A stretch of DNA of 64,000 bases. Origin: Hericium rajendrae (lineage: Eukaryota; Basidiomycota; Agaricomycetes; Russulales; Hericiaceae). The first letter of the stretch is position 1; every line of letters starts with the position of its first letter. A program made the position numbers and the translations under genes. The notes under the pieces were generated by a model. That model saw only the letters and a list, made by a program, of their open reading frames with translations, made no database searches and had not been told where the DNA came from. The DNA lies in contig CM065884.1 in assembly GCA_033439255.1 (NCBI GenBank), positions 868,001 to 932,000 on the forward strand, in the 5' to 3' direction. Positions 1 to 64,000 of the stretch are shown in pieces.

Positions 1-259
1 TGGTGGCGGAATGCAAGACGCGTCGAGACGCGCACGCGCAACGACGCGTTCATGACATAATCCATGCACGTGCGAACACCTAATGCTGCCCTCGTCATGC
101 TTGTCTTCCAGCGTCTTCCTTGCACTGCGCCGCGGCTGGCAGACCGCCTCTTGAAACACCTTGCATTGCGGAGGACTGGGGCTGTGCTTTCGGCGTTGTG
201 TCGTCCCACTTTTCACCTATTTTTCTTTTGTCCCAGCACCCTGAAGCAGCTGGCTGATC

Positions 260-1778
260 ATGAAGGCAAACCAGGAGCTGACCGTCTATAACTGGACGGA
301 GGACACGCTCGTCTTTCACTCCACAGATGACCTGGACCATGCACTTGAGCCTCGCACCTCAATCAACGTGGAATCGACGCGCAACTTCACGCTCTCCCCA
401 TTCAAAGAGAAATACGCGTACGATTTTGAGTCGACTGAGGGCGTGAAGGGGCTGGGAATGTTTGGCCAAAAGTACGATGTAAGACTGAAGAAGCGCGGGG
501 CGGCTTTCCTTCAGGCGATGGTCTCCCAAGAGTGTCCATGGAGGATATATCGTCGAAGGTACGTGTAACATTGGTTGAAACTGAGAATTGGACTCAATTG
601 TCCTTGTGTCAGCTCTCGAGGAAACGCCAGAATGTTCTCATCTTCTCAAAGAGAAATCTGGCGTCCTTCTTGTCTGAGATTCCAGATTCACTTGCACTGT
701 CTGCTGTCTGTCTTCCAGGTATGTTTACCATGTTTACTGACTTGAGAGCTTCAATCATGACCTCATTTCCGGATAGGTACCCATGATACGTTCGTTCGTC
801 TTATCTCTCAATTTTGACATGCGATACTCAGACACACCGCAGCATGGCATTTTACGGATGGCCGATGAGCCAGTGTCAGGCCGAAGATACGCATCTCGCC
901 GTGCAACTTAAGAACCGGGATTCGCGTTCTGGACATCCGCCTGGCCGTCAAGGAAGGCCAATTGATATCTTACCATGGCCAATACCCAGAACGCACGCCA
1001 TTCATCTCCATTCTCCACGACCTTTACGCCGTTCTTGACTGACCCTGCCTCTTCCCGCGAAACCATCGTCGTCTCCATCAAGCAGGAAGACTACGACGAC
1101 ACGCCCGGGGACATCTTTTCGCGCACCGTGCGTGAAGAGATCGAAGCAAGTGAGGGCGGGCTGGGCATGTGGTATCTCGCGAACAAGATCCCGCTGCTGG
1201 GCGAGGTGCGCGGCAAAGCAATCATGTTCAGTCGGTTCGGCGGGACGGCGCCGAGTGGCCCAACGCGCTCGAGGGCATGGGCATCCACCCGACGACGTGG
1301 CCGGACAGCGAGAAGCAGGCCTTCTCCTGGGAGCTCAAGAACACGCTCGTGCGCACGCAGGACTGGTACCACATCTCGTCGTTCCTGGACATCCCCGAGA
1401 AGGTCCAGCTCGCGATCGCGCTTACTGATCCCACCGCCTGTGACGGAGCCCCCGATCCCGGTGCTCTCGATCACGTATTTCTCCGCGTCGTCGTTCCCGC
1501 TCGCGGCGCCGTCGGTCATCTCGACGGGCTTTGGGTGGCCGAGCATTGGGCTCGGCGTGGAAGGGGTGAATAGCCAGATTGGCCGCTGGCTGCTCGATAT
1601 GCTGAGCGACGGGTCGAAATCGCAAGGCGTAGGGACTTGCGGCCTGACGGATGGGCCCAAGATTCGCGGATGGACGTTAATGGATTTCTACATGGAGCCT
1701 TTTGGGTCTGACGTTGTTCCATTGCTGGTGGAGTGCAATTTTCGTGGTCGGACCAACGAGGAGGGATGGGCACAGTAA
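260..1778 (+). CDS. PI-PLC X-domain-like phosphodiesterase, frame-broken
   Basis: Phosphatidylinositol-specific phospholipase C-like (bacterial-type X domain) protein; the family cleaves or binds phosphoinositide-type phosphodiesters. Start at 260 gives an N-terminal region before the catalytic fold. I place introns at 559-620, 719-776 and 790-842; the last two rebuild the motif LPGTHDTMAFYGWP, whose first His codon (782-784) is the expected catalytic His. The second His lies in QLISYHGQYP (codon 974-976). Further family motifs are IPLLGEVRGKAIMFSRF (about 1184-1245), GMGIHPTTWPDS (about 1277-1312) and the C-terminal PLLVECNFRGR. These conserved stretches lie in different frames: about +1 near 910, +1 near 1028, -1 near 1250 and +1 near 1420. 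No intron fits those breaks, so either sequence errors or recent pseudogenisation. Family call is strong; enzymatic activity is not shown. Confidence 0.85.
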
Positions 1779-3183
1779 TACCAACGACCCATGAACACTT
1801 TAAGACTTGACCTTGCATCTTGACTTATTGCTGGAGCTTGTATTTCCTGTACACACACGGATCGATATACTGTACAGTAGATTTGGATGGTTCCACTTGG
1901 CCTTCACTACAGCCCATACATACGACAGGTGGCCACTCGGGACAAAGTTCGTGCAGACAGTGAGCACTATGCAACATTAACTGTGCGTTGTGCTAGATCG
2001 TGCTGCCCATTGCAAGAACCCATCCCTGCAGCCCTGTGGTCTCTTTGAACGGTGATTATACACGCTTATTTAGTGTTTTCCGGATAGAAGACTAACACGA
2101 TCAAAACACGATCGTGACCACTGACAGGTTGCATAGATGGGTCAGTTGGCCGACTAACGTTTCCTTCCTATCTGCCATTCCCAATCTGCAAGCCATCATA
2201 ATCCTAAGATGGACCCTACCTAGTTCCTCAATGAAGCACGATGGCGAACATGGTATGCAATTTTCTGTCGAGCGATCGCTGTGAACAGTGTTGATTCTTT
2301 TATTTCAAGTCGTCCCATTTCCCGTTGCGTTAGCGTCCAACGTGCACAGCAAGCCATCTTGAGGTCCATCACGTCGATTCGGTGTCCATCATCATCATGC
2401 TTTCACCCTATTTCGCTTCACTGACGACATGGACAGCACATCGATGTTTTTGGATAGGAAGAATCGGGCCACTGATTGGCTAATTTCATAGGCACTGCAC
2501 GGTTGGATGATGTGGAATGGGGCAGGGAAAGCAGCTCGATGAAATGTCTGGAGACCTAGGTGTTCGATTGTGCAGCGATGGTGCTTCCGAGTCCATCCTT
2601 TAACAGCCTCCAACGCCTCGTCTTCTATTTCCAGCCTGCCAAGTCTCTCATTCCCCTGGGCGAGAAAGTCCATATGGCAGATGTCACGGTTCGTCTGACT
2701 TGTTGTTCTCTTATGCTTCCAGCCGTATGGGTTGATCCGAGCTCATCGTCCGGATCGGAGAATGCTGTCTCGCGTTCCACGGTCGTATGCGACGACCGGC
2801 AATAGAAGGAAATTGTTTTTCTACCGATAAGACACGGAGCATCTATCGCGTCCGCTCTTGTCGCAGCTTCGCGTAGCTCCATCGCAACTTGTATGGAGCA
2901 GCACTCCCAAAATCTCAACCTTGCCAGGGCCGAGCGATGGTACTTCCGGTATCCCCGAGTCAGGTGAGTAATTCATGTATTCCAAGTTCGTGAAGATGCA
3001 TGTTTTTACTAGTCGGTTTCCGGCGGGCGCGGCGGATATCAACGTCTTCCGCTATATATCCAACCGCCAGCAAGTTCAACTCTTCAAACACTATCTAAAC
3101 GCCGCTGCACATCCTCTATAATCTACAGCACGGCATATCTACCCACCATCTAAATCCATCTCTACTATCTACAGTCTACATCA
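1779..3183. other. intergenic, no supported gene
   Basis: About 1.4 kb without a convincing gene. Short open frames on both strands (for example 2395-2918 on the minus strand) lack family motifs or splice structure. The last 150 bases hold the promoter and pyrimidine-rich leader of the gene at 3184. Confidence 0.6.
3053..3060 (+). promoter_or_regulatory. TATA-like box upstream of F-box-like gene
   Basis: The sequence TATATATC lies 124 bases before the ATG at 3184, followed by a long CT-rich leader (about 3095-3180), the usual layout of a fungal core promoter. Inferred from position only. Confidence 0.45.
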
Positions 3184-4089
3184 ATGGATCGTTTCCCCGT
3201 CGAGATCTTCCGCATCATCTTCTCCTTCGCATGCACCGACGACGGCACAGCAGGCCGCGCCCTTTCCCTCGTCTCCCGCTGGACACATGCTGCCTCGCTT
3301 CCGTATCAGCTCCAATCCCTCTGCACCAACAGCCCCGCACAGATCGTCGCCCTCGCGCACATGCTCGAGCGGCGCCCCGACCCCGCCCGCCAGCCCGTGC
3401 GCGTCCTCACGCTCACCCGCTGGCGTACGCTTTCGCACACATGGAACGGAAAAGACACCCAGCGGCTGTTCATCCCCGCCGCCGCCGTCGACACCGACAC
3501 GCTCGCGGACGGAAACCCAGAGCGCACGCGCGAGGTCGCCAACGCCGTTGAACGCGTCCTCCGCGCGGTCGCGCACACGCTGGAGGCACTCACGCTGGAC
3601 CTCCCCTCGTTCGTCAGCCACCCGCGCGCACTCGTCCCCGTGCCCTTCCCTGCGCTGCGCGAGCTGCACATCGCGCGCCTCAACGTCGCGTGGGCGCAAT
3701 ACTCGGATAGCCCGCCTGCGTGCCATCTGCCCGCGCTAACGAGCTTGCAGATCGATGCTTCGGGGTTCGGCGGGGATGTGCGGAGTGCCATGCTGCTCAA
3801 GGACGTGCCCTCCATCGCGCCCGCGCTAGAGAATCTGCGACTCACCGGAGTCATACTTGGCATAAGCCTCATTGAGGCACTCCGACACCTTGTGTATGCT
3901 GCAGATCCTGAAGGCAGTTCGGTCTTCTCATCCCTGCGGGTCGTGCTTACGGTTGCGCCGCCGTGGGATTTGTTCGCGCACCATGCCATGTTGGAGGATG
4001 GCTTTGATAGGGCGTTGTTTGAGTTGAAGGATTTGATATTGCGAGATGAGAGGCGGAGGGTCGTCCTGCTTCGGGATTCTGATGCATGA
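3184..4089 (+). CDS. F-box-like agaricomycete protein
   Basis: Uninterrupted 301-residue single-exon protein. The N-terminus, FPVEIFRIIFSFACTDDG followed by ALSLVSRWTHAASLPYQLQ, fits the F-box-like pattern (hydrophobic-P-x-E-hydrophobic, then a cluster of Leu/Val/Ser) common in large agaricomycete families. The rest is a helical, leucine-rich body with LPSF and LHIARLNV segments resembling irregular leucine-rich repeats that such proteins use to bind substrates. If functional it would be an SCF-type ubiquitin ligase adaptor in cytoplasm or nucleus; this is inference. It has no frame breaks, unlike both neighbouring genes. GC-rich codon use matches a normal expressed gene. Confidence 0.75.
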   Translation: MDRFPVEIFRIIFSFACTDDGTAGRALSLVSRWTHAASLPYQLQSLCTNSPAQIVALAHMLERRPDPARQPVRVLTLTRWRTLSHTWNGKDTQRLFIPAAAVDTDTLADGNPERTREVANAVERVLRAVAHTLEALTLDLPSFVSHPRALVPVPFPALRELHIARLNVAWAQYSDSPPACHLPALTSLQIDASGFGGDVRSAMLLKDVPSIAPALENLRLTGVILGISLIEALRHLVYAADPEGSSVFSSLRVVLTVAPPWDLFAHHAMLEDGFDRALFELKDLILRDERRRVVLLRDSDA

Positions 4090-4342
4090 CTCTACTTGGC
4101 AACGGTTGATTGTATGCCGCCGTATATACAACCTGGTATTATGCAGGAGGCACTGGACGGCATATCTCACAGGCCATCTGATTCATAATGCAAAATGATA
4201 GGGGAGATAGGCGCACAGATTCACCAAATGGCAGCAGTCACTAGTGAGGTCTGGTGAGGAAAATATATGGCCTACCGTGTAAAAGCGTAGAGAGTCAGTC
4301 GGTGCTTTGAGGGCTAAAAATATTTACTATCATCAGCACTTC

Positions 4343-4415
4343 TGATCCGACCCTGGCTCGAACAGAGGACCTTCTGTGTGTTAGACGATGTGATAACCAA
4401 CTACGTCATCGGACT
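4343..4415 (-). tRNA. tRNA-Val(AAC)-like, degenerate or error-bearing
   Basis: Read on the minus strand there is a good B box (GGTCCTCTGTTCGAGCC), a T stem that pairs CTCTG with CAGGG, and an anticodon loop CTAACAC giving anticodon AAC, with a D-arm AGTTGGTTATCACAT like fungal tRNA-Val. Problems: the 5' anticodon stem is one base short, the D stem has a C-A mismatch and the outer two acceptor pairs do not match well. It is either a tRNA pseudogene or a true gene damaged by base errors, in line with the indels seen elsewhere in the window. Confidence 0.6.
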
Positions 4416-4521
4416 GCTTTTGATTTGAAAAACGTATTCTATTAGAGTGCTCAACACGCACGAGTCGCGAACCGGTGCCAGCGTCTTTCCTCGCCGCTCT
4501 TCAGACCTACTTCTGCCGCTC

Positions 4522-5656
4522 ATGGTCATCCATCCCCTACTGGCAGTGTCTCGTCTGAACAACCGCGGACATCATATGCTTCCTCCAGAGCTCATACAGG
4601 AAATCATAGCTGTCGCACTGGGCCAGTTCTCATATGAATGTGTGGTGACACCGGACGTAGCAAATCTTGACTTTCTCTTGACTCTCCTTCACGTCTCGTA
4701 TCTATTCCGGGAGTGCACTGTAAACCTGTTGAATGTCGTCTTCCGAGATTCCTTTCGAAGTGAAAGGGGCGGAAGGTCAGTATCGTTCTGTTTTCTACTC
4801 GATTTTGCTCATATTTTTTAGGATAATTGACAACCCGAAACCGTCGGTCGCCGTCATGCTTCGCCTCTCCAAGATTGCGCACCAGTCCCCGAATCTTTTT
4901 CCAAGAATGCACTTCTGAGCTGCTCGAGAACCCGGCCTTGCAATACCCACGTTCTTCCCTATCCCGTCTGTCGATGCACTACCTCAGCAACATCACCCGC
5001 GCCAACCTCGTGCTGACGGGTAACCGGGATGATCTCTTCGATAATGTCTTCACGAATGACGATATCCAAATCGCGATGAAGCATTATCTGGAGATCCCCT
5101 TCCGGTCTCAGGGTTGCGCTTGCAGGGAAGATTATGGAGGAATTCGTTGGAAGATGTAGTGTGTGGATGCGGCGTGGGTGTTATTGTCCTGGAGTTTGAT
5201 TTCGTCCAACTAATCCATGCTTTCTAGTACGATTAATCAAGACCACATCGCTCCATGCTCGGACGATCTATAATGTGCTGGCCTTCACACATGCCTTCTG
5301 GTCTGTGAGTACATTTTGATCTAGTTCTCATCGTCTTCAAATCGTGATCTTGATCCTTTAGCGCATTGGAGAGGACATCGTTTTCGTTCAAAGACAAATA
5401 TTTCAGCACTGCGGATATTGTGTGCTGTTGGCACGCCGAGATGCAAAAGCTGATTCCCTTCAAGCGACCCGAGATTAGCGAGGCAGAACTCAAGCAGACC
5501 GGTTTCTTTGAATGCTTGGATCTCGTCAAGTCGGTGAGCGAGGAGGAGGAGAAGTATTTCGGCATCCGCAAGGGTGTAACGGATTTGTTGAAGACTCAGT
5601 TTTCGGCGCAGGAGCACGAGAAGTACTTCTCCTGGGATTTTCAATCTCAGGTTTGA
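4522..5656 (+). CDS. F-box-like hypothetical protein, probably frame-broken
   Basis: Multi-exon gene of an unnamed family. The N-terminus after the second possible start (4576), MLPPELIQEIIAVAL, then LLTLLHVSYLFRECTVNLL, resembles the opening of the genes at 13935, 15464 and 40556, suggesting a distant paralogue. A short intron (about 4775-4820) joins to IIDNPKPSVAVMLRLSKIAH; the reading frame then slips near 4900 (run of T) into ECTSELLENPALQYPRSS. A later intron (about 5304-5360, GTGAGT..TTTAG) leads to the last exon, an acidic helical domain with EAELKQTGFFECLDL and SVSEEEEKYFG, ending at 5656. The middle part (5100-5220) is uncertain. Function unknown; F-box-like adaptor role is inference. 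Confidence 0.5.
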
Positions 5657-6409
5657 TTCGGACCCGACTGTTCACTCCAAATGCTTTCTATCGCTTCTCT
5701 TCCATGGTTCTTGCCATACTTTATGTTGTGTTGTACATTACTCCTTGTATGTTACTCCTTGTATACCCCCACGCGTTGCATGTCCATCACTTGAGTTTTA
5801 TATGCTCTAGCTGCCAATGTTTCCCATGCATGTTATATACTATGACACAGTCCTACGCTGACCATTTGACGCAGAGCCCTCGATGTGTGGAGTCCCGATC
5901 AGAATTTCGGTCCCGAGCGAGGTGAGTGTCAGGCAGGAAGATTAAGATGGGCTACTATCTGACCATCACTCGTGGGTCGTGGCCCATGACGTGGTTGACA
6001 GATTACGCTCATCTTGACGCTCACTTACGCTTCTCGGGAGTATGCAGTTACTTTGCGGCGACTCGTCGGGGGTCAACGTTAATCAACTGAGGTGCGTCTT
6101 GCCTCAGGTATTTGGGAATTACCATTTTGATCACTGTTGATCTGACAGAAGGTCCTCCACAGATTGTGCATGCGTGCGTTGGATTTTGTCGACCAAGATC
6201 CCACAGGGATATTCATTCCGTTTGCTCTGGCAGGCCATATCAGAATGTTCGGGGCCGCACGCAAGCCTCGGAACTGCTTTTCAGCAGGGCCAGCCTTGCT
6301 TCATTACGCGGTCTGACTGCCAATCTCAGCACATATATCCTCACCCATCGTGCAGCCAGTCGCAACCCGAAAAGCGGCGCCGCGCGCCCTTTCGTCCCCG
6401 CACCCCACC
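5657..6409. other. intergenic, no supported gene
   Basis: About 750 bases of AT-richer DNA. Open frames here have no motif or homologous start; the last part is the leader of the DUF6593 gene. Confidence 0.6.
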
Positions 6410-7144
6410 ATGGACTTGTACCTCGTCCCGAACGACCCGCTGCATACGACGCTCGTCTCCGCGAACGGTGTCGCGCACTATCAGGTGCGCACGTCGCGTC
6501 CGCTGTCCTCGCTGCGCGCGTGCACGACGCGCATCCAGCGGCCTGCGGACACGGAGGCGGAGAGCATCGTCGGCGAGGTCACGTGGGGACCGTCTCGGGC
6601 AAAGGCCGTCGTGAAGAGCGCGCTGTTCAATGTCCCCGGCGGACATGGGCAGGGGTATGGGCATGAGCGCGAGGTGCGCGTGAAGGATCTGCTGTGGAAG
6701 GAGGGCCCGTTCGAGAGGTGAGTGTGGCGCGCGGGTTGGTGGTGCGGGGCTCACGCGATACCAGGTCGCGGTATTTCGTGGGTGACGATACGGAGACGTA
6801 CAAGTGGAAATTTACAAAGGGCATGGGATTCCAGGTATGCGGCAAACACCTGCTTGCGCGTTGATTTCGTTGCTAATGTGCGGCGCGTAGCTAATCCACA
6901 TAACGACGTCCTCGGTGAAGGCGTTCTATAACCCCGCTCTCAAGTACGTCGCAGAAGGCATGTTCAGGGCATGCTGAAGACGTGCCTGCGCATCCACCCG
7001 TCCTGCGTGCTGGATATTGACATCATCGTGCTCACATTTATTATCATGGAGAAGAAGCGACGTGACAACCTCGACGAGGACAACATCGCGTCCGCGCATG
7101 ATGAAGAGCCTGTAGAGGCTGGGACGGAGGCGGGAGGTGGGTAG
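6410..7144 (+). CDS. DUF6593-domain protein
   Basis: The ATG at 6410 opens MDLYLVPNDPLHTTLVS, a characteristic start of the basidiomycete DUF6593 family (function unknown). Next come IQRPADTEAESIVGEVTWG and, after an intron near 6719-6765, RYFVGDDTETYKWKF; a further intron near 6835-6889 precedes LIHITTSSVKAFYNPALK. The C-terminal strand LDIDIIVLTFIIMEKKRRD is typical. A missing base near 6973 (GGG run) shifts the frame between AEGMFRG and MLKTCLRIHP; without that slip the protein is complete and about 190 residues long. Family members are small soluble proteins, often in many copies in mushroom genomes. Function remains open. Confidence 0.8.
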
Positions 7145-7663
7145 GGCGCGCGTAGAGCTCAGATTCCTTTTGTTTTTCTTCTGGGTTTTTGGTTGGATGA
7201 TTATACTTTCCTTGGGCTTGGCACTGGGACTCCTACAATGAGGCGATTTGACTTCACAGCAGGCGGATGATGCCAAGGGCCCAAAGCACAGTCATTTGTC
7301 GGCAAGGTACACAGGCTGACTCCATTGCTTGCAGCCTTTCGATTGATCGCTGCAGCTTGCAGCTTGGCAGAACGATCGCAGTCGCCCATTACTACGCGTT
7401 TGGGGAAATGTGGGTCCGGCCTCGGCATCGTCCCGAGCGTCTTCCAATGAATTCGTCGATTGCTTCTCACTTGCACCTGCATCGTGGTGGGTCATTCAGG
7501 GTAAACTCAGGGTTCCAGATGATCCAGCGCCTGTTGTGTTTGTAGGACTCAGTTGCCTTATAATCGATTGATTCCAGGATCGGGAACATTGGATTCACTT
7601 GAGCTCGAACCTCTTTGACTGTTTTGACACTTGCTTTATACCTTTCTGACAGGTAGTACATCC
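7145..7663. other. intergenic, promoter of GMC gene
   Basis: About 520 bases with no supported gene; contains the 5' region of the GMC oxidoreductase. Confidence 0.55.
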
Positions 7664-10600
7664 ATGATGTTCACTAAAACACTTGACAAGGTGGCAGGAA
7701 ATACGTTTGACTATGTTATAATAGGTCAGGACTTCCATCTTTCCGGCCCGGATCATTCATTGACACTCATTGTATCCAGGTGGAGGCGTATGTCCTAGCT
7801 CAGTTGCACATCCATGGCTTCTGTCTGACCGTACATTCGCGCATATAGACTGCAGGCCTCGTGCTGGCGTCTCGTCTCACCGAGGATCCAGATGTCGCGG
7901 TCTGCGTCTTAGAAGCCGGGCCCGACCACGGAGACGACAAGAGACTTTGTATGTCTACTATCATGGCTCGATCCGACTTCCGCACCATTGATGTACATTT
8001 ATTCCGTCAGCGGCGCCAGGGCATTATGGCTTCAATCTAGCGAATCCTCAGTATGACTACGCATTCACGACGGTCCGTGGTTAATCTTGATCGCAAGTAT
8101 ATATTGTGCTGTATCTTGGTGCTCTGCAGGTTCCGCAGAACCATAGCGACGGCAATGTCGCATTGTGGCCGCGGTATGCTCGCTTCAGCTTTCTTTGCTG
8201 GTATAATGTTCAATTCTTTGCAGGGGAAAGGACTGGGCGGCAGCTCGTTGCTGAATTTCTACACATGGAACAGACCCTCTGTGGAAGACATAAATGGTGT
8301 GCTTCTTCATTTGCTTGTGAATGTCTTATTTAACTGTGGACCGCTTGTCAGCCATCGAAGAACTGGGAAACTCTGGATGGAATTGGGAGCGATTCCTCAA
8401 ATACTCGAATAAGAGCGAGATGTGCGTCGTGGCGACAATTAAGAGTTTTTTCTGTCTGATTTGGATCATTACAGATTTGTGCCACCTTCGAGCCAGGTCG
8501 CCACTGCAGACCGTCTAACCTGGGACCCGAAATACCACGGCTTTGATGGTAATTTCATGAACCTTCGCTGCCCGTGATCGACGATTCATCTCATGATATT
8601 TGTATAGGTCCGATAGAGACGGGGTTCGTCACTGGTCGGTCAGGCTGGGAACTCTTGTTTCAAGATGTAGGTCCTGCTTGCCCTTCTCAGGAATCGATGC
8701 GCTGAAAGTAACTTTTCAGACTCTAAATGGGATGGGCGTACCGACTGGCGAGGATGCTGTGCGTTGTTTAATCTCAGTTTTTGCGCCCCTTCTGATACCC
8801 TAAGTCAGAACTCAGGTCAGGTAGGTAACCTTCAGCTGGACCGATTGGCGGACAGTGAATCACGGCTCCATCATCGCAGGCAAGCGGGACGTTCTCCGTC
8901 CTGTGTTCCATCAATCCGAGGACCAATTTGCGCTCAGACGCAACAGTGGGTATATGAAATATGTTCTTTCTGGATCTGAGCTGAACTTCTCGAGGACAGG
9001 CATACCTCAAGAAGGCGGAGGGTAGAGAAAATCTGACCATCCTCACAGAAGCCATTGTGTCCAGAATCCTCTCTTCCGATAGGGAAAAAGGAAATGTCAA
9101 CGTTGTGGCGACTGGTGTCGAGTTTCTGCACGGCGGAAAGAAACACCAAGTCGGTGTGAAGCGCGAGGTTCTATTGTGTGCCGGGTATGTAAGCTGTCAC
9201 CTCTTCCCCTTCGCCGAATCTCATCATCTTGTATAGCGCAATTCAATCGCCACAGCTGCTCGAGCTGTCCGGCATCGGCGACCCCGCCGTACTGCAGAAG
9301 ATCGGTGTCCCAGTCAAAGTGCCACTTCCGGGAGTTGGGGCTAATGTCCAGGAGCATACGGCCATTGCTCTGAGTTACGGTGCGACCGATCTTTGTCTGA
9401 TTATATGCGCAGCTTACGCATCATCTGATGTATAGAGCTAAAAGACCCCGATAGGTTTCAGAGTCTTGATGCCCTGCACGATCCCGCCACGTACAAGGAA
9501 CAGGCTCAACTGCTGTAGGTATCCCATATACTCTTCGCTTGCTCGGATACTAACTTTTCCATCTTTACAGGACCGAAGGCAAAGGGAGTCTCATGACCCT
9601 CGGTGCTCTGTCCTACTTCATGCTCCCGCTCAAGACCATCTCCTCGCGCGCCGCGGAGCTCATCGCAGCACAAGAAGTGAAATTAAGTGCGCGGAAACCG
9701 TCGCTAAGTCCGTCGCTGAAGCGACAGTACGAGATCCGCATGCGCGATCTCAAGCGCGGGGCCACGACGCTGGAATGCGCCACGGCGCCGTTGTTTGCGA
9801 GCCGGCCGAGTGAGTGCGAGTGGTCTGGTCGCAGGGGGTGCTGATGTATGGGTGCTTGTTCAGACCCGCCGGAGCCGGGGAAGAAGTATGCGTCTTTGTT
9901 TGCGATGACCAACCACCCGTGGTCGAGAGGGACAATCGTCAGTGCCTCGTAAGTTCCGTTTCTCGTGGCTGATATGCACCGCAGCACGCCGTGTCTACCG
10001 ATCCTACAGTTCCGCCTGCGATCAACCCCCATTTATTCGAGGATAATTTCGGTGCGTTTCTTGTCGACATGGCGTTTTGTCGATGGCCAAACGCCTGCGC
10101 AGACTTGGCGACAATGCTTGAGCTGGTGAAGTACATCGGACAGTCCCTCAACATGAGCCTTTCAGCTCCTGTTTCGGTGCGTTGTGCTGCGTTATCGGGT
10201 AGATCCAATGCTGATATTGCGGTCATAGGCCGCGAGATTAATCCTGGTCCGGATGTGCAGAGCGACGACGATTTGGAAACCTGGATCAAGAAGTACAGTG
10301 GCACTGCCTCCCGTGCGATTCTGCTTTGCCTTCAAACAACGCCGCCTTGCTGACCTCTCGAGCAGATACCGGCTGGTTCCTGCTCGATGCTTCCGAGAGA
10401 GCTGGACGGGGTCGTTGATCCGAAGCTTAAGGTCTACGGCACGGAGAACATCCGCGTCGTTGATCTGTCAGTGCTTCCGATTCAAATTGCTAGCCATGCG
10501 CAGAGTGAGGAATGCTTTTCCTCGGGTTGTTGCATTTCTGAGTTTATTTTATGTCACAGCTTTTGTGTATGCTCTTGCTGAACAGGGTACGTTTTGTATC

Positions 10601-10680
10601 GATCATATGGAGAGTTCGAAACTACTCACGAGATTCTTTGTCCATAAACAGCGGCAGATATCATCAAGGGAAATATATAG
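7664..10680 (+). CDS. GMC-family FAD oxidoreductase
   Basis: Glucose-methanol-choline flavoprotein, about 590 residues over at least fifteen exons. Visible landmarks in order: FAD dinucleotide fold DYVIIGGG then TAGLVLASRLTEDPDV and VLEAG (about 7700-7925); GMC signature 1 GKGLGGSSLLNFYTWNRP (8224-8277); signature 2 GAIQSPQLLELSGIG (about 9238-9285); C-terminal GSCSMLPRELDGVVDP and VLPIQIASHAQ, whose His is the expected catalytic one. Ends AADIIKGN at 10680. No signal peptide is visible, so it may be intracellular, like many alcohol or choline oxidase types; the substrate cannot be told. One extra base near 10372 breaks frame just before GSCSM. The middle (8815-8990) has an intron arrangement I could not settle. 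Members supply hydrogen peroxide or oxidise alcohols in fungal metabolism. Confidence 0.88.
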
Positions 10681-11685
10681 CGGTTATGGATTCCATGTTA
10701 GACCATTGATGATTTCAACGAATGTGCGGTATGATCTTACATCTAATCGGTTTATCTGCTCGATAAAATGCTCAATGAAATGTGGTGAGCTTTCATCGTG
10801 TGCCGCTCGATCGCGGCGGGAGTACGAGCTAGAAGGTCGGTCATGAATTTGCATTGCTGCTATGAACGGCGATAATCTGACAGATATATCCGCAATGCAT
10901 TACACGTCGGGTGAGTGTTTATTCTCCATTTTCAAGCCTTGGGACAAGCTCTGTACTGCTGAAAGCCCGGCGTCCGACACCAAGTATGCATGGTCGTGGA
11001 AGATACGATCATATGATTCATATCGACGGAGACAATTAAGACCCAATGGCAAACCGAGAGCCCTCGATTTACCATTGGCTCTTGAATCAAGATATCCAAA
11101 TGAGATTACTCATGAGATACTGGTTATACAATCCATCGCCGCGGTATCTCTGCATATCTGTTGGCCACAGGATTTGTGATGTTTAGATACCTGCGCGCTC
11201 CGTGATGTAGACTGTAAAAAGAATACCGGTCCGTCGGCGCGGGTGCTAATTTGTGGCTAAAGGCCACTGATAACGAAATATGTGGGAATGAAAGCTGATA
11301 CATATGGATGCACATGATGGCGAGGAGATGGTGCGAGTTTACGAGGAAATGAATGCGGACGGGCATGTGCGGGGATCGATGAGGAAGACACACACGTGAC
11401 GTCAGAGGACGCGCAGAACGCGCTAAGATCGCGCAAGCCATCCTCCTACCCCTTCCACGGTTCTTATAAAGCATTCCTTCCGTTCTGGCTTCCCATATCC
11501 TACGCCTTTCCCTCTACCACCAACTCCGACCACCAGCAAAGCTGTCGGCCTCGTTGTCCCTCGGTAGAGCTACATTCCGATTACAGCAGGTGAGCAAGCT
11601 GCAGCGTCACCCGATTGTGAATCGCTGACCCAATATATGCGTCCGTCAGATTTCCAGAGCTTTTCATACCGCTCGTATTGTAAAT
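10681..11685. other. intergenic with glutathione reductase promoter
   Basis: About 1 kb without a supported gene. It contains a CRE-type palindrome (11397-11404), a TATAAA (11465-11470) and a likely 5'-leader intron beginning GTGAGC near 11590 and ending CAG near 11650. Confidence 0.55.
11397..11404. promoter_or_regulatory. CRE/ATF-type palindrome TGACGTCA
   Basis: Perfect eight-base palindrome TGACGTCA, 282 bases before the glutathione reductase ATG and 60 bases before a TATAAA. This is the consensus for bZIP factors of the ATF/CREB group, which control oxidative-stress genes in fungi. Binding is inferred. Confidence 0.5.
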
Positions 11686-13585
11686 ATGCCTCCCATTACA
11701 AAGCCGGTCGATGGCGAGAAGTACGACGCGATCTTCATTGGGGGCGGTAGCGCCGGGGTTGCGGGATCTGTATGTTCCACTCGAGGTCATCGTCCGACGT
11801 CAATTGCTCACAGTTCCAATAGCGTCGCGCAGCTTCCTATGGGAAAAAAGTCGCCCTCATCGAAGAGAGTGGAAAGCTTGGTGGAACTTGTGTCAACGTC
11901 GGTCAGTGTCTCACCGTCGTCCTGCTCCAGCAGAAATTCTTCGTCCTCTGCCTATTCGGCTTTAAATCAGAAGAAACATGCACGAGACGCGTCATGTCGC
12001 GTCATGTCGCTGTTATCACGTTTCCATGTGCTGCAATGACAGTGGGCGTGTGATCAGGATTTCTGCTGTGGCTGTACTTCGTATATTACTTTGTCACTCA
12101 CGCTGTTGTATACATACAGGATGTGTCCCTAAAAAGGTGAGCATGCCCATATCTAGCCTCTGAATATATGGCTCACGTAGTGCACAGATTATGTGGCATG
12201 CCGCTGACATTGCTGACAAAATTCGTCACGCTGGTGATGGCTACCACTTCGAGGTGCCCAAGGGCGGCGCTAAGTTCGATTGGAAGACCTTCAAGCCGCA
12301 GCGCGACAACTACATCAAGTTCCTGAACAACATATATGACAATAACGTCGAGCGCGAGGGCGTCACATACCACTCTGGACACGCAGCGCTGACTTCGTCC
12401 AACACGGTGGACATCACCGAGACCAACGGCAATAAGTACACCATCCACGGCGACACGGTCATCCTTGCGACGGGCGGTCGACCCATCATCCCATCGGACG
12501 AAAAGATTCCGGCGCGGAGCTCGGCATCGATTCGGATGGCTTCTTCGACCTCGAGGACCAGCCCAAGCGTGTCGCTGTTGTCGGCGCGGGCTACATCGCG
12601 GTCGAGCTCGCCGGCGTACTGCACACGCTTGGCTCCGAAACGCACCTTGATCATCCGCAAGGACCACGTACTGCGCACTTTTGACCCGACGCTGCAGGAG
12701 ACACTGACGCCGTGGATCGAGCACACGGGCATCCACCTGCATAAGAACAGCAATGTCATCAAGGTTGGGGGCGTATCGGGTCAGACGCTCACCGTGACCA
12801 CCGACCAGGGTGCCGAGATCGAGGTGGACACCGTGCTATGGGCCATAGGGCGTCGGCCGAACACGGACAACCTCGGGCTCGAGAAGGCCGGCGTTGAGAC
12901 GGACAAGAAGGGCAATATCAAGGTCGACGAGTGGCAGGCGACGAACGTGAAAGGCGTATATGCGCTCGGCGACGTACAGGGTAAGGCGTTACTCACGCCG
13001 GTGGCCGTCGCGGCGGGCCGTCGCCTGTCCAACAGGCTGTTTGGCCCTCCGCAGTTCAAGAACGACAAGCTCGACTACAACAACATCCCCACCGTCGTCT
13101 TCTCGTACGTCGCGCTGCGTTCCCTCTCCTTGCACAATTGCTCATGCGATGCAGGCACCCACCGATCGGCACCGTCGGCCTGACCGAGCCTGAAGCGCGC
13201 CAGAAGTACGGCGACGCGGTCAAGATCTGTGCGTTCATCCCGCCTCTATCATAGCTGATCGCTGACTGCTTTGCAGACAAGTCTTCCTTCCGCGCGCTCT
13301 ATTTCTCTATGATACCGCCTGAGCACAAGGAGCCCTCCGTGTACAAGCTGGTTGTCGTCGGGCCCGAGGAGCGCGTCGTCGGTATCCACGTCATCGGTAT
13401 GGGCAGTGACGAGCTCATGCAGGGCTTCGGCGTCGCGGTGAAGATGGGCGCGACGAAGAAGGACCTTGATGACACCGTTGCGATTCATCCGACGTCGGCT
13501 GAGGGTACGTTCATTTGTTGTGTGCGTATGTCTTGTGGAAATGGTACTGATGCGTGGGGTTGCAGAGCTTGTTACTCTCCGGTAA
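11686..13585 (+). CDS. glutathione reductase
   Basis: NADPH-dependent flavoprotein that reduces glutathione disulfide. Order: FAD-binding [16 protein letters not shown] (first exon); after an intron, [21 protein letters not shown] and, across another intron, CVPKK, the redox-active Cys pair; [15 protein letters not shown]-binding [15 protein letters not shown] with following [10 protein letters not shown]; second FAD segment [19 protein letters not shown] (about 12950-13010); dimer-interface end HPTSAEELVTLR with the catalytic His, stop 13583-13585. About 470 residues. A missing base near 12508 and an extra base near 12640 put the NADPH-binding region in another frame; the conserved sequence on both sides argues for base errors rather than loss. 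No clear mitochondrial presequence with this start. A CRE-type site upstream suggests stress control. Confidence 0.92.
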
Positions 13586-13934
13586 ATTATATGTTTTCGT
13601 GAGCGCATCGGGCGCGTTGAGACTCTCGTCCGATGAGCTGCCCGTGTGGAAAGAAACCACTTTGTATTTGTACAGTTATCCCATAGAAACAGTGTGCACA
13701 GCGTCTGTAGAGGTTCTCCATCCATTCAGGGATCATGGACTATTGCAGTTACAAAAGAGGAATCAGATCCGCCATATGTGACGATGCCGCCGCATCTGCG
13801 ACATGTGTTCCGCCCGGATGTCATCGCGACTGCCAGTCGCTGGATGTGTCTCTCCATACCACGAGCTGTTGTCCTGCTGACATCGATATCGTCTCAAGAC
13901 AGATCTTCTTCTGTGTTCTGCCCTCATCTGTGTG

Positions 13935-15069
13935 ATGGGCAACAAGATTTTGAACGGGAGCCTGCAGCCCGCTTCAGTGCACTCGTATCCACCCAAACCT
14001 CAAAGCCCAGGAGTCCCTATCGAACTTATCCGCAAAATTATATCGCTCTACCTAGCAGATGCGTTCTGGGACCTCATCGCGAAGCCAGGTCTTGACTGCG
14101 TTTGGGATCCACTTTCTCCTCTGCTGCACACGTCCTTCCAGTTCGGAGAGCTCACCACGAGCTTCCTCATACCCATCGCTGGCAAGGCGTATGTACAGCC
14201 CAAGTCGAGGTAAAGCAGCTCTACATCTCCTATGGCATAACCCTCACGCTATCCAGGAGCGTAGACCACCGGCCTCTCCTCGCCGAGCTGAGGCGCTTGA
14301 AGCTCATCGCAGAGACGCATGAGCCGGAGGCCGTCTTTAACGTCTACGAACGATGGTTGATTTCTTCTTTCGAGTTGCCATACTCCCCGATCATCGGGCT
14401 CGCCTACGAGCTCAGCATGAAGACGCTCCATCTTCGCCTTTATGAGCACGCAGGAGAGTCGAGCGTTCCGACGGAGGAGCATACGCGCCTGATGGGCCGT
14501 CATGCGCTCCTCGAGTCGATGGGCCGCGGGTCTGCTCGCGACGTGGCGCCTTCGATCAGTAAGACGGTGCTTCGGCCTTTGCAGGAACGCGCGATGAGCT
14601 TGCAAATCCTTCTGCAGCGCAGTACGTATTTCTGCTCTTGTGCCGCGCATCTGCTGAACATCTGCGTCGCAGTTGTGTCCGTGCAGGTGCTGTGCGACGC
14701 ATCCTGGAATACTTTCCCGGCCTGCTGAACTCTACCGACGACGGGATCGCGCAAAGCCTGCCGGGGCTCGATGAGCACCGCGTCAAGATGGAGAAGGCTG
14801 TTGGAGATGTGGACAAGATGGTCGCGGGGGCGGCGGAGATGGGGTACGCCGTCGCGCGGCTGCCGATCCCGGATGCTGCTCTGCAGACCGTGAGGTTTTC
14901 GAAGGCGCTGGAGGCGCTGGATTCTCCGCCGGAACGAGCGGCGAGCAGCTCGCTGGTGGCGTTGTGCCGCTGCGATAGGGAGCTGTTGTTGGTGACGGCG
15001 GGCCAGATTGTGGACCCGGTTGCTGAGGAAGTGCGTGGGCTTGACTGTCAGGGAGAGATTGGTGACTAG
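13935..15069 (+). CDS. F-box-like family protein, copy 1
   Basis: Member of a local paralogous family with 15464-16681 and 39361-40556. First exon carries VPIELIRKIISLYLADAFW and DPLSPLLHTSFQFGELTT, an F-box-like N-terminus. An intron (about 14189-14256) leads to LLAELRRLKLIAE, then MKTLHLRLYEHAG. A second intron (about 14620-14675) leads to the C-terminal helix bundle GLLNSTDDGIAQSLPGLDEH and DAALQTVRFSKALEALDSPP. The frame at the second junction does not join cleanly, so one base may be wrong. No known catalytic motif. Adaptor role in ubiquitination is inferred only from the F-box-like start. Confidence 0.6.
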
Positions 15070-15463
15070 TCTTTGAAATGAACGGGAACGGCATGCTGCC
15101 ACGCTAGATATATATTACGCACTGTGTCTGATTTACTTGATTTACTGTTCATCTACTCGGTCTCGTACAAATTTAATGGTTCAGTCAAGTTGACCCTTGA
15201 TGCGGCCGCGATCTAATCTCAGTCCCAGAGGCAGATATTGGTGGTCGCGCTGAGCCAATTTTCCTACACAATGGTCGACTCGTCCATCGTTGGGAGGTCG
15301 ACAAGATCTGCCGATTTGTGTGTTTGCCGAGATGTTGCAATTGTTGATGCCAACAACATGCGATCATTTTTAGAGCGTGACTCAACTCCGCTCCGCTACG
15401 GTCTTCCATCTCCTGCTCGTCTGTCTTGAAACGCCTTGCAGGAGTTCAATCCAATCCTGCGCG

Positions 15464-16681
15464 ATGGACTTAAATGACAATGTTCCCGACCGTGATTCGG
15501 GCAATCGTCTGAATCACACATCGCTGGCGCCATTCCCAATTCCTGTCGAACTTCTCCACGAGATCGTCCTTATCTACCTCGCAGCCTCTTTCTGGAAACT
15601 AGTTGCTGAACCCGGGCTGGAGATAGACTGGGATCCACTTTCGCCATTGCTCCACGCATCAGTCCTGTTTCGAGAGGTTACGACGGACATTCTTTGTAAC
15701 ATCATTGGCCCTCCGTTCGTAGACGCACAGGCAAAGTAACGCTTTTCATGTTTCTGGTGAATTTGTCTGATAGCTCTATAGAAATGCGATAAAATATCAT
15801 GACGTGCTTGCTGAATTGAAGCGCCTGAAGACCCTTGCGGAATTGGGAGATCCAAAACAGCTCCTCGACCCTGAGCTCGATGAGCTCGCCACTACACTAT
15901 CGCCTCTCCAGACCGCGGACTCACCCATCCTCTGGCGGACAGGCGAAGCTCGCCGTCACTACTCTGCACCTCCGCCTCTATGAGTGCCATGAAAATGTTG
16001 CTCCCGATGTGAACAGGCGCATCAACCAGATGATCACCCAGTGGATGCTTTTTAAGGGGATACAATGCTCTGTAAAAGCATCAAACTCGGTATTTCAGGC
16101 TATCCTCAGGCCATTTCAAGAAAAATTCATGGCCGGGCAGCATCTCTTTCAGAAGCGTACGTTGTCTGTTAGCTCTGTTTACACGTTGCTGATTTGTTGG
16201 CCCCAGTCTACGGGTTGGTGACTATATGCGGACAATTGAGAGGCTGTTATTCATCCTTGCTGGCGTTCCCGCCGAAGTCATTCTGGCGGAACAGCCTATT
16301 CTTGACGAGGTCTTGGAGAAGACGGCAGAGTCCAATTCGACTATAGACGGAAGAATGCAGCTCCTATTGCAGTTCGGCTTCGACATCCCGGCACTCCGCA
16401 TCCCCAACGCTGTCCTCGAAACTATCAAATTTTACAAGGTCCTGTATAATTCGCGTATCCCAGAAGACCGGCCGCATGATGATCCCTTCGTCGGCTTCTG
16501 CCAGCGCGTTCGAAAGCTTTTGTTCTCTTATCTGCAGGAGGACCAGAAGGAGACAGCTCTGCTGAGGGTTGATCAGCTGCGTGTGGAAGCGGAGGTGCCC
16601 ATAGATTGGGACGACGTAGATGATTTCATCTATAATTATACAGATTCCGGGAGCGACGATGAAGGGCTTGATTTGGATTAG
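15464..16681 (+). CDS. F-box-like family protein, copy 2
   Basis: Tandem paralogue of the preceding gene, 395 bases downstream in the same direction. Shares FPIPVELLHEIVLIYLAASF, DPLSPLLHASVLFREVTTDI, VLAELKRLKTLAEL, VTTLHLRLYECHEN and the C-terminal LETIKFYKVLYNS..DPFVGFCQRVRKLLF. Intron one is about 15735-15780. The frame slips near 15935 between SPILW and QAKLAVTTLHL, and again does not join cleanly at the intron near 16157-16206. The C-terminus is acidic (WDDVDDF.. DSGSDDEGLDLD). Function unknown; see copy 1. Confidence 0.6.
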
Positions 16682-17236
16682 GTTCGAAGATCTGCGTCTG
16701 TCACAGCGCAGAACGCTTCTTCTATGGGAATCGACTCCGCCTGGCCGCGACGTTTGTATATCCCTCGAGCATTGTAGGCATGATATCCAGTACAATTGCT
16801 GCTTCCGTCATGATGCCCGACATTGACGCGTCGCCGCTTTGCGCCTGGATCCTATCCGAGGTTCAGCATGAACGGATAGCCTGCGGTAATTATTCATGTC
16901 CATATCATATTCAATCTCTTTCCTTAATTTTCATTTTGCTGATCGTTCAAAGACAGTTGTAGAAAAGGCTGTGTGGCATGTGCACACCGAGGCAGAGATC
17001 GGAAGTCATGACAATTGTTTTCCAGTGACACGTCTTGAAGGCCGTCTCGTGCGTCAGACGGCGATCTTGCGGACAAGATTATCCCGTTCCTCCGGTCTTG
17101 GCGCAAGTCCATTTGGTACTTAAAGTCCCCAATCCTTCCCAGATGCTGCCAGAGCAACCGTCCGTCAAACTTGTCGAGCAGGTAGGTAGTGTTCCCCCAT
17201 ATGCTCGAGCTGGACCGTGAACTAATTTTGACGTCC
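16682..17236. other. intergenic, no supported gene
   Basis: 555 bases between the F-box-like pair and the BTB gene; no coding signal seen, likely the BTB gene's promoter and leader. Confidence 0.5.
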
Positions 17237-18457
17237 ATGGCAGACATGGCTTCGCAGGAGCAATCCTTCGTGACATCAACCTCGTCGCCTGGCAGCATGA
17301 ATGATGAAGACGCGGAATCTAGTCAAGAGGACCTTGTCCCAAAGCCCCGTGGTGCCGTGTGGTATGAAGGCGGCAATGTAATTGTCGTCTCAGATAAGGA
17401 GAAATTCCGCGTTCATGCCTCCATATTATCGCGGGCTTCTCCTACCCTTAGAAAATGGTCTCATCCGCACAGAAAACAAAGCAGGGAAGAAATGTTTATT
17501 CGGTTATAAAATTCAGAAGTGGAAATCCTTTGGAAGTCGAGCATCTTTTGCGAGCTATATATAGGCCAAGGTGTGTTTATTATCGGACTTCATCGTGCGA
17601 TACACGCCTAACTCAATACTATGTGCATACCAGCCCCAACTTTATGTGTAGTCTCCCCGGATTTATATCCATATCCGCTCACCTGTATCTCGGAAGATGG
17701 TACGACGTATCAGGGGCTCAACAACAAGCCATCAATCACTTGATGTCCATTTATCCTGCGGACCTTTATGATTTCGAAGGTCGAGAGAAGGATTGTTGCC
17801 TCGCCGAGTCAATGGTGACAGCTTGGTCGACGCTGTCCTGGTCGCTTGGCTCTTATTCCCGGAGTCCCAACAAGACGTTGATCTCGGCGACCTCCTCCCG
17901 CGCGCACTATATGTCTTCTGCCAAGCAGATTCAGACACCATGCTTCACGCTATGACCAAGGCAAAGAGTATTGAGCGTGGGCTGGTGTTGGAGTCTGGCT
18001 TTTCCTACGACCAAGAGAACATTCTCTACGAGTGGATCCGTGACCAGTGCTTTACCAGCCGTGCCCGCCTTGTCAAGGAACGACACGAATTGATGTCGAG
18101 CATTGTCTCTGCACAGAGCCCTCACTGTGTTATGGAATGTTAGATCGCCGCGCAAGGCATATTATAAAGACTGGCGTACTCTTGGATGACTGTCCGGCCA
18201 TTCCTGACTTGGATTGGTTCCAGGATCTGGATGAGAAGTGCGGGCTGTGTGCCCACTGCCAATTGGACGCCCTCAAGCTCGTGGAGCAGGAAAGGCTTGA
18301 GCTATGGGGCCGCCTTCCGGAGATTTTCGATCTTGATAGTCAAGGAATGAAGTATGTCATTCCTCGCTTTATTATCAAGGTGCTTTGCCTGATGTTTAGC
18401 TGTAGCCGATGGACAGCTACAGTGCAAGAAGCCCACGCATTTTACAGGAGTCTCTAG
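17237..18457 (+). CDS. BTB/POZ-domain protein, frame-broken
   Basis: Starts MADMASQEQS with a second in-frame Met. BTB core: VWYEGGNVIVVSDKEKFRVH then ASILSRASPTL and, in a shifted frame after an A-run near 17452, GNPLEVEHLLRAIYRPR. After an intron (about 17575-17633) come LYLGRWYDVSGAQQQAINHL and, after another slip near 17815, LVDAVLVAWLLFPESQQD. A third slip lies near 18135. The C-terminal module KCGLCAHCQLDALKLVEQER then LELWGRLPEIFDLD matches the ends of the genes at 41102 and 44711, so this is the same family: BTB plus a Cys-pair C-terminal module. BTB proteins dimerise and can serve as Cullin-3 adaptors. Three slips suggest errors or a decaying copy. Confidence 0.75.
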
Positions 18458-21400
18458 ATGGGAGATGTCTGCAATTCAACCGCTAATCCTTGCTTTCGGT
18501 TGACAAACATTTGTACTGCCGATAGGTGGCCGATAGTCCACGAAACAAATTTTACTTGTATGCTGCTCTCTGAATCAAGGAAAGTCTATCGCGCCTTGAC
18601 CATCTGAGGCTAGAATCACAGTTCATCCAACAACTCCAACATATTTGTAGGTTCGTTCCAAACTGTTCGTGCCTCTCGCGGCCTCTCGCAGGGCCATGGT
18701 ACTAAACATAATTGATGGCCTAATACCAGATGAAGTACACGGATACATACGGGGAAAGCCGTCAGTGAGCTTTGCACGTTCCTGACCCATGCAAGGTGGA
18801 ATTTGACATCGGAAATTTGTCGGAAGCACCGAAGAACTCCTCCGCAGCTTTGAGGCGATGCAGGAGCCACGGAGAGCCAAGGGGTTCGAAGCAGCTTTGT
18901 GGTGTTGTCGCTAGTAGTGCCGTGTTAGGCCAAGAAGTGTATTGAGGTGATATGGTGGATAGAAGCGTCGATCCTAGCACGAGGACGCCCGACGAGCCAT
19001 GTAGATCGGATATTGTCGTCAAACGAGGGGCCTTCCTCTCTTTTCAACACCCGAGAGGAAGTGGACGACTTTCCAGCTCATGGCGAAGGCAGGGTCCCAC
19101 CGCTGCGTGATGGGAAATTTTTGAGCGCAATCCGGCCGAAGTATATTTCACAAGAAAACAAACTTGACGTAAAGTCGTGTAGATCGAAACTCGTTAGATG
19201 ACTGACTACAATGAACACCATAGACAAGACCCGGCATAGGTGGATTGGATCGAAGGGGAGCGATGTAGCATTAACCTGAGTGGATTGAAGTCTGCATTTC
19301 GAGGAGCTAGACACAGCGGCCAGACGTACATGCGAGGCGTTTCAAGACCCCCACGTGTATCAGAAAAGTGTGCCAAGGCTGCCTTGAGCGCAACGAAAGT
19401 CTGAACAGAAACAAAACAAGCACTCGAGAAGGGGAGCGGAAATGAACGTGCGACGCGGAACACTCTGTCGCCACAAAATATAGAGAGCTCGCCGGAGACC
19501 TTCTCTCGACTAGTACAGCAATGGGATGTCGAAGCGATGGCTCGCAATCTCCGGATGGGCGACTGAAAGCTGCGATTTGCGAGAGGAAGACGCGCAGGAC
19601 ATGTCGCGTGACGGTCTTACCAGGGGCAGATGAAAAGGATGACGTGGCCCCAGACAAGTTCGTGAACCACTTGAGACGGCGCAATGCCAAGCTTGCTCAC
19701 GCTTGCCGTTCGACCCACAATTCGGAACTCCCGTTCACTGAGAGAGTGCAGCAGTCTGAGGGTGATCACTCGGGAAGACCTGTTCGAAAAGTAAAAATGG
19801 TTACACAGCTCCGGTACGAGTAGAAGACAAGGAAACACACACCAACATCGAAGGATGGTGTCGTGAATCAACCGCCCACATCTGATGAATCACAGCAAGA
19901 CTGAACTATCAAATAAGATTAATCGATATATGCCTTTCTTCTGGACGTTGTTGAAGTGCGGCAAGTCGTGCGCAAGATTATACGCGTGCACAAAAAACCT
20001 CATTAACACTTCAGACAGATACAACCTGGGAGATCCACCGCAACATCCAATGTCTCCATGTGCTTGCCGATGTCTGTGACACCTGTCGAAGTCGCCACGA
20101 TAAGGCGCGATATCAGCCCCAGCCCGGTGCGAATCGGCAAAATCAATACTCCGTCAGGCTAAGGAGGTCGCAGGTGCATGCATGGGCGCGCATACTGCTA
20201 TCATGATGGTCAGGAAGGCCCCTGCAGCGCTAGATGGGACACGCACCTTATACGCCTGGGCATCATCCTCGTTTGTCTCAGGCAATGCGGACCCCAGCTA
20301 TTCTTTCATACAAGAACTCTCGCTCAGGCTCATCTGACTCCCGAGGCTCGAGTCGCATGACATTCCGAGTCTCGCCCCGGCCATCATGACCTTCCGAGCG
20401 ACATAGCACTAGCAGGACCGGCAACCAAAGGCATCCAAATGGAAGACACGATCGAAGGAGCGAAATGTTCAGGACAGAGTGCGGTGGTCATGAGGTTCGA
20501 ATGCGATGAGCATTAGACAATCGACGCGACTTGTATGGTCTGAATCGTCGAGAAGCCTGCGGCTGATCCTTGTATAGACGCCATGATTAATGAAACTTCA
20601 GAAATCGGTTAAAACTATACCTTCCTAGACTAGATGGACCAGCCGCCATCATTCCGGACATGCTCGATACGGGATCCTATGTAGCCTCAGCTTCAATGCA
20701 ACCTGATGAGAAGGAATAACACCTGAACTGTTCAGAGAATAGATGAGACCTCGAAAATGACAATTGAAGTTACGGATGGAAGCGACGCACCTCTAGGCTC
20801 TGAGAAGACTCGAAGCGCTTTCATCGCCGCTTCCCTACGCCGTTGATGGCCATCTGTCCGAACATACCGCTTCAACACGATAGATTCTGCGCGCCCACCA
20901 TGATGGGTGGTGAGCGCCACGACGTTACCTTCCAACAACTTCTACACTAGACAAGTAATGCCCTCGGCCCGCTGTCACCCACACGACTGATTTCCGGGCA
21001 TCTTCAGTTCCTTGGACCTGTACAACGAAGAACGACGGCTGGTGGTTGATCGTAACACAGCGATGCTTGAATGCTGTTCAACGGCTGAAAAACGTTATAC
21101 ATAGGAGGCTGTACGTCGTCTGGAAAGTTGATGTCGAGTCGTCGACCGCGGCTGATCCGTCAGGATGCCGACGACAACAGCGCCTAGATAAGATCGTGGA
21201 ATATCTCGCATAGATATTAACAAAATACTTCTGTCAAGCGGTTAGCTTGACCACCACCATCATCTTCTCGGGACGCCTGCCACTCTGAATCTCTGATTAC
21301 ACGTCGTGCACTTGCCAGCGCATCTTTCCGAAGCCGTTCGGTGACCATGAGCGGAGATATGCCTCTATGGATCTATGTACGTTATCGTAAGTAGATGCGC

Positions 21401-21489
21401 TATGTCATCTCGTACCGTTCCCCTGGTTGCACCGTCTGTAATTCCTGAACTTACTTTATCCCCGAATCGCCAGTGCTTGTGTCGGAATT

Positions 21490-23110
21490 GTGTCCGGGCA
21501 TCCAACAGTCGTGGAAGGCAAACCAAGCTTAGGCTTAAGATGTGCGCTGTTTCTCCGAGGATTCACAACGCCCTGGATTTTTTTCGGGAACTGTGGCTTC
21601 GTGGTGAGTAAAGCCCTCTGTTTAGATAGATGTTTCCTTGAACCCCCGGAACACAGGCACGACGACCGAAAGATATTAACGATGCCCATGGAGCTTTCAA
21701 GCTGCTTGTTCGTCGTCTGGCGGTTCTAATGACGCCGTAATATCAAAGCCTCGTTGTGTTGCATTGCCTCCAAACCCGCCACCAGCACATCTTATCGTAC
21801 GCACATGCGTCGATATTACTTGCTTCAAGGCACCGAACACCGTCTGGGAGCTGAGGATCCGCAACATGCAGTAATGACACCACGCCTGCGGCTATCTCTT
21901 GCTTCTCAACTCCTTGCCGCTACGTCGCCTGCTATCTCGCTTCTCTCACCGTGCCTCCGGCCCAGCTGTCGATAAGCGGACGGCCCATCCCGCCGTTCCC
22001 GCACCGACACGTCTTCCCAGCATCTCACACCTATATTCTGCGTGCGCTCAGCAATAAATTTGGCTTATCTCTGCTTCTCGGCCTAGCTCTGCGCATACCT
22101 TGCTTCCGTTCGGGATCGCTCGAAAAGAAGAACGCACATCATGCCGGCCTGCCACGAAGCCCAGACTCCATCTCTCACAATTTCGTGCCCCTCGCTTTTC
22201 CTTATCTCTGCGCAGCTCGGATTTGATACCGACACAGAGTGCATGACTTCCGCCGCTCCGCGGGGATGCCGCCTCGCTTACTTGGAGTTGTGGCATCATA
22301 CGAAGGCGGGAGAGCCCCTTGGCATCAAGCTTCAAGCAGCCAATGAACACGCATGCACGCCGAACGTTCCGTCCTCCGGTGCACCCACGCTTCCGCGCAT
22401 CACCCATCTTAGCTACAACCGCGCAATAGCACGGAGCGTGGCGCACACATGGCCCCATATCTCGTACACCGGTCTTCTCATAAAACAGGCCAACGCATGA
22501 TTAAGGGATGCCCCTGGCTGCCGCGCCCCGGACAGAGGTCCCCGCGAATCAACCCACGAAACACCGCGACGCGCCTCGCGACGCCAACTCTGAATCAAAT
22601 CACACAGCTGCGTCGCGTTACGTGGTCCGCCGCTATCGCCCAGTGAGCGCACGGGCGCGGCAGGGCTGGCGAAATCTTCTGGGGCGGCGGCGTGTCGTGG
22701 CGTGGCGTATTGTGGGCTCGGGACATGTACGGTCTTGTCGCCGATGTATTTATTTGGGTGCGCATATATTCGTGCCTTCCTCAACCTGAGCGGGCCGCAT
22801 CGCGCGGCTCAGCTTCCACTGCTACCGACGTCGACGCCGCAAACTCTATCCAAGTCCCATCCGCGCTTCTTGCCGTGCTCAGAAGCCCGCATCTGCCGCG
22901 AAGGCTTCTGCACGCGCCAATGATGCATTTATGATGCGCTGTATGACGGTTCGCGAAATCGAAATCTTCAACCCGGCGATGCGCCCGCCTAGCGCAACGA
23001 TTCGAAGTGTATTCCTGCCCCTCTTAGATCAGGCTGGTGGATCTGGCGACAGGTTAGATCGCGAGGCGGGGGTGGCAGAAGGACACGCCGAGATCGCCCG
23101 CGCCGTGCCC
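21490..23110 (+). mobile_element. dispersed element copy A (about 1.6 kb)
   Basis: Collinear with 35050-36810 read in reverse complement. Exact shared words include GTTTCTCCGAGGATT (21549-21563 and, reversed, 36738-36752), CCTCGCGACGCCAACTC (22574-22590 / 35581-35597), GGGCTCGGGACATGTACGG (22714-22732 / 35408-35426) and GCGCCAATGATGCAT (22914-22928 / 35225-35239). Between these, similarity is broken by indels. No intact coding frame, so it looks like a non-autonomous or decayed transposable element. Class unknown; ends are approximate. Confidence 0.65.
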
Positions 23111-25185
23111 GCGATACCGCACGGCGCAGAAACGGGACGCACGGGCGCATATCCTTCCGAGCGGGATCCGATCCCGCGCGGTCCTGGATGGGCGGCGGCG
23201 TGCTGGCCGAGTGCGCAGTGGAAGATCACGATGATGCGGTATGCGGCGGTGGGCGGTGAGTGTATTTGGGAGAAGGGACCCGTGCGCACGCACCGGACGG
23301 CATTGACGATACTGATGACGAAGGCTGGTTCAGGGCGGAAGGACGCCTTAGATGAACAGACGGCGTGCGAGTTGCATAACAGAGAGGCGCTGCAGCTGCG
23401 ACACGACACCGCGGGTGCGAATCGGGTATCGCGGGCATCTCCAGCTGAGCTTCGAAGACGCGATGCACTGGATAGACGTGAATGAAGAAGGCGAGGCAGC
23501 GCGTGCCACCCTGAGTAGACTGTTAGCTGCACAGCGACGGGGGATACATCGGCACACCACCGTATCTGCAGAGCAGGATTCTGGATTTAGGAATGACGGC
23601 ATGGCCTGCAGGAAGCAAGACATGCCGCGGCGTACAGGCTATCTGGCTTCTGGCAGTGGAGATGCCGGCAACGACTGCGATGATGAAGAGAGATGCACAC
23701 ACGCCGTGCAGATTGGATAATGCATAAGCAGGGCGCGGTCGATCCTGCGCTGCCTGCGCCGAATCAGGCATTGCAGCGAACGAGCAGTAGTGTCAAGAAG
23801 CTGAAACGTCAGCTATCAATAGGCGAGGGCGACGAATCGGTGCGTGTCTGACGATGTCACGATCTTCACCGTTGCGCAGGGTTCGACATGACGGCGTCTG
23901 CAGGCGCGGGTGGGAACATAAATGCAGCATATAGAAAGATGGGTCGCCAGACGGTGCGGCGTACGAGAACCGAAGCGGCGTAGATCGGGGCCTCTCTAGA
24001 CTCCAGACCAGGCAGACGAAGACAATCCATGGCTACTCGTCGAACGTCGGGCGGAGGAGGAGCAGGTTGAGAGTATGACTGGAGACAGCTTATCTGGAGG
24101 CGGGGCGGGGCGTCATGGTGAGAGATCGTGCCCAGGATGAGTTGCCTGCGGTTATCTCGTCGGTCTTCCGTATGCTTCCCTGGACCGACACAAACGGTGG
24201 AACAGGACGAAAAGTCAGGCGAATGTGTGAGTGGGAACATGATAGAGCACAAGGCGATGAGAGGCAGGGCATATGACGTAGTCGAAGCAATGGGGATCGT
24301 TCATCTAAACTTTTAATGAAGCAAGGCGCATCAGATCCAGGATCGCGACGGGAAAATACAGATTGTCTCGCCGTTTCGTACTCGCCTTCATGATCCTTCA
24401 TGACGACAAGGAACGGCTAGCGCGTTGTATCGGTGTCTCGGAAGAGATACCCATGCCTGCTATCACGTCCGAGCGCGGGGACGTGCGAACTATCCCGGAG
24501 TCATGGAAGACCAGCCTGAGTCTCGAGTGAGATGCAGCTGCCCGATGCGAGCCGAGGTTGGCACCGCTCCTCAAGGCCTCACAGCGCAGCCGGCTGCGAA
24601 AAAGGCGTCGACGTCAAACTGCAGCGGCAGCGAGTGCGTTCAAATGAGCCCTGTGGCGCAACACTTGGCGGGCGCAGGGACGGCTTCCTGCGCGCCATCG
24701 ATATTTCGCAGCGCCTGCTCGCACAGCCCGTGAGATGCTAGAAGTCAACCACCCACAAAATTAAAAGTCAACGTGCGTGGGGGTGCAGGCGTCGCCCCGC
24801 GCCCATCGATATCACTGAGATCCTAGGAATTAATAAAAGTGAGGACTGGGAAACTTAGCGAGATGAATGGAGGCGATCCGATGAGGTCGGTTATAGGCAG
24901 CGCTGGGAACGTAGGTGTAGGAAATTGACAGCCTGGGATGTCGTCGGCGCGGGCGTGGTTGATGAAGCTGGGTACAGAGCTGGGTGAACCTGCAAATAAT
25001 CATGCACTATGTGCGTGCAGGGATCGATGGTGATGCGCATCGGGGGCTGGGACTGGGCACGCCGATATTGGTCTTGCTGCGTGTACGATGGGCGCATCTG
25101 CATCTGCAGGGACAGAGATTGGCATCATAAATATGGATCGATAATGTGTGATGCAGATGCCGAGGCGGATGCGCTCACCGAGATA

Positions 25186-25380
25186 GAGTCTGATGGTGAT
25201 ATCACGGTCAGCAAGAGTCCCTGCACGACCGTCAAGTGCGCTCATCCACCTACCGACTTGTACACAATTGCAATCCTTGGAACTATACAGAAGCCAGCCT
25301 CCTGCGTATTGAAATAATAGAATAATCATAGAGCTGAACCCTGCGCATCCCGTGGCCGAACGCCGGCGTAAAATCCGCGC
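25186..25380 (+). repeat. direct repeat, left copy
   Basis: Begins GAGTCTGATGG and contains CTCATCCACCTACCGA and CATAGAGCTGAACC; matches 25689-25867 in the same order with substitutions and small indels. No coding function seen. Confidence 0.75.
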
Positions 25381-25688
25381 GTGCGCTAGCGTGACCGCGC
25401 ACAAGACCAAGTGGCGCGGCCTTGGCGGGACTTTAGTAAAAGGACGCAGCATATAGTCACCTCACATGCGCGATCTAAGTGGCGCAGGCAGGCATGTCCC
25501 TTAGAGAAATTCGCGTCGAAGTCATGTCCCTCATAGTCAGCGATATGACGTGATCAAATTCAATTATTGGTCTGAGGACAATCGCCCGATCTCGACCTGA
25601 CCCGACATTCGCCCGAAAGTCCCTAAAAATTCAAATTTCCCTCCATTATCCTGTCCTGAAATTTAGGCTCGACGCGCAGTGCCGACTA

Positions 25689-25867
25689 GAGTCTGATGGC
25701 ATCACGGTCAGCAAGGGTCCCTGCATGACCGTTAAATGCACTCATCCACCTACCGATTTCCACACAATTTCAACCCTTGGAACTGCCCGTAAATGTTGAA
25801 TTAGCATTTATGATCATAGAGCTGAACCATGCACGTCCGGTGCCGAACACCGGCGCAGAGTCCGCGT
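25689..25867 (+). repeat. direct repeat, right copy
   Basis: Second copy of the repeat at 25186, about 500 bases downstream in the same direction; shares ATCACGGTCAGCAAG, CTCATCCACCTACCGA and ATCATAGAGCTGAACC. Confidence 0.75.
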
Positions 25868-26746
25868 CTTGAGTGGCGCATTCCAGAATGCAGAATGCGC
25901 GGCTGTGCGGCGGCGGATGTGCATTGCAAGATCCGGGCGGGTGCTGCGGGTCTGCAAAGCCATGCAGGACCGGGGCGGGAGCGATTGGGGTGGAGACGGT
26001 GCTGCGTGATGGCTCGGCGGTCCAAGAGATGCACGCGTCGGTGCGGGTCTTAGTCACAGACTGCCAATGGCCTTGCGAATCTGGACATGCGCAGGGATGA
26101 AAGGGACCGGGATGGACAAAGTCCCACAAAGCAAGCCGCGCACAACGTGCCAGGGACGCTGTCAGGACAAGCTTGCTTGTCTTTCATTCATGAAGAAGAG
26201 AAGCGGCGCGTGGATCTCGATGCGAATCAAAGGCCATCAACGCGGGATGCAGGGCGTGCGCGCCGCTGCTGCCACGGTACGCGCCCCGATCGCGTCGCTC
26301 GGTGGTTCCCGAGAAAGCAAGGAGGTGCGCGGGGGGGCGGGCTTGGCGGATGCGCCGGGCTGCTGGGTGCGGGGAAAGGAGCGGAATCAAAGTTGATGCG
26401 GGGCGGGCGAGGGAGAGGACGAGGGGACGTTTCGTGTCGGATGGCGAGTCGGATAGAAACGGATAGGGGACGAGAGGAGGGATCTAGAAAAGGCTGGAGA
26501 GAACGTGGGATGGAAGTGAAGGGCGGCAGAAGCGGTGAAGAAGGAAATGAAGATCTGGACGGACGGGCGGAAATGGAACTCGATCAGATTCAGCACGGTG
26601 GTCGGGGGAGCGCGATGAGAAGCACGTGCATGAATAAAGGAACAGCGCCTGCTCGCCCGCCCAGGCTGGTTACATATTCCCCTCCATCGCCCTCCCTCCT
26701 TCATCCACCCAGCATCCCATCTACCGCAGCACACGATACCAAAGCC

Positions 26747-28383
26747 ATGACCGCCGTTATGCAGGCCCCTCACCTCACTCACGCTCACACCGTGCCCATT
26801 CCCACCCGCAGTCAGCCGCAGGGCATCCTCCTCAACCCGTCCCCGTCCGCACGCTACTGCCCCCTCCCCTCTCTCGCTTTGGACTCCTTCCCAAAGCCAG
26901 CCCAACATTCGTCGACTCAGTCGCTGGCATCCACATCATCGTCGTCCTCTGCGTCTCCGTCACCATCCTCGTCAGCCACTAACACTCCACCGCCGTCAAT
27001 GCCCCACGACACCCATCTGACCCCCCGCGCCCTCGCCCTCGCCAACCGTGCTCGCAGTGGCTCCGCCCCTGCCGGCCGCCGTATCCGTTTTGCGCCCCTT
27101 CCCGACCCCCGCGCCGAGGAGGAGGAAGAGCTCGACGATGACGGCATTCCTTCGCACACGCCCTCCCGCAGCGAATCCTCCGACTCCCTCCCCACCCCCG
27201 AGTGCTCTACCCTCCTCCTCCCCGACACTCCCACGCCCTCCGCCTCCTCCCTCGCCACCTTCACCCTCCAGGCGTCCCCGCTCCCCAAGCGCAACCCCTC
27301 CCCGTGCTTCCCCCACGCCCCCGCAAACACCACCCTCGCCAAGAAGCTCTTCCGCCCCTTCCTCCTCCGCAACCCCCCCAGCGCCGACCAGCTCCCCGGC
27401 CTCGGCCTCTTCAAAACCGGCTCGCGCGAGAGCTCCCGCTCCCGCACCGACGAGTCCAGCAGCAGCTGGGGCGCGCCCCTCGGCCGCTGGACGTCCGAGA
27501 GCGCCGTCGAGAAGACCCGCCGCGGCAGCACCTCCTCGGCCAAGTCCGCGCCCGCCCTCGACGTGGCGAGCGCCCCCGCGACCCCGCGCCGCACGACGCG
27601 CCTGCTCAACGGCCGCGTGTACGGCGGGCGCCGCAAGAAGCGCGAGCAGGGCAATGCGTTCGCGAACGCGAAGGACGAGGACGAGTTCGTCGAGTGGGGG
27701 TATGGCGGCATGGGCAGCGTGCGTGCGGGCGCGGGCGTCTGGAGCCGCTTGCAGAGCGACCAGAAGGTCGTCGTCGGCGCGCTCGAGGGCGAGCGCGGGC
27801 GCAGCATTGCGCGGCCCGCGGCGGCGAGCGGCGATGGGGACGACGGCAGCGGGATGGCGTGGGTGCGCAGGCGGCGCGAGGAGCGCGAGCGCGAAAGGAA
27901 GGTCAGGGAGGAGCAGGCGAAGGCTGGGGAGGTGGTTGAGGAGAAGGTGGAGGTGCCTGTGACGGCGGAGCCGGAGGAGATCGTGGTTGCGCCGCCTGCG
28001 GGCGAGGAGAAGGGCGAGGGCGCGCAGCATGTGCATACGGCTGTGAGCGTGCCCGCGCCGTATTATCGCCCGCACCATCACGCGCGCACGCTTTCTATGG
28101 AGGGCAACGGCACGACGCCAACCCCAGTCGCCAGTCGACGGCGGATGGGAAACCAGCCCTTCCTGAGGCTCCGGCGCCCGCGTTGGTCGCGCCGGAGCCG
28201 GAGGAGGAAGAGGACGACGAGAGCGAAGAGGCGACGAGGATGACGAGGAGGAAGTCGACGACGAGGTATGTCTCGCGTCTGTTTCCCCAACTTAACGCTG
28301 ACATCGAACAGGAGCAGCACCGCAAGACTGCGCTTGGGGCAGGGGTCGAGATCGTCGGGCGGCACGCGCATCACCGCGAGTAA
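26747..28383 (+). CDS. conserved disordered basidiomycete protein
   Basis: Start ATG at 26747 follows a CT-rich leader. The protein is long, Ser/Pro-rich and mostly disordered, with short conserved islands: RRIRFAPLPDPRAEEEEELD, NTTLAKKLFRPFLLR, TTRLLNGRVYGGRRKK, DEFVEWGYGGMGSV and GMAWVRRRREERERE. The end HRKTALGAGVEIVGRH follows an intron (about 28266-28311, GTATGT..CAG) and stops at 28381. I recognise this as a protein shared among agaricomycetes without known function. Two frame slips (near 28125 and 28237) separate the body from the acidic EEEEDDESEE tract and the last exon. The long upstream open frame from 26087 lacks these features and is probably leader. Large open frames on the opposite strand are shadows caused by high GC. 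Confidence 0.7.
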
Positions 28384-28862
28384 GCCGTTAGCCTGTCCAC
28401 CCTGCATTGCCAATGCCAAAACGCCTGCGCGCGCTCACACGCCGCGCCCTGCCCGCCCGCGCTGCCTCACTTCCGCCCCACTCTGTACTATCATCATCAT
28501 GGCATCTGCCACGCCAATTGCGCTTCATCGTAGATATACCCTTCATGTGTCTTGCTCTCTTCATTGATCTGGGTGTACAATACGGATCGCATTCTGAACT
28601 TACGCCACTCCATTTTACTGCTTGTTTCGGCCGCTTGTTACGCTACGTTATGACCTGCTCGTTAATCCCGCCCGCTATGCATCGTCTTGTTACCATCTCG
28701 TTTACTACCACGCGCTCCCGTTGCTCTCGCTGTACATATCGCTCTTGCTTTTCGCATATGATTCCCGGTTGATTACCCGCATTGAATTGTCTTCTGCTGG
28801 CTTTTTTTGGGAGATTTATGCTTAGGTTTTGTTATGATTCGGCGGTGTGAGTGGAGGAAGCT

Positions 28863-29079
28863 CAGGCTGAAGCTGAAGATCAAGCCCGCTCATGCTGGCT
28901 CTGGCTATGCGTCCCTTCATCACATCTCGTCTTGGACCTAGGCTGGCGCGATCGGGGCTCTCGTTTTGCAGAACGCGATCGGAGCAGGGACTCGACCGGA
29001 ACGTGCGTGTTATTGTTTCCGACCCTCAAGCTGGGTGCTCGTGGACCCGCTGTCCTCGACTCGGCGCGGAGGATTCTAT
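28863..29079 (+). repeat. tandem duplication, unit 1
   Basis: Starts CAGGCTGAAGCTGAAGAT and ends GACTCGGCGCGGAGGATTCTAT. Unit 2 (29096-29322) follows after 16 bases with clear but diverged identity throughout. Confidence 0.85.
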
Positions 29080-29095
29080 GAAAGGAATGCGGGAT

Positions 29096-29322
29096 CAGGC
29101 TGCAGCTGAAGATGAAGCCACCGACGCGCTCACGCTGGCTGTCGCCGTGTGTCCCTTCATTGCATCTCGTCTTGGACTTAGGCTTGCGCGGTCGGGGTTC
29201 TTGCTTGCAAGACACGATCGGAGCGGGGAGTGGACCGGAACGTGCGCGTTATCGTACCCGGCCCTCGACTGGTGCCGCCTATGTGGACCCGCTCGTCCTC
29301 GACTCGGCGCGGAGGATTCTAT
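29096..29322 (+). repeat. tandem duplication, unit 2
   Basis: Second unit of the 28863 duplication, starting CAGGCTGCAGCTGAAGAT and ending in the same GGCGCGGAGGATTCTAT. Shared inner words include CATCTCGTCTTGGAC and GACCGGAACGTGCG. No coding frame is conserved between units. Confidence 0.85.
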
Positions 29323-29945
29323 CGATGCGGATCTCGTGCGTCGGTTGACCAGGCGGAGCGTCCGAGCTGCCGACAAGACTTGCTTCGAAGGACCGCCGAG
29401 ACGTGGACGCGAGCGCGGGCTTGCATCTAATCGATGCTGCGGCGCCGGCGTTTTCTGAGCCTGCAGAAGACCACGCAGCTCCCGGGGAAGGACGTCGATG
29501 GCTTGGCTTGGCCTGCGCGCGGGTGTTGCGGGGCTACACGTGGCGGGATAGACATTCTCTCGACCATATGTGGTCTTCGACAAGTGTAAACTGCACCCAG
29601 CGGACCTGCTGACCTCCACGAACACATATCGTCGAGTCGTCCTGGTGGCTTCCCGATAACAAGCAGCGTGTCGATCGTCCACCATCCAGACAACGGTTCA
29701 GAGCTTCCTCGCTATCTCAGGTACGTGCGATGCGAGTGTTGATGTCGAAGGCCGACGAACCGTCTGTCCCAGGTCGATGGATTCTATCGCGATCGTGCTG
29801 GCTCTCGGTGCGTACGTGTGCTCGAGGATGTCGTTGACGCGTCTATGAACTGTACATGGACGCGCAATCGGATCGATGCAGCAGCGCCGGTATGGGTCCA
29901 GGTTCGGCGCGTTATAGCAGCTTGCTTGCCCAGACGCCTCCCTAT

Positions 29946-29987
29946 GAGGAGCACCAAACACCAGACGTCGTGTGTCTGGTGCTCCTC
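29946..29987. repeat. perfect inverted repeat / hairpin
   Basis: Arms GAGGAGCACCA (29946-29956) and TGGTGCTCCTC (29977-29987) are exact complements around a 20-base loop that itself contains ACAC..GTGT. Could fold into a hairpin or be a foldback remnant. Confidence 0.8.
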
Positions 29988-31060
29988 GTCGGCGTTCGCG
30001 CTGCCCTCAACGCCCCCACCTCAAAAGGGACGCGATATCCCGCTTTGCGTCGGCCTAGACCCGCGCGCGGTCGTGGGCTGTCAGTCTTGCAGATCGGGAC
30101 ACTGATTCACTTCGGGCGGGATCGTCGTTCTGGAAGGCCGCGAGATAAGTGAGCAGCGGCACGTTCTGGGCGACGTGCCGCCGGCGTATGTACGTGGTTC
30201 CGGACGCGCATCGATGGTGGCTTCTTGTGGGTTGATTTCCTAACGGACGTCGGGGATGCGTCTGCATGGGCAGCGATCCTTCTCCGGTCACGGTGCGCCT
30301 TTTGGGTGGTTGCCTGCTAATTGGAGCTGAGCCGACCTCCGGATTCTGTCCCTTGCCTTCGCGTTTACCGCACGTGTGTTGAGCAGGCTCTCATGCAGAT
30401 CGAAGAAATGTGCTTAGCATGCGTGTGTTGTAGGTCCGCGAATGCACGGGTGGATCTAGTGGGTAGCGTGTAGTACGCGCAGGCCCTGGTGTCGCCGCTC
30501 AATTGAGTTGAGTATTGAGCGCAGGCCTGGGCACGTATGGACTCACCAGGCTGCGAACACCCCCGTCGAGCTGCAATGCAGCGCCGGCGTGTTTCTGTTG
30601 TGCACCGGGAGATCCGAAGGCGTTGGCAAAGGTTGGGCCAAGCTCAACACGGGTATTGCTGTCTGTTGTGTTGCACTCACTTGGTTCACCGTTTGTTTGC
30701 CGTGCTGCTTACCCTCGTCTCTTGACATTTGACTCAGAGATAAGCATTCTGTAGCTTCCGCGGCACGATAGCCTTCCATACTACGCAGGCGTGTCGATCC
30801 GGGGTGCAGTGCTAGTTCATCTTGGGCTTCGTTCTGGCGATCTGAGGGACCCGACATCACCCCGCACGCTGCAGATAAACTGCTCGGTGCTTGCGTTATC
30901 TCGGGAGGACCATGGTCAACCTGCGAATATGAGGTCTATGTAGTGTCTTGGCCGGCCTTCGCTACACTTGATATTAAGCACATCCGATCGCAAGAGGTCG
31001 ATCGCCTTCGTCGAAGAAACACGCTCGCACCCTCGAAGTTGAGAGCCTGCTGTAATGAAG

Positions 31061-31196
31061 CCTTCGAAAGCTTCGTGATAATGTGGCGTTCGTTTGCCAC
31101 AATGCAGTGTCTTGATACCGGTGGTCGAAGGGCAGCTGGAGTTGACCCTTCGAAAGCTTCGTGACAACGTGGCATTCATTTTCCACGATGCAGCCT
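31061..31196 (+). repeat. short tandem pair, unit about 50 bases
   Basis: CCTTCGAAAGCTTCGTGA occurs at 31061 and 31147, each followed by related sequence (AATGTGGCGTTC / AACGTGGCATTC and CCACAATGCAG / CCACGATGCAG). Period 86 bases. Confidence 0.8.
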
Positions 31197-32890
31197 CTTC
31201 ATCTCAGCGGTCGAAGCAGCAGCGCTACGCGCGTGCTCAAGTCGCCAGTGGTGTGGAACCGCATATCCCGCTCGGGTGTCGCTATCGATCTGTGTCTTTG
31301 AAGGCGGCCTTGGCGTACTACATAGAAGCACGCCCTGGACGAACGTTGCTTTTCCAGCGCCAGAAGTCCGTTCTAGATGCAAGGCTGGCTGTGCGCGATC
31401 GCAGGGCTGGAAGTTGGTCAGTGCCGTTTGCCGTTGGCTTAAAATTGTATTTCACGCCACAGTTTTTTTCACGCAGAAGACATGTGGACGGACCTGAAGA
31501 ATCACATTCAGATGAAGGAACATGGACACCTAGCGAATTCTTGCGGATACATCGTCGCTTCTTCGAAAAGCTGACCTATCGCGTTGCCATCTGGGAAAGC
31601 GTCGTTAGATGACGTGACGCCAGATTGTGCTGAAAATTTAGTGAATCACTCACATCGAACTCCTTCATTGAGGAGGTGGGCGTACATCGAGATAGGGTCG
31701 AGTTGGGAGTTGATACCGCATCCAGCTCTTGAGTAAATTTGCTATGCATGTTACAGAGGTCCCCGTTAGGTCCATCAAGGAAGATACAGTGACGATTGTA
31801 AGCTGCGGAAATGACTGCAGTCGGTTTCCGTACTTCGATGGCCTTTTGTTGAGGAATAGGTATCCTCCTGGTCAAGATCGCAATGGCGACCACGATATCT
31901 TGGACTTTCTCGACCCGCCTCAGCCCCGGAAACCGAGGTACGAATCGTCACTGCAAAAGGCGACGCCATAGGGATTGATTAATGATTGTCGTGACATCTG
32001 ACGAAACCCGGATGCCACGTCTATTTGGGATGCAAAGAACCTGTCATGTCCCCAACCGTCATTGCGTTCGCTTGGAGGCGTCAATACGTCGATGGCAGTC
32101 TGGATGGATGCCGCCGCTTCTAGACTGGACTGGCCTCTCCAGGTTGCCTGTTCAAGCTGGCCGACAATCCACGAGCAGTCACTGCGTTCCGGGTACTGCT
32201 AGTATTTTGTCGAGGAGCTTGGATTAGATAAGCTAGTCGCCAAATTCAAGTATACAAACTACGCGTCATCGAACCAACTAAGGAGAGACGATTCACTCGA
32301 AAGGTGAGCAGATCAGCCATTCGAGAACTTGGAGTAGCTGGCCACTCAAAGCCACTCCGCCTTGTAATACACTGACCTGTATAGGATTTCGACCAGATGC
32401 GCTAGTCGAGGTGAAGGTGGGTGGGAGCTGGGTCAAGGGCTTGTCAAAAAATCGTCGACTTCGACGATTTTCTTCCCAGCCATCGTCTTTCCCCCCTCCC
32501 ACCTTCGCCCACCTGCCGTGTCTGCTTACTCCCTCCATGTCCTTCTGACACGGTACGCCCGTTACTCTTTGAAGACAAGTCCAGCAAGCACCGAGGATGC
32601 AACATTGTCATCGGTTGAGTTATGCAAGTGCTCGAAATGCAAGGCGGGCGCTCTTTCTGGCAACGAGGGCTGCTACATGGGAGCTCGATAAGCACTGCCT
32701 CGAGGTGAACTTCGCACTATGCCTATGTACCAGCGCGGTAAGACTAATGTCGGCATGGTGCCGTCTCAGCGGGCATCACGCTGCGCTCGTGCTCTCGAGT
32801 GCTGCTCTTCCGCATCGCGCTCGCGCGCATTGTCGGTCCTGCGCATACCACCCCCCTCTTGTCCAGAAACGTCGCCACCACGTTCGCGCT

Positions 32891-32927
32891 CTCGCCCTCG
32901 CCCTCGCCCTCGCCCCCGCCCCTCGCC
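32891..32927 (+). repeat. CTCGCC hexanucleotide tract
   Basis: About six imperfect copies of CTCGCC in a row, a simple-sequence tract. Confidence 0.75.
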
Positions 32928-33099
32928 ATCTCGTCTTTCACGTCCCCTGCGGTCGCCTCGACCGCTCGAGATAGAACGGCGGCGCTCGCCTACATGAAGA
33001 TCTGTATGGATGTGGGATTTGTTGCTGCGTCGATATATGCGCCCACTTGCGCGCTCTCGACCCGAATGCGACGCCGAACGACTGGGGGATTGTGATGCA

Positions 33100-33441
33100 T
33101 GATAGCGCGATCGCGTGCGATCGCGACCGCGATGCGTGGATCCTCAGGTGCGTCTGTATGCATGCGCTTTCGTGGCCTCTCACACGAGCCGTCCGAAGGT
33201 GACCGCGCCTTGCGACCACAGCGGCTACCAGCTCTACCAGCCCTGCCTCTGCCTCTGCCCCGCCCTTGTCCCTCCCTTTCTTACGTGGATAAGGATCCCC
33301 TGCAGGCACCCCATCTCCGTACGTGCTGCGAAGCTTCTTCGCGATATACCACTTACAGTGCACTAAGTCCAGCGTAGCCCACATTTCGCGCACCGTCTCC
33401 TCAGCATCACTGGGCAGATATTCATAGTCGGAGTCGGACAT
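33100..33441 (-). CDS. possible small gene, strand ambiguous
   Basis: On the minus strand an ATG at 33441 opens MSDSDYEYLPSDAEETVREM and reaches a good donor (GTAAGT near 33357) with an acceptor CCTGCAG about 55 bases on. The downstream reading looks less natural. On the plus strand, 33050-33145 reads LRALDPNATPNDWGIVMHD, which also looks like real protein and ends at a GTGCGT donor. I recognise neither. At most one is likely to be a gene, and it may be a fragment. Confidence 0.25.
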
Positions 33442-34799
33442 GGCTTGAAATGAAGATTAGATGATATGGGGAGGGGTTCAAGGAGCCCTGTTGCCCTCAT
33501 GCTCGTTATCTCACCTTATTGTCAGGTCGTATATACTCTTCTAGTTTATTCACTGTCAATTCGAGCTTTGATTGGTGTTCCATAACGGGTACGACCATCG
33601 CCAAAAGCGGCAGCGCGGACGTGCGTGAACAGGTGGGTGAAAGGCTTACCTAGCCCGAGCTACTCCGAGTTAATCCAAGCTACTCCAAGCATAAGTACAT
33701 TGATTCTCTTATTTACTCTACCACCGGAGCTGCCTAGCTATTATTGCCTCGTTTTTGGGCGCTGTGCTGATACCTTCCGAGTTTGCGTGGGCCGGCTCAT
33801 ATACGTGAGAACATGCACCAACTCAGACGAGCTCCGACTCTTACCATCAGTATGCGGAACGCAGTGAGTGGATCTAGGCAAGCCCTTCCTTCCCACAGAA
33901 GCATCCTAGGTAAAATAGATTCAGAAGCTTTCTACCATTGCCCAACAATCAATTGGTAGATACATATATGAGGTCGTGTACACGCCACGCACCATAGACG
34001 AATGCAAATTTGCTATCGCCAACCCATTCCTTGGTGCGAGGAGGCCGCGATAGATGCATGTAAACGTTCCGAAAGCGCATGCGCCCATTGGATGTCCATA
34101 GCTTGATCGTAAAGCGTCCGGTTCTCACCAGCTCGTGATATCATGACGAATTATGACGGAGCGGGCGGGCGGCGTCTCCGCGGAGATGGGGAAGTTTGGA
34201 CACAGTATCGAAGTGCCGGTTGGAGCTTGTTCGTGCGGAAATATCTACTGCTTGCGGTATATCCAGAGTCCGCGGGGGCTACGCCAAGATGATGCAGGAG
34301 GGAGAACAAGGAGGAACATACTGGCTCCGGCCTTCGAGCTTGGCTCAATGTGCGTCTGGGGACCGCGAACGGAAGTAGGATGTAAGGATATCCACTATAC
34401 GGCTCTTCCAGGAAGTAGAGATAATCGTGTAGTCCCGTATACCGGCCGACAGAGACCATGTTGAGAACATAAAATACCAGATGTAAAAATGGTGCGGTGA
34501 AATCTGGGGGGATCGCTCATCATCGCGCAATGGCAAAATTTCAGAACACTGCCGCAGGCATAACGTCAGTTGTGGACGTTCCAGATCATGAGCCCCCTGG
34601 ATCGTGAAGTTCTCAAGGCCACATGAAGCAAAAGCGTACGAAACATAAGTCGGCCGCCACGGCCAATGGAATACTGGCAACCGTCGACAGCGCTAAGACC
34701 GCCAACGCAAAGCCGCTAAAGATGGGCATATGGAAATCCGACGAATGCGCCTGACGCCTGACGACACTCGAACGTGGTGCAATTGCTGTTTCAACGATC

Positions 34800-34940
34800 T
34801 TCCTTGCGCTGGCCATCCTTCGAGACAAAACTTCTCACTATCGTGACCCTGTTCGCACAAACGAGGAGCAGATGTTTCAGTCGCTGACAATCCTCGGAGA
34901 ACCTGCGCCCACCTTTATTCAGAATACAGACTGTTTCGCC
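34800..34940 (+). repeat. terminal-repeat-like segment flanking element B
   Basis: Contains AATCCTCGGAGAAC (34889-34902) followed by CTGCGCCCACCTT, matching in the same direction the segment at 36738 (AATCCTCGGAGAAACTGCGC) at the other end of element B. Suggests direct terminal repeats about 1.85 kb apart. Confidence 0.5.
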
Positions 34941-35049
34941 CGTCCTCGATGCAGGCTCGGGCTCGGCCAGCTTGGCAGGCAAGCCACTCTGCCCGCAAGG
35001 CATCGCGCGCGTCCGAGTCCGAGTCCGAGCAGCCGCGTGCGTCCCATTT

Positions 35050-36810
35050 CCGCGTCGTCACGGCATCGCAAGCAATGTATCTGGCGACGATCTCCACGTC
35101 CTTCTGCCACCGCCCCATCCCAATTATTTAGCGTTGTGGCGCCACGCGATCTGAGATGGGTGCGTACGCGCCCGTCGCGTGTGCCTGTGTAAAGATTTCG
35201 GCGCGCGTATCATGCGCATCATAGATGCATCATTGGCGCCGCGGAGGGTTTTCGAAGTTCGAGGCGGGGCGGGAGACTTCAGAATGAGAACATAGAAGCA
35301 AGTGCACGACGGGAGGGAGGTTGCGGCGTCGACGCCGGTGGTCCAGGCAGTGGGGCGCAGCTCCAGCGCCATCCGAGTACGCCCCAACCAGACCCACCGG
35401 CGACGAGCCGTACATGTCCCGAGCCCGCCACGCCGCGCCGCGCCACGGCCCCATAAGATTTCGCGCCCCAGCCCCGCCAGCGCCGAGCCCACCGCGCACG
35501 CGCGAGTGTTCACTGGCCGATAGCATCCAGGCCACGTAACGCCTACGGCAGACGCGAGTCCGACACGTTCGATGTGACGAGAGTTGGCGTCGCGAGGGTC
35601 GTGTTTCGGGCGTTGATCTGGGCGCGGCGACCGCAGCGTGGGCGGTGACGAGACGTGGCCAGGGCAGCTCGCGTAATTGTGCCATATATTGGTCTGGCCC
35701 TGTTTGTTTGCCGGGGTGTACGGTGAAATGTCGAAATGTCATCAATGCTTGGCGGTGGCCACCGGCAAGAGCTGCAGGGATGATGAATGGGGTGTACGAG
35801 ATATGGGGTGTGCGCCACGTACCGTGCGCTTTCGTGGTTGGAACAGAGATGCACGATGCGAAAGAAGTTCCGCGCGCGGTGGACGACGGAACGTTTTGTG
35901 TGCATGCGTGCCCATTGGCTACTCAAAGCCTGATGCGAACAGGCTCGCACCCACCCGTGGTATGATGGCTCCAAACGCAAAGCGGCATCCCCGCGGAGCA
36001 GAGGAAGTTCGTGCAAGTTTTTGGTGTCAAACGCAGAGATAAGGACTCGGAGGTGAGGCAACGACGGGGTCCAGGCTGCGTGATGGGTCAGGATGATGTG
36101 CAGTCTTCTCATCCTTCTTCGCGAGCGATCCCGAGGGGAAGCGAGAAACGTCATGGTGCAAGTTGACCGAGAAGCAGAGATAAGCTCGCTGCTGCGAAAC
36201 ACAGGGCACGCTAGAACTCTCGATGCTGGGAACGGCGCGGTAGCCCATACACAAATCGACAGCAGGCTGGTCGGATGCTAAAAGGAATTGACGGAGGATG
36301 GCTCGGGAGGAGGAACGAGATAGTGAGCAGGTACGACGTAGCGGCAGAGAATCGGAAATCAGGAGACAGCCGGGCGCAAGATGCCACCGCTGCATGGTGC
36401 AGATCGTAAGCCCCCAGACGTTGCTCGGTGGCTCAAGGCAGAGAACGCAGATGTTACGAGAATATGGCCTAGTGGAAATATTGGTGATGAACGGCATGGG
36501 AATCTAGCAAGGCGCGATGGAGGTTTGCATATTGCGGTCTCACTAGAACCGCGAGATGATGAATGCGCGACGCAGGGGACTTCCGCACGGGCGTCGCTGA
36601 CGGAAATCCTTCAGAGCAGCAGCTGCCCTGGCCGTCGTGCCTGTGTTCCGAGCGAAGGTCAAGGAAACATCCACCGAAACAGAAAGCTTTACTCACCACC
36701 AAGCCTTCGTTCGCATAAAACAGTTCAGGGCAGTACAAATCCTCGGAGAAACTGCGCTCACCTTCAGCCAGGACACGCATTCTCTTCGATCGCCATTGGA
36801 TCCGGGCACA
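35050..36810 (-). mobile_element. dispersed element copy B (about 1.8 kb)
   Basis: Reverse-complement partner of copy A at 21490-23110, 12 kb away. Similarity runs the whole length in collinear order (see copy A for exact words). Its flanks share a direct repeat (34800-34940 and about 36640-36810), as in LTR-type or TRIM-like elements, though no primer site or polyprotein is seen. Open frames across it are unrelated to known proteins. Confidence 0.65.
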
Positions 36811-39360
36811 ATACAGCGAAACGGTGCTGAATCATAAGGTTCAAGCATTGCCATTGCGAATGCTTCGACCGGGGGAGGGGTACGAGATGAGACCGACGTT
36901 TACTGGCGATACCGTAGATCCAGAGGCATATTTGCTCCCAGGGTCGTCAATGCTTCCGGAGAGATGCGCTAGCAAGTCGCCCGACAGGTCTATCCCGAGG
37001 AGATGATGGTGGAGACCGAAAGAGCTCTTTACGAAAGTTGTGAATCGTGTAATCTACACGACGTTGGTTGATGGTTGATCTTATCTAGATGCTGTTGACG
37101 CCCACAGTGACCACGTTCTGTCGGTGACTTGGACGTGAGCGACATCTCGGTGACAGCGCTCGCGTTTCTTCCTTTTGCACCCTTTGAGCATGCTTTCTAT
37201 TCTTGAACAGGACACAAGCACCATGAACATCCAGATGCCGGTTGACCTCAAGGGTTGATTGGGCGCGCTATTCACTTGCGAGACTGTTCTCGAAAGACGT
37301 CTTCGTGGCGCTCGAGATGGTGAGTCGTACTTCTTCTTCGTACTTCTTCTGAACCGCTGCGGGTGTGTTCGAATCAATTATGGCGGGAAGTAGCGGCGGA
37401 TAGTGCTCGATGCGAAGGCGCTCCGATCCTCAGGTGAGCGCTCCATCTATTGACCAGGATCTGCATCATTCATCACGGGGCTGATTTGATTGATTGTTTT
37501 CCTGGCATATCAGGTTGTTCGTGTACAAGCTCCAGGCCAGGATCTTTATGGCGGCGTCAACCAGAACTCCTCAGTGATCGGATCGTGCGCGACGCCCAGG
37601 TATCCAGAGACTCATCATAGTTGAATCTGACTCAGATGATGCATCTTGCCATCTAGGACACACATATTGGTTGTCTGCTGCGAGGTGAGTATCCCAGGCT
37701 ACTATTCAGGACAAGCCTTCTGATCCTACCCATATTCTGTTTGGGTGGACGCATTCGGCTCCAGAACCAGTCAGCGCCATCGTCATGCGGGAGGTCATGA
37801 TGGCCGGCGTGTGAGGGACGGCGTGCTCCTCGAAGATCGAACGTCCAAAGGGCTTTCATGAAAGAGTAGCCGGAGTCCGCGATGCCTGAGGGAAACTAGT
37901 GTACATGCTGGTGCGTGGCAGTTGGTATGAGTGGTGTGACTAGTGCTCCAGGGTCCACTCTGACTATGTATATTCATTTCTCTCGCATCGAGGCCTTTCC
38001 CAGCTTCTCAGTCGGACGAAGCAGGATTTTAGCGGCTAGAATAGGCTCTATACCTGCTTGCGGCGCCCTGTAGTTGCGGCGGGTGCCACAAACAAGGTAG
38101 GTCCTTCCTTTCATGCTACTGCTCGCTAGGCTCCGAACCTCCTGGACGCTGTCGCCTTGAAGCATTAATGCTCTCTCCTGTAGAAGTGGCGAGACAAGTA
38201 AGCTGATCGCTCCTGGATGTTCCAGAATGCGACACATGTCGAAGGCCTTCTCTGACCTTTCACGCTTGCGCGCGCACAATGTCCACTTGGGCGGCAGGTG
38301 ACTATGGGTATTGTGTGCACTCGAAGCCTTTCCATCGACAACGTGCGTACTTTTATCCTTGGCATTTATTGCAAAGTCACTCATTTTTAGACCCTCGTCA
38401 TATCCAGGTCACCTGACCTCTGTTATAGACCTCACCGGGCGGGAGTTCCGGTTTGTGGACTCAACAACAACTGGAAGGGAATTCTTGGTCTTGCGCAGTC
38501 TCTAAAGGGCTGAAATCTGTCTATGGGCACGTCATCTTCTTGATACAGACCTGTACGAGTTCGTCACACGACACTTCGTTCGCGCCGGTTCCCACCATCG
38601 CAGGTATCTCTCGTCCTTCTGGAGATTTCGATTCATCCCTTCGAAGCTGGATTCCTTGATCGGTGCTCCGCGTGTTCGACGTGCTGTGTCCCGATAGACT
38701 ACCCGTGTCCCACCTTCATTTCCGACTTCGATCTCTTTGAATGCTCTGGTCTCGAGACTTCCTCTGGACTTGATATGGGTTTGACTTGCTTATCTGATCT
38801 GGTCATGCTCGCTTCATCGTTGCGACTTTATCCACGTACTCTCCAAAGCTGCCTTCGATGGATGGTACCTGGTCTGGGTGGCCAAAGTCGTCTCGTTCAC
38901 ATCGTTGCCTTGATCCACAATCTAATCTTACAGATATCATTCCGTCCGCTCCCCTTAAGTTCCCATCTCGAGTCTGGCATACTCCCGCATCATAAGTCTA
39001 TTTGGGGATTGGGATGCGCCATAATACTTCCATTAATGTCCACTCCATATAACAACGAATGATCCACGATACCGCACTGATCCGTGATAATGCAATCGTG
39101 TTCAGCTAGCAAGTTGGCCTAAGGATAGTTTCATCCTGCCTCCCAATGTACATGCTGGCAACAATGTCGGTGAGTCGTCGGTACCACCTCCGCCACCGCT
39201 AATGCTACAATCAAGCAGTGCTACTGCAGTGTAGACCGTGTACGTTGTCAACGTCAGCGCCACCACTCTCAAGCCTCACAGCAATGGTAGTTCGACACGT
39301 CCGATGGCCCAAACTTGTACCATCCCAGTTTCCCTCTCTAGTACAATACTGCTCTCCCCG

Positions 39361-40556
39361 TCAATATCTCCCCACCTCCACAGGCCCCACCTCCATATCC
39401 TTCTCTCTGTACATCCAGTCAGGCATAATAAACACGTCCGGCAAACGAACCATAAACATCATCTTTTGCTTGCGTGGCATGTTGGCCAACATCTCCATAG
39501 CAAGCCGATTGCAGATTCCCACAAGGGGGCTAGTCTTCGGACGATATGCCGGAGGCTTCAAGCACTCTACTGCCTCGTCGAACTGAATCACGTCGAATGT
39601 AGCTTGCGAGAGCGAAAGATTGTCGACGTCCCAGCCTCCTAGACCCGCGGTGCTCAACGTGGTATCTGCATCTGTTCGGAGAATATCGAGGGCCTGGAAA
39701 GTCTCGTCAAGAACCGCCTGCTGTTCCTGGTCCAGGACGATAGCCTCGTCCGAAAGGCCCCACAGTATGTGTATTATTTCAATCGTTCGAAAGCATAACA
39801 CCATCAATGCCATCGCTGTAAACATGTTCAGCACCGTTGTCGCAGACAAAGTGCGGGGTGCAACATACCATGCTGAGTGAGATATTGCAGAGACAACACA
39901 TGCCCCAGCAGCGGGTAAAAAAGGGCCTTATTGATGGACGGGCACACCGTGGAAGTGTCCGCGGCTTTGTACCAGGCTATAAACTGCTTGGCGACCATTT
40001 GACTCGTCCCGACTATTTCGACGGTGGTGGGGCCCACTGGTTCTTCAAAGAGACGCACATGCAGATTCTTGAGCGCGACGATCTTCGCCCACAAGAGGAG
40101 TGGAGAAGTAACGCTACCCGCCGGCCCGACGAACGAATCTATGATTTTGGACTGCTCAGGCTCGTGAAGCTGTATTGGGTTGCCAGTTCGTCCGAGCGTC
40201 TTGACGCGTTTCAACTCTGCGAGGACGGCTTGATATTTGGTGACTGTCCAGGTCGATGTCCTAACAATATGCCCATCTCTGGTGAGCTTTGCATTATGAT
40301 ATGTATATATTTGGGCCACATACCCTTGGTCGGTCTTCATGGATGGTTCGTCGAGTATCTGACTAAAGATATCTGCTGTGACCTCTCGAATCTGTGACGA
40401 TGCATGCAATAGCGGTGATATCGGATCCCATTGGACGTCGAGGCTCGGGTCCACGATCAGACTCCAGAGTGAATCGACGAGACGAAGCAGCAGGATCTCG
40501 TGAAGCAACTCGGTGGGAATTGGAAGCGGCGAAGTGCTGCGATGCTGGGTATCCAT
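39361..40556 (-). CDS. F-box-like family protein, copy 3
   Basis: Minus-strand paralogue of the genes at 13935 and 15464, and the cleanest copy. N-terminus LPIPTELLHEILLLRLVDSL then DPISPLLHASSQIREVTADI; middle YQAVLAELKRVKTLGRTGNP and SPLLLWAKIVALKNLHVRLF; after an intron with GTATGT donor (about 39814-39866) MALMVLCFRTIEIIHILWGL then DQEQQAVLDETF; C-terminus TFDVIQFDEAVECLKPPAYR and SPLVGICNRLAMEMLANMPR, stop at 39361. A second, in-frame intron (GTATGTGGCC..TTAG) probably removes a stretch near 40290. No frame break is needed. Function unknown; F-box-like adaptor role inferred. Confidence 0.7.
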
Positions 40557-41101
40557 GATGGGTCCAAGTGAGCTATGGTCGCCCGGGCTCGAATTTGTTA
40601 CGTATGTATGACAATCCTGCGTAGATGATGGCAGTATGGGTGTGGGGCAGAATTCCCAGTGCGGACACCAGGAATATCCAAGAACGCCAGAACCCGTGTC
40701 TTCACGATAGTGAGCTGGTAGTTGAGCAGAAATAAAGATATATGTACGACGGCTCCGTTACTAGATCGTCGAAAAGAAAATTGGCCGAGGAAGTGCCCGG
40801 TTCCGCGGCGTACAATCATGTAGTATGTACGCATCGGTAGATGTCGGCAAGGACGTCCGAGGTCCACGTTGGTGCAATCCTGTGCAACGCCGGCCGCGCC
40901 AACCTTGGTGCATTGACGCGCTCAACAGTCCAAGCAGAATCACACGTCCTGAAGCCTGGTACGACTGCTGTCGGAAGTCCACCACCACGTCTAAGTACGC
41001 CATTAGTTGTGATCTATACGTTGCCCGCCCCGCCCCGTACTGACTCTTATCGAGCTTTGCCATCTCAGCGTCTCATAGCGCGCCATCTAGAATAGGAAGT
41101 T
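40557..41101. promoter_or_regulatory. shared divergent intergenic region
   Basis: 545 bases between the start codons of the minus-strand F-box-like gene and the plus-strand BTB gene. It must contain both promoters; no specific site stands out. Confidence 0.5.
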
Positions 41102-42245
41102 ATGTCTAGCCCAAGTGATACTGCAGAGTCACGGAAACGTCAAAGGACCGTCAAGGAGGAGCCGCCCACTGATGAATCCTTGCAATGTCACCCGGATCTT
41201 TGCTACGAAGACGGGAATGTTAACCTGATTGCTGATTCAACCCTGTTTCGCGTGCATCGGGGCATGTTGGCGAAGTTCTCGCCCGTCTTGAAAGCTCGCA
41301 TCCTCATGAGCTCCGAAGCTGATACGTCCGAGCCTTTAATATTGCACCTGGATGATGACCGTGCAGACGTGGAACAGCTGCTGTACAGTCTGTACGATAA
41401 AAAGTGCGTTTCAGCAGCAGTTCCTTGTCCCAGGTATCTAAAAAGCATTGCTTGTCAGGTCGACACAGGTTTCGCAGGCGTCCGTTGGCTTACTCTCCGT
41501 TTGGCTTCGAATGGGCCGAAAGTATCAGATTACTCACCTTGAAGAGGAAGCAATGCGGCGTATAAATCTATTCTATCCACCATCATTTGAAGACTACACT
41601 CACATATTCGAAGACGATTCGAACATTCCTTCCGTAGTCGAGATTGAGGGGGAGCTAGGAACCAAGGAATGCTACACAGAACATCTTACGCTCGCTCTCT
41701 TGGCCATCTCTCTTGGGCTCCGTCGAATCTCCATCCTGGCAATGTACGAATTCAGCATCGCGGCTCCGGGCTTCGAGGACATTGAAGAGGCCCTGGCCAT
41801 TAACGATAAAATAATCAAAATGGTCAGAGATCCACAATCCCAGGCAATGTGGGTGAGGTGTTTTCTTGGCCGGGCCCGCCTGGAAACCATGAATTCCGAC
41901 CACAGACTCTCCTTCCTTGACGGCAAGCTCAGTCAGAAATGCAAAACGAGACCTGTATGCGGCGATGTGATGCATACTCTGATCCAGGAGGCACATAGAG
42001 ATAAAATGTTTATCAATGGTCATCGGGTTCTAGATGATATCGCGGACAGTTTCATCCAGACGTCCGGCAAAGGTGCATGCAAATATTGCCAGGACTTTTG
42101 GATTGCTCGTCACCTCAAGGGCCGTCAAACGATATGGAATACTCTTCCGTTAATCTTTGGGGTGCAGCTCAATGACGGCGAGTGGAATTTCGAGGAGATT
42201 GACGGCAACGATGAGACGGAGGGTAATGGTGGTCGCAACAAGTAA
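41102..42245 (+). CDS. BTB/POZ-domain protein with Cys-pair C-terminus
   Basis: Clean two-exon gene, intron 41404-41458 (GTGCGT..CAG). After a basic, Ser-rich start comes the BTB core: DLCYEDGNVNLIADSTLFRV then HRGMLAKFSPVLKARI and DRADVEQLLYSLYDKK. Exon 2 continues VGLLSVWLRMGRKYQITHLE, a BACK-like helical region. The C-terminal module has a Cys-rich site CKTRPVCGDVMHTLI and KGACKYCQDFWIARHLKGRQ followed by WNTLPLIFGVQL, which may bind a metal. About 360 residues. Same family as the genes at 17237 and 44711. BTB domains mediate dimerisation and Cullin-3 binding; target unknown. Confidence 0.85.
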
Positions 42246-42460
42246 CAAAGACCGGTAAGTGCGTTTTTATTTGTCATGATTGTTCTACGGATGTATTGCT
42301 GATCTACTCAATAGTGGTACATCATTTTCGCGTTAGGATGAATAGCATGTCAAATGTCGAGGATTACATGCGCAGACAGTCTCCAAATTTCGTATCCCAT
42401 TGATTTAATCGAACCTGTGTTGTTGCGATATTTCCACCAGTGAGATGTTGCCTTTAATTC

Positions 42461-44102
42461 TTAGGGACATGTCAGAAGAAATCTGGTATCTCTACCTGAA
42501 AAACTGGACGAATCTGATGCCGGCAATACATCACAAGTAACAAGCAAGACAACGCTTAAATCTGCGACTGCTCGATCGACCTGGTCTGCCAGAGCTTGAC
42601 TGAGCCTGTCCCTCGAGTAGATGGACCCGCAAGCGGCACAGAATATGCCAGCTGGAGTCCAACTGGCAAGGACCTCATCCGCAACCACTGCTGACCGATG
42701 CGGGCAGAGGCGTAGCGCTTGTCTCGCGCGACTGAGATACATCCATGCCTGGCGAGGGGCCAGGACAGCGCCAGGATATCTTTGCTCTTGACAGCTCTGA
42801 CACACAATGTCCCGCTGCTCCTCACTGATCCTGCATGTCTCTGCGCGATGCCATGTTCGATCCGAGACAACGGCACAAGCAGCCTCGCAACAGCTATGAT
42901 GGTATTCCAAAAGGCTGTGATACGGTCGAGCAAAGACGTGGTCCAGCTCCGGCGAGTCCAGTGACAGAAATGAATGGTGTGTGAATCGCTTCGCTACAGC
43001 AACACTGACGTCGCGAAGCTCGCAGCGGACTGCTACAACAGAGGTCCCGCAGGACATCCCGATCGATGCACGGTCAAGTGCCGTCTTCGTAGCGCTAATG
43101 GCGATCGGTACGTCATACTTGCGTGCAGCTTCCAGGACAAGCTGAATATCTTTGAATTCAATTAGGCTAGGCCTGGAAATGGGAGGGCAGAAACGCAGGA
43201 GGAAATTGATGGTGCGTGTGTCTTCCGTCATCTCTACCACCGGTCGTTGAGAAAGAGGTTCGAGAGCCTACGGGAGACTGAACATATCGCTGAAAAATGG
43301 CGAGGCGAGGGACAGTATGCTCCTAAACATATCGAACTGCACGTTATCCGAGGAACGCAGGATGACATCAGCGGTCATGTTGTCAAAGGGCGCGCCCGCA
43401 GTCCCTGGCTCAGATTGAGGAGCTTCGCCTCCCAAATCTGCAGGGGTACTGCGAGAACAAAGGGTCAGCATTGCACTGAGATATGAATACATACGCGTAC
43501 ATGTTGTCGGAAGCCCACTGCTTATCATCCCAGTCGGAAGCGATGAGGCTGCGTCTGCGGGAAAATTGCAGGAGTTTGTGGTATAGGCGTGCGGAAATGC
43601 AGTCGAGTTCGATAGAATCTTGTAACAGTTGTCTACTGCTGAAGTTCCGGGCGGCACTGGTACAGACATCGTACATTTTGCAGCGGCTTGCTATGGCAAA
43701 GACACTGAGGGAGTCGTGGCCACAATGTCTTCTGAGAGCGGCGGATGCAACGCTCCGGACTTCGCCAATGTTGTATTTGACAGCCGCAGGTAGGATGCAG
43801 CGGATGTCGGATAGCAAGCTGAGCTTGGGGGTGGGAATTGGGTAGCAGCAACGCAGAATATAACTGATCATGTAGGCGTCTTCCGGCAGATCGATTGTCG
43901 GCGGGGATGAAGTGGTGGCAAGGGCAGCGATCATAGTCTTGAACACCGGGGATGCGAGCGAGAGAATGATTTTGTATACGTGGAAGTCGACCAGATCGGA
44001 CGACCATAGAACGAGATATGCATCGTGATCATCGAAAGGAGGCTCCGCATCTACTGGAGTCGAAGATGAGCTCCAGCTTGCTCTCTTGCCACGTCGCCAC
44101 AT
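42461..44102 (-). CDS. double-BTB fusion gene with internal stop
   Basis: Minus strand. First [39 protein letters not shown] and [19 protein letters not shown], then a helical region ending [13 protein letters not shown]. An intron at 43449-43500 (GTACGC..CGCAG) brings the frame into a second [47 protein letters not shown] (43268-43270) then interrupts, where homologues have Gln; the same frame continues [20 protein letters not shown] and [20 protein letters not shown] to 42461. So either two neighbouring BTB genes were joined and the second carries a nonsense change, or a base error made the stop. The C-terminal half is Cys-rich ([15 protein letters not shown]). The family differs from the Cys-pair BTB genes beside it. 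Confidence 0.6.
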
Positions 44103-44710
44103 GGTGGGGTTTGACGGACGGAGAGCAATGCGGGCTACATGCTTATAAAGTATACAAAGCGAAGAAGTCTGAAGACACGAGCGTTGCTTCTGTGAAATAG
44201 GTGGTCATTTTATCGTCACCTGCGTGATAAGACTGCCATTCCTGAGAACGTGGTGAGTGTGCGATAGATGTGCTAGCTGTAGATCGAGAAAGATAGAAGC
44301 GACGAAACTATCGAGAATATCTATCGACCTTGATCCAGGCAGCCGGGGGAAGCAACGATCATAGTCTTGATAAACGCACGGCGACGTTAATCTGCCTCGA
44401 ATGCATGAACTCAGCGAGTAATAGCAAATCCCTGAGAGAAATAAATGTGTGAAAACGACAGTTGGGAGCAAGACAGGAGGCATACATCGGGTGTCAATTG
44501 CTTGCCGTTGGGCAATGCCCCGCGCATATAAGCCTCCCACAGAGAAATGAGAATAAATAACATGGTGACGTCTGGGTAGAATAAGTAAACACGGCCATCC
44601 CGTCCTGGGAATGTCATTGGTTGAGTAAGATACATAGCTGTCAACAGACGAGAACACCAGTGAACGAACCTTCGTATGCACCTCGTATACACTCCAGCCC
44701 TCATTGAACA
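44103..44710. other. intergenic, no supported gene
   Basis: About 600 bases between two minus-strand BTB genes. An open frame at 44205-44711 has no family motif; likely promoter and 3' end. Confidence 0.5.
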
Positions 44711-45828
44711 ATCACAGCGGCGGATAATCCGCCAAGGTAAACATCTTCGGAATCTCCTTCCAAAGTGCTATTCTCTTCTGATCAAGCATCGCCTGCAACG
44801 CGTCACAGCACTGCCAACAGAGTTTATCCGCCATGTTCATGTAGCGCAGCCACGAGAATCCCGGGATTCTGGGAAAACTATCAAAAGCCTTATTCTTGCG
44901 CGCCTGCAGAAGAAGAGCATGCATCCCCTCGGTGCATCGCGGTTTACGACGACATGCAGAGCACGGTGTACTGCACAAGATATCGAACATCAGCGTGTGG
45001 CGCCCGGCGAGAATCCTTGGGTGACCCGCATGTATTGCCTGCAATATCGTGTCGCCGTGTTCATGGAAACTGTCCCCACAAATCTCCTCCGCAAGCTCAA
45101 GACATGGGACGAGGTGATCAGGGGTCCATATGGTGCAGATGCAGGCATAGTATGCGATCTGCGCAATAATAGGCATCTGGAAGGACAGGGCTAGATGAGC
45201 GACCACTAGTGAATCAACGAGGGCATCGTCGTTTGACTCGGCGAAGATGGTGTCGTCCTGGTTCGCCTCGAATTCATCCAGACTGAGCGAAAATTTCTTG
45301 CCGATGCGCTGGTGAGCCTTCCGTGTCAAATATTCAATCTCGTATTTGCGGCCGAGCTGTAGCCAGGCCTTTATCATCGAAAAATCGCTGGTATCCTCCA
45401 CCATCTCAGAATAACTAAATGCGAGTGTTCAGTCAGCACGACGAAACGGTCCAGATCCAAAGCGACGATGATCGTACGAGCCTTGGTCGGTATATCGTCT
45501 GCAACATATCCTCCAGATCGCCCGCATCATCATCGAGCTTCACAATAGGACAACTTCCCATGGTCGCTTGATCGTACTTCTCCGGCGACGAGAGCATCGC
45601 CTTGAGAACGGGGGAGTGCTCCGACAGAACGGACTTGTGGACACAGAACTGGCTCGTCTCAGCTTGAAGGATGACGCTCCCGTCTTCATACCAAACCCCG
45701 CCGCGCTCTATCACTGGAGCTTCGGAGGGCAAGAAGATGGCGTCTCCGTCGGCCAAGACATCTTGCATTCGCCGTTTCTTCGGTGCTGAGGGCGACGACA
45801 CCTCGCTGACGATCGTTTCGGAAGACAT
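44711..45828 (-). CDS. BTB/POZ-domain protein with Cys-pair C-terminus
   Basis: Minus strand, ATG at 45828. BTB core GVWYEDGSVILQAETSQFCV, HKSVLSEHSPVLKAML and DLEDMLQTIYRPR, then an intron near 45405-45470 whose donor I could not fix. Second exon MIKAWLQLGRKYEIEYLTRK and the acidic middle FEANQDDTIFAES; C-terminal module CSTPCSACRRKPRCTEGMHA, ADKLCWQCCDALQAMLDQKR and LWKEIPKMFTL. Closely parallels the genes at 17237 and 41102 in layout, with the same IYRPR ending of the first exon as 17237. Apart from the splice uncertainty it has no frame break. Adaptor function inferred. Confidence 0.8.
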
Positions 45829-46322
45829 TTCTGGGAACAAATCTCAGTATCACATTGCATTAGATCTCAGCATCCATACCTGTTGCAACAGAGACCGTTC
45901 TTGCTTGCTGTCGTCGCGCTTGGAGGAAATCTCTGAAGTGGAAGGAAAGTAGAAGCAAGCGCCTATCCAGCGTCGTAATTGACGCCGGTGCGCCACAAAC
46001 GCGTCCAAGGCGCGTCGACGCGTTGATGTAACTTACAGAGATCAAAAGTCAGTAACCCCAAATGCTCGCCCTCAATCATCAAGACATGATGTGTGATGAG
46101 GCGTACCGCGATCCAATCGGCTATAGAGCTGCTTCGCGAGGGCCTCCCCACATGTTCAATGGTAATAAACATGTTATCACGATACACTTCGAGTCAAATC
46201 AGAACGTGCGTACACAACTACATCATTAAAAAAGCGGAAGGCGAAATAAGGAAAGTGCGAGGCCCATCATATGTGGGGTTTGGATAGAAATAAGAAAAAA
46301 GATGAAGCCATCCAGCTAAGGC

Positions 46323-47747
46323 TTAGAACATCGCCTCCCTCGGCCCTTCATCCAGCCTATCCGAAAACCCCGAGCTGAATCCCATCCAGACTGAGCTGGC
46401 GGGTGATACCGGCATGCGAGCCGCAGATACGGAGGGCGGTTCAATCCAGCTGCCAGAGCCATCGCTCCATGCGTCCGGGTGCGAGAACATGTCGACGTCG
46501 GATATGGGCGTCGTAGCGCCCGATGGGAAATCGGACGCTGCGAAGCTCAACGGCGAAGATGCAGGAAAGGACGATGAAAAGTCCAGGGTCGGCAATACGA
46601 AGGACTGCGCTGGGTCCATGAACTCCATCCGCGAAGCGTGGTCTTCTGGCCTAGTGGGCGGGGATTCGAAGAACTCAGCGGAACTGAGCTGCGACAGCAC
46701 GTCCTCGACATCCGTTTCCATACCACCCTCGTCTTCGCCTTCTCTGAACTCCTGCAGCACGCACCACCCCGTCCCGCTCTCTCCGATGACGCCCCGAACT
46801 GAATTCGCATCCCAGCCCTCGAAGCGGACCCGTAAGACATTCGCAGTCCCCTCTGGTCCGCCGTATACATCGCAAGCGGCGCCGGACTGCCACACCTTCC
46901 CGGCATCCAGGCGCGCAAAGATAGTTGAGACGCGCAGGCTGTGCTTTGTGTGGTCGTAGTGCAGCTCCGACAGCGCGGGGATAGGTAGCGGGTGCTTGGA
47001 GGAGGATGGGTTCGACGGGAGGGGAAGGCGGGAGGAGGGCGTGGGTGCGAGGGGGATGAGGAGTTCCGTAGTGACCTGCGAGCGGGGGCTCGCGGGGAAG
47101 TAGTGGTCGAGCTCAGCCTCCGCATCGACGTTCTCCGACGCCGACGTCGCAGCATCGTGGAAATGGACCTTCTCCGCCTTCGCAGCGCGCTTGCCCTTCT
47201 TCTCGCCCTTCTTGGGCTTGCCGAACTGCAACTTCTGCTCCTCGCGCTTGCGGATATCCCAGTCTGCCTCGCTGAGTGCACGGCCTGCGATGGGGACGTT
47301 CTGCACGAGGTTCTGGAATATGGGGCGCCCTGAGCTGAAGTTGCGCGCCGTGCCCAGGCCGACCTGGGTTACGGAGCGGGGTACGACGGGCGGCCGCGGC
47401 AGCTTCGGAGCACCGAGCGGCCTCGACAGTGCGAGACGGGTCCCGAAGGAGAGGTTCTGCTGGATGGTGGGTGCACGGGTAGCTCGCACAGCACTGTGGA
47501 AGCCATGGCTAGGACCGGATCCTCTGAGCGTACCAGGGGTGGTCAAATGGCCTACGAACGCCTGGAGAAGACCGCGGGTCTGATGAAGAAGGCGCTGAGC
47601 AGTCGATAGGTTTGTCTGAGCTGGTACGCGAGGTGCGAAAGCAGAGACATGGATAGATCTGTGGGATATATTCGGCGCTTGAGAGAGGTAATGGGACGCT
47701 TGGCGCCCTAACAAGGACGTCCAGTGTCCCGACGATGCAAGCGGCAT
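46323..47747 (-). CDS. conserved basidiomycete protein, likely mitochondrial
   Basis: Intact single-exon 474-residue protein. The first 100 residues are rich in Arg, Ser, Leu and His with no acidic residues, a mitochondrial targeting type. Then ARNFSSGRPIFQNLVQNVPI and GRALSEADWDIRKREEQKL, islands I have seen in agaricomycete proteins without assigned function, a Lys-rich stretch (PKKGEKKGKRAAKAEK), a folded part LSELHYDHTKHSLRVSTIFA with NVLRVRFEGWDANSVRGVIG, and a Ser-rich acidic tail. Its role is unknown. Confidence 0.75.
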   Translation of the reverse strand: MPLASSGHWTSLLGRQASHYLSQAPNISHRSIHVSAFAPRVPAQTNLSTAQRLLHQTRGLLQAFVGHLTTPGTLRGSGPSHGFHSAVRATRAPTIQQNLSFGTRLALSRPLGAPKLPRPPVVPRSVTQVGLGTARNFSSGRPIFQNLVQNVPIAGRALSEADWDIRKREEQKLQFGKPKKGEKKGKRAAKAEKVHFHDAATSASENVDAEAELDHYFPASPRSQVTTELLIPLAPTPSSRLPLPSNPSSSKHPLPIPALSELHYDHTKHSLRVSTIFARLDAGKVWQSGAACDVYGGPEGTANVLRVRFEGWDANSVRGVIGESGTGWCVLQEFREGEDEGGMETDVEDVLSQLSSAEFFESPPTRPEDHASRMEFMDPAQSFVLPTLDFSSSFPASSPLSFAASDFPSGATTPISDVDMFSHPDAWSDGSGSWIEPPSVSAARMPVSPASSVWMGFSSGFSDRLDEGPREAMF

Positions 47748-48171
47748 CGTGGATTTGCTACGCTAGTAGCCTCGCTTATTCCGTTGATAGTGATGTTCTG
47801 TGCAGGCAGGAAATGGTGAGGCGTTGAAATGCGACGGTGGTGAGGAGATCGTCTTATAGGGGCGTGCCGGGGCCGGTGCAGTGCGTAACTCAGCCATCGG
47901 GGCTTGCCGGAATTTCCTCCCACGGATTAGTATCCTGTGTTTAGGGGTTGACATCTCGACAAAACATTTCGGGAAATGTGCTCCAGGACTAACGGCGACA
48001 TTCACGTTAGATAGAAAAGACGTCAAGTTAACATACATATATCGAACGGCTTATAGTACATCGAGCAGGTTATAGTACATCAGATACAAGCCAAGCATAG
48101 CACTTGGGGATGAGCCACATTGAACTTCCTCAGCACACCTCCTGATTTCGCCTGAACCGAAGGTTCTGCCT

Positions 48172-48812
48172 CTACTTCTTCCCGAATAACTTGCTGAAAA
48201 TCGTGGCTTTGTGACTGAATACGCAGAAAAATCAGCAGCTGTCAGTTGTTCAGCGCACGAGCCGCTTACCCCAGATTCTCTCTGCCTGGGTCGTGGAAGT
48301 CACTAGACACGATGGGTCAGGCTCCTGACCGACTGGTAGGCAAGAAAAACGCACATGTAGCCTCGGTGATCCGGGACGCCGAGCTCCCTCTCAAGATACC
48401 CAAACAACTCGTTGCTGTACTTCTCGTTGTTCTCGGCAGACAGGTTGTCGAGAGTCGTCTTGCCACCACCGTCAGCATCAATCTCGTGTGAGAGGATAGT
48501 AAACGGAGCTACTCACGATGACAAGGACGAAAGCAGGGTCAAAGTTCCCGGCAAACGTGAGGAACTCGTTGTATTGGTAGGAGATCGAGATGTACGGCTC
48601 CGGTTTGTCGAGAGCCTTTGACGCGAACTACCGAGACAACCGCGCATGGTGAGAACGCGAGAAAGTCGCGCAGCAGGTAGGGGTATACCTTAGAGAAGTC
48701 CAAGGAGAACTTCTTCGGGTCTTCGACCTGAACATTCTTCAATGAGTATCCATGCAGCATGCGCATATGACCAACAGACCTTAACGTTGGTGTGGAGAAT
48801 GAGAGCGGGCAT
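48172..48812 (-). CDS. MIF/phenylpyruvate tautomerase-like protein
   Basis: Minus strand, ATG at 48812, six short exons. MPALILHTNVK carries Pro directly after Met, the catalytic base of the tautomerase superfamily once Met is removed. Then VEDPKKFSLDFSK; FASKALDKPEPYISISYQYN and FLTFAGNFDPAFVLVI; LDNLSAENNEKYSNELFGYL; IDFHDPGRENLGHKATIF. The order and spacing match macrophage migration inhibitory factor homologues (about 120 residues, trimer). The NLG..ATIF end matches the MIF trimer interface. All exon joins hold frame. The fungal role is not well known; tautomerase activity is likely, cytokine-like activity is not implied. Confidence 0.88.
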
Positions 48813-49540
48813 GGCGACGAAGGTATAGACCAAGTCACTGTGTGAATGGAGGGGTAATGATTGTGTCGGAAGTCGGATCCTTTTAACTTTATACCGAAGC
48901 AGGAGTCCGTAGTTCCGCTCCTGCGATCATCTGACATCATACCGCCATGATCTCATTTAAATTACTCCCGGGTCTGGAATCGGACAGCGATCTGGAAATA
49001 ACGCGCCAAGCAGCCGAACGTCGAACGATATGTTGCTTTGCTGATATTTCACGGTTATGTCATGACACAGCGACACACTGCGAATGATTCACTATTCAGC
49101 CGGAAAGGTAGCGGGTGCGGGGGAAATGAGATCAGTTATCAGTCATCAGCTATAAGAAACGGTTCGATAGTGCGGACGATAAGTCAGAGGTAGGCAGGCA
49201 GCCGCAAAAACTGAGGTTGTTGGAAACGAAGGTGAGAAACTGTCTCGAGACGGATATGCGCAGCATCCGCAAGGTCTGAAAGCGTTGCATGGGTACCTAA
49301 GCGTGCGTGCGCATCATACGATGTCCCTATGAGAGCGCAAGCGGCGGCGGCGGAAGGAGCGTGAGGGGCCTCCACGGGCCGAGCAATCTGAATGGACAAC
49401 GCCGCCAGCGGCGGAGTTGCAGGGCACGAGAGAGCTAGAAGCGATTCACGCACCTGTACAGCATATTCAGTGTCGTGATGAGACAGCCCACAACAACTTG
49501 CAGCAACAAACTTATATGAAGCAACTCATACCAGGTAAAA
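48813..49540. other. intergenic, no supported gene
   Basis: About 730 bases with the MIF gene promoter and the 3' region of the Pop7-like gene. No gene seen. Confidence 0.5.
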
Positions 49541-50375
49541 TTAGTCTTGGTCCATATCGTCTTGTTCCGGTACTTCAACAAAAATCTTTTCTGGACCCTT
49601 GCCATTACTTTGGCCAGCCTGAGCAATCGCCGCGGGCCCGCTGCGACGCTTCCCCCTCGCAGCCCATTTGCCACCAACAGCCGCTTTCTCATCTACGCCA
49701 TCGCCAATCTTGATGACAATGCTCAGTGTAGACTTGCCTCGCGTTCGATACGATATGTCTTCGTCTTCGTCCTCGGGGATCAGCTCATCTTGTACCTCGA
49801 CGGTTCCTGTAAGAACCTCCGTATGGATTTCATCGGCGGAGAAGGGGAGAGTGAGTGGTATTGATACAGCAAGTGTGCTGAGATGGGGTATAGCAGCACC
49901 CATGGCGCTGAGGTGTAAGGTCTTGTACCTGCCCGTGCATGGTCCATTCACCGTAAACATCAAATTACGTTGGGGGTACTCACCCGTCTTTCAAAACTAT
50001 GTCTTTACATCGTCTTAGATACGCGCCCAATGGTGTTTTACGGGTGACGGCGATGTAATTTTTGCCCTCATGATGAGCTGAACGCGGTCCTGTTGCAGAC
50101 ACCGACGTAGGTACAGTGGGGAAAGGCCTCGGCGCGGAAAGTTTCTTAATTTTGTGCCTTTCTTTTGCCTTAGACGAAGGGGTGACAGTGGAATCAGTCG
50201 CCGCTATGGGTTGGTGGGTAGTCGGCTGAGCGGTGGGTGGTGTATCATCTGCGGCGTGAAGGATAGCTGAAGCGCTAGTGCCAGCCTGGTTGGCCGAAGG
50301 TTTAGGAGCTTTGGGTCGTTTACGCCGTTCGTTGTCAGCAGCGTCGCCGAGCTTGCGTTTGGCAGCGCCAGCCAT
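49541..50375 (-). CDS. RNase P/MRP subunit Pop7 (Rpp20)-like
   Basis: Minus strand, start MAGAAKRKLGDAADNERRKR at 50375. The first 90 residues are a basic, disordered region. The folded Alba-like part spans one intron (GTGAGT..GCAG, about 49932-49986): YIAVTRKTPLGAYLRRCKDI, then LHLSAMGAAIPHLSTLAVSI, LPFSADEIHTEVLTGTVEVQ and KSTLSIVIKIG. The KTPLGAYLRRC and HxMGxAI elements are those of Pop7/Rpp20, an RNA-binding subunit of RNase P and RNase MRP (tRNA 5' and rRNA processing in nucleus/nucleolus). The C-terminal acidic and Lys/Gly-rich extension is variable. Shares a 234-base divergent region with eRF1. Confidence 0.8.
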
Positions 50376-50609
50376 TGTCGGACGCAGTGGCAGAGACGGA
50401 CTGGAATTAGTAATCACAGAATTGGACGTGGCAGAGCCTGCCCTAAACTCGGGGCAGGCCTCGGTCAGCATTTCCTTGTTTAGGGCAGCCTCATCTGTCT
50501 GGGACCCACCACAATCAGATCCATCATCTTCGCGGGCCTCCAGGCCATTTTCTTTTCTCTGTAGCTATCTGTGTTTCTACTCTTTCCCGGAGCTTGAAGC
50601 ACCGTCAAA
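50376..50609. promoter_or_regulatory. bidirectional promoter POP7-like / eRF1
   Basis: Only 234 bases separate the two start codons, so both promoters and leaders must share it. Contains TTTTCTTTTCTCT-type pyrimidine runs before the eRF1 ATG. Confidence 0.65.
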
Positions 50610-52197
50610 ATGAGTCAAGATCAGGCGGAGCAGAACATTCAGATGTGGAAGGTCAAGAAGCTCATCAAGAGCCTTGACTCTGCCAGAGGGTACGTCCTGA
50701 TCAGCTTTTGGTGTCGTCTTGGTCTAACATCCTTTGGTATTTCATAGCGCTGGCACTTCCATGATCAGTCTGATCATTCCACCAAAAGTGCGTAGCAATC
50801 CAATGGGCTCTGAGAGCTAGTGCTGATCTTTGACCCAGGATCAAATTTCTCGCGCGTCTGCCATGTTGACGCAGGAGTATGGAACTGCGTCTAACATCAA
50901 ATCTCGTGTCAATCGGCTTTCAGTGCTCGCTGCTATCACCAGTACCCAGCAACGATTGAAGCTGTATAATCGTGTGCCGCCAAATGGCCTCGTGCTTTTC
51001 GTCGGTACCATTCTGACGGACGAAGGAAAGGAAAAGAAGGTGTCATTCGATTTCGAACCGCACAAGCCCATTAACACGTATGTTTTCCCGACTATTCATT
51101 TTTTTAAATCTGCTAAATACGTACGTTCCATTTCGCAGATCGCTGTACCTTTGCGACAACAAATTCCACACTGAGGCTCTCTCGGAACTCTTGGAGTCGG
51201 ACTCGCGCTTCGGTTTCATCGTGATGGATGGTAACGGCACTCTTTTCGGCACTCTTGCTGGCAACACGCGTGAAGTCATTCACAAATTCACCGTCGATCT
51301 GCCGAAGAAGCACGGACGTGGTGGTCAGTCTGCCCTGCGTTTCTCTCGTCTGCGTGACGAGAAGCGCCACAACTATGTCCGCAAGGTCGCCGAGCTGGCT
51401 GTCCAGCACTTCATCACAAACGACAGAGTCAACGTCACCGGTCTAGTTCTGGCCGGTAGTGCGGACTTCAAGACGGAGCTCAGTCAGAGCGATATGTTTG
51501 ATCCACGCCTCGCGGCAAAAGTCATCAAGGTCGTTGATGTTAGTTATGGAGGCGAGAACGGCTTCAACCAGGTACGTCATCTTAGCATCACTTTGGCGGA
51601 CCCATGCTCACGACACGTTGCAGGCAATCGAACTTGCTGCCGAGTCTCTGGCGAATGTCAAGTTCGTCCAGGAGAAGAAGCTGATTCAGAAATACTTCGA
51701 CGAAATCAGTCAGGACTCCGGCAAATACTGCTTCGGTATCGAAGATACCCTGAAGGCGCTCGAATTGGGTGCCGTCGAGACCCTCATCGTCTGGGAGAAC
51801 TTGGACATTACTCGTTACGTCCTCCGTAACGCCGCTGGAGGTAAGTCGTTATGCGTGTATAATACTTTTGCATATATCTTACTGGTGCACAGAGGAAATC
51901 ATCGTTCACGCCAACAAGGAGCAAGAAAAGGACCGCGAAAAGTTCATCGACAAGTCGACCGGTCTCGAGATGGAGCAGGCTCAAGAGCCCCAGTCGTTGC
52001 TCGAGTGGTTTGCTGAGAAATACAAGGAATTCGGCGCGAACCTCGAGTTCGTGACGAACCGCTCGCAGGAGGGCGCGCAGTTCGTGAAGGGCTTCGGTGG
52101 CATCGGCGGCCTGCTGCGCTATAAGGTCGACTTCACAAACCTGACGTCGATCGACGAAGAAGAAGACGAGTTCTACTCTGACGATGATGGCATCTGA
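50610..52197 (+). CDS. eukaryotic release factor 1 (eRF1)
   Basis: Translation termination factor that recognises all three stop codons and triggers peptidyl-tRNA hydrolysis with eRF3. Six exons; introns 50690-50747, 50788-50838, 51078-51138, 51573-51623 and 51841-51892, all GT..AG and frame-keeping. Domain 1: NIKS loop (codons 50893-50904) and YLCDNKF, the stop-codon reading elements. Domain 2: [10 protein letters not shown] with the GGQ catalytic motif (51320-51328). Domain 3: [20 protein letters not shown] and [12 protein letters not shown], the eRF3-binding part; acidic end [13 protein letters not shown]. Full length (about 435 residues) and intact. Being an essential gene without a single frame break, it is a useful control for the indels seen elsewhere. 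Confidence 0.97.
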
Positions 52198-53126
52198 CGG
52201 TTTTGCGGGCTCCATTGTGGAGCCTCGCCCGGGGTGACGTCGGTAGGGTTACGCCGGGCGGGGCGGAAGGGAGGAGAGACGGGAGGTGCGCGGCGAGAAA
52301 GGTTGCGACAAGTCGCGCTTCAGGTGCTGGGACGAGAGAACGAAAGAATAGTGTGTTGGGGTTGCTGTTCACGAGGTCTACGAATTCGAAAACATTCGGG
52401 CGCCGAGGTGAGTCAATGATCCATTTGCATTGTCCTCTCTGCTTAGGCTCACCATTCCCTTAGAGCCTGCTCTTTGCCTTAGACAAGCAAATGGCTCGAT
52501 TATTGATGCGCGCGCCGATATTGCTGTTAGTCGTGTGGTTCTGCTTGCTTGATGGAAATGCAGAGCAGTTGTGTTAGTGTTGAGTCTTGACTGTTTTCTT
52601 GTGCATGCATGTATCTGAATACTTTGTATGCTGCTGTCGTCTATTTATGTCTCAGAAAAAAATAAAAGAATATGTATTGTTTATTGGACTTTTTGAAGCC
52701 CGTTCGTCGGTCGTGAATTAGCAACTTCTGCGGTAGGTGAAGACTTTGCATTTCCTTTGAGGAGGTTTATCACCAGAGGAAGGTCCAGCTGCGTTGGCTT
52801 TCCTAATCAAGTGGTCGAAAGCATCGATCAGCCAGGCATATACGTCTCCTCGACCTCGTGGACCAGGCACATGTGACAAGGAATCAGAGCGTGGGTATTA
52901 GCTTTCTTTTTCTAACCGTCCTACCGTCTATCCTCCACGTCCAGACTCTTCTAAACCGTCGCCTGCGAACGACCGCGCGGATATGGACTTCATCCGCACC
53001 CGCGACGATGAAGAAGATAGGTACGTCCCATAACACCATGCGTCGCTCTTCTCGAGGATCTCTTCATAACAGCCTTGCCAATTGCAGCCAATGCAGGCCA
53101 GGCGATAATCGTCTGGACTGCTCAGC
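52198..53126. other. intergenic, no supported gene
   Basis: About 930 bases. Holds the eRF1 3' region, with A/T-rich AAAAAAAATAAAAGAATATGT near 52656-52675 as a possible poly(A) region, and the leader of the protease gene, which probably has a 5' intron. Confidence 0.5.
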
Positions 53127-55537
53127 ATGTTCGTCTGCTCTCGTCTGGTCGCGGCTCTGGCTCTGAGCGCGGCGGTCGCGACCGCCTCGACCTCTACCTC
53201 TGATACAGTCGTGAAACATAGCTGGCCGCAGATCCCGCATGGTTGGGAGTATCACGCTACGCCAGAGCCTGATCGTACTGTTTCTCTGCAGGTTGGGTTG
53301 AAACAAGATCGTGTGGATGAGTTGATCAATGCGCTTCACGAAGTCAGCGATCCGGCACACCCACGATATGGACAGCATCTGTCGAAAGAGTAGGTTTACG
53401 TCATTTGCGAAACCATCCTGAACTTTTCGCTCAGCAGTTTGCGCATATTGCAGAGCAGTCGAGGAGCTCGTCGCTCCTTCTAATAAGACGATCTCGCAGG
53501 TCCACGATTGGCTCCGGACTCACAACGTCCTCCTGGACGCGGTCACCTATTCTCCCGCGCGCGACTGGCTCTTCCTCCCGCCTCTGCCCGTCAGTACCGT
53601 CGAACGCATGCTCTCGACGTCCTTCATGAGCTATCGGCACGTCTCCTCCGGCGCACTTAAGATGCGGACGCTGTCATACAACGTCCCGCGGCACCTCGAG
53701 GAGCAGATTGATATCGTGCATCCGACGACCGTGTTTGACGGAATGAAGGACATGCGGGCGACTTTTCGGCTGAGCGATGATAAGGCTGTGGCTGCCGCGC
53801 CTGGGGATGGCGGTACTGTCAAGGGCCCGGCTGGGCAAGATATTCCGGTGAGCTGTAATACGACGGTCACGCCGACGTGTTTGCAGGCGTTGTATAGAAC
53901 GGAGGGCTATGTTCCTCAGGCTGCGAAGAAAGGGAACAGGATAGGTATCGCTGGATATCTGGAGCAGGTGAATACTCTTTGGCTCCACCTCGGTTCAAAG
54001 ACTGACTTACAGATTGGTCGTTCAGTTTGTGAACTTTGCAGATCTTCAGGTAGACTCCTCGTCTCCACGTTGTGAAGATCCTGATCTGTGTTTGGTTTCC
54101 AGTCTTTCTTCCGACAGTTCAGGCCAGATGCGATTGGGGCGAACGTAACCGTCATGTTGGTGGATGGCGGCCTGAATGACCAGAGCATCGCAGGCACAGA
54201 GGTCGGTAGTTACCTCATGTCTGCGTCGCTTCCATCGAGACAATCTTACTCCCAACAATTAGGCCAATCTGGATGTCCAATATACGGAGGGTATAACTTT
54301 CCCTACGCCAAACGTCTACTATTCAACTCCGGGCACAGCGCCCACCATTAACGACTCGGTGACGCCTCCACAGCGAGATGAGCCCTATCTCACTTGGTTG
54401 CAGTTTGTCTTATCCCATCCGGATGTCCCGCAGGCGTTCACGACAAGTTATGGGGGCGATGAGTATGTTCAATACTATTCCCGCAGACTTTGCAATCTGA
54501 AGACGCCTTGTCAGACAGACGTTCCCAAAGGAGTTCGCTGTGTGAGACGCCAGCATATCAGAATTTGAATGGGTGTTCCTAAGTCTCCAATCCATTCTAG
54601 CCGTGTGTGCAACACATTTGCCCAACTGGGCGCGCGCGGAAGCTCTGTCATGTTCAGCAGCGGCGACGGCGGCGTTGGAGCAGGGACATGTCAAACTAAC
54701 GATGGCACCAACAGGACCATCTTCCAACCGGTAAGTCTGCGCCGTTCATCTTCCCCGAAATCCTTTCGGCGCTGACGATGCGGGCGCAAATCCCAGGTAT
54801 TCCCAGCAACGTGCCCGTTCGTGACAAGCGTGAGTACGACTGCGCTCAGATGACTTGGAAAGGATGACCGTTTGAGAACAGGTCGGCGCGACGTTCCATA
54901 TCGCCCCGGAGGAAGGGATCGGCTTTTCTCAGGGAGGTTTTCGGTGTACTTTCCGAGACCTGATTATCAGGCACGGGCCGTGCCTCCTTTCCTCAAGGCG
55001 TTGGGTTCGACATACGCGGGGCTTTTCAAGTAAGAGGCCACGATAGCGCTTTGTCTTTGGACGTGACAAATTCTGTTTCACAGCCCAGCCGGACGTGCAG
55101 TTCCGGATGTCAGTGCTCAAGGCGAAGGGTCAGTCCATATATTCTCTGAGGCTATGAACTTCAAACTGAGTTTGCGTTATAATTAGATTCCAGGTCGTCG
55201 TAAACGGCACTGTGCATTCTGTTGGAGGAACTTCCGCGAGTTCACCTACGTTTGCTGGAATCGTGACACTTCTGAACGACTTTCGGATCGCGAACGGAAA
55301 GCCGTCACTGGGATTCTGAACCCCATGCTCTATTCAGTGGGGCTATCAGGTGCGTTTTACTTGGTTGAGTGCCACTTATGCTCACGTTTAATCTGATTCC
55401 TTCAAGGATTCACGGATATCTTGTCAGGGAACAATCCTGGATGTGGCACATCTGGATTCAACGCGACAGAAGGATGGGACGCTATCACAGGGCTGGGTAC
55501 GCCGGACTTCGTGAAGTTGAAAAGCCTTCTTGGGTGA
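53127..55537 (+). CDS. secreted tripeptidyl-peptidase (sedolisin, S53)
   Basis: Serine-carboxyl protease of the sedolisin family, releasing tripeptides from N-termini at acid pH outside the cell. Start at 53127 gives a signal peptide with hydrophobic core [15 protein letters not shown]. Pro-domain: [19 protein letters not shown] and [20 protein letters not shown]. The catalytic domain has Glu in QSIAGTE (codon 54199-54201) and Asp in ANLDVQY (54272-54274) on either side of an intron at 54202-54262, the oxyanion region SSGDGGVG (about 54655-54680), and nucleophile Ser in [12 protein letters not shown] (codon 55233-55235). The calcium-site end [20 protein letters not shown] precedes the stop. 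About ten introns. A missing C near 55315 puts LNPMLYS out of frame. Confidence 0.92.
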
Positions 55538-55959
55538 CAAGCTCGCTTTGACGGAACGATGGAGCGCCGCTTTGCGATGTCTCGTTTCAGCATGTGATGA
55601 CTGTGTACATACCGCAGACGCAATTTGTTCTTTACCCTCCATACTTAGTTTTTGGGAGTTGCAAAGCGATAGAGTTTGGACAATGGATTTGGAGTGGATG
55701 CGGGCTGGGTGCGACGCGTGACGTCATGTTTTTATGCGACGCGCTCGGCACGCGTCGTTAGGGGCTATTGGCACCAGGCCACCGAACCGGAGACTATGGC
55801 CATGGTACCTGTGGACGCATGTGTTGACGACCGAGAATCATTGTTCTCACCCATTATTTATAAGTCGCTTGGGGAGGATCGCATTTTTCACCTCGAATAA
55901 CCCCCTCCTTACTCCCATACCCCATTTTGCTTCTCCGTCTCCATACATCTGTTGATACC
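55538..55959. other. intergenic, no supported gene
   Basis: About 420 bases between the protease stop and the next ATG; contains a TATTTATAAG near 55855-55865, a possible TATA box about 100 bases before the next start. Confidence 0.5.
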
Positions 55960-56649
55960 ATGCCAGGTTCGTGAAGTTCATTCTGTTGTACTAGGAACAC
56001 TTCATTTACTGATGGGTTCAGCTCGTAAACGTTCAGCTGACGAAGCCGGTGCTACCACCAGTGGTAAAACAAAGGCAGCTCGCACAAGCAGCCCGACGAG
56101 GCCTAAAGGCGGCAGGAAAGGACCCAAGGTACGTGATGTGTCCTGACTAACTCTGTGCAACGTCATTCTCATGCGGTCGACAACTTGAAGGCGGGACTAA
56201 GCGCCAACGCGTTCAAAGCACGGGCGCTGCCCTTAATCTTAATCTTACTCACACTCCTCCGTCAATCCCGGATGACGAAACCGAGCCGGCAGCACCTACT
56301 GATCCAGGGTTCATTGGGACAACGGCGTTGGTCCCCACGACGTTCACCACGGGCAGCTATGGTTGGAAGGGTAGCAAGCGCATCACCATCGAGCTCCCAG
56401 ACCCGGAAGGTGGTGAGGGCAAGGAGAAAGTCCATGTTATGTTGACGTGTGTCTCAGTCTTGATACGATATCGAATGAATATATTGACGTCTGTTGTCCA
56501 GGATCAATGCTACCGTCATGGGCAGCAAGCAGGCAAAGGACGACGGCAGCGACGAGAAGGAGAGCAAGGAGGCTGCTGAGGAAGAGCCTGCGGAGACCGA
56601 GGATGGCTCTCCTGCTGCTGAGCCTCAGGAAACTGAGGCGGAAGCCTGA
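55960..56649 (+). CDS. small conserved basidiomycete protein
   Basis: Four exons, with introns 55967-56021, 56129-56201 and 56447-56501, each GT..AG and frame-keeping. The first exon is only seven bases (ATGCCAG). N-terminus is basic and disordered (RKRSADEAG, then KAARTSSPTRPKGGRKGPK), followed by the conserved core TTALVPTTFTTGSYGWKGSK then RITIELPDPEGG and VHVMLTINATVMGSKQ. The tail is acidic, ending AAEPQETEAEA. I know this core from other agaricomycete proteins without a function. The basic start and acidic end could suit a nuclear protein, but that is only a guess. Confidence 0.75.
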
Positions 56650-56853
56650 ACCATTGTCTGCGAGAGACATGCTGGCTCATTTGCTTTACTGTAGATTCGT
56701 CCATGGGTAGCCTACTGACGTGTTGTGTTCAGCATTTTTGCTTGTTTATATGGGTGTAATACAGTGATAATATGCTACAGGAACATATAATCTGGTCTAG
56801 TTCTGAGATGATTGGGTTGGTAAAGCGTGCCGAAGAAAAGCGAACTCACAGAT

Positions 56854-57813
56854 CTACAGATCGAAGTCCGAGTCCGAGTCTGCGTCCCTTTTGGCTGCAT
56901 CTCGGATGTTCTTGGTTGAGCGATTTGTCTTCGTGGTTGCTGATCGCATATCGTCGTCGTCGTCGTCATCCTCCTCCTCACTGTCACGATCTCTCGATGT
57001 CGATCTTCCGCCCGGTACTCGCTCCGGTGGATCGATGGCCCCATGCATTATGAGGAGGGCCTCCAGTTCTGTAAGAGCAATGAATTCACGCCGCAAGACC
57101 CCTGATGAAGGACATACCTTCCATCTTATGCTCTCGATCAGCACCCCAAGATACGACTTGGCAAATGATCTTGCCCTTCCTGTAGCATATAAACGTAGGG
57201 ATCCTGGTGTCCGGGAGATTTTCGATGCATTTGTCCCCTACGATGGAAACGAACTTCGTGCTTGGATATCGCTTAGCTAGCATCCTTACGTGCGCGAAGG
57301 TAAGATCGCTACGCGGGATCCTGTTAATTAGAAGCCGCGATCAGAAACGGGGAACAGAAGAACGAAGGTGATTCACCGACCCATCCTTGTAGAGGAACAA
57401 GACCACAGGCGTGCCCAGCTCCTTCTCATCGTCCTCTTGATTCACTTCACTGGCCTCTGTCAACTCCTAGTGTAGTCCTCTCTACCAATCGGGATGACCT
57501 CGCCGAAACGACCCCTCGCCTGCTCCCGCTTCAGCTCGGCGAGATGCATTTCTCGCATCTGCAGGACATATCGCTCCAGCTCATCGTCCTTTACGTTCTC
57601 CGCGAGCTCTTGCAGTTCAGCCGGGGTAAATTCATCTACGACGTCGTCGAGAGACGGCGAAGGAGGTGGCGATGGCGTTCGCGGCTTCGGCGGAGTGGAG
57701 GCAGAATCCCGTGCTTGCGCAGGGCCTCATTGCTGATGATGTTGTTGGTGGGGTTTGCTAAGACATGATGAAGCTGCTCACAATTCGGTATCTTCGTTTG
57801 GGTTTATCGCCAT
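56854..57813 (-). CDS. phosducin-like protein (PhLP2/PLP2 type)
   Basis: Thioredoxin-fold protein that helps the CCT chaperonin fold tubulin, actin and G-beta. Minus strand, start MAINPNEDTEF at 57813; an intron with donor GTGAGC and acceptor ATCATCAG leads to NEALRKHGILP. Then SLDDVVDEFTPAELQELAEN and YVLQMREMHLAELKREQARG; EKELGTPVVLFLYKDG; MLAKRYPSTKFVSIVGDKCI and SWGADREHKMEG; end MRSATTKTNRSTKNIRDAAK with DSDSDFDL, typical of this subfamily. Two single-base losses (near 57700 in a C run and near 57472 in GGG) break frame between otherwise collinear parts. Shares a 193-base divergent region with Dicer. Confidence 0.9.
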
Positions 57814-58006
57814 CGTGGTGGTTCGGTGTCGAGATGGGTTCGACGGTGAGAGAATCGCGGAACGCGTCGCCACTTATCGACCCGACATGGCTTGATCAGG
57901 ACAAACAGTTGTCTCTTACTGACTTCAGACAGTTCTCTGCGCACGGCCTTGCTGCCCTCTCAACTACTCCTTGCTTATCGATCTCACTCGTTCACTCGAG
58001 GCCGTC
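57814..58006. promoter_or_regulatory. bidirectional promoter PhLP / Dicer
   Basis: 193 bases between divergent start codons; both promoters must lie here. No specific site is clear. Confidence 0.6.
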
Positions 58007-61000
58007 ATGACTGTTATTTCTGAAACCCCACAACCTGATCGAATCATCACCCCGCGTCTCTACCAAGAGGAGCTTTTCCGCAAAGCTCGGGACGAGAATG
58101 TTATCGCAGTCGTGGGCACGGGCGGCGGCAAGACGCTCATCAGTGCGAAACTGATGGAATGGATGACATGCCAGGACGCTGCTGCGGACAAGATCATCGT
58201 ATTCCTTGCCCACAGAAAGCCCTAGTCGACCAGCAAGGCGAATTCATCGCGGCGTGGACACGCTTGCGCGTTACCCACGTCCATGGAGAAACAGCCCCGG
58301 AGATGACAGATCGTTCCGCCTGGGTGAGGCTTTTCTCCAATCTGGACGTGATGGTCATGACGCGTGCGTGTTTTTCTATCATGCGGTTGTCTACTTCGAG
58401 TGCTCATGCCAGCGCTTGCAGCCCAGCTATTTCTGAATACCGTCACCCATTCGCACTGGAGCTTGACCAAGGTTATTCGCATCCTTGACTGGTTTCACCT
58501 TTGGTTGATGGTCGTCCGATTGACGGTCATAGGTTTCGTTGATGGTCCTCGACGAATGCCATCATACCCACGGGAACAATCCTTGTAATGCCATCATGCG
58601 CGAATATTTTCAATGCTCCGCCGACGAGAGGCCAAAAATATTCGGTATGACGGCTTCGCCATTTCGGCGGCCTCATAGACCCAAGGAGGACCTCGCTGAA
58701 TTGGAAAGGAACCTCGATGCTCGAGTGATTACCGTAGAGGAGCATGCAGAAGACCTGCAGAAACACTTACCGAGACCCGTGGAGGTATGCATACGCCGTT
58801 TTGAATGTCCTGGTGCTAGTCATATCTTATCTTGAAATCAGGTCCTCAAAGAATACGCTTCTCCACCAGCTACCTACCCAGATTATCCACTTCCATTCAT
58901 CTGGAGCCGGTTCGATTATACCAAGATACCAAGTATATATGATATACCCTGGTCACAACTGCAGGACCGACTCGCAGTCATATCGCAGAGCTTGGGTCCA
59001 TTCGGCGCAGAGATCTACCTATATAATCGAGCTGCAACGATATCTGGTCCAGCTTGCCCTTTCCTCCACCGAAGATGAGATCGATATGCTACGCGAGCGC
59101 TTTCTCGACATGGGTACCTCCAGTGGTTCATCATTCTCTCAAGACTTACAATCATCTGAGTTGCGGGACTTGCACGAGATCTTGCAAGAGTACAAACCTT
59201 TCTATCAGGATGATGCCGAAGAGGCCAGCCTCCCACCTGCATGCTATTTCAACCCAGGATGGTGTACACCCAAGGTTCAGAAGTTGGTAGAAATCCTCGC
59301 GTTCCATTCTGGATTGGCGTTCCAGGGCATCGTTTTCGTCGACCAACGATGCGTGGCTGCTGCTCTGGCGAGAGTTATCGCCCGTGTTCCACAGCTGAAG
59401 GATGTCATCCGTTGCTCCGAGTTCGTTGGGCAAGCCACTGGCGACACCAATCCTCCGCTTGCCATTGGAGGAAGGAGGCAGAAGGAGGTCGTGAAAGCAT
59501 TCCGTCGTGGCGAACTGAATCTCCGTAAGTTCCTATTGCTTGTACGAAGGTCGCTGTCTAGCTGAACTAGCAAGCAGTGATAGCAACGTCAGTCGCAGAA
59601 GAAGGGCTTGACTTCCCAGTGAGGCAGGCGCATTGATATCCTGACATTACAGGACTAATTTGCATCTAGGCGTGCGACCTAGTCGTCCGATTTGACCCCA
59701 TGAAGGTGGTGACGAACTACGTGCAGTCTCGAGGGCGAGCGAGGCACGAAACGTCTACTTTTGTGGTCATGATCCAGGAAGGCGATGTGGCGAATCTAAC
59801 TCTTTATCAAAGTTTCGTCAAACACGAGGAGGAATCAAACATCTGTATCGACGGCCATCAGCAGACAGCGTTGAATCCCCCGGCGAGGCTAACGACGATT
59901 ATGTCCATCCGGAGGACTTACTACACCGGGAGCGATTTGTCGTGCCGTCTACCCAGGCGATTCTGACGTACGGCACAGCCATAACTCTTCTGAATCGACT
60001 ATGTGATCTCATTCCTTGCGATAAGTACACACCCCCACACAAGCCGAGATTCGAAGGAGACTTCGAATCCACCCTCTATCTTCCCAGTGCCCTTCCGCTG
60101 CCTCCGGAGTACCTCGCCTATACCGGCCCAATACGACACTCCAAGAAAGAGGCCAAGCGTGCAGTTGCGTTCCAGGCTGTCAAGGCCTTGCATGGTCTCG
60201 AGGTGTTCGATGATTATCTCTTGCCAACTTGGAGTCCCAAGGCCCACATGGAGACTTAGATGGCCGACCACTCCTGGATGTATCCAAAGTCCCTATCATG
60301 ATGGATGTCGATGTCAAAGATCCTTGGACACTTGGAGCGCAGCTGTGGGCTCACCCTGTCGTCGTGGATGGCCGATGCACAGCAGCGCTCGTGACTGGTA
60401 CAGCGCTCCCGCCTACTGAGATGGACGTGGAATGGGCGTCCCGTGCAGACCGGCCCAGGTCGGCGTCTTCTCTTTGCCGAAGATGACGAGCGGGAACAAC
60501 GCACCCTGCTGCAAGATTATACAAATGTTGGACTATGGTGGTGCGTGACGAGCCGGCCCATCTCCTTGCCGCTGTCTTGCTTCTTGGTCCCTGTCGATCC
60601 GCGGACAGGCATGCTGGACTATGATGCAATGCAGCACGCCGTTGATCGTCCTCTCGGCGATTACGACTGGACGACGATCGACGAAAACCATCACGGTCAT
60701 CTGCTCATCATGAACAGGTGGCAGCATGGTCGACCTTATCTCATCCACACGATACGACATGACCTGAATCCGATGTCAAAACCTCCAGCTGGTTCACGAG
60801 AAGAGCAGTTCGCAACATACCGAGACAAATGGATCGAGAGATGGACTAGACGACGCGTGGTGCCTGATATCCCCGTTGACGGTCCTCTCGTTGAAGCTCG
60901 TATCTTTCAGCGGCAAACATCTGGAGCTTATCATCTGTTTCCGGATGGCCCCTATTGCGACGGAAGCCAGCTGGACGACGAATATCACCTACTCCCATTC

Positions 61001-62747
61001 GCATGTTGCAAGTGGCTTCGCATGCCTGAGGCCATGTTCTCGCTCTTTTCTTTTCTTCCGCGCTTGTTACATCATCTCACGGATGTTTGGCGAGTCACCC
61101 AGGCTCGCTTTGATTTAGGGCTCCCTGCTATCCCCCGTGATCTGCTGGTCGAAGCTTACACGCTTCCAGCGGCATGTGCGGGTTTCAAGTAATCAACGCC
61201 TGGAGACGCTAGGCGACTCTGTGCTCAAGTTCGGTACTTCTGTTCATCTATTCAATAAGTTCCCTTATCGGCATGAGGGGCAACTAGATGCTCTTCGGCG
61301 ACGATGTGTCACCAACAAAGCCCTCCTGTCACATGCGAAAGAGATAAATCTCGAGCGTTATTTGACCAGCGAGGGGCAAAACATCAAGACTTGGCGATAC
61401 ACCGTCTCCGAAGAGGATGCAGCTCTAGTTGAATCTCATGCTTGTCGTCATGTCAGGCGTAGATTTGACCGGAGAAGTTTACAGGACTGCATGGAGGCCA
61501 GTATCGGAGCAAGTTACGTCGCAGGAGGCATTCCGATGGCTTTGCAAGCTGGAACTGCTCTGGGACTCAATTTCGGAGGTATGGTCCCATGGTCTGTACG
61601 TTATAGCCGTAATCCTCTGGCCTGGACTATACCATCGCGCTTCGATAAGCTGCAAGAGGCGCTAGGATACCGATTTCATCGACCGGAGCTACTTATCGAA
61701 GCCATGACGCACCCCTCTTTCCCTTCTACTGGGTCTTCGTATCAACGCTTAGAGTTTCTCGGAGATGGTATGAAGTCCGTTCAAAGCCAACATCTCACAA
61801 GCTGACCCACCGTGTCGCGTAGCTGTGATCGACTTGGTGGTCATGACCTATCTCTTCAACAAGTATCCCAAGGCCACTTCGCACCAGCTATCATGGCCAC
61901 GCTCCCGCGCAGTTTGTGCGCCTGTCCTGGCATACGTCGCGGTGAAGCGTCTCGGTTTGCATCAGCTGATGATGGCAGCTAGCACCGATCTTAGTGCGGC
62001 GATTAACAAGTATACTCCCATTCTCCTCCGTATGTCATCCAGCGATATAGTTCTGCGGAGCTGGGCGTTCGACCCTCCAAAGGCGATCAGCGACGTGTTC
62101 GAGAGCCTTATCGCTGCCGTATTCATCGACTCGGCATATGGCTTTGACAAAGCCTCGGCAGTGGTCCAACTGGTTATGGACGACATCTTGGAGGTTCTGG
62201 CGCCCGATATGCCTCCTGATCCTGTGTCGCAGCTCATGGTGTGGACTGGTCAATCGGGCTGCAAACGGATCTGCGTTCGGTACGTAACTGATCGTCCGCT
62301 GCGGTCCTTATGGTTTTGGCTCATCTTCCATACCGCAGGAAATCAAAGAGTCAACCAGAAAGCAAATTTGATACCGTCACCATCATCGTTCACGATGTTG
62401 AAGTGGTGAAACCTCTGACTGCGTCGAGTATATCCGTTGCGAAAGCTTTTGCCTGCGAGGCCGCGCGTATTGAACTTCAAGACCCCAGCTCGGATAGATC
62501 TCTATCGCGCCTGTGCACTTGTGGTGACAACATGAACGTCGACTTGACTTCCAAATCAACATCATTGGATATTCTGGATCTGGATGAGGATGCAGATGAC
62601 GGCACGGAAGAGGGCTATCTTGTCTTGTCACAGACGAAGCTGGAAGAAGTCATAGAATCAGCCGTAATTGAAGATACTGAAACAGCAAGTCATGACGACG
62701 ATGAAGGAGAAACGGACTCACCAGAACTAGCTGCGCACGTAGTTTGA
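58007..62747 (+). CDS. Dicer-like RNase III
   Basis: Fungal Dicer, cutting double-stranded RNA into small RNAs for silencing. About 1,400-1,450 residues. Order: helicase Walker A GTGGGKT (58117-58137), DECH box (58551-58562), helicase C with ATSVAEEGLDFP, ACDLVVRFDP and QSRGRAR (to about 59735), Dicer dimerisation domain TAITLLNRLCDLIPCDKYTP (about 59980), a PAZ-like region without a clear canonical PAZ, RNase IIIa QRLETLGDSVLK (61193-61228) with CMEASIGA, RNase IIIb QRLEFLGD (61743-61766) spliced over intron 61768-61822 to AVIDLVV, with DVFESLIAAVFIDS, and a dsRNA-binding-like tail. Acidic E and D residues of both RNase III centres are present. Single-base slips lie near 58208, 59025, 59850, 60245, 60455 and 61187. 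Confidence 0.92.
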
Positions 62748-63679
62748 ATTTCATATCTGCTTTGGTTTCATTTCAGATCATCCGGATCACATCTCTTCGA
62801 GCTGAACATTGCATACTCGACCCTAGTAGGCTGCTTTGTCTTTGGTTGCGAGCGACCCACTGACTCCTTGTCATGATCTAGGGTTTGCACGTGGACGTTA
62901 AAGTACGCTTCGTCTTCGCAGATATGACGTTCAGGGAGGGCAAATGCTCTCCTTTGGGCTGGTTTAAACACTTAAATTCGGATTTGAACCTGCAGCATCG
63001 CTTCTGTCACGCACATTCGTGATGAAGTCCGTCCACCTCGTAGCACTCCTCCTCCGTTATTTGACCGACATGACTTGCTGCCATGGAGCGCTAATTGCCA
63101 TTTGCTACAAAGTGAATTTGTATGGCGGTGCATGCGAGATGCTGTCATCATCGATAGATCACGCAGCCTTTGCGCTGACAAGGTATTTCCGAATCGAACT
63201 ACATTGTTCTGAATCTATTCTTTTCTACTTTCCAGTCCCTACCGCTGCCTCAAACGCTTGCTACGTACTCCTGTGAGAGGGATAAATTCTTAATAAGCGC
63301 TCTCTACGGTATCTGGCTTGCATTGAATTGGAAATCATCGTCTTGTTATGCATTATTGACAATTATGACGCAGATCGGCATGGTCGTCCGGAGAACGGTT
63401 TGGTTTCAACTGCCTTCGCAGTTTCAGAAGCTTCGTGACGGCCGTGGTGTGAATCCCAAGATAGGACTAGGCAACTCGTGTCGTCCGGAGCATCAGGCTT
63501 ATCGCTACGTGCATGTACTCCGTATGTGCCTATTCCCAGACGTTCTCGGTGACGCCCATCACTGACAACGAGTTTGAACTTACCTCTTGGGAGACTTCCC
63601 GCAGAGCGATAAATACGTCCCCACCCACCATGATAAGCCCAAGAGCATCTGGCACTTCCATCTTTACTTGCAACCCCAC
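62748..63679. other. intergenic; uncertain minus-strand exons
   Basis: About 930 bases after Dicer. A minus-strand frame (62768-62971) and a GTAAGT donor near 63583 hint at a gene on the minus strand, but exons cannot be joined. Confidence 0.35.
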
Positions 63680-63874
63680 ATGCGTCTCCCCATCACCTCC
63701 AATTTCTTCGATTATGGCGTATTCACTGTCCTCCAGCTTGCGTTCTCTGGCTTCTTTGCTCAACTGTCTATCAGTCCTATACGATTTCTGAAGTTCTTCG
63801 CATCCATTGGCGCCGTCACGACTCCTCTTGCATCCAGCTATGCCATCCCTATACCTCTCGGTGAAAGTAAACAC
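63584..63874 (-). CDS. possible minus-strand first exon, unidentified
   Basis: Minus-strand frame starting at 63874 with ERKLEDSEYAIIEEIGGDGE and VGLQVKMEVPDALGLIMVGG, ending in REVSQE at a strong donor GTAAGT (about 63578-63583). It reads like real protein but I do not recognise it. It overlaps the first exon of the FAD oxidase on the other strand, so only one reading may be coding. Confidence 0.3.
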
Positions 63875-64000
63875 GATACCCGTGTCCTTATTCTCGGCGG
63901 TGGCGTCGCCGGCATCTCAGCTGCCAAGGCCTTCCACCAGCAGGGCATTGACGACTTCATGATTGTCGAAGCTCGATCTCAGCTAGGCGGCCGGATGAGA
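63680..64000 (+). CDS. FAD amine oxidase (polyamine-oxidase type), 5' part
   Basis: Open frame running off the right edge. After a hydrophobic leader (FLKFFASIGAVTTPLASSYA, a likely signal peptide) comes RVLILGGGVAGISAAKAF, the dinucleotide-binding fold, and VEARSQLGGRMR, the glycine-rich motif that follows it in flavin amine oxidases. Fungal secreted members oxidise polyamines, making hydrogen peroxide. The frame has an ATG at 63680, but the leader might begin nearer 63797 where ATACGATTTCTG would need ATG; the real start may come from a spliced upstream exon. The rest lies outside the window. Confidence 0.65.
   Translation, partial: MRLPITSNFFDYGVFTVLQLAFSGFFAQLSISPIRFLKFFASIGAVTTPLASSYAIPIPLGESKHDTRVLILGGGVAGISAAKAFHQQGIDDFMIVEARSQLGGRMR

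Follow-up and report, generated by a model that had tools for sequence, protein, structure and literature searches.

The frame breaks that run through conserved genes of the window (i.e., the whole analysed stretch of 64,000 nucleotides, C7:868001-932000 of the Hericium rajendrae NPCB A08 assembly) are very probably base errors left in the draft assembly of a dikaryon, rather than features of the organism. The first-pass annotation of this DNA had offered retained long-read errors as one reading, and this agrees both with the Nanopore basis of the assembly and with the finding that presumably essential genes elsewhere on contig C7 are likewise broken. On two points the results depart from that annotation: the sites are not homopolymers, and the breaks are uneven over the genome, with more on C7 than on the other contigs sampled. 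The excess on C7 is the sole surprising side of an otherwise ordinary assembly artefact.

According to its publication (PMC10608310), the assembly comprises 46,767,965 bases in 19 contigs, with C1 as the largest contig (5,307,752 bases) and C6 giving the N50 (3,238,877 bases). Strain NPCB A08 is a dikaryon with a heterozygosity of 3.61%; its Nanopore R9.4 reads were assembled by NECAT, followed by two rounds each of Racon and Pilon and by purge_haplotigs (PMC10608310). The source thus consists of error-prone long reads, and the window represents both nuclei of the strain by a single consensus sequence. The BUSCO score is given as 91.6%, vs. 96.4 and 97.5 in two relatives, and the number of protein-coding genes as 13,418, vs. 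10,620 and 12,369 in two relatives (PMC10608310); both differences are in line with base errors in the assembly. Both alleles were left after purging at C6:1606-32098 and part of C15, where divergence is patchy (0 to 60 per 500 bases), indicating that the two haplotypes differ, or got mixed, very unevenly.

Two tools served to find breaks, namely a parser based on codon usage and an aligner of protein to DNA; GT-AG introns are permitted in each, and steps of one or two bases incur a penalty. Support is expressed as delta (in nats), being the cost of forbidding a break with introns permitted. The first-pass annotation had claimed at least twenty single-base breaks in the window and listed 23 sites: six in Dicer, four in PI-PLC, three in BTB, two each in glutathione reductase, the 26.7 kb gene and PhLP, and one each in DUF6593, GMC, F-box copy 2 and a protease. 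Since the Dicer sites came without coordinates, they were compared with our own frame map. A site was counted as recovered if it lay no more than about 60 bases from a break placed by at least one break-aware parse; 16 of the 23 were recovered and the remaining seven were not. Support for the recovered sites was mostly weak (0.1 to 4.2 nats in the codon-usage parse) and strong only in glutathione reductase. The genes concerned are listed in Table 1.

Table 1. Genes of the window in which frame breaks were assessed (positions within the window).
Gene	Positions	Strand	Observations
PI-PLC-like gene	860..1778	+	frame changes near 922, 1040, 1242, 1424; name from motifs
DUF6593 gene	6410..7144	+	two introns, break near 6966; Pfam PF20236
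GMC oxidoreductase	7664..10680	+	possible break near 10366-10398; Pfam GMC_oxred_N and C
Glutathione reductase	11716..13583	+	introns, two opposite one-base breaks near 12506, 12649; Pfam and PDB matches
F-box copy 2 (name from the first-pass annotation)	15465..16681	+	break near 15933, codon-usage parse
Long open frame (26.7 kb gene)	26054..28381	+	frame changes near 28127, 28231
eRF1-like gene (internal control)	50986..52195	+	Pfam eRF1_1, _2, _3; no break
PhLP-like gene	56850..57860	-	change near 57638, possibly 57472; name from motifs
Dicer	58007..62746	+	all three frames; PDB chain matches in each frame, Pfam, alignment, parse

Glutathione reductase offers the clearest case in the window. 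In an alignment with E. coli Gor that spans 443 codons at 56% identity, it required breaks close to the proposed positions of 12508 and 12640, at costs of 17.9 and 23.4 nats, respectively, and other settings returned the same places. The aligner is unable to cross a stop, and these two breaks were the only ones it required. The stretch read in the shifted frame holds what we take to be the NADPH-binding motif. No second glutathione reductase was found in the genome, the best other match reaching 39% over 66 residues (with a query piece of 152 residues).

Dicer changes frame near 58211, 59027, 59871, 60255, 60450 and 61189 on our own map, and four of its six proposed breaks were recovered. The one at 58211 carried a delta of 8.2 in the homology alignment, yet was bridged by an 83-base intron (58143-58226) in the codon-usage parse, which in turn supported breaks at 59871, 60221 and 61190 (deltas of 2.5, 1.2 and 0.1, respectively). 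At 59027 and 60450 the parse used introns of 55 and 58 bases instead (58910-58965 and 60391-60449), and at these two sites no break was recovered. A search of the genome revealed no second DNA copy of the 59000-62500 region, while two distant RNase III relatives (42% and 35%) reside elsewhere.

Among the remaining genes, all four PI-PLC breaks (proposed near 910, 1028, 1250 and 1420) were placed by the parse with deltas of 0.3 to 4.2, and the same held for DUF6593 (proposed near 6973; deltas 1.7 and 2.3), F-box copy 2 (near 15935; delta 3.0, with one codon table) and the 26.7 kb gene (near 28125 and 28237; deltas 2.2 and 0.9). The DUF6593 profile matched in pieces in two frames, which the introns of this gene alone could produce. 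The GMC break (proposed near 10372) appeared at 10398 with a delta of 1.7, but became an intron (10313-10400) with the other codon table. In PhLP the break near 57700 stood (delta 1.1), whereas the site at 57472 was parsed as a 50-base intron (57485-57435). None of the BTB breaks (near 17452, 17815 and 18135) was recovered by the parse, and a BTB profile match, weak and below threshold (E = 0.024), stays in one frame across 17452; the protease break near 55315 was not recovered by the parse either. For eRF1, said to be unbroken, the parse indeed gave three introns and zero breaks. Four weak extra breaks (at 533, 23688, 26974 and 53328; deltas 0.0 to 2.2), absent from the earlier list, were found in the same regions. 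By eye, the residues at Dicer 59027 and 60450 and at PhLP 57472 look coding despite the intron parse. When searched in pieces, PI-PLC, PhLP and protease did not match the Pfam families of those names, so that the names rest on recognised motifs. A Pfam match to the long open frame was likewise not found.

The earlier statement that many breaks fall in homopolymers was not supported: no run of at least five occurs within 8 bases of any of 17 estimated sites, and the longest single-base run within 8 bases averaged 2.71 at these sites vs. 2.64 at random positions in the same regions. A tally that includes genes outside the window counted 10 one-base steps (i.e., an extra base) and 11 two-base steps (i.e., a missing base). 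The preference for homopolymers and deletions expected of long-read errors was thus not seen at these breaks, and the absence of this usual Nanopore signature is a point against the error reading.

Conserved genes outside the window were broken as well. On C7, one break each was found in the chaperonin genes CCT1 (C7:1262451; delta 14.9; 72% identical to the yeast orthologue along 507 codons) and CCT4 (C7:1921329; delta 33.1; 66% along 406 codons), in an Hsp70 (L051; delta 18.1), and in the aldehyde dehydrogenase L079, aligned at 33% identity (delta 9.5, also seen by the codon-usage parse, with a second of 0.5 left uncounted), while another Hsp70 (L049) was clean. Single-base changes in presumably essential genes, which long-read errors would produce, are found in CCT1, CCT4 and one Hsp70. 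In yeast, CCT1 and CCT4 are essential. Each CCT subunit gene appeared once in the genome (by family search and our own reading), so no second CCT copy was seen. One CCT exon was also scanned for prokaryotic relatives, with none emerging. The broken C7 genes sit past the window, at distances of about 0.12, 0.33, 0.59 and 0.99 Mb.

In total, four of the five genes tested on C7 outside the window (2559 codons) were broken, vs. one of 14 elsewhere (Fisher p = 0.006). The latter is an aldehyde dehydrogenase on C12 (L077), with a strong break of 19.5 and a weak, uncounted second of 4.0. The 14 comparison genes (7081 aligned codons) were CCT2, 3, 5, 6, 7 and 8, Hsp60, three Hsp70, two ATP synthase subunits and two aldehyde dehydrogenases; for seven of them (the six CCTs and one Hsp70, at 32%) the references were only 31 to 35% identical, so that breaks are more easily missed. 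Four loci with references at most 30% identical (L054, L056, L057 and L061) were omitted from this count; counting L056, a poorly testable locus on C2 with weak breaks of 0.7 and 6.0, gives 4/5 vs. 2/15 (p ~0.014). The idea of a C7 excess arose partly from these same few genes. One C7 gene alone, the aldehyde dehydrogenase, was taken up afterwards as a fresh test, and it did show a break.

In the codon-usage parse, which covered the window and 56 of 70 loci of the genome (14 loci being omitted), breaks with a delta of at least 2 numbered three in the C7 loci outside the window (2339 codons), six in the window (10743 codons), and three on the other contigs (30,634 codons). The binomial tests took 29,634 codons for the last group instead of the 30,634 summed, which errs to the cautious side. 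On these small samples, C7 has about seven to thirteen times more breaks per coding base than the other sampled contigs. Codon usage was poorly informative (0.23 bits per codon after retraining), and the sensitivity of the parse is limited, since the strong break on C12 escaped it. In L080, a C7 stretch taken at random, four breaks of very low support (deltas 0.2 to 1.6) lie in a part that contains a Ty3-type element, and the stretch was unusable for gene counts. A frame change between neighbouring family-search pieces less than 35 bases apart (13 pairs) was dropped as a break criterion: of three candidates inspected, the Rpb2-like gene on C15 and CCT3 proved to be introns and CCT4 a real break, and the piece tables were not used for counts for that reason. 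No report of the C7 break pattern was seen in literature searches for this assembly or in the consulted passages of its publication (PMC10608310).

Short introns or choices of splicing, in place of base errors, are a rather unlikely explanation for some of the sites listed earlier, although several of these sites, some in Dicer, can be parsed with introns where no room for one had been claimed. The introns parsed in Dicer, in PhLP and, with one codon table, in GMC speak for such a reading, as do the two intron outcomes among the three inspected piece-table candidates. It is opposed by the cost of forbidding a break in glutathione reductase, CCT1, CCT4, one Hsp70 and one aldehyde dehydrogenase (14.9 to 33.1 nats) and by the 8.2 nats at Dicer 58211, all with introns permitted. 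The alternative raised by the first-pass annotation, that several genes including Dicer are really broken, fared poorly. In a dikaryon, genes truly broken in one nucleus might be covered by the other, as this state could hide recessive damage, and the distant RNase III relatives might permit Dicer loss. Normally, however, a nucleus of a dikaryon must first live alone as a monokaryon, and the essential CCT1 and CCT4 are among the broken genes, which argues against pseudogenes. Moreover, an intact replacement copy, as expected for pseudogenes, was not found in the genome for glutathione reductase or Dicer, ten Dicer segments hold no stop in 1042 codons (although they were picked as open), and a gene on another contig (C12) is affected too. 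We consider such sheltered breakage very improbable. Its extreme form, in which many genes on the C7 homologue of one nucleus are broken, chaperonin subunits among them, and the partner nucleus keeps it alive, seems the most far-fetched of all; if true, the broken homologue would be a chromosome-sized sheltered load.

Consensus errors are thus the favoured explanation: the assembly is a single consensus drawn from noisy long reads of two nuclei differing by 3.6%, and single-base frame changes, in both directions and away from homopolymers, lie inside conserved genes at places that introns do not account for, presumably essential genes of C7 included. The excess on C7 might then stem from effective short-read correction having missed this contig, or from reads of two diverged haplotypes having been mixed there. 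For the latter, in which the consensus would switch between diverged alleles and polishing would fail where reads fit neither, the prospects seem close to balanced: the heterozygosity of the dikaryon (PMC10608310) and the patchy divergence of the C6/C15 pair are in its favour, but such patchy identity can arise naturally, and by the codon-usage parse the C6 member of this pair has a single break, the C15 member none. That C7 as a whole missed effective short-read correction, so that raw long-read consensus errors persist, can be held only tentatively. The spread of broken C7 genes up to almost a megabase past the window is consistent with it, and so is the lower share of long G/C runs in the window (of the runs of at least four, 52 of 298 reach five or more, vs. 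248 of 964 off C7; p = 0.004). On the other hand, A/T runs show no deficit in the window relative to the contigs off C7 (p = 0.25), runs of at least six are commoner, not rarer, on C7 outside the window than on other contigs, and one Hsp70 on C7 is clean. A wholly uncorrected contig is moreover a guess, since the published methods include Pilon, in two rounds (PMC10608310).

Uncorrected indels in long-read assemblies reportedly fragment genes (a point attributed to Watson and Warr, 2019). The breaks resemble those described with Kastor (PMC12007338), where small indels break the frames of conserved genes in long-read assemblies. In contrast to the uncorrected long-read indels treated there, those of H. 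rajendrae do not lie in homopolymers, have about as many additions as losses, and are more frequent on one contig despite reported short-read polishing. A second likeness is the collapsed assembly of Trypanosoma brucei, whose mosaic two-haplotype consensus is said to yield artefacts (PMC8445201); there, apparent frameshifts were corrected by an allele-specific phased assembly, whereas in H. rajendrae haplotype mixing is only proposed.

The table of the assembly paper lists accession PRJNA1018320 for NPCB A08 (PMC10608310), and if the reads are deposited under it, the breaks would be checkable directly. When the NPCB A08 assembly is used for gene counts, gene-family changes, inventories of RNAi genes or enzyme sequences, genes may falsely seem lost and gene models may be split, more so on C7.

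The stretch C6:1606-32098 and the stretch C15:about 78800-104805 of the Hericium rajendrae assembly are allelic copies, one stretch carried in opposite orientation on two contigs, with patchy identity: between 0 and 60 of every 500 bases differ. For the allele comparison, loci L017, L039, L041 and L042 of C6 were set against L021, L040, L043 and L044 of C15. The duplicate stretch looks like an unpurged overlap, and these allelic copies account for the fourth Rpb2-type gene in the family search of this species.

In the window itself, the codon-usage parse returned two weak additional frame breaks that were absent from the first-pass annotation, at 46250 and 4892 (cost of forbidding the break, 2.5 and 2.0 nats, respectively). 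The flavin amine oxidase-like gene is truncated by the window end.

Features in the window and elsewhere on the same contig (C7)
Feature	Position	Strand	Evidence
Three consecutive BTB-domain matches	window 43073-45675	-	domain matches
Flavin amine oxidase-like gene, 5′ start	window 63890-64000	+	weak matches
Ty3-type retroelement pieces (locus L080, outside the window)	C7:2400001-2408000		gag and aspartyl protease domain matches
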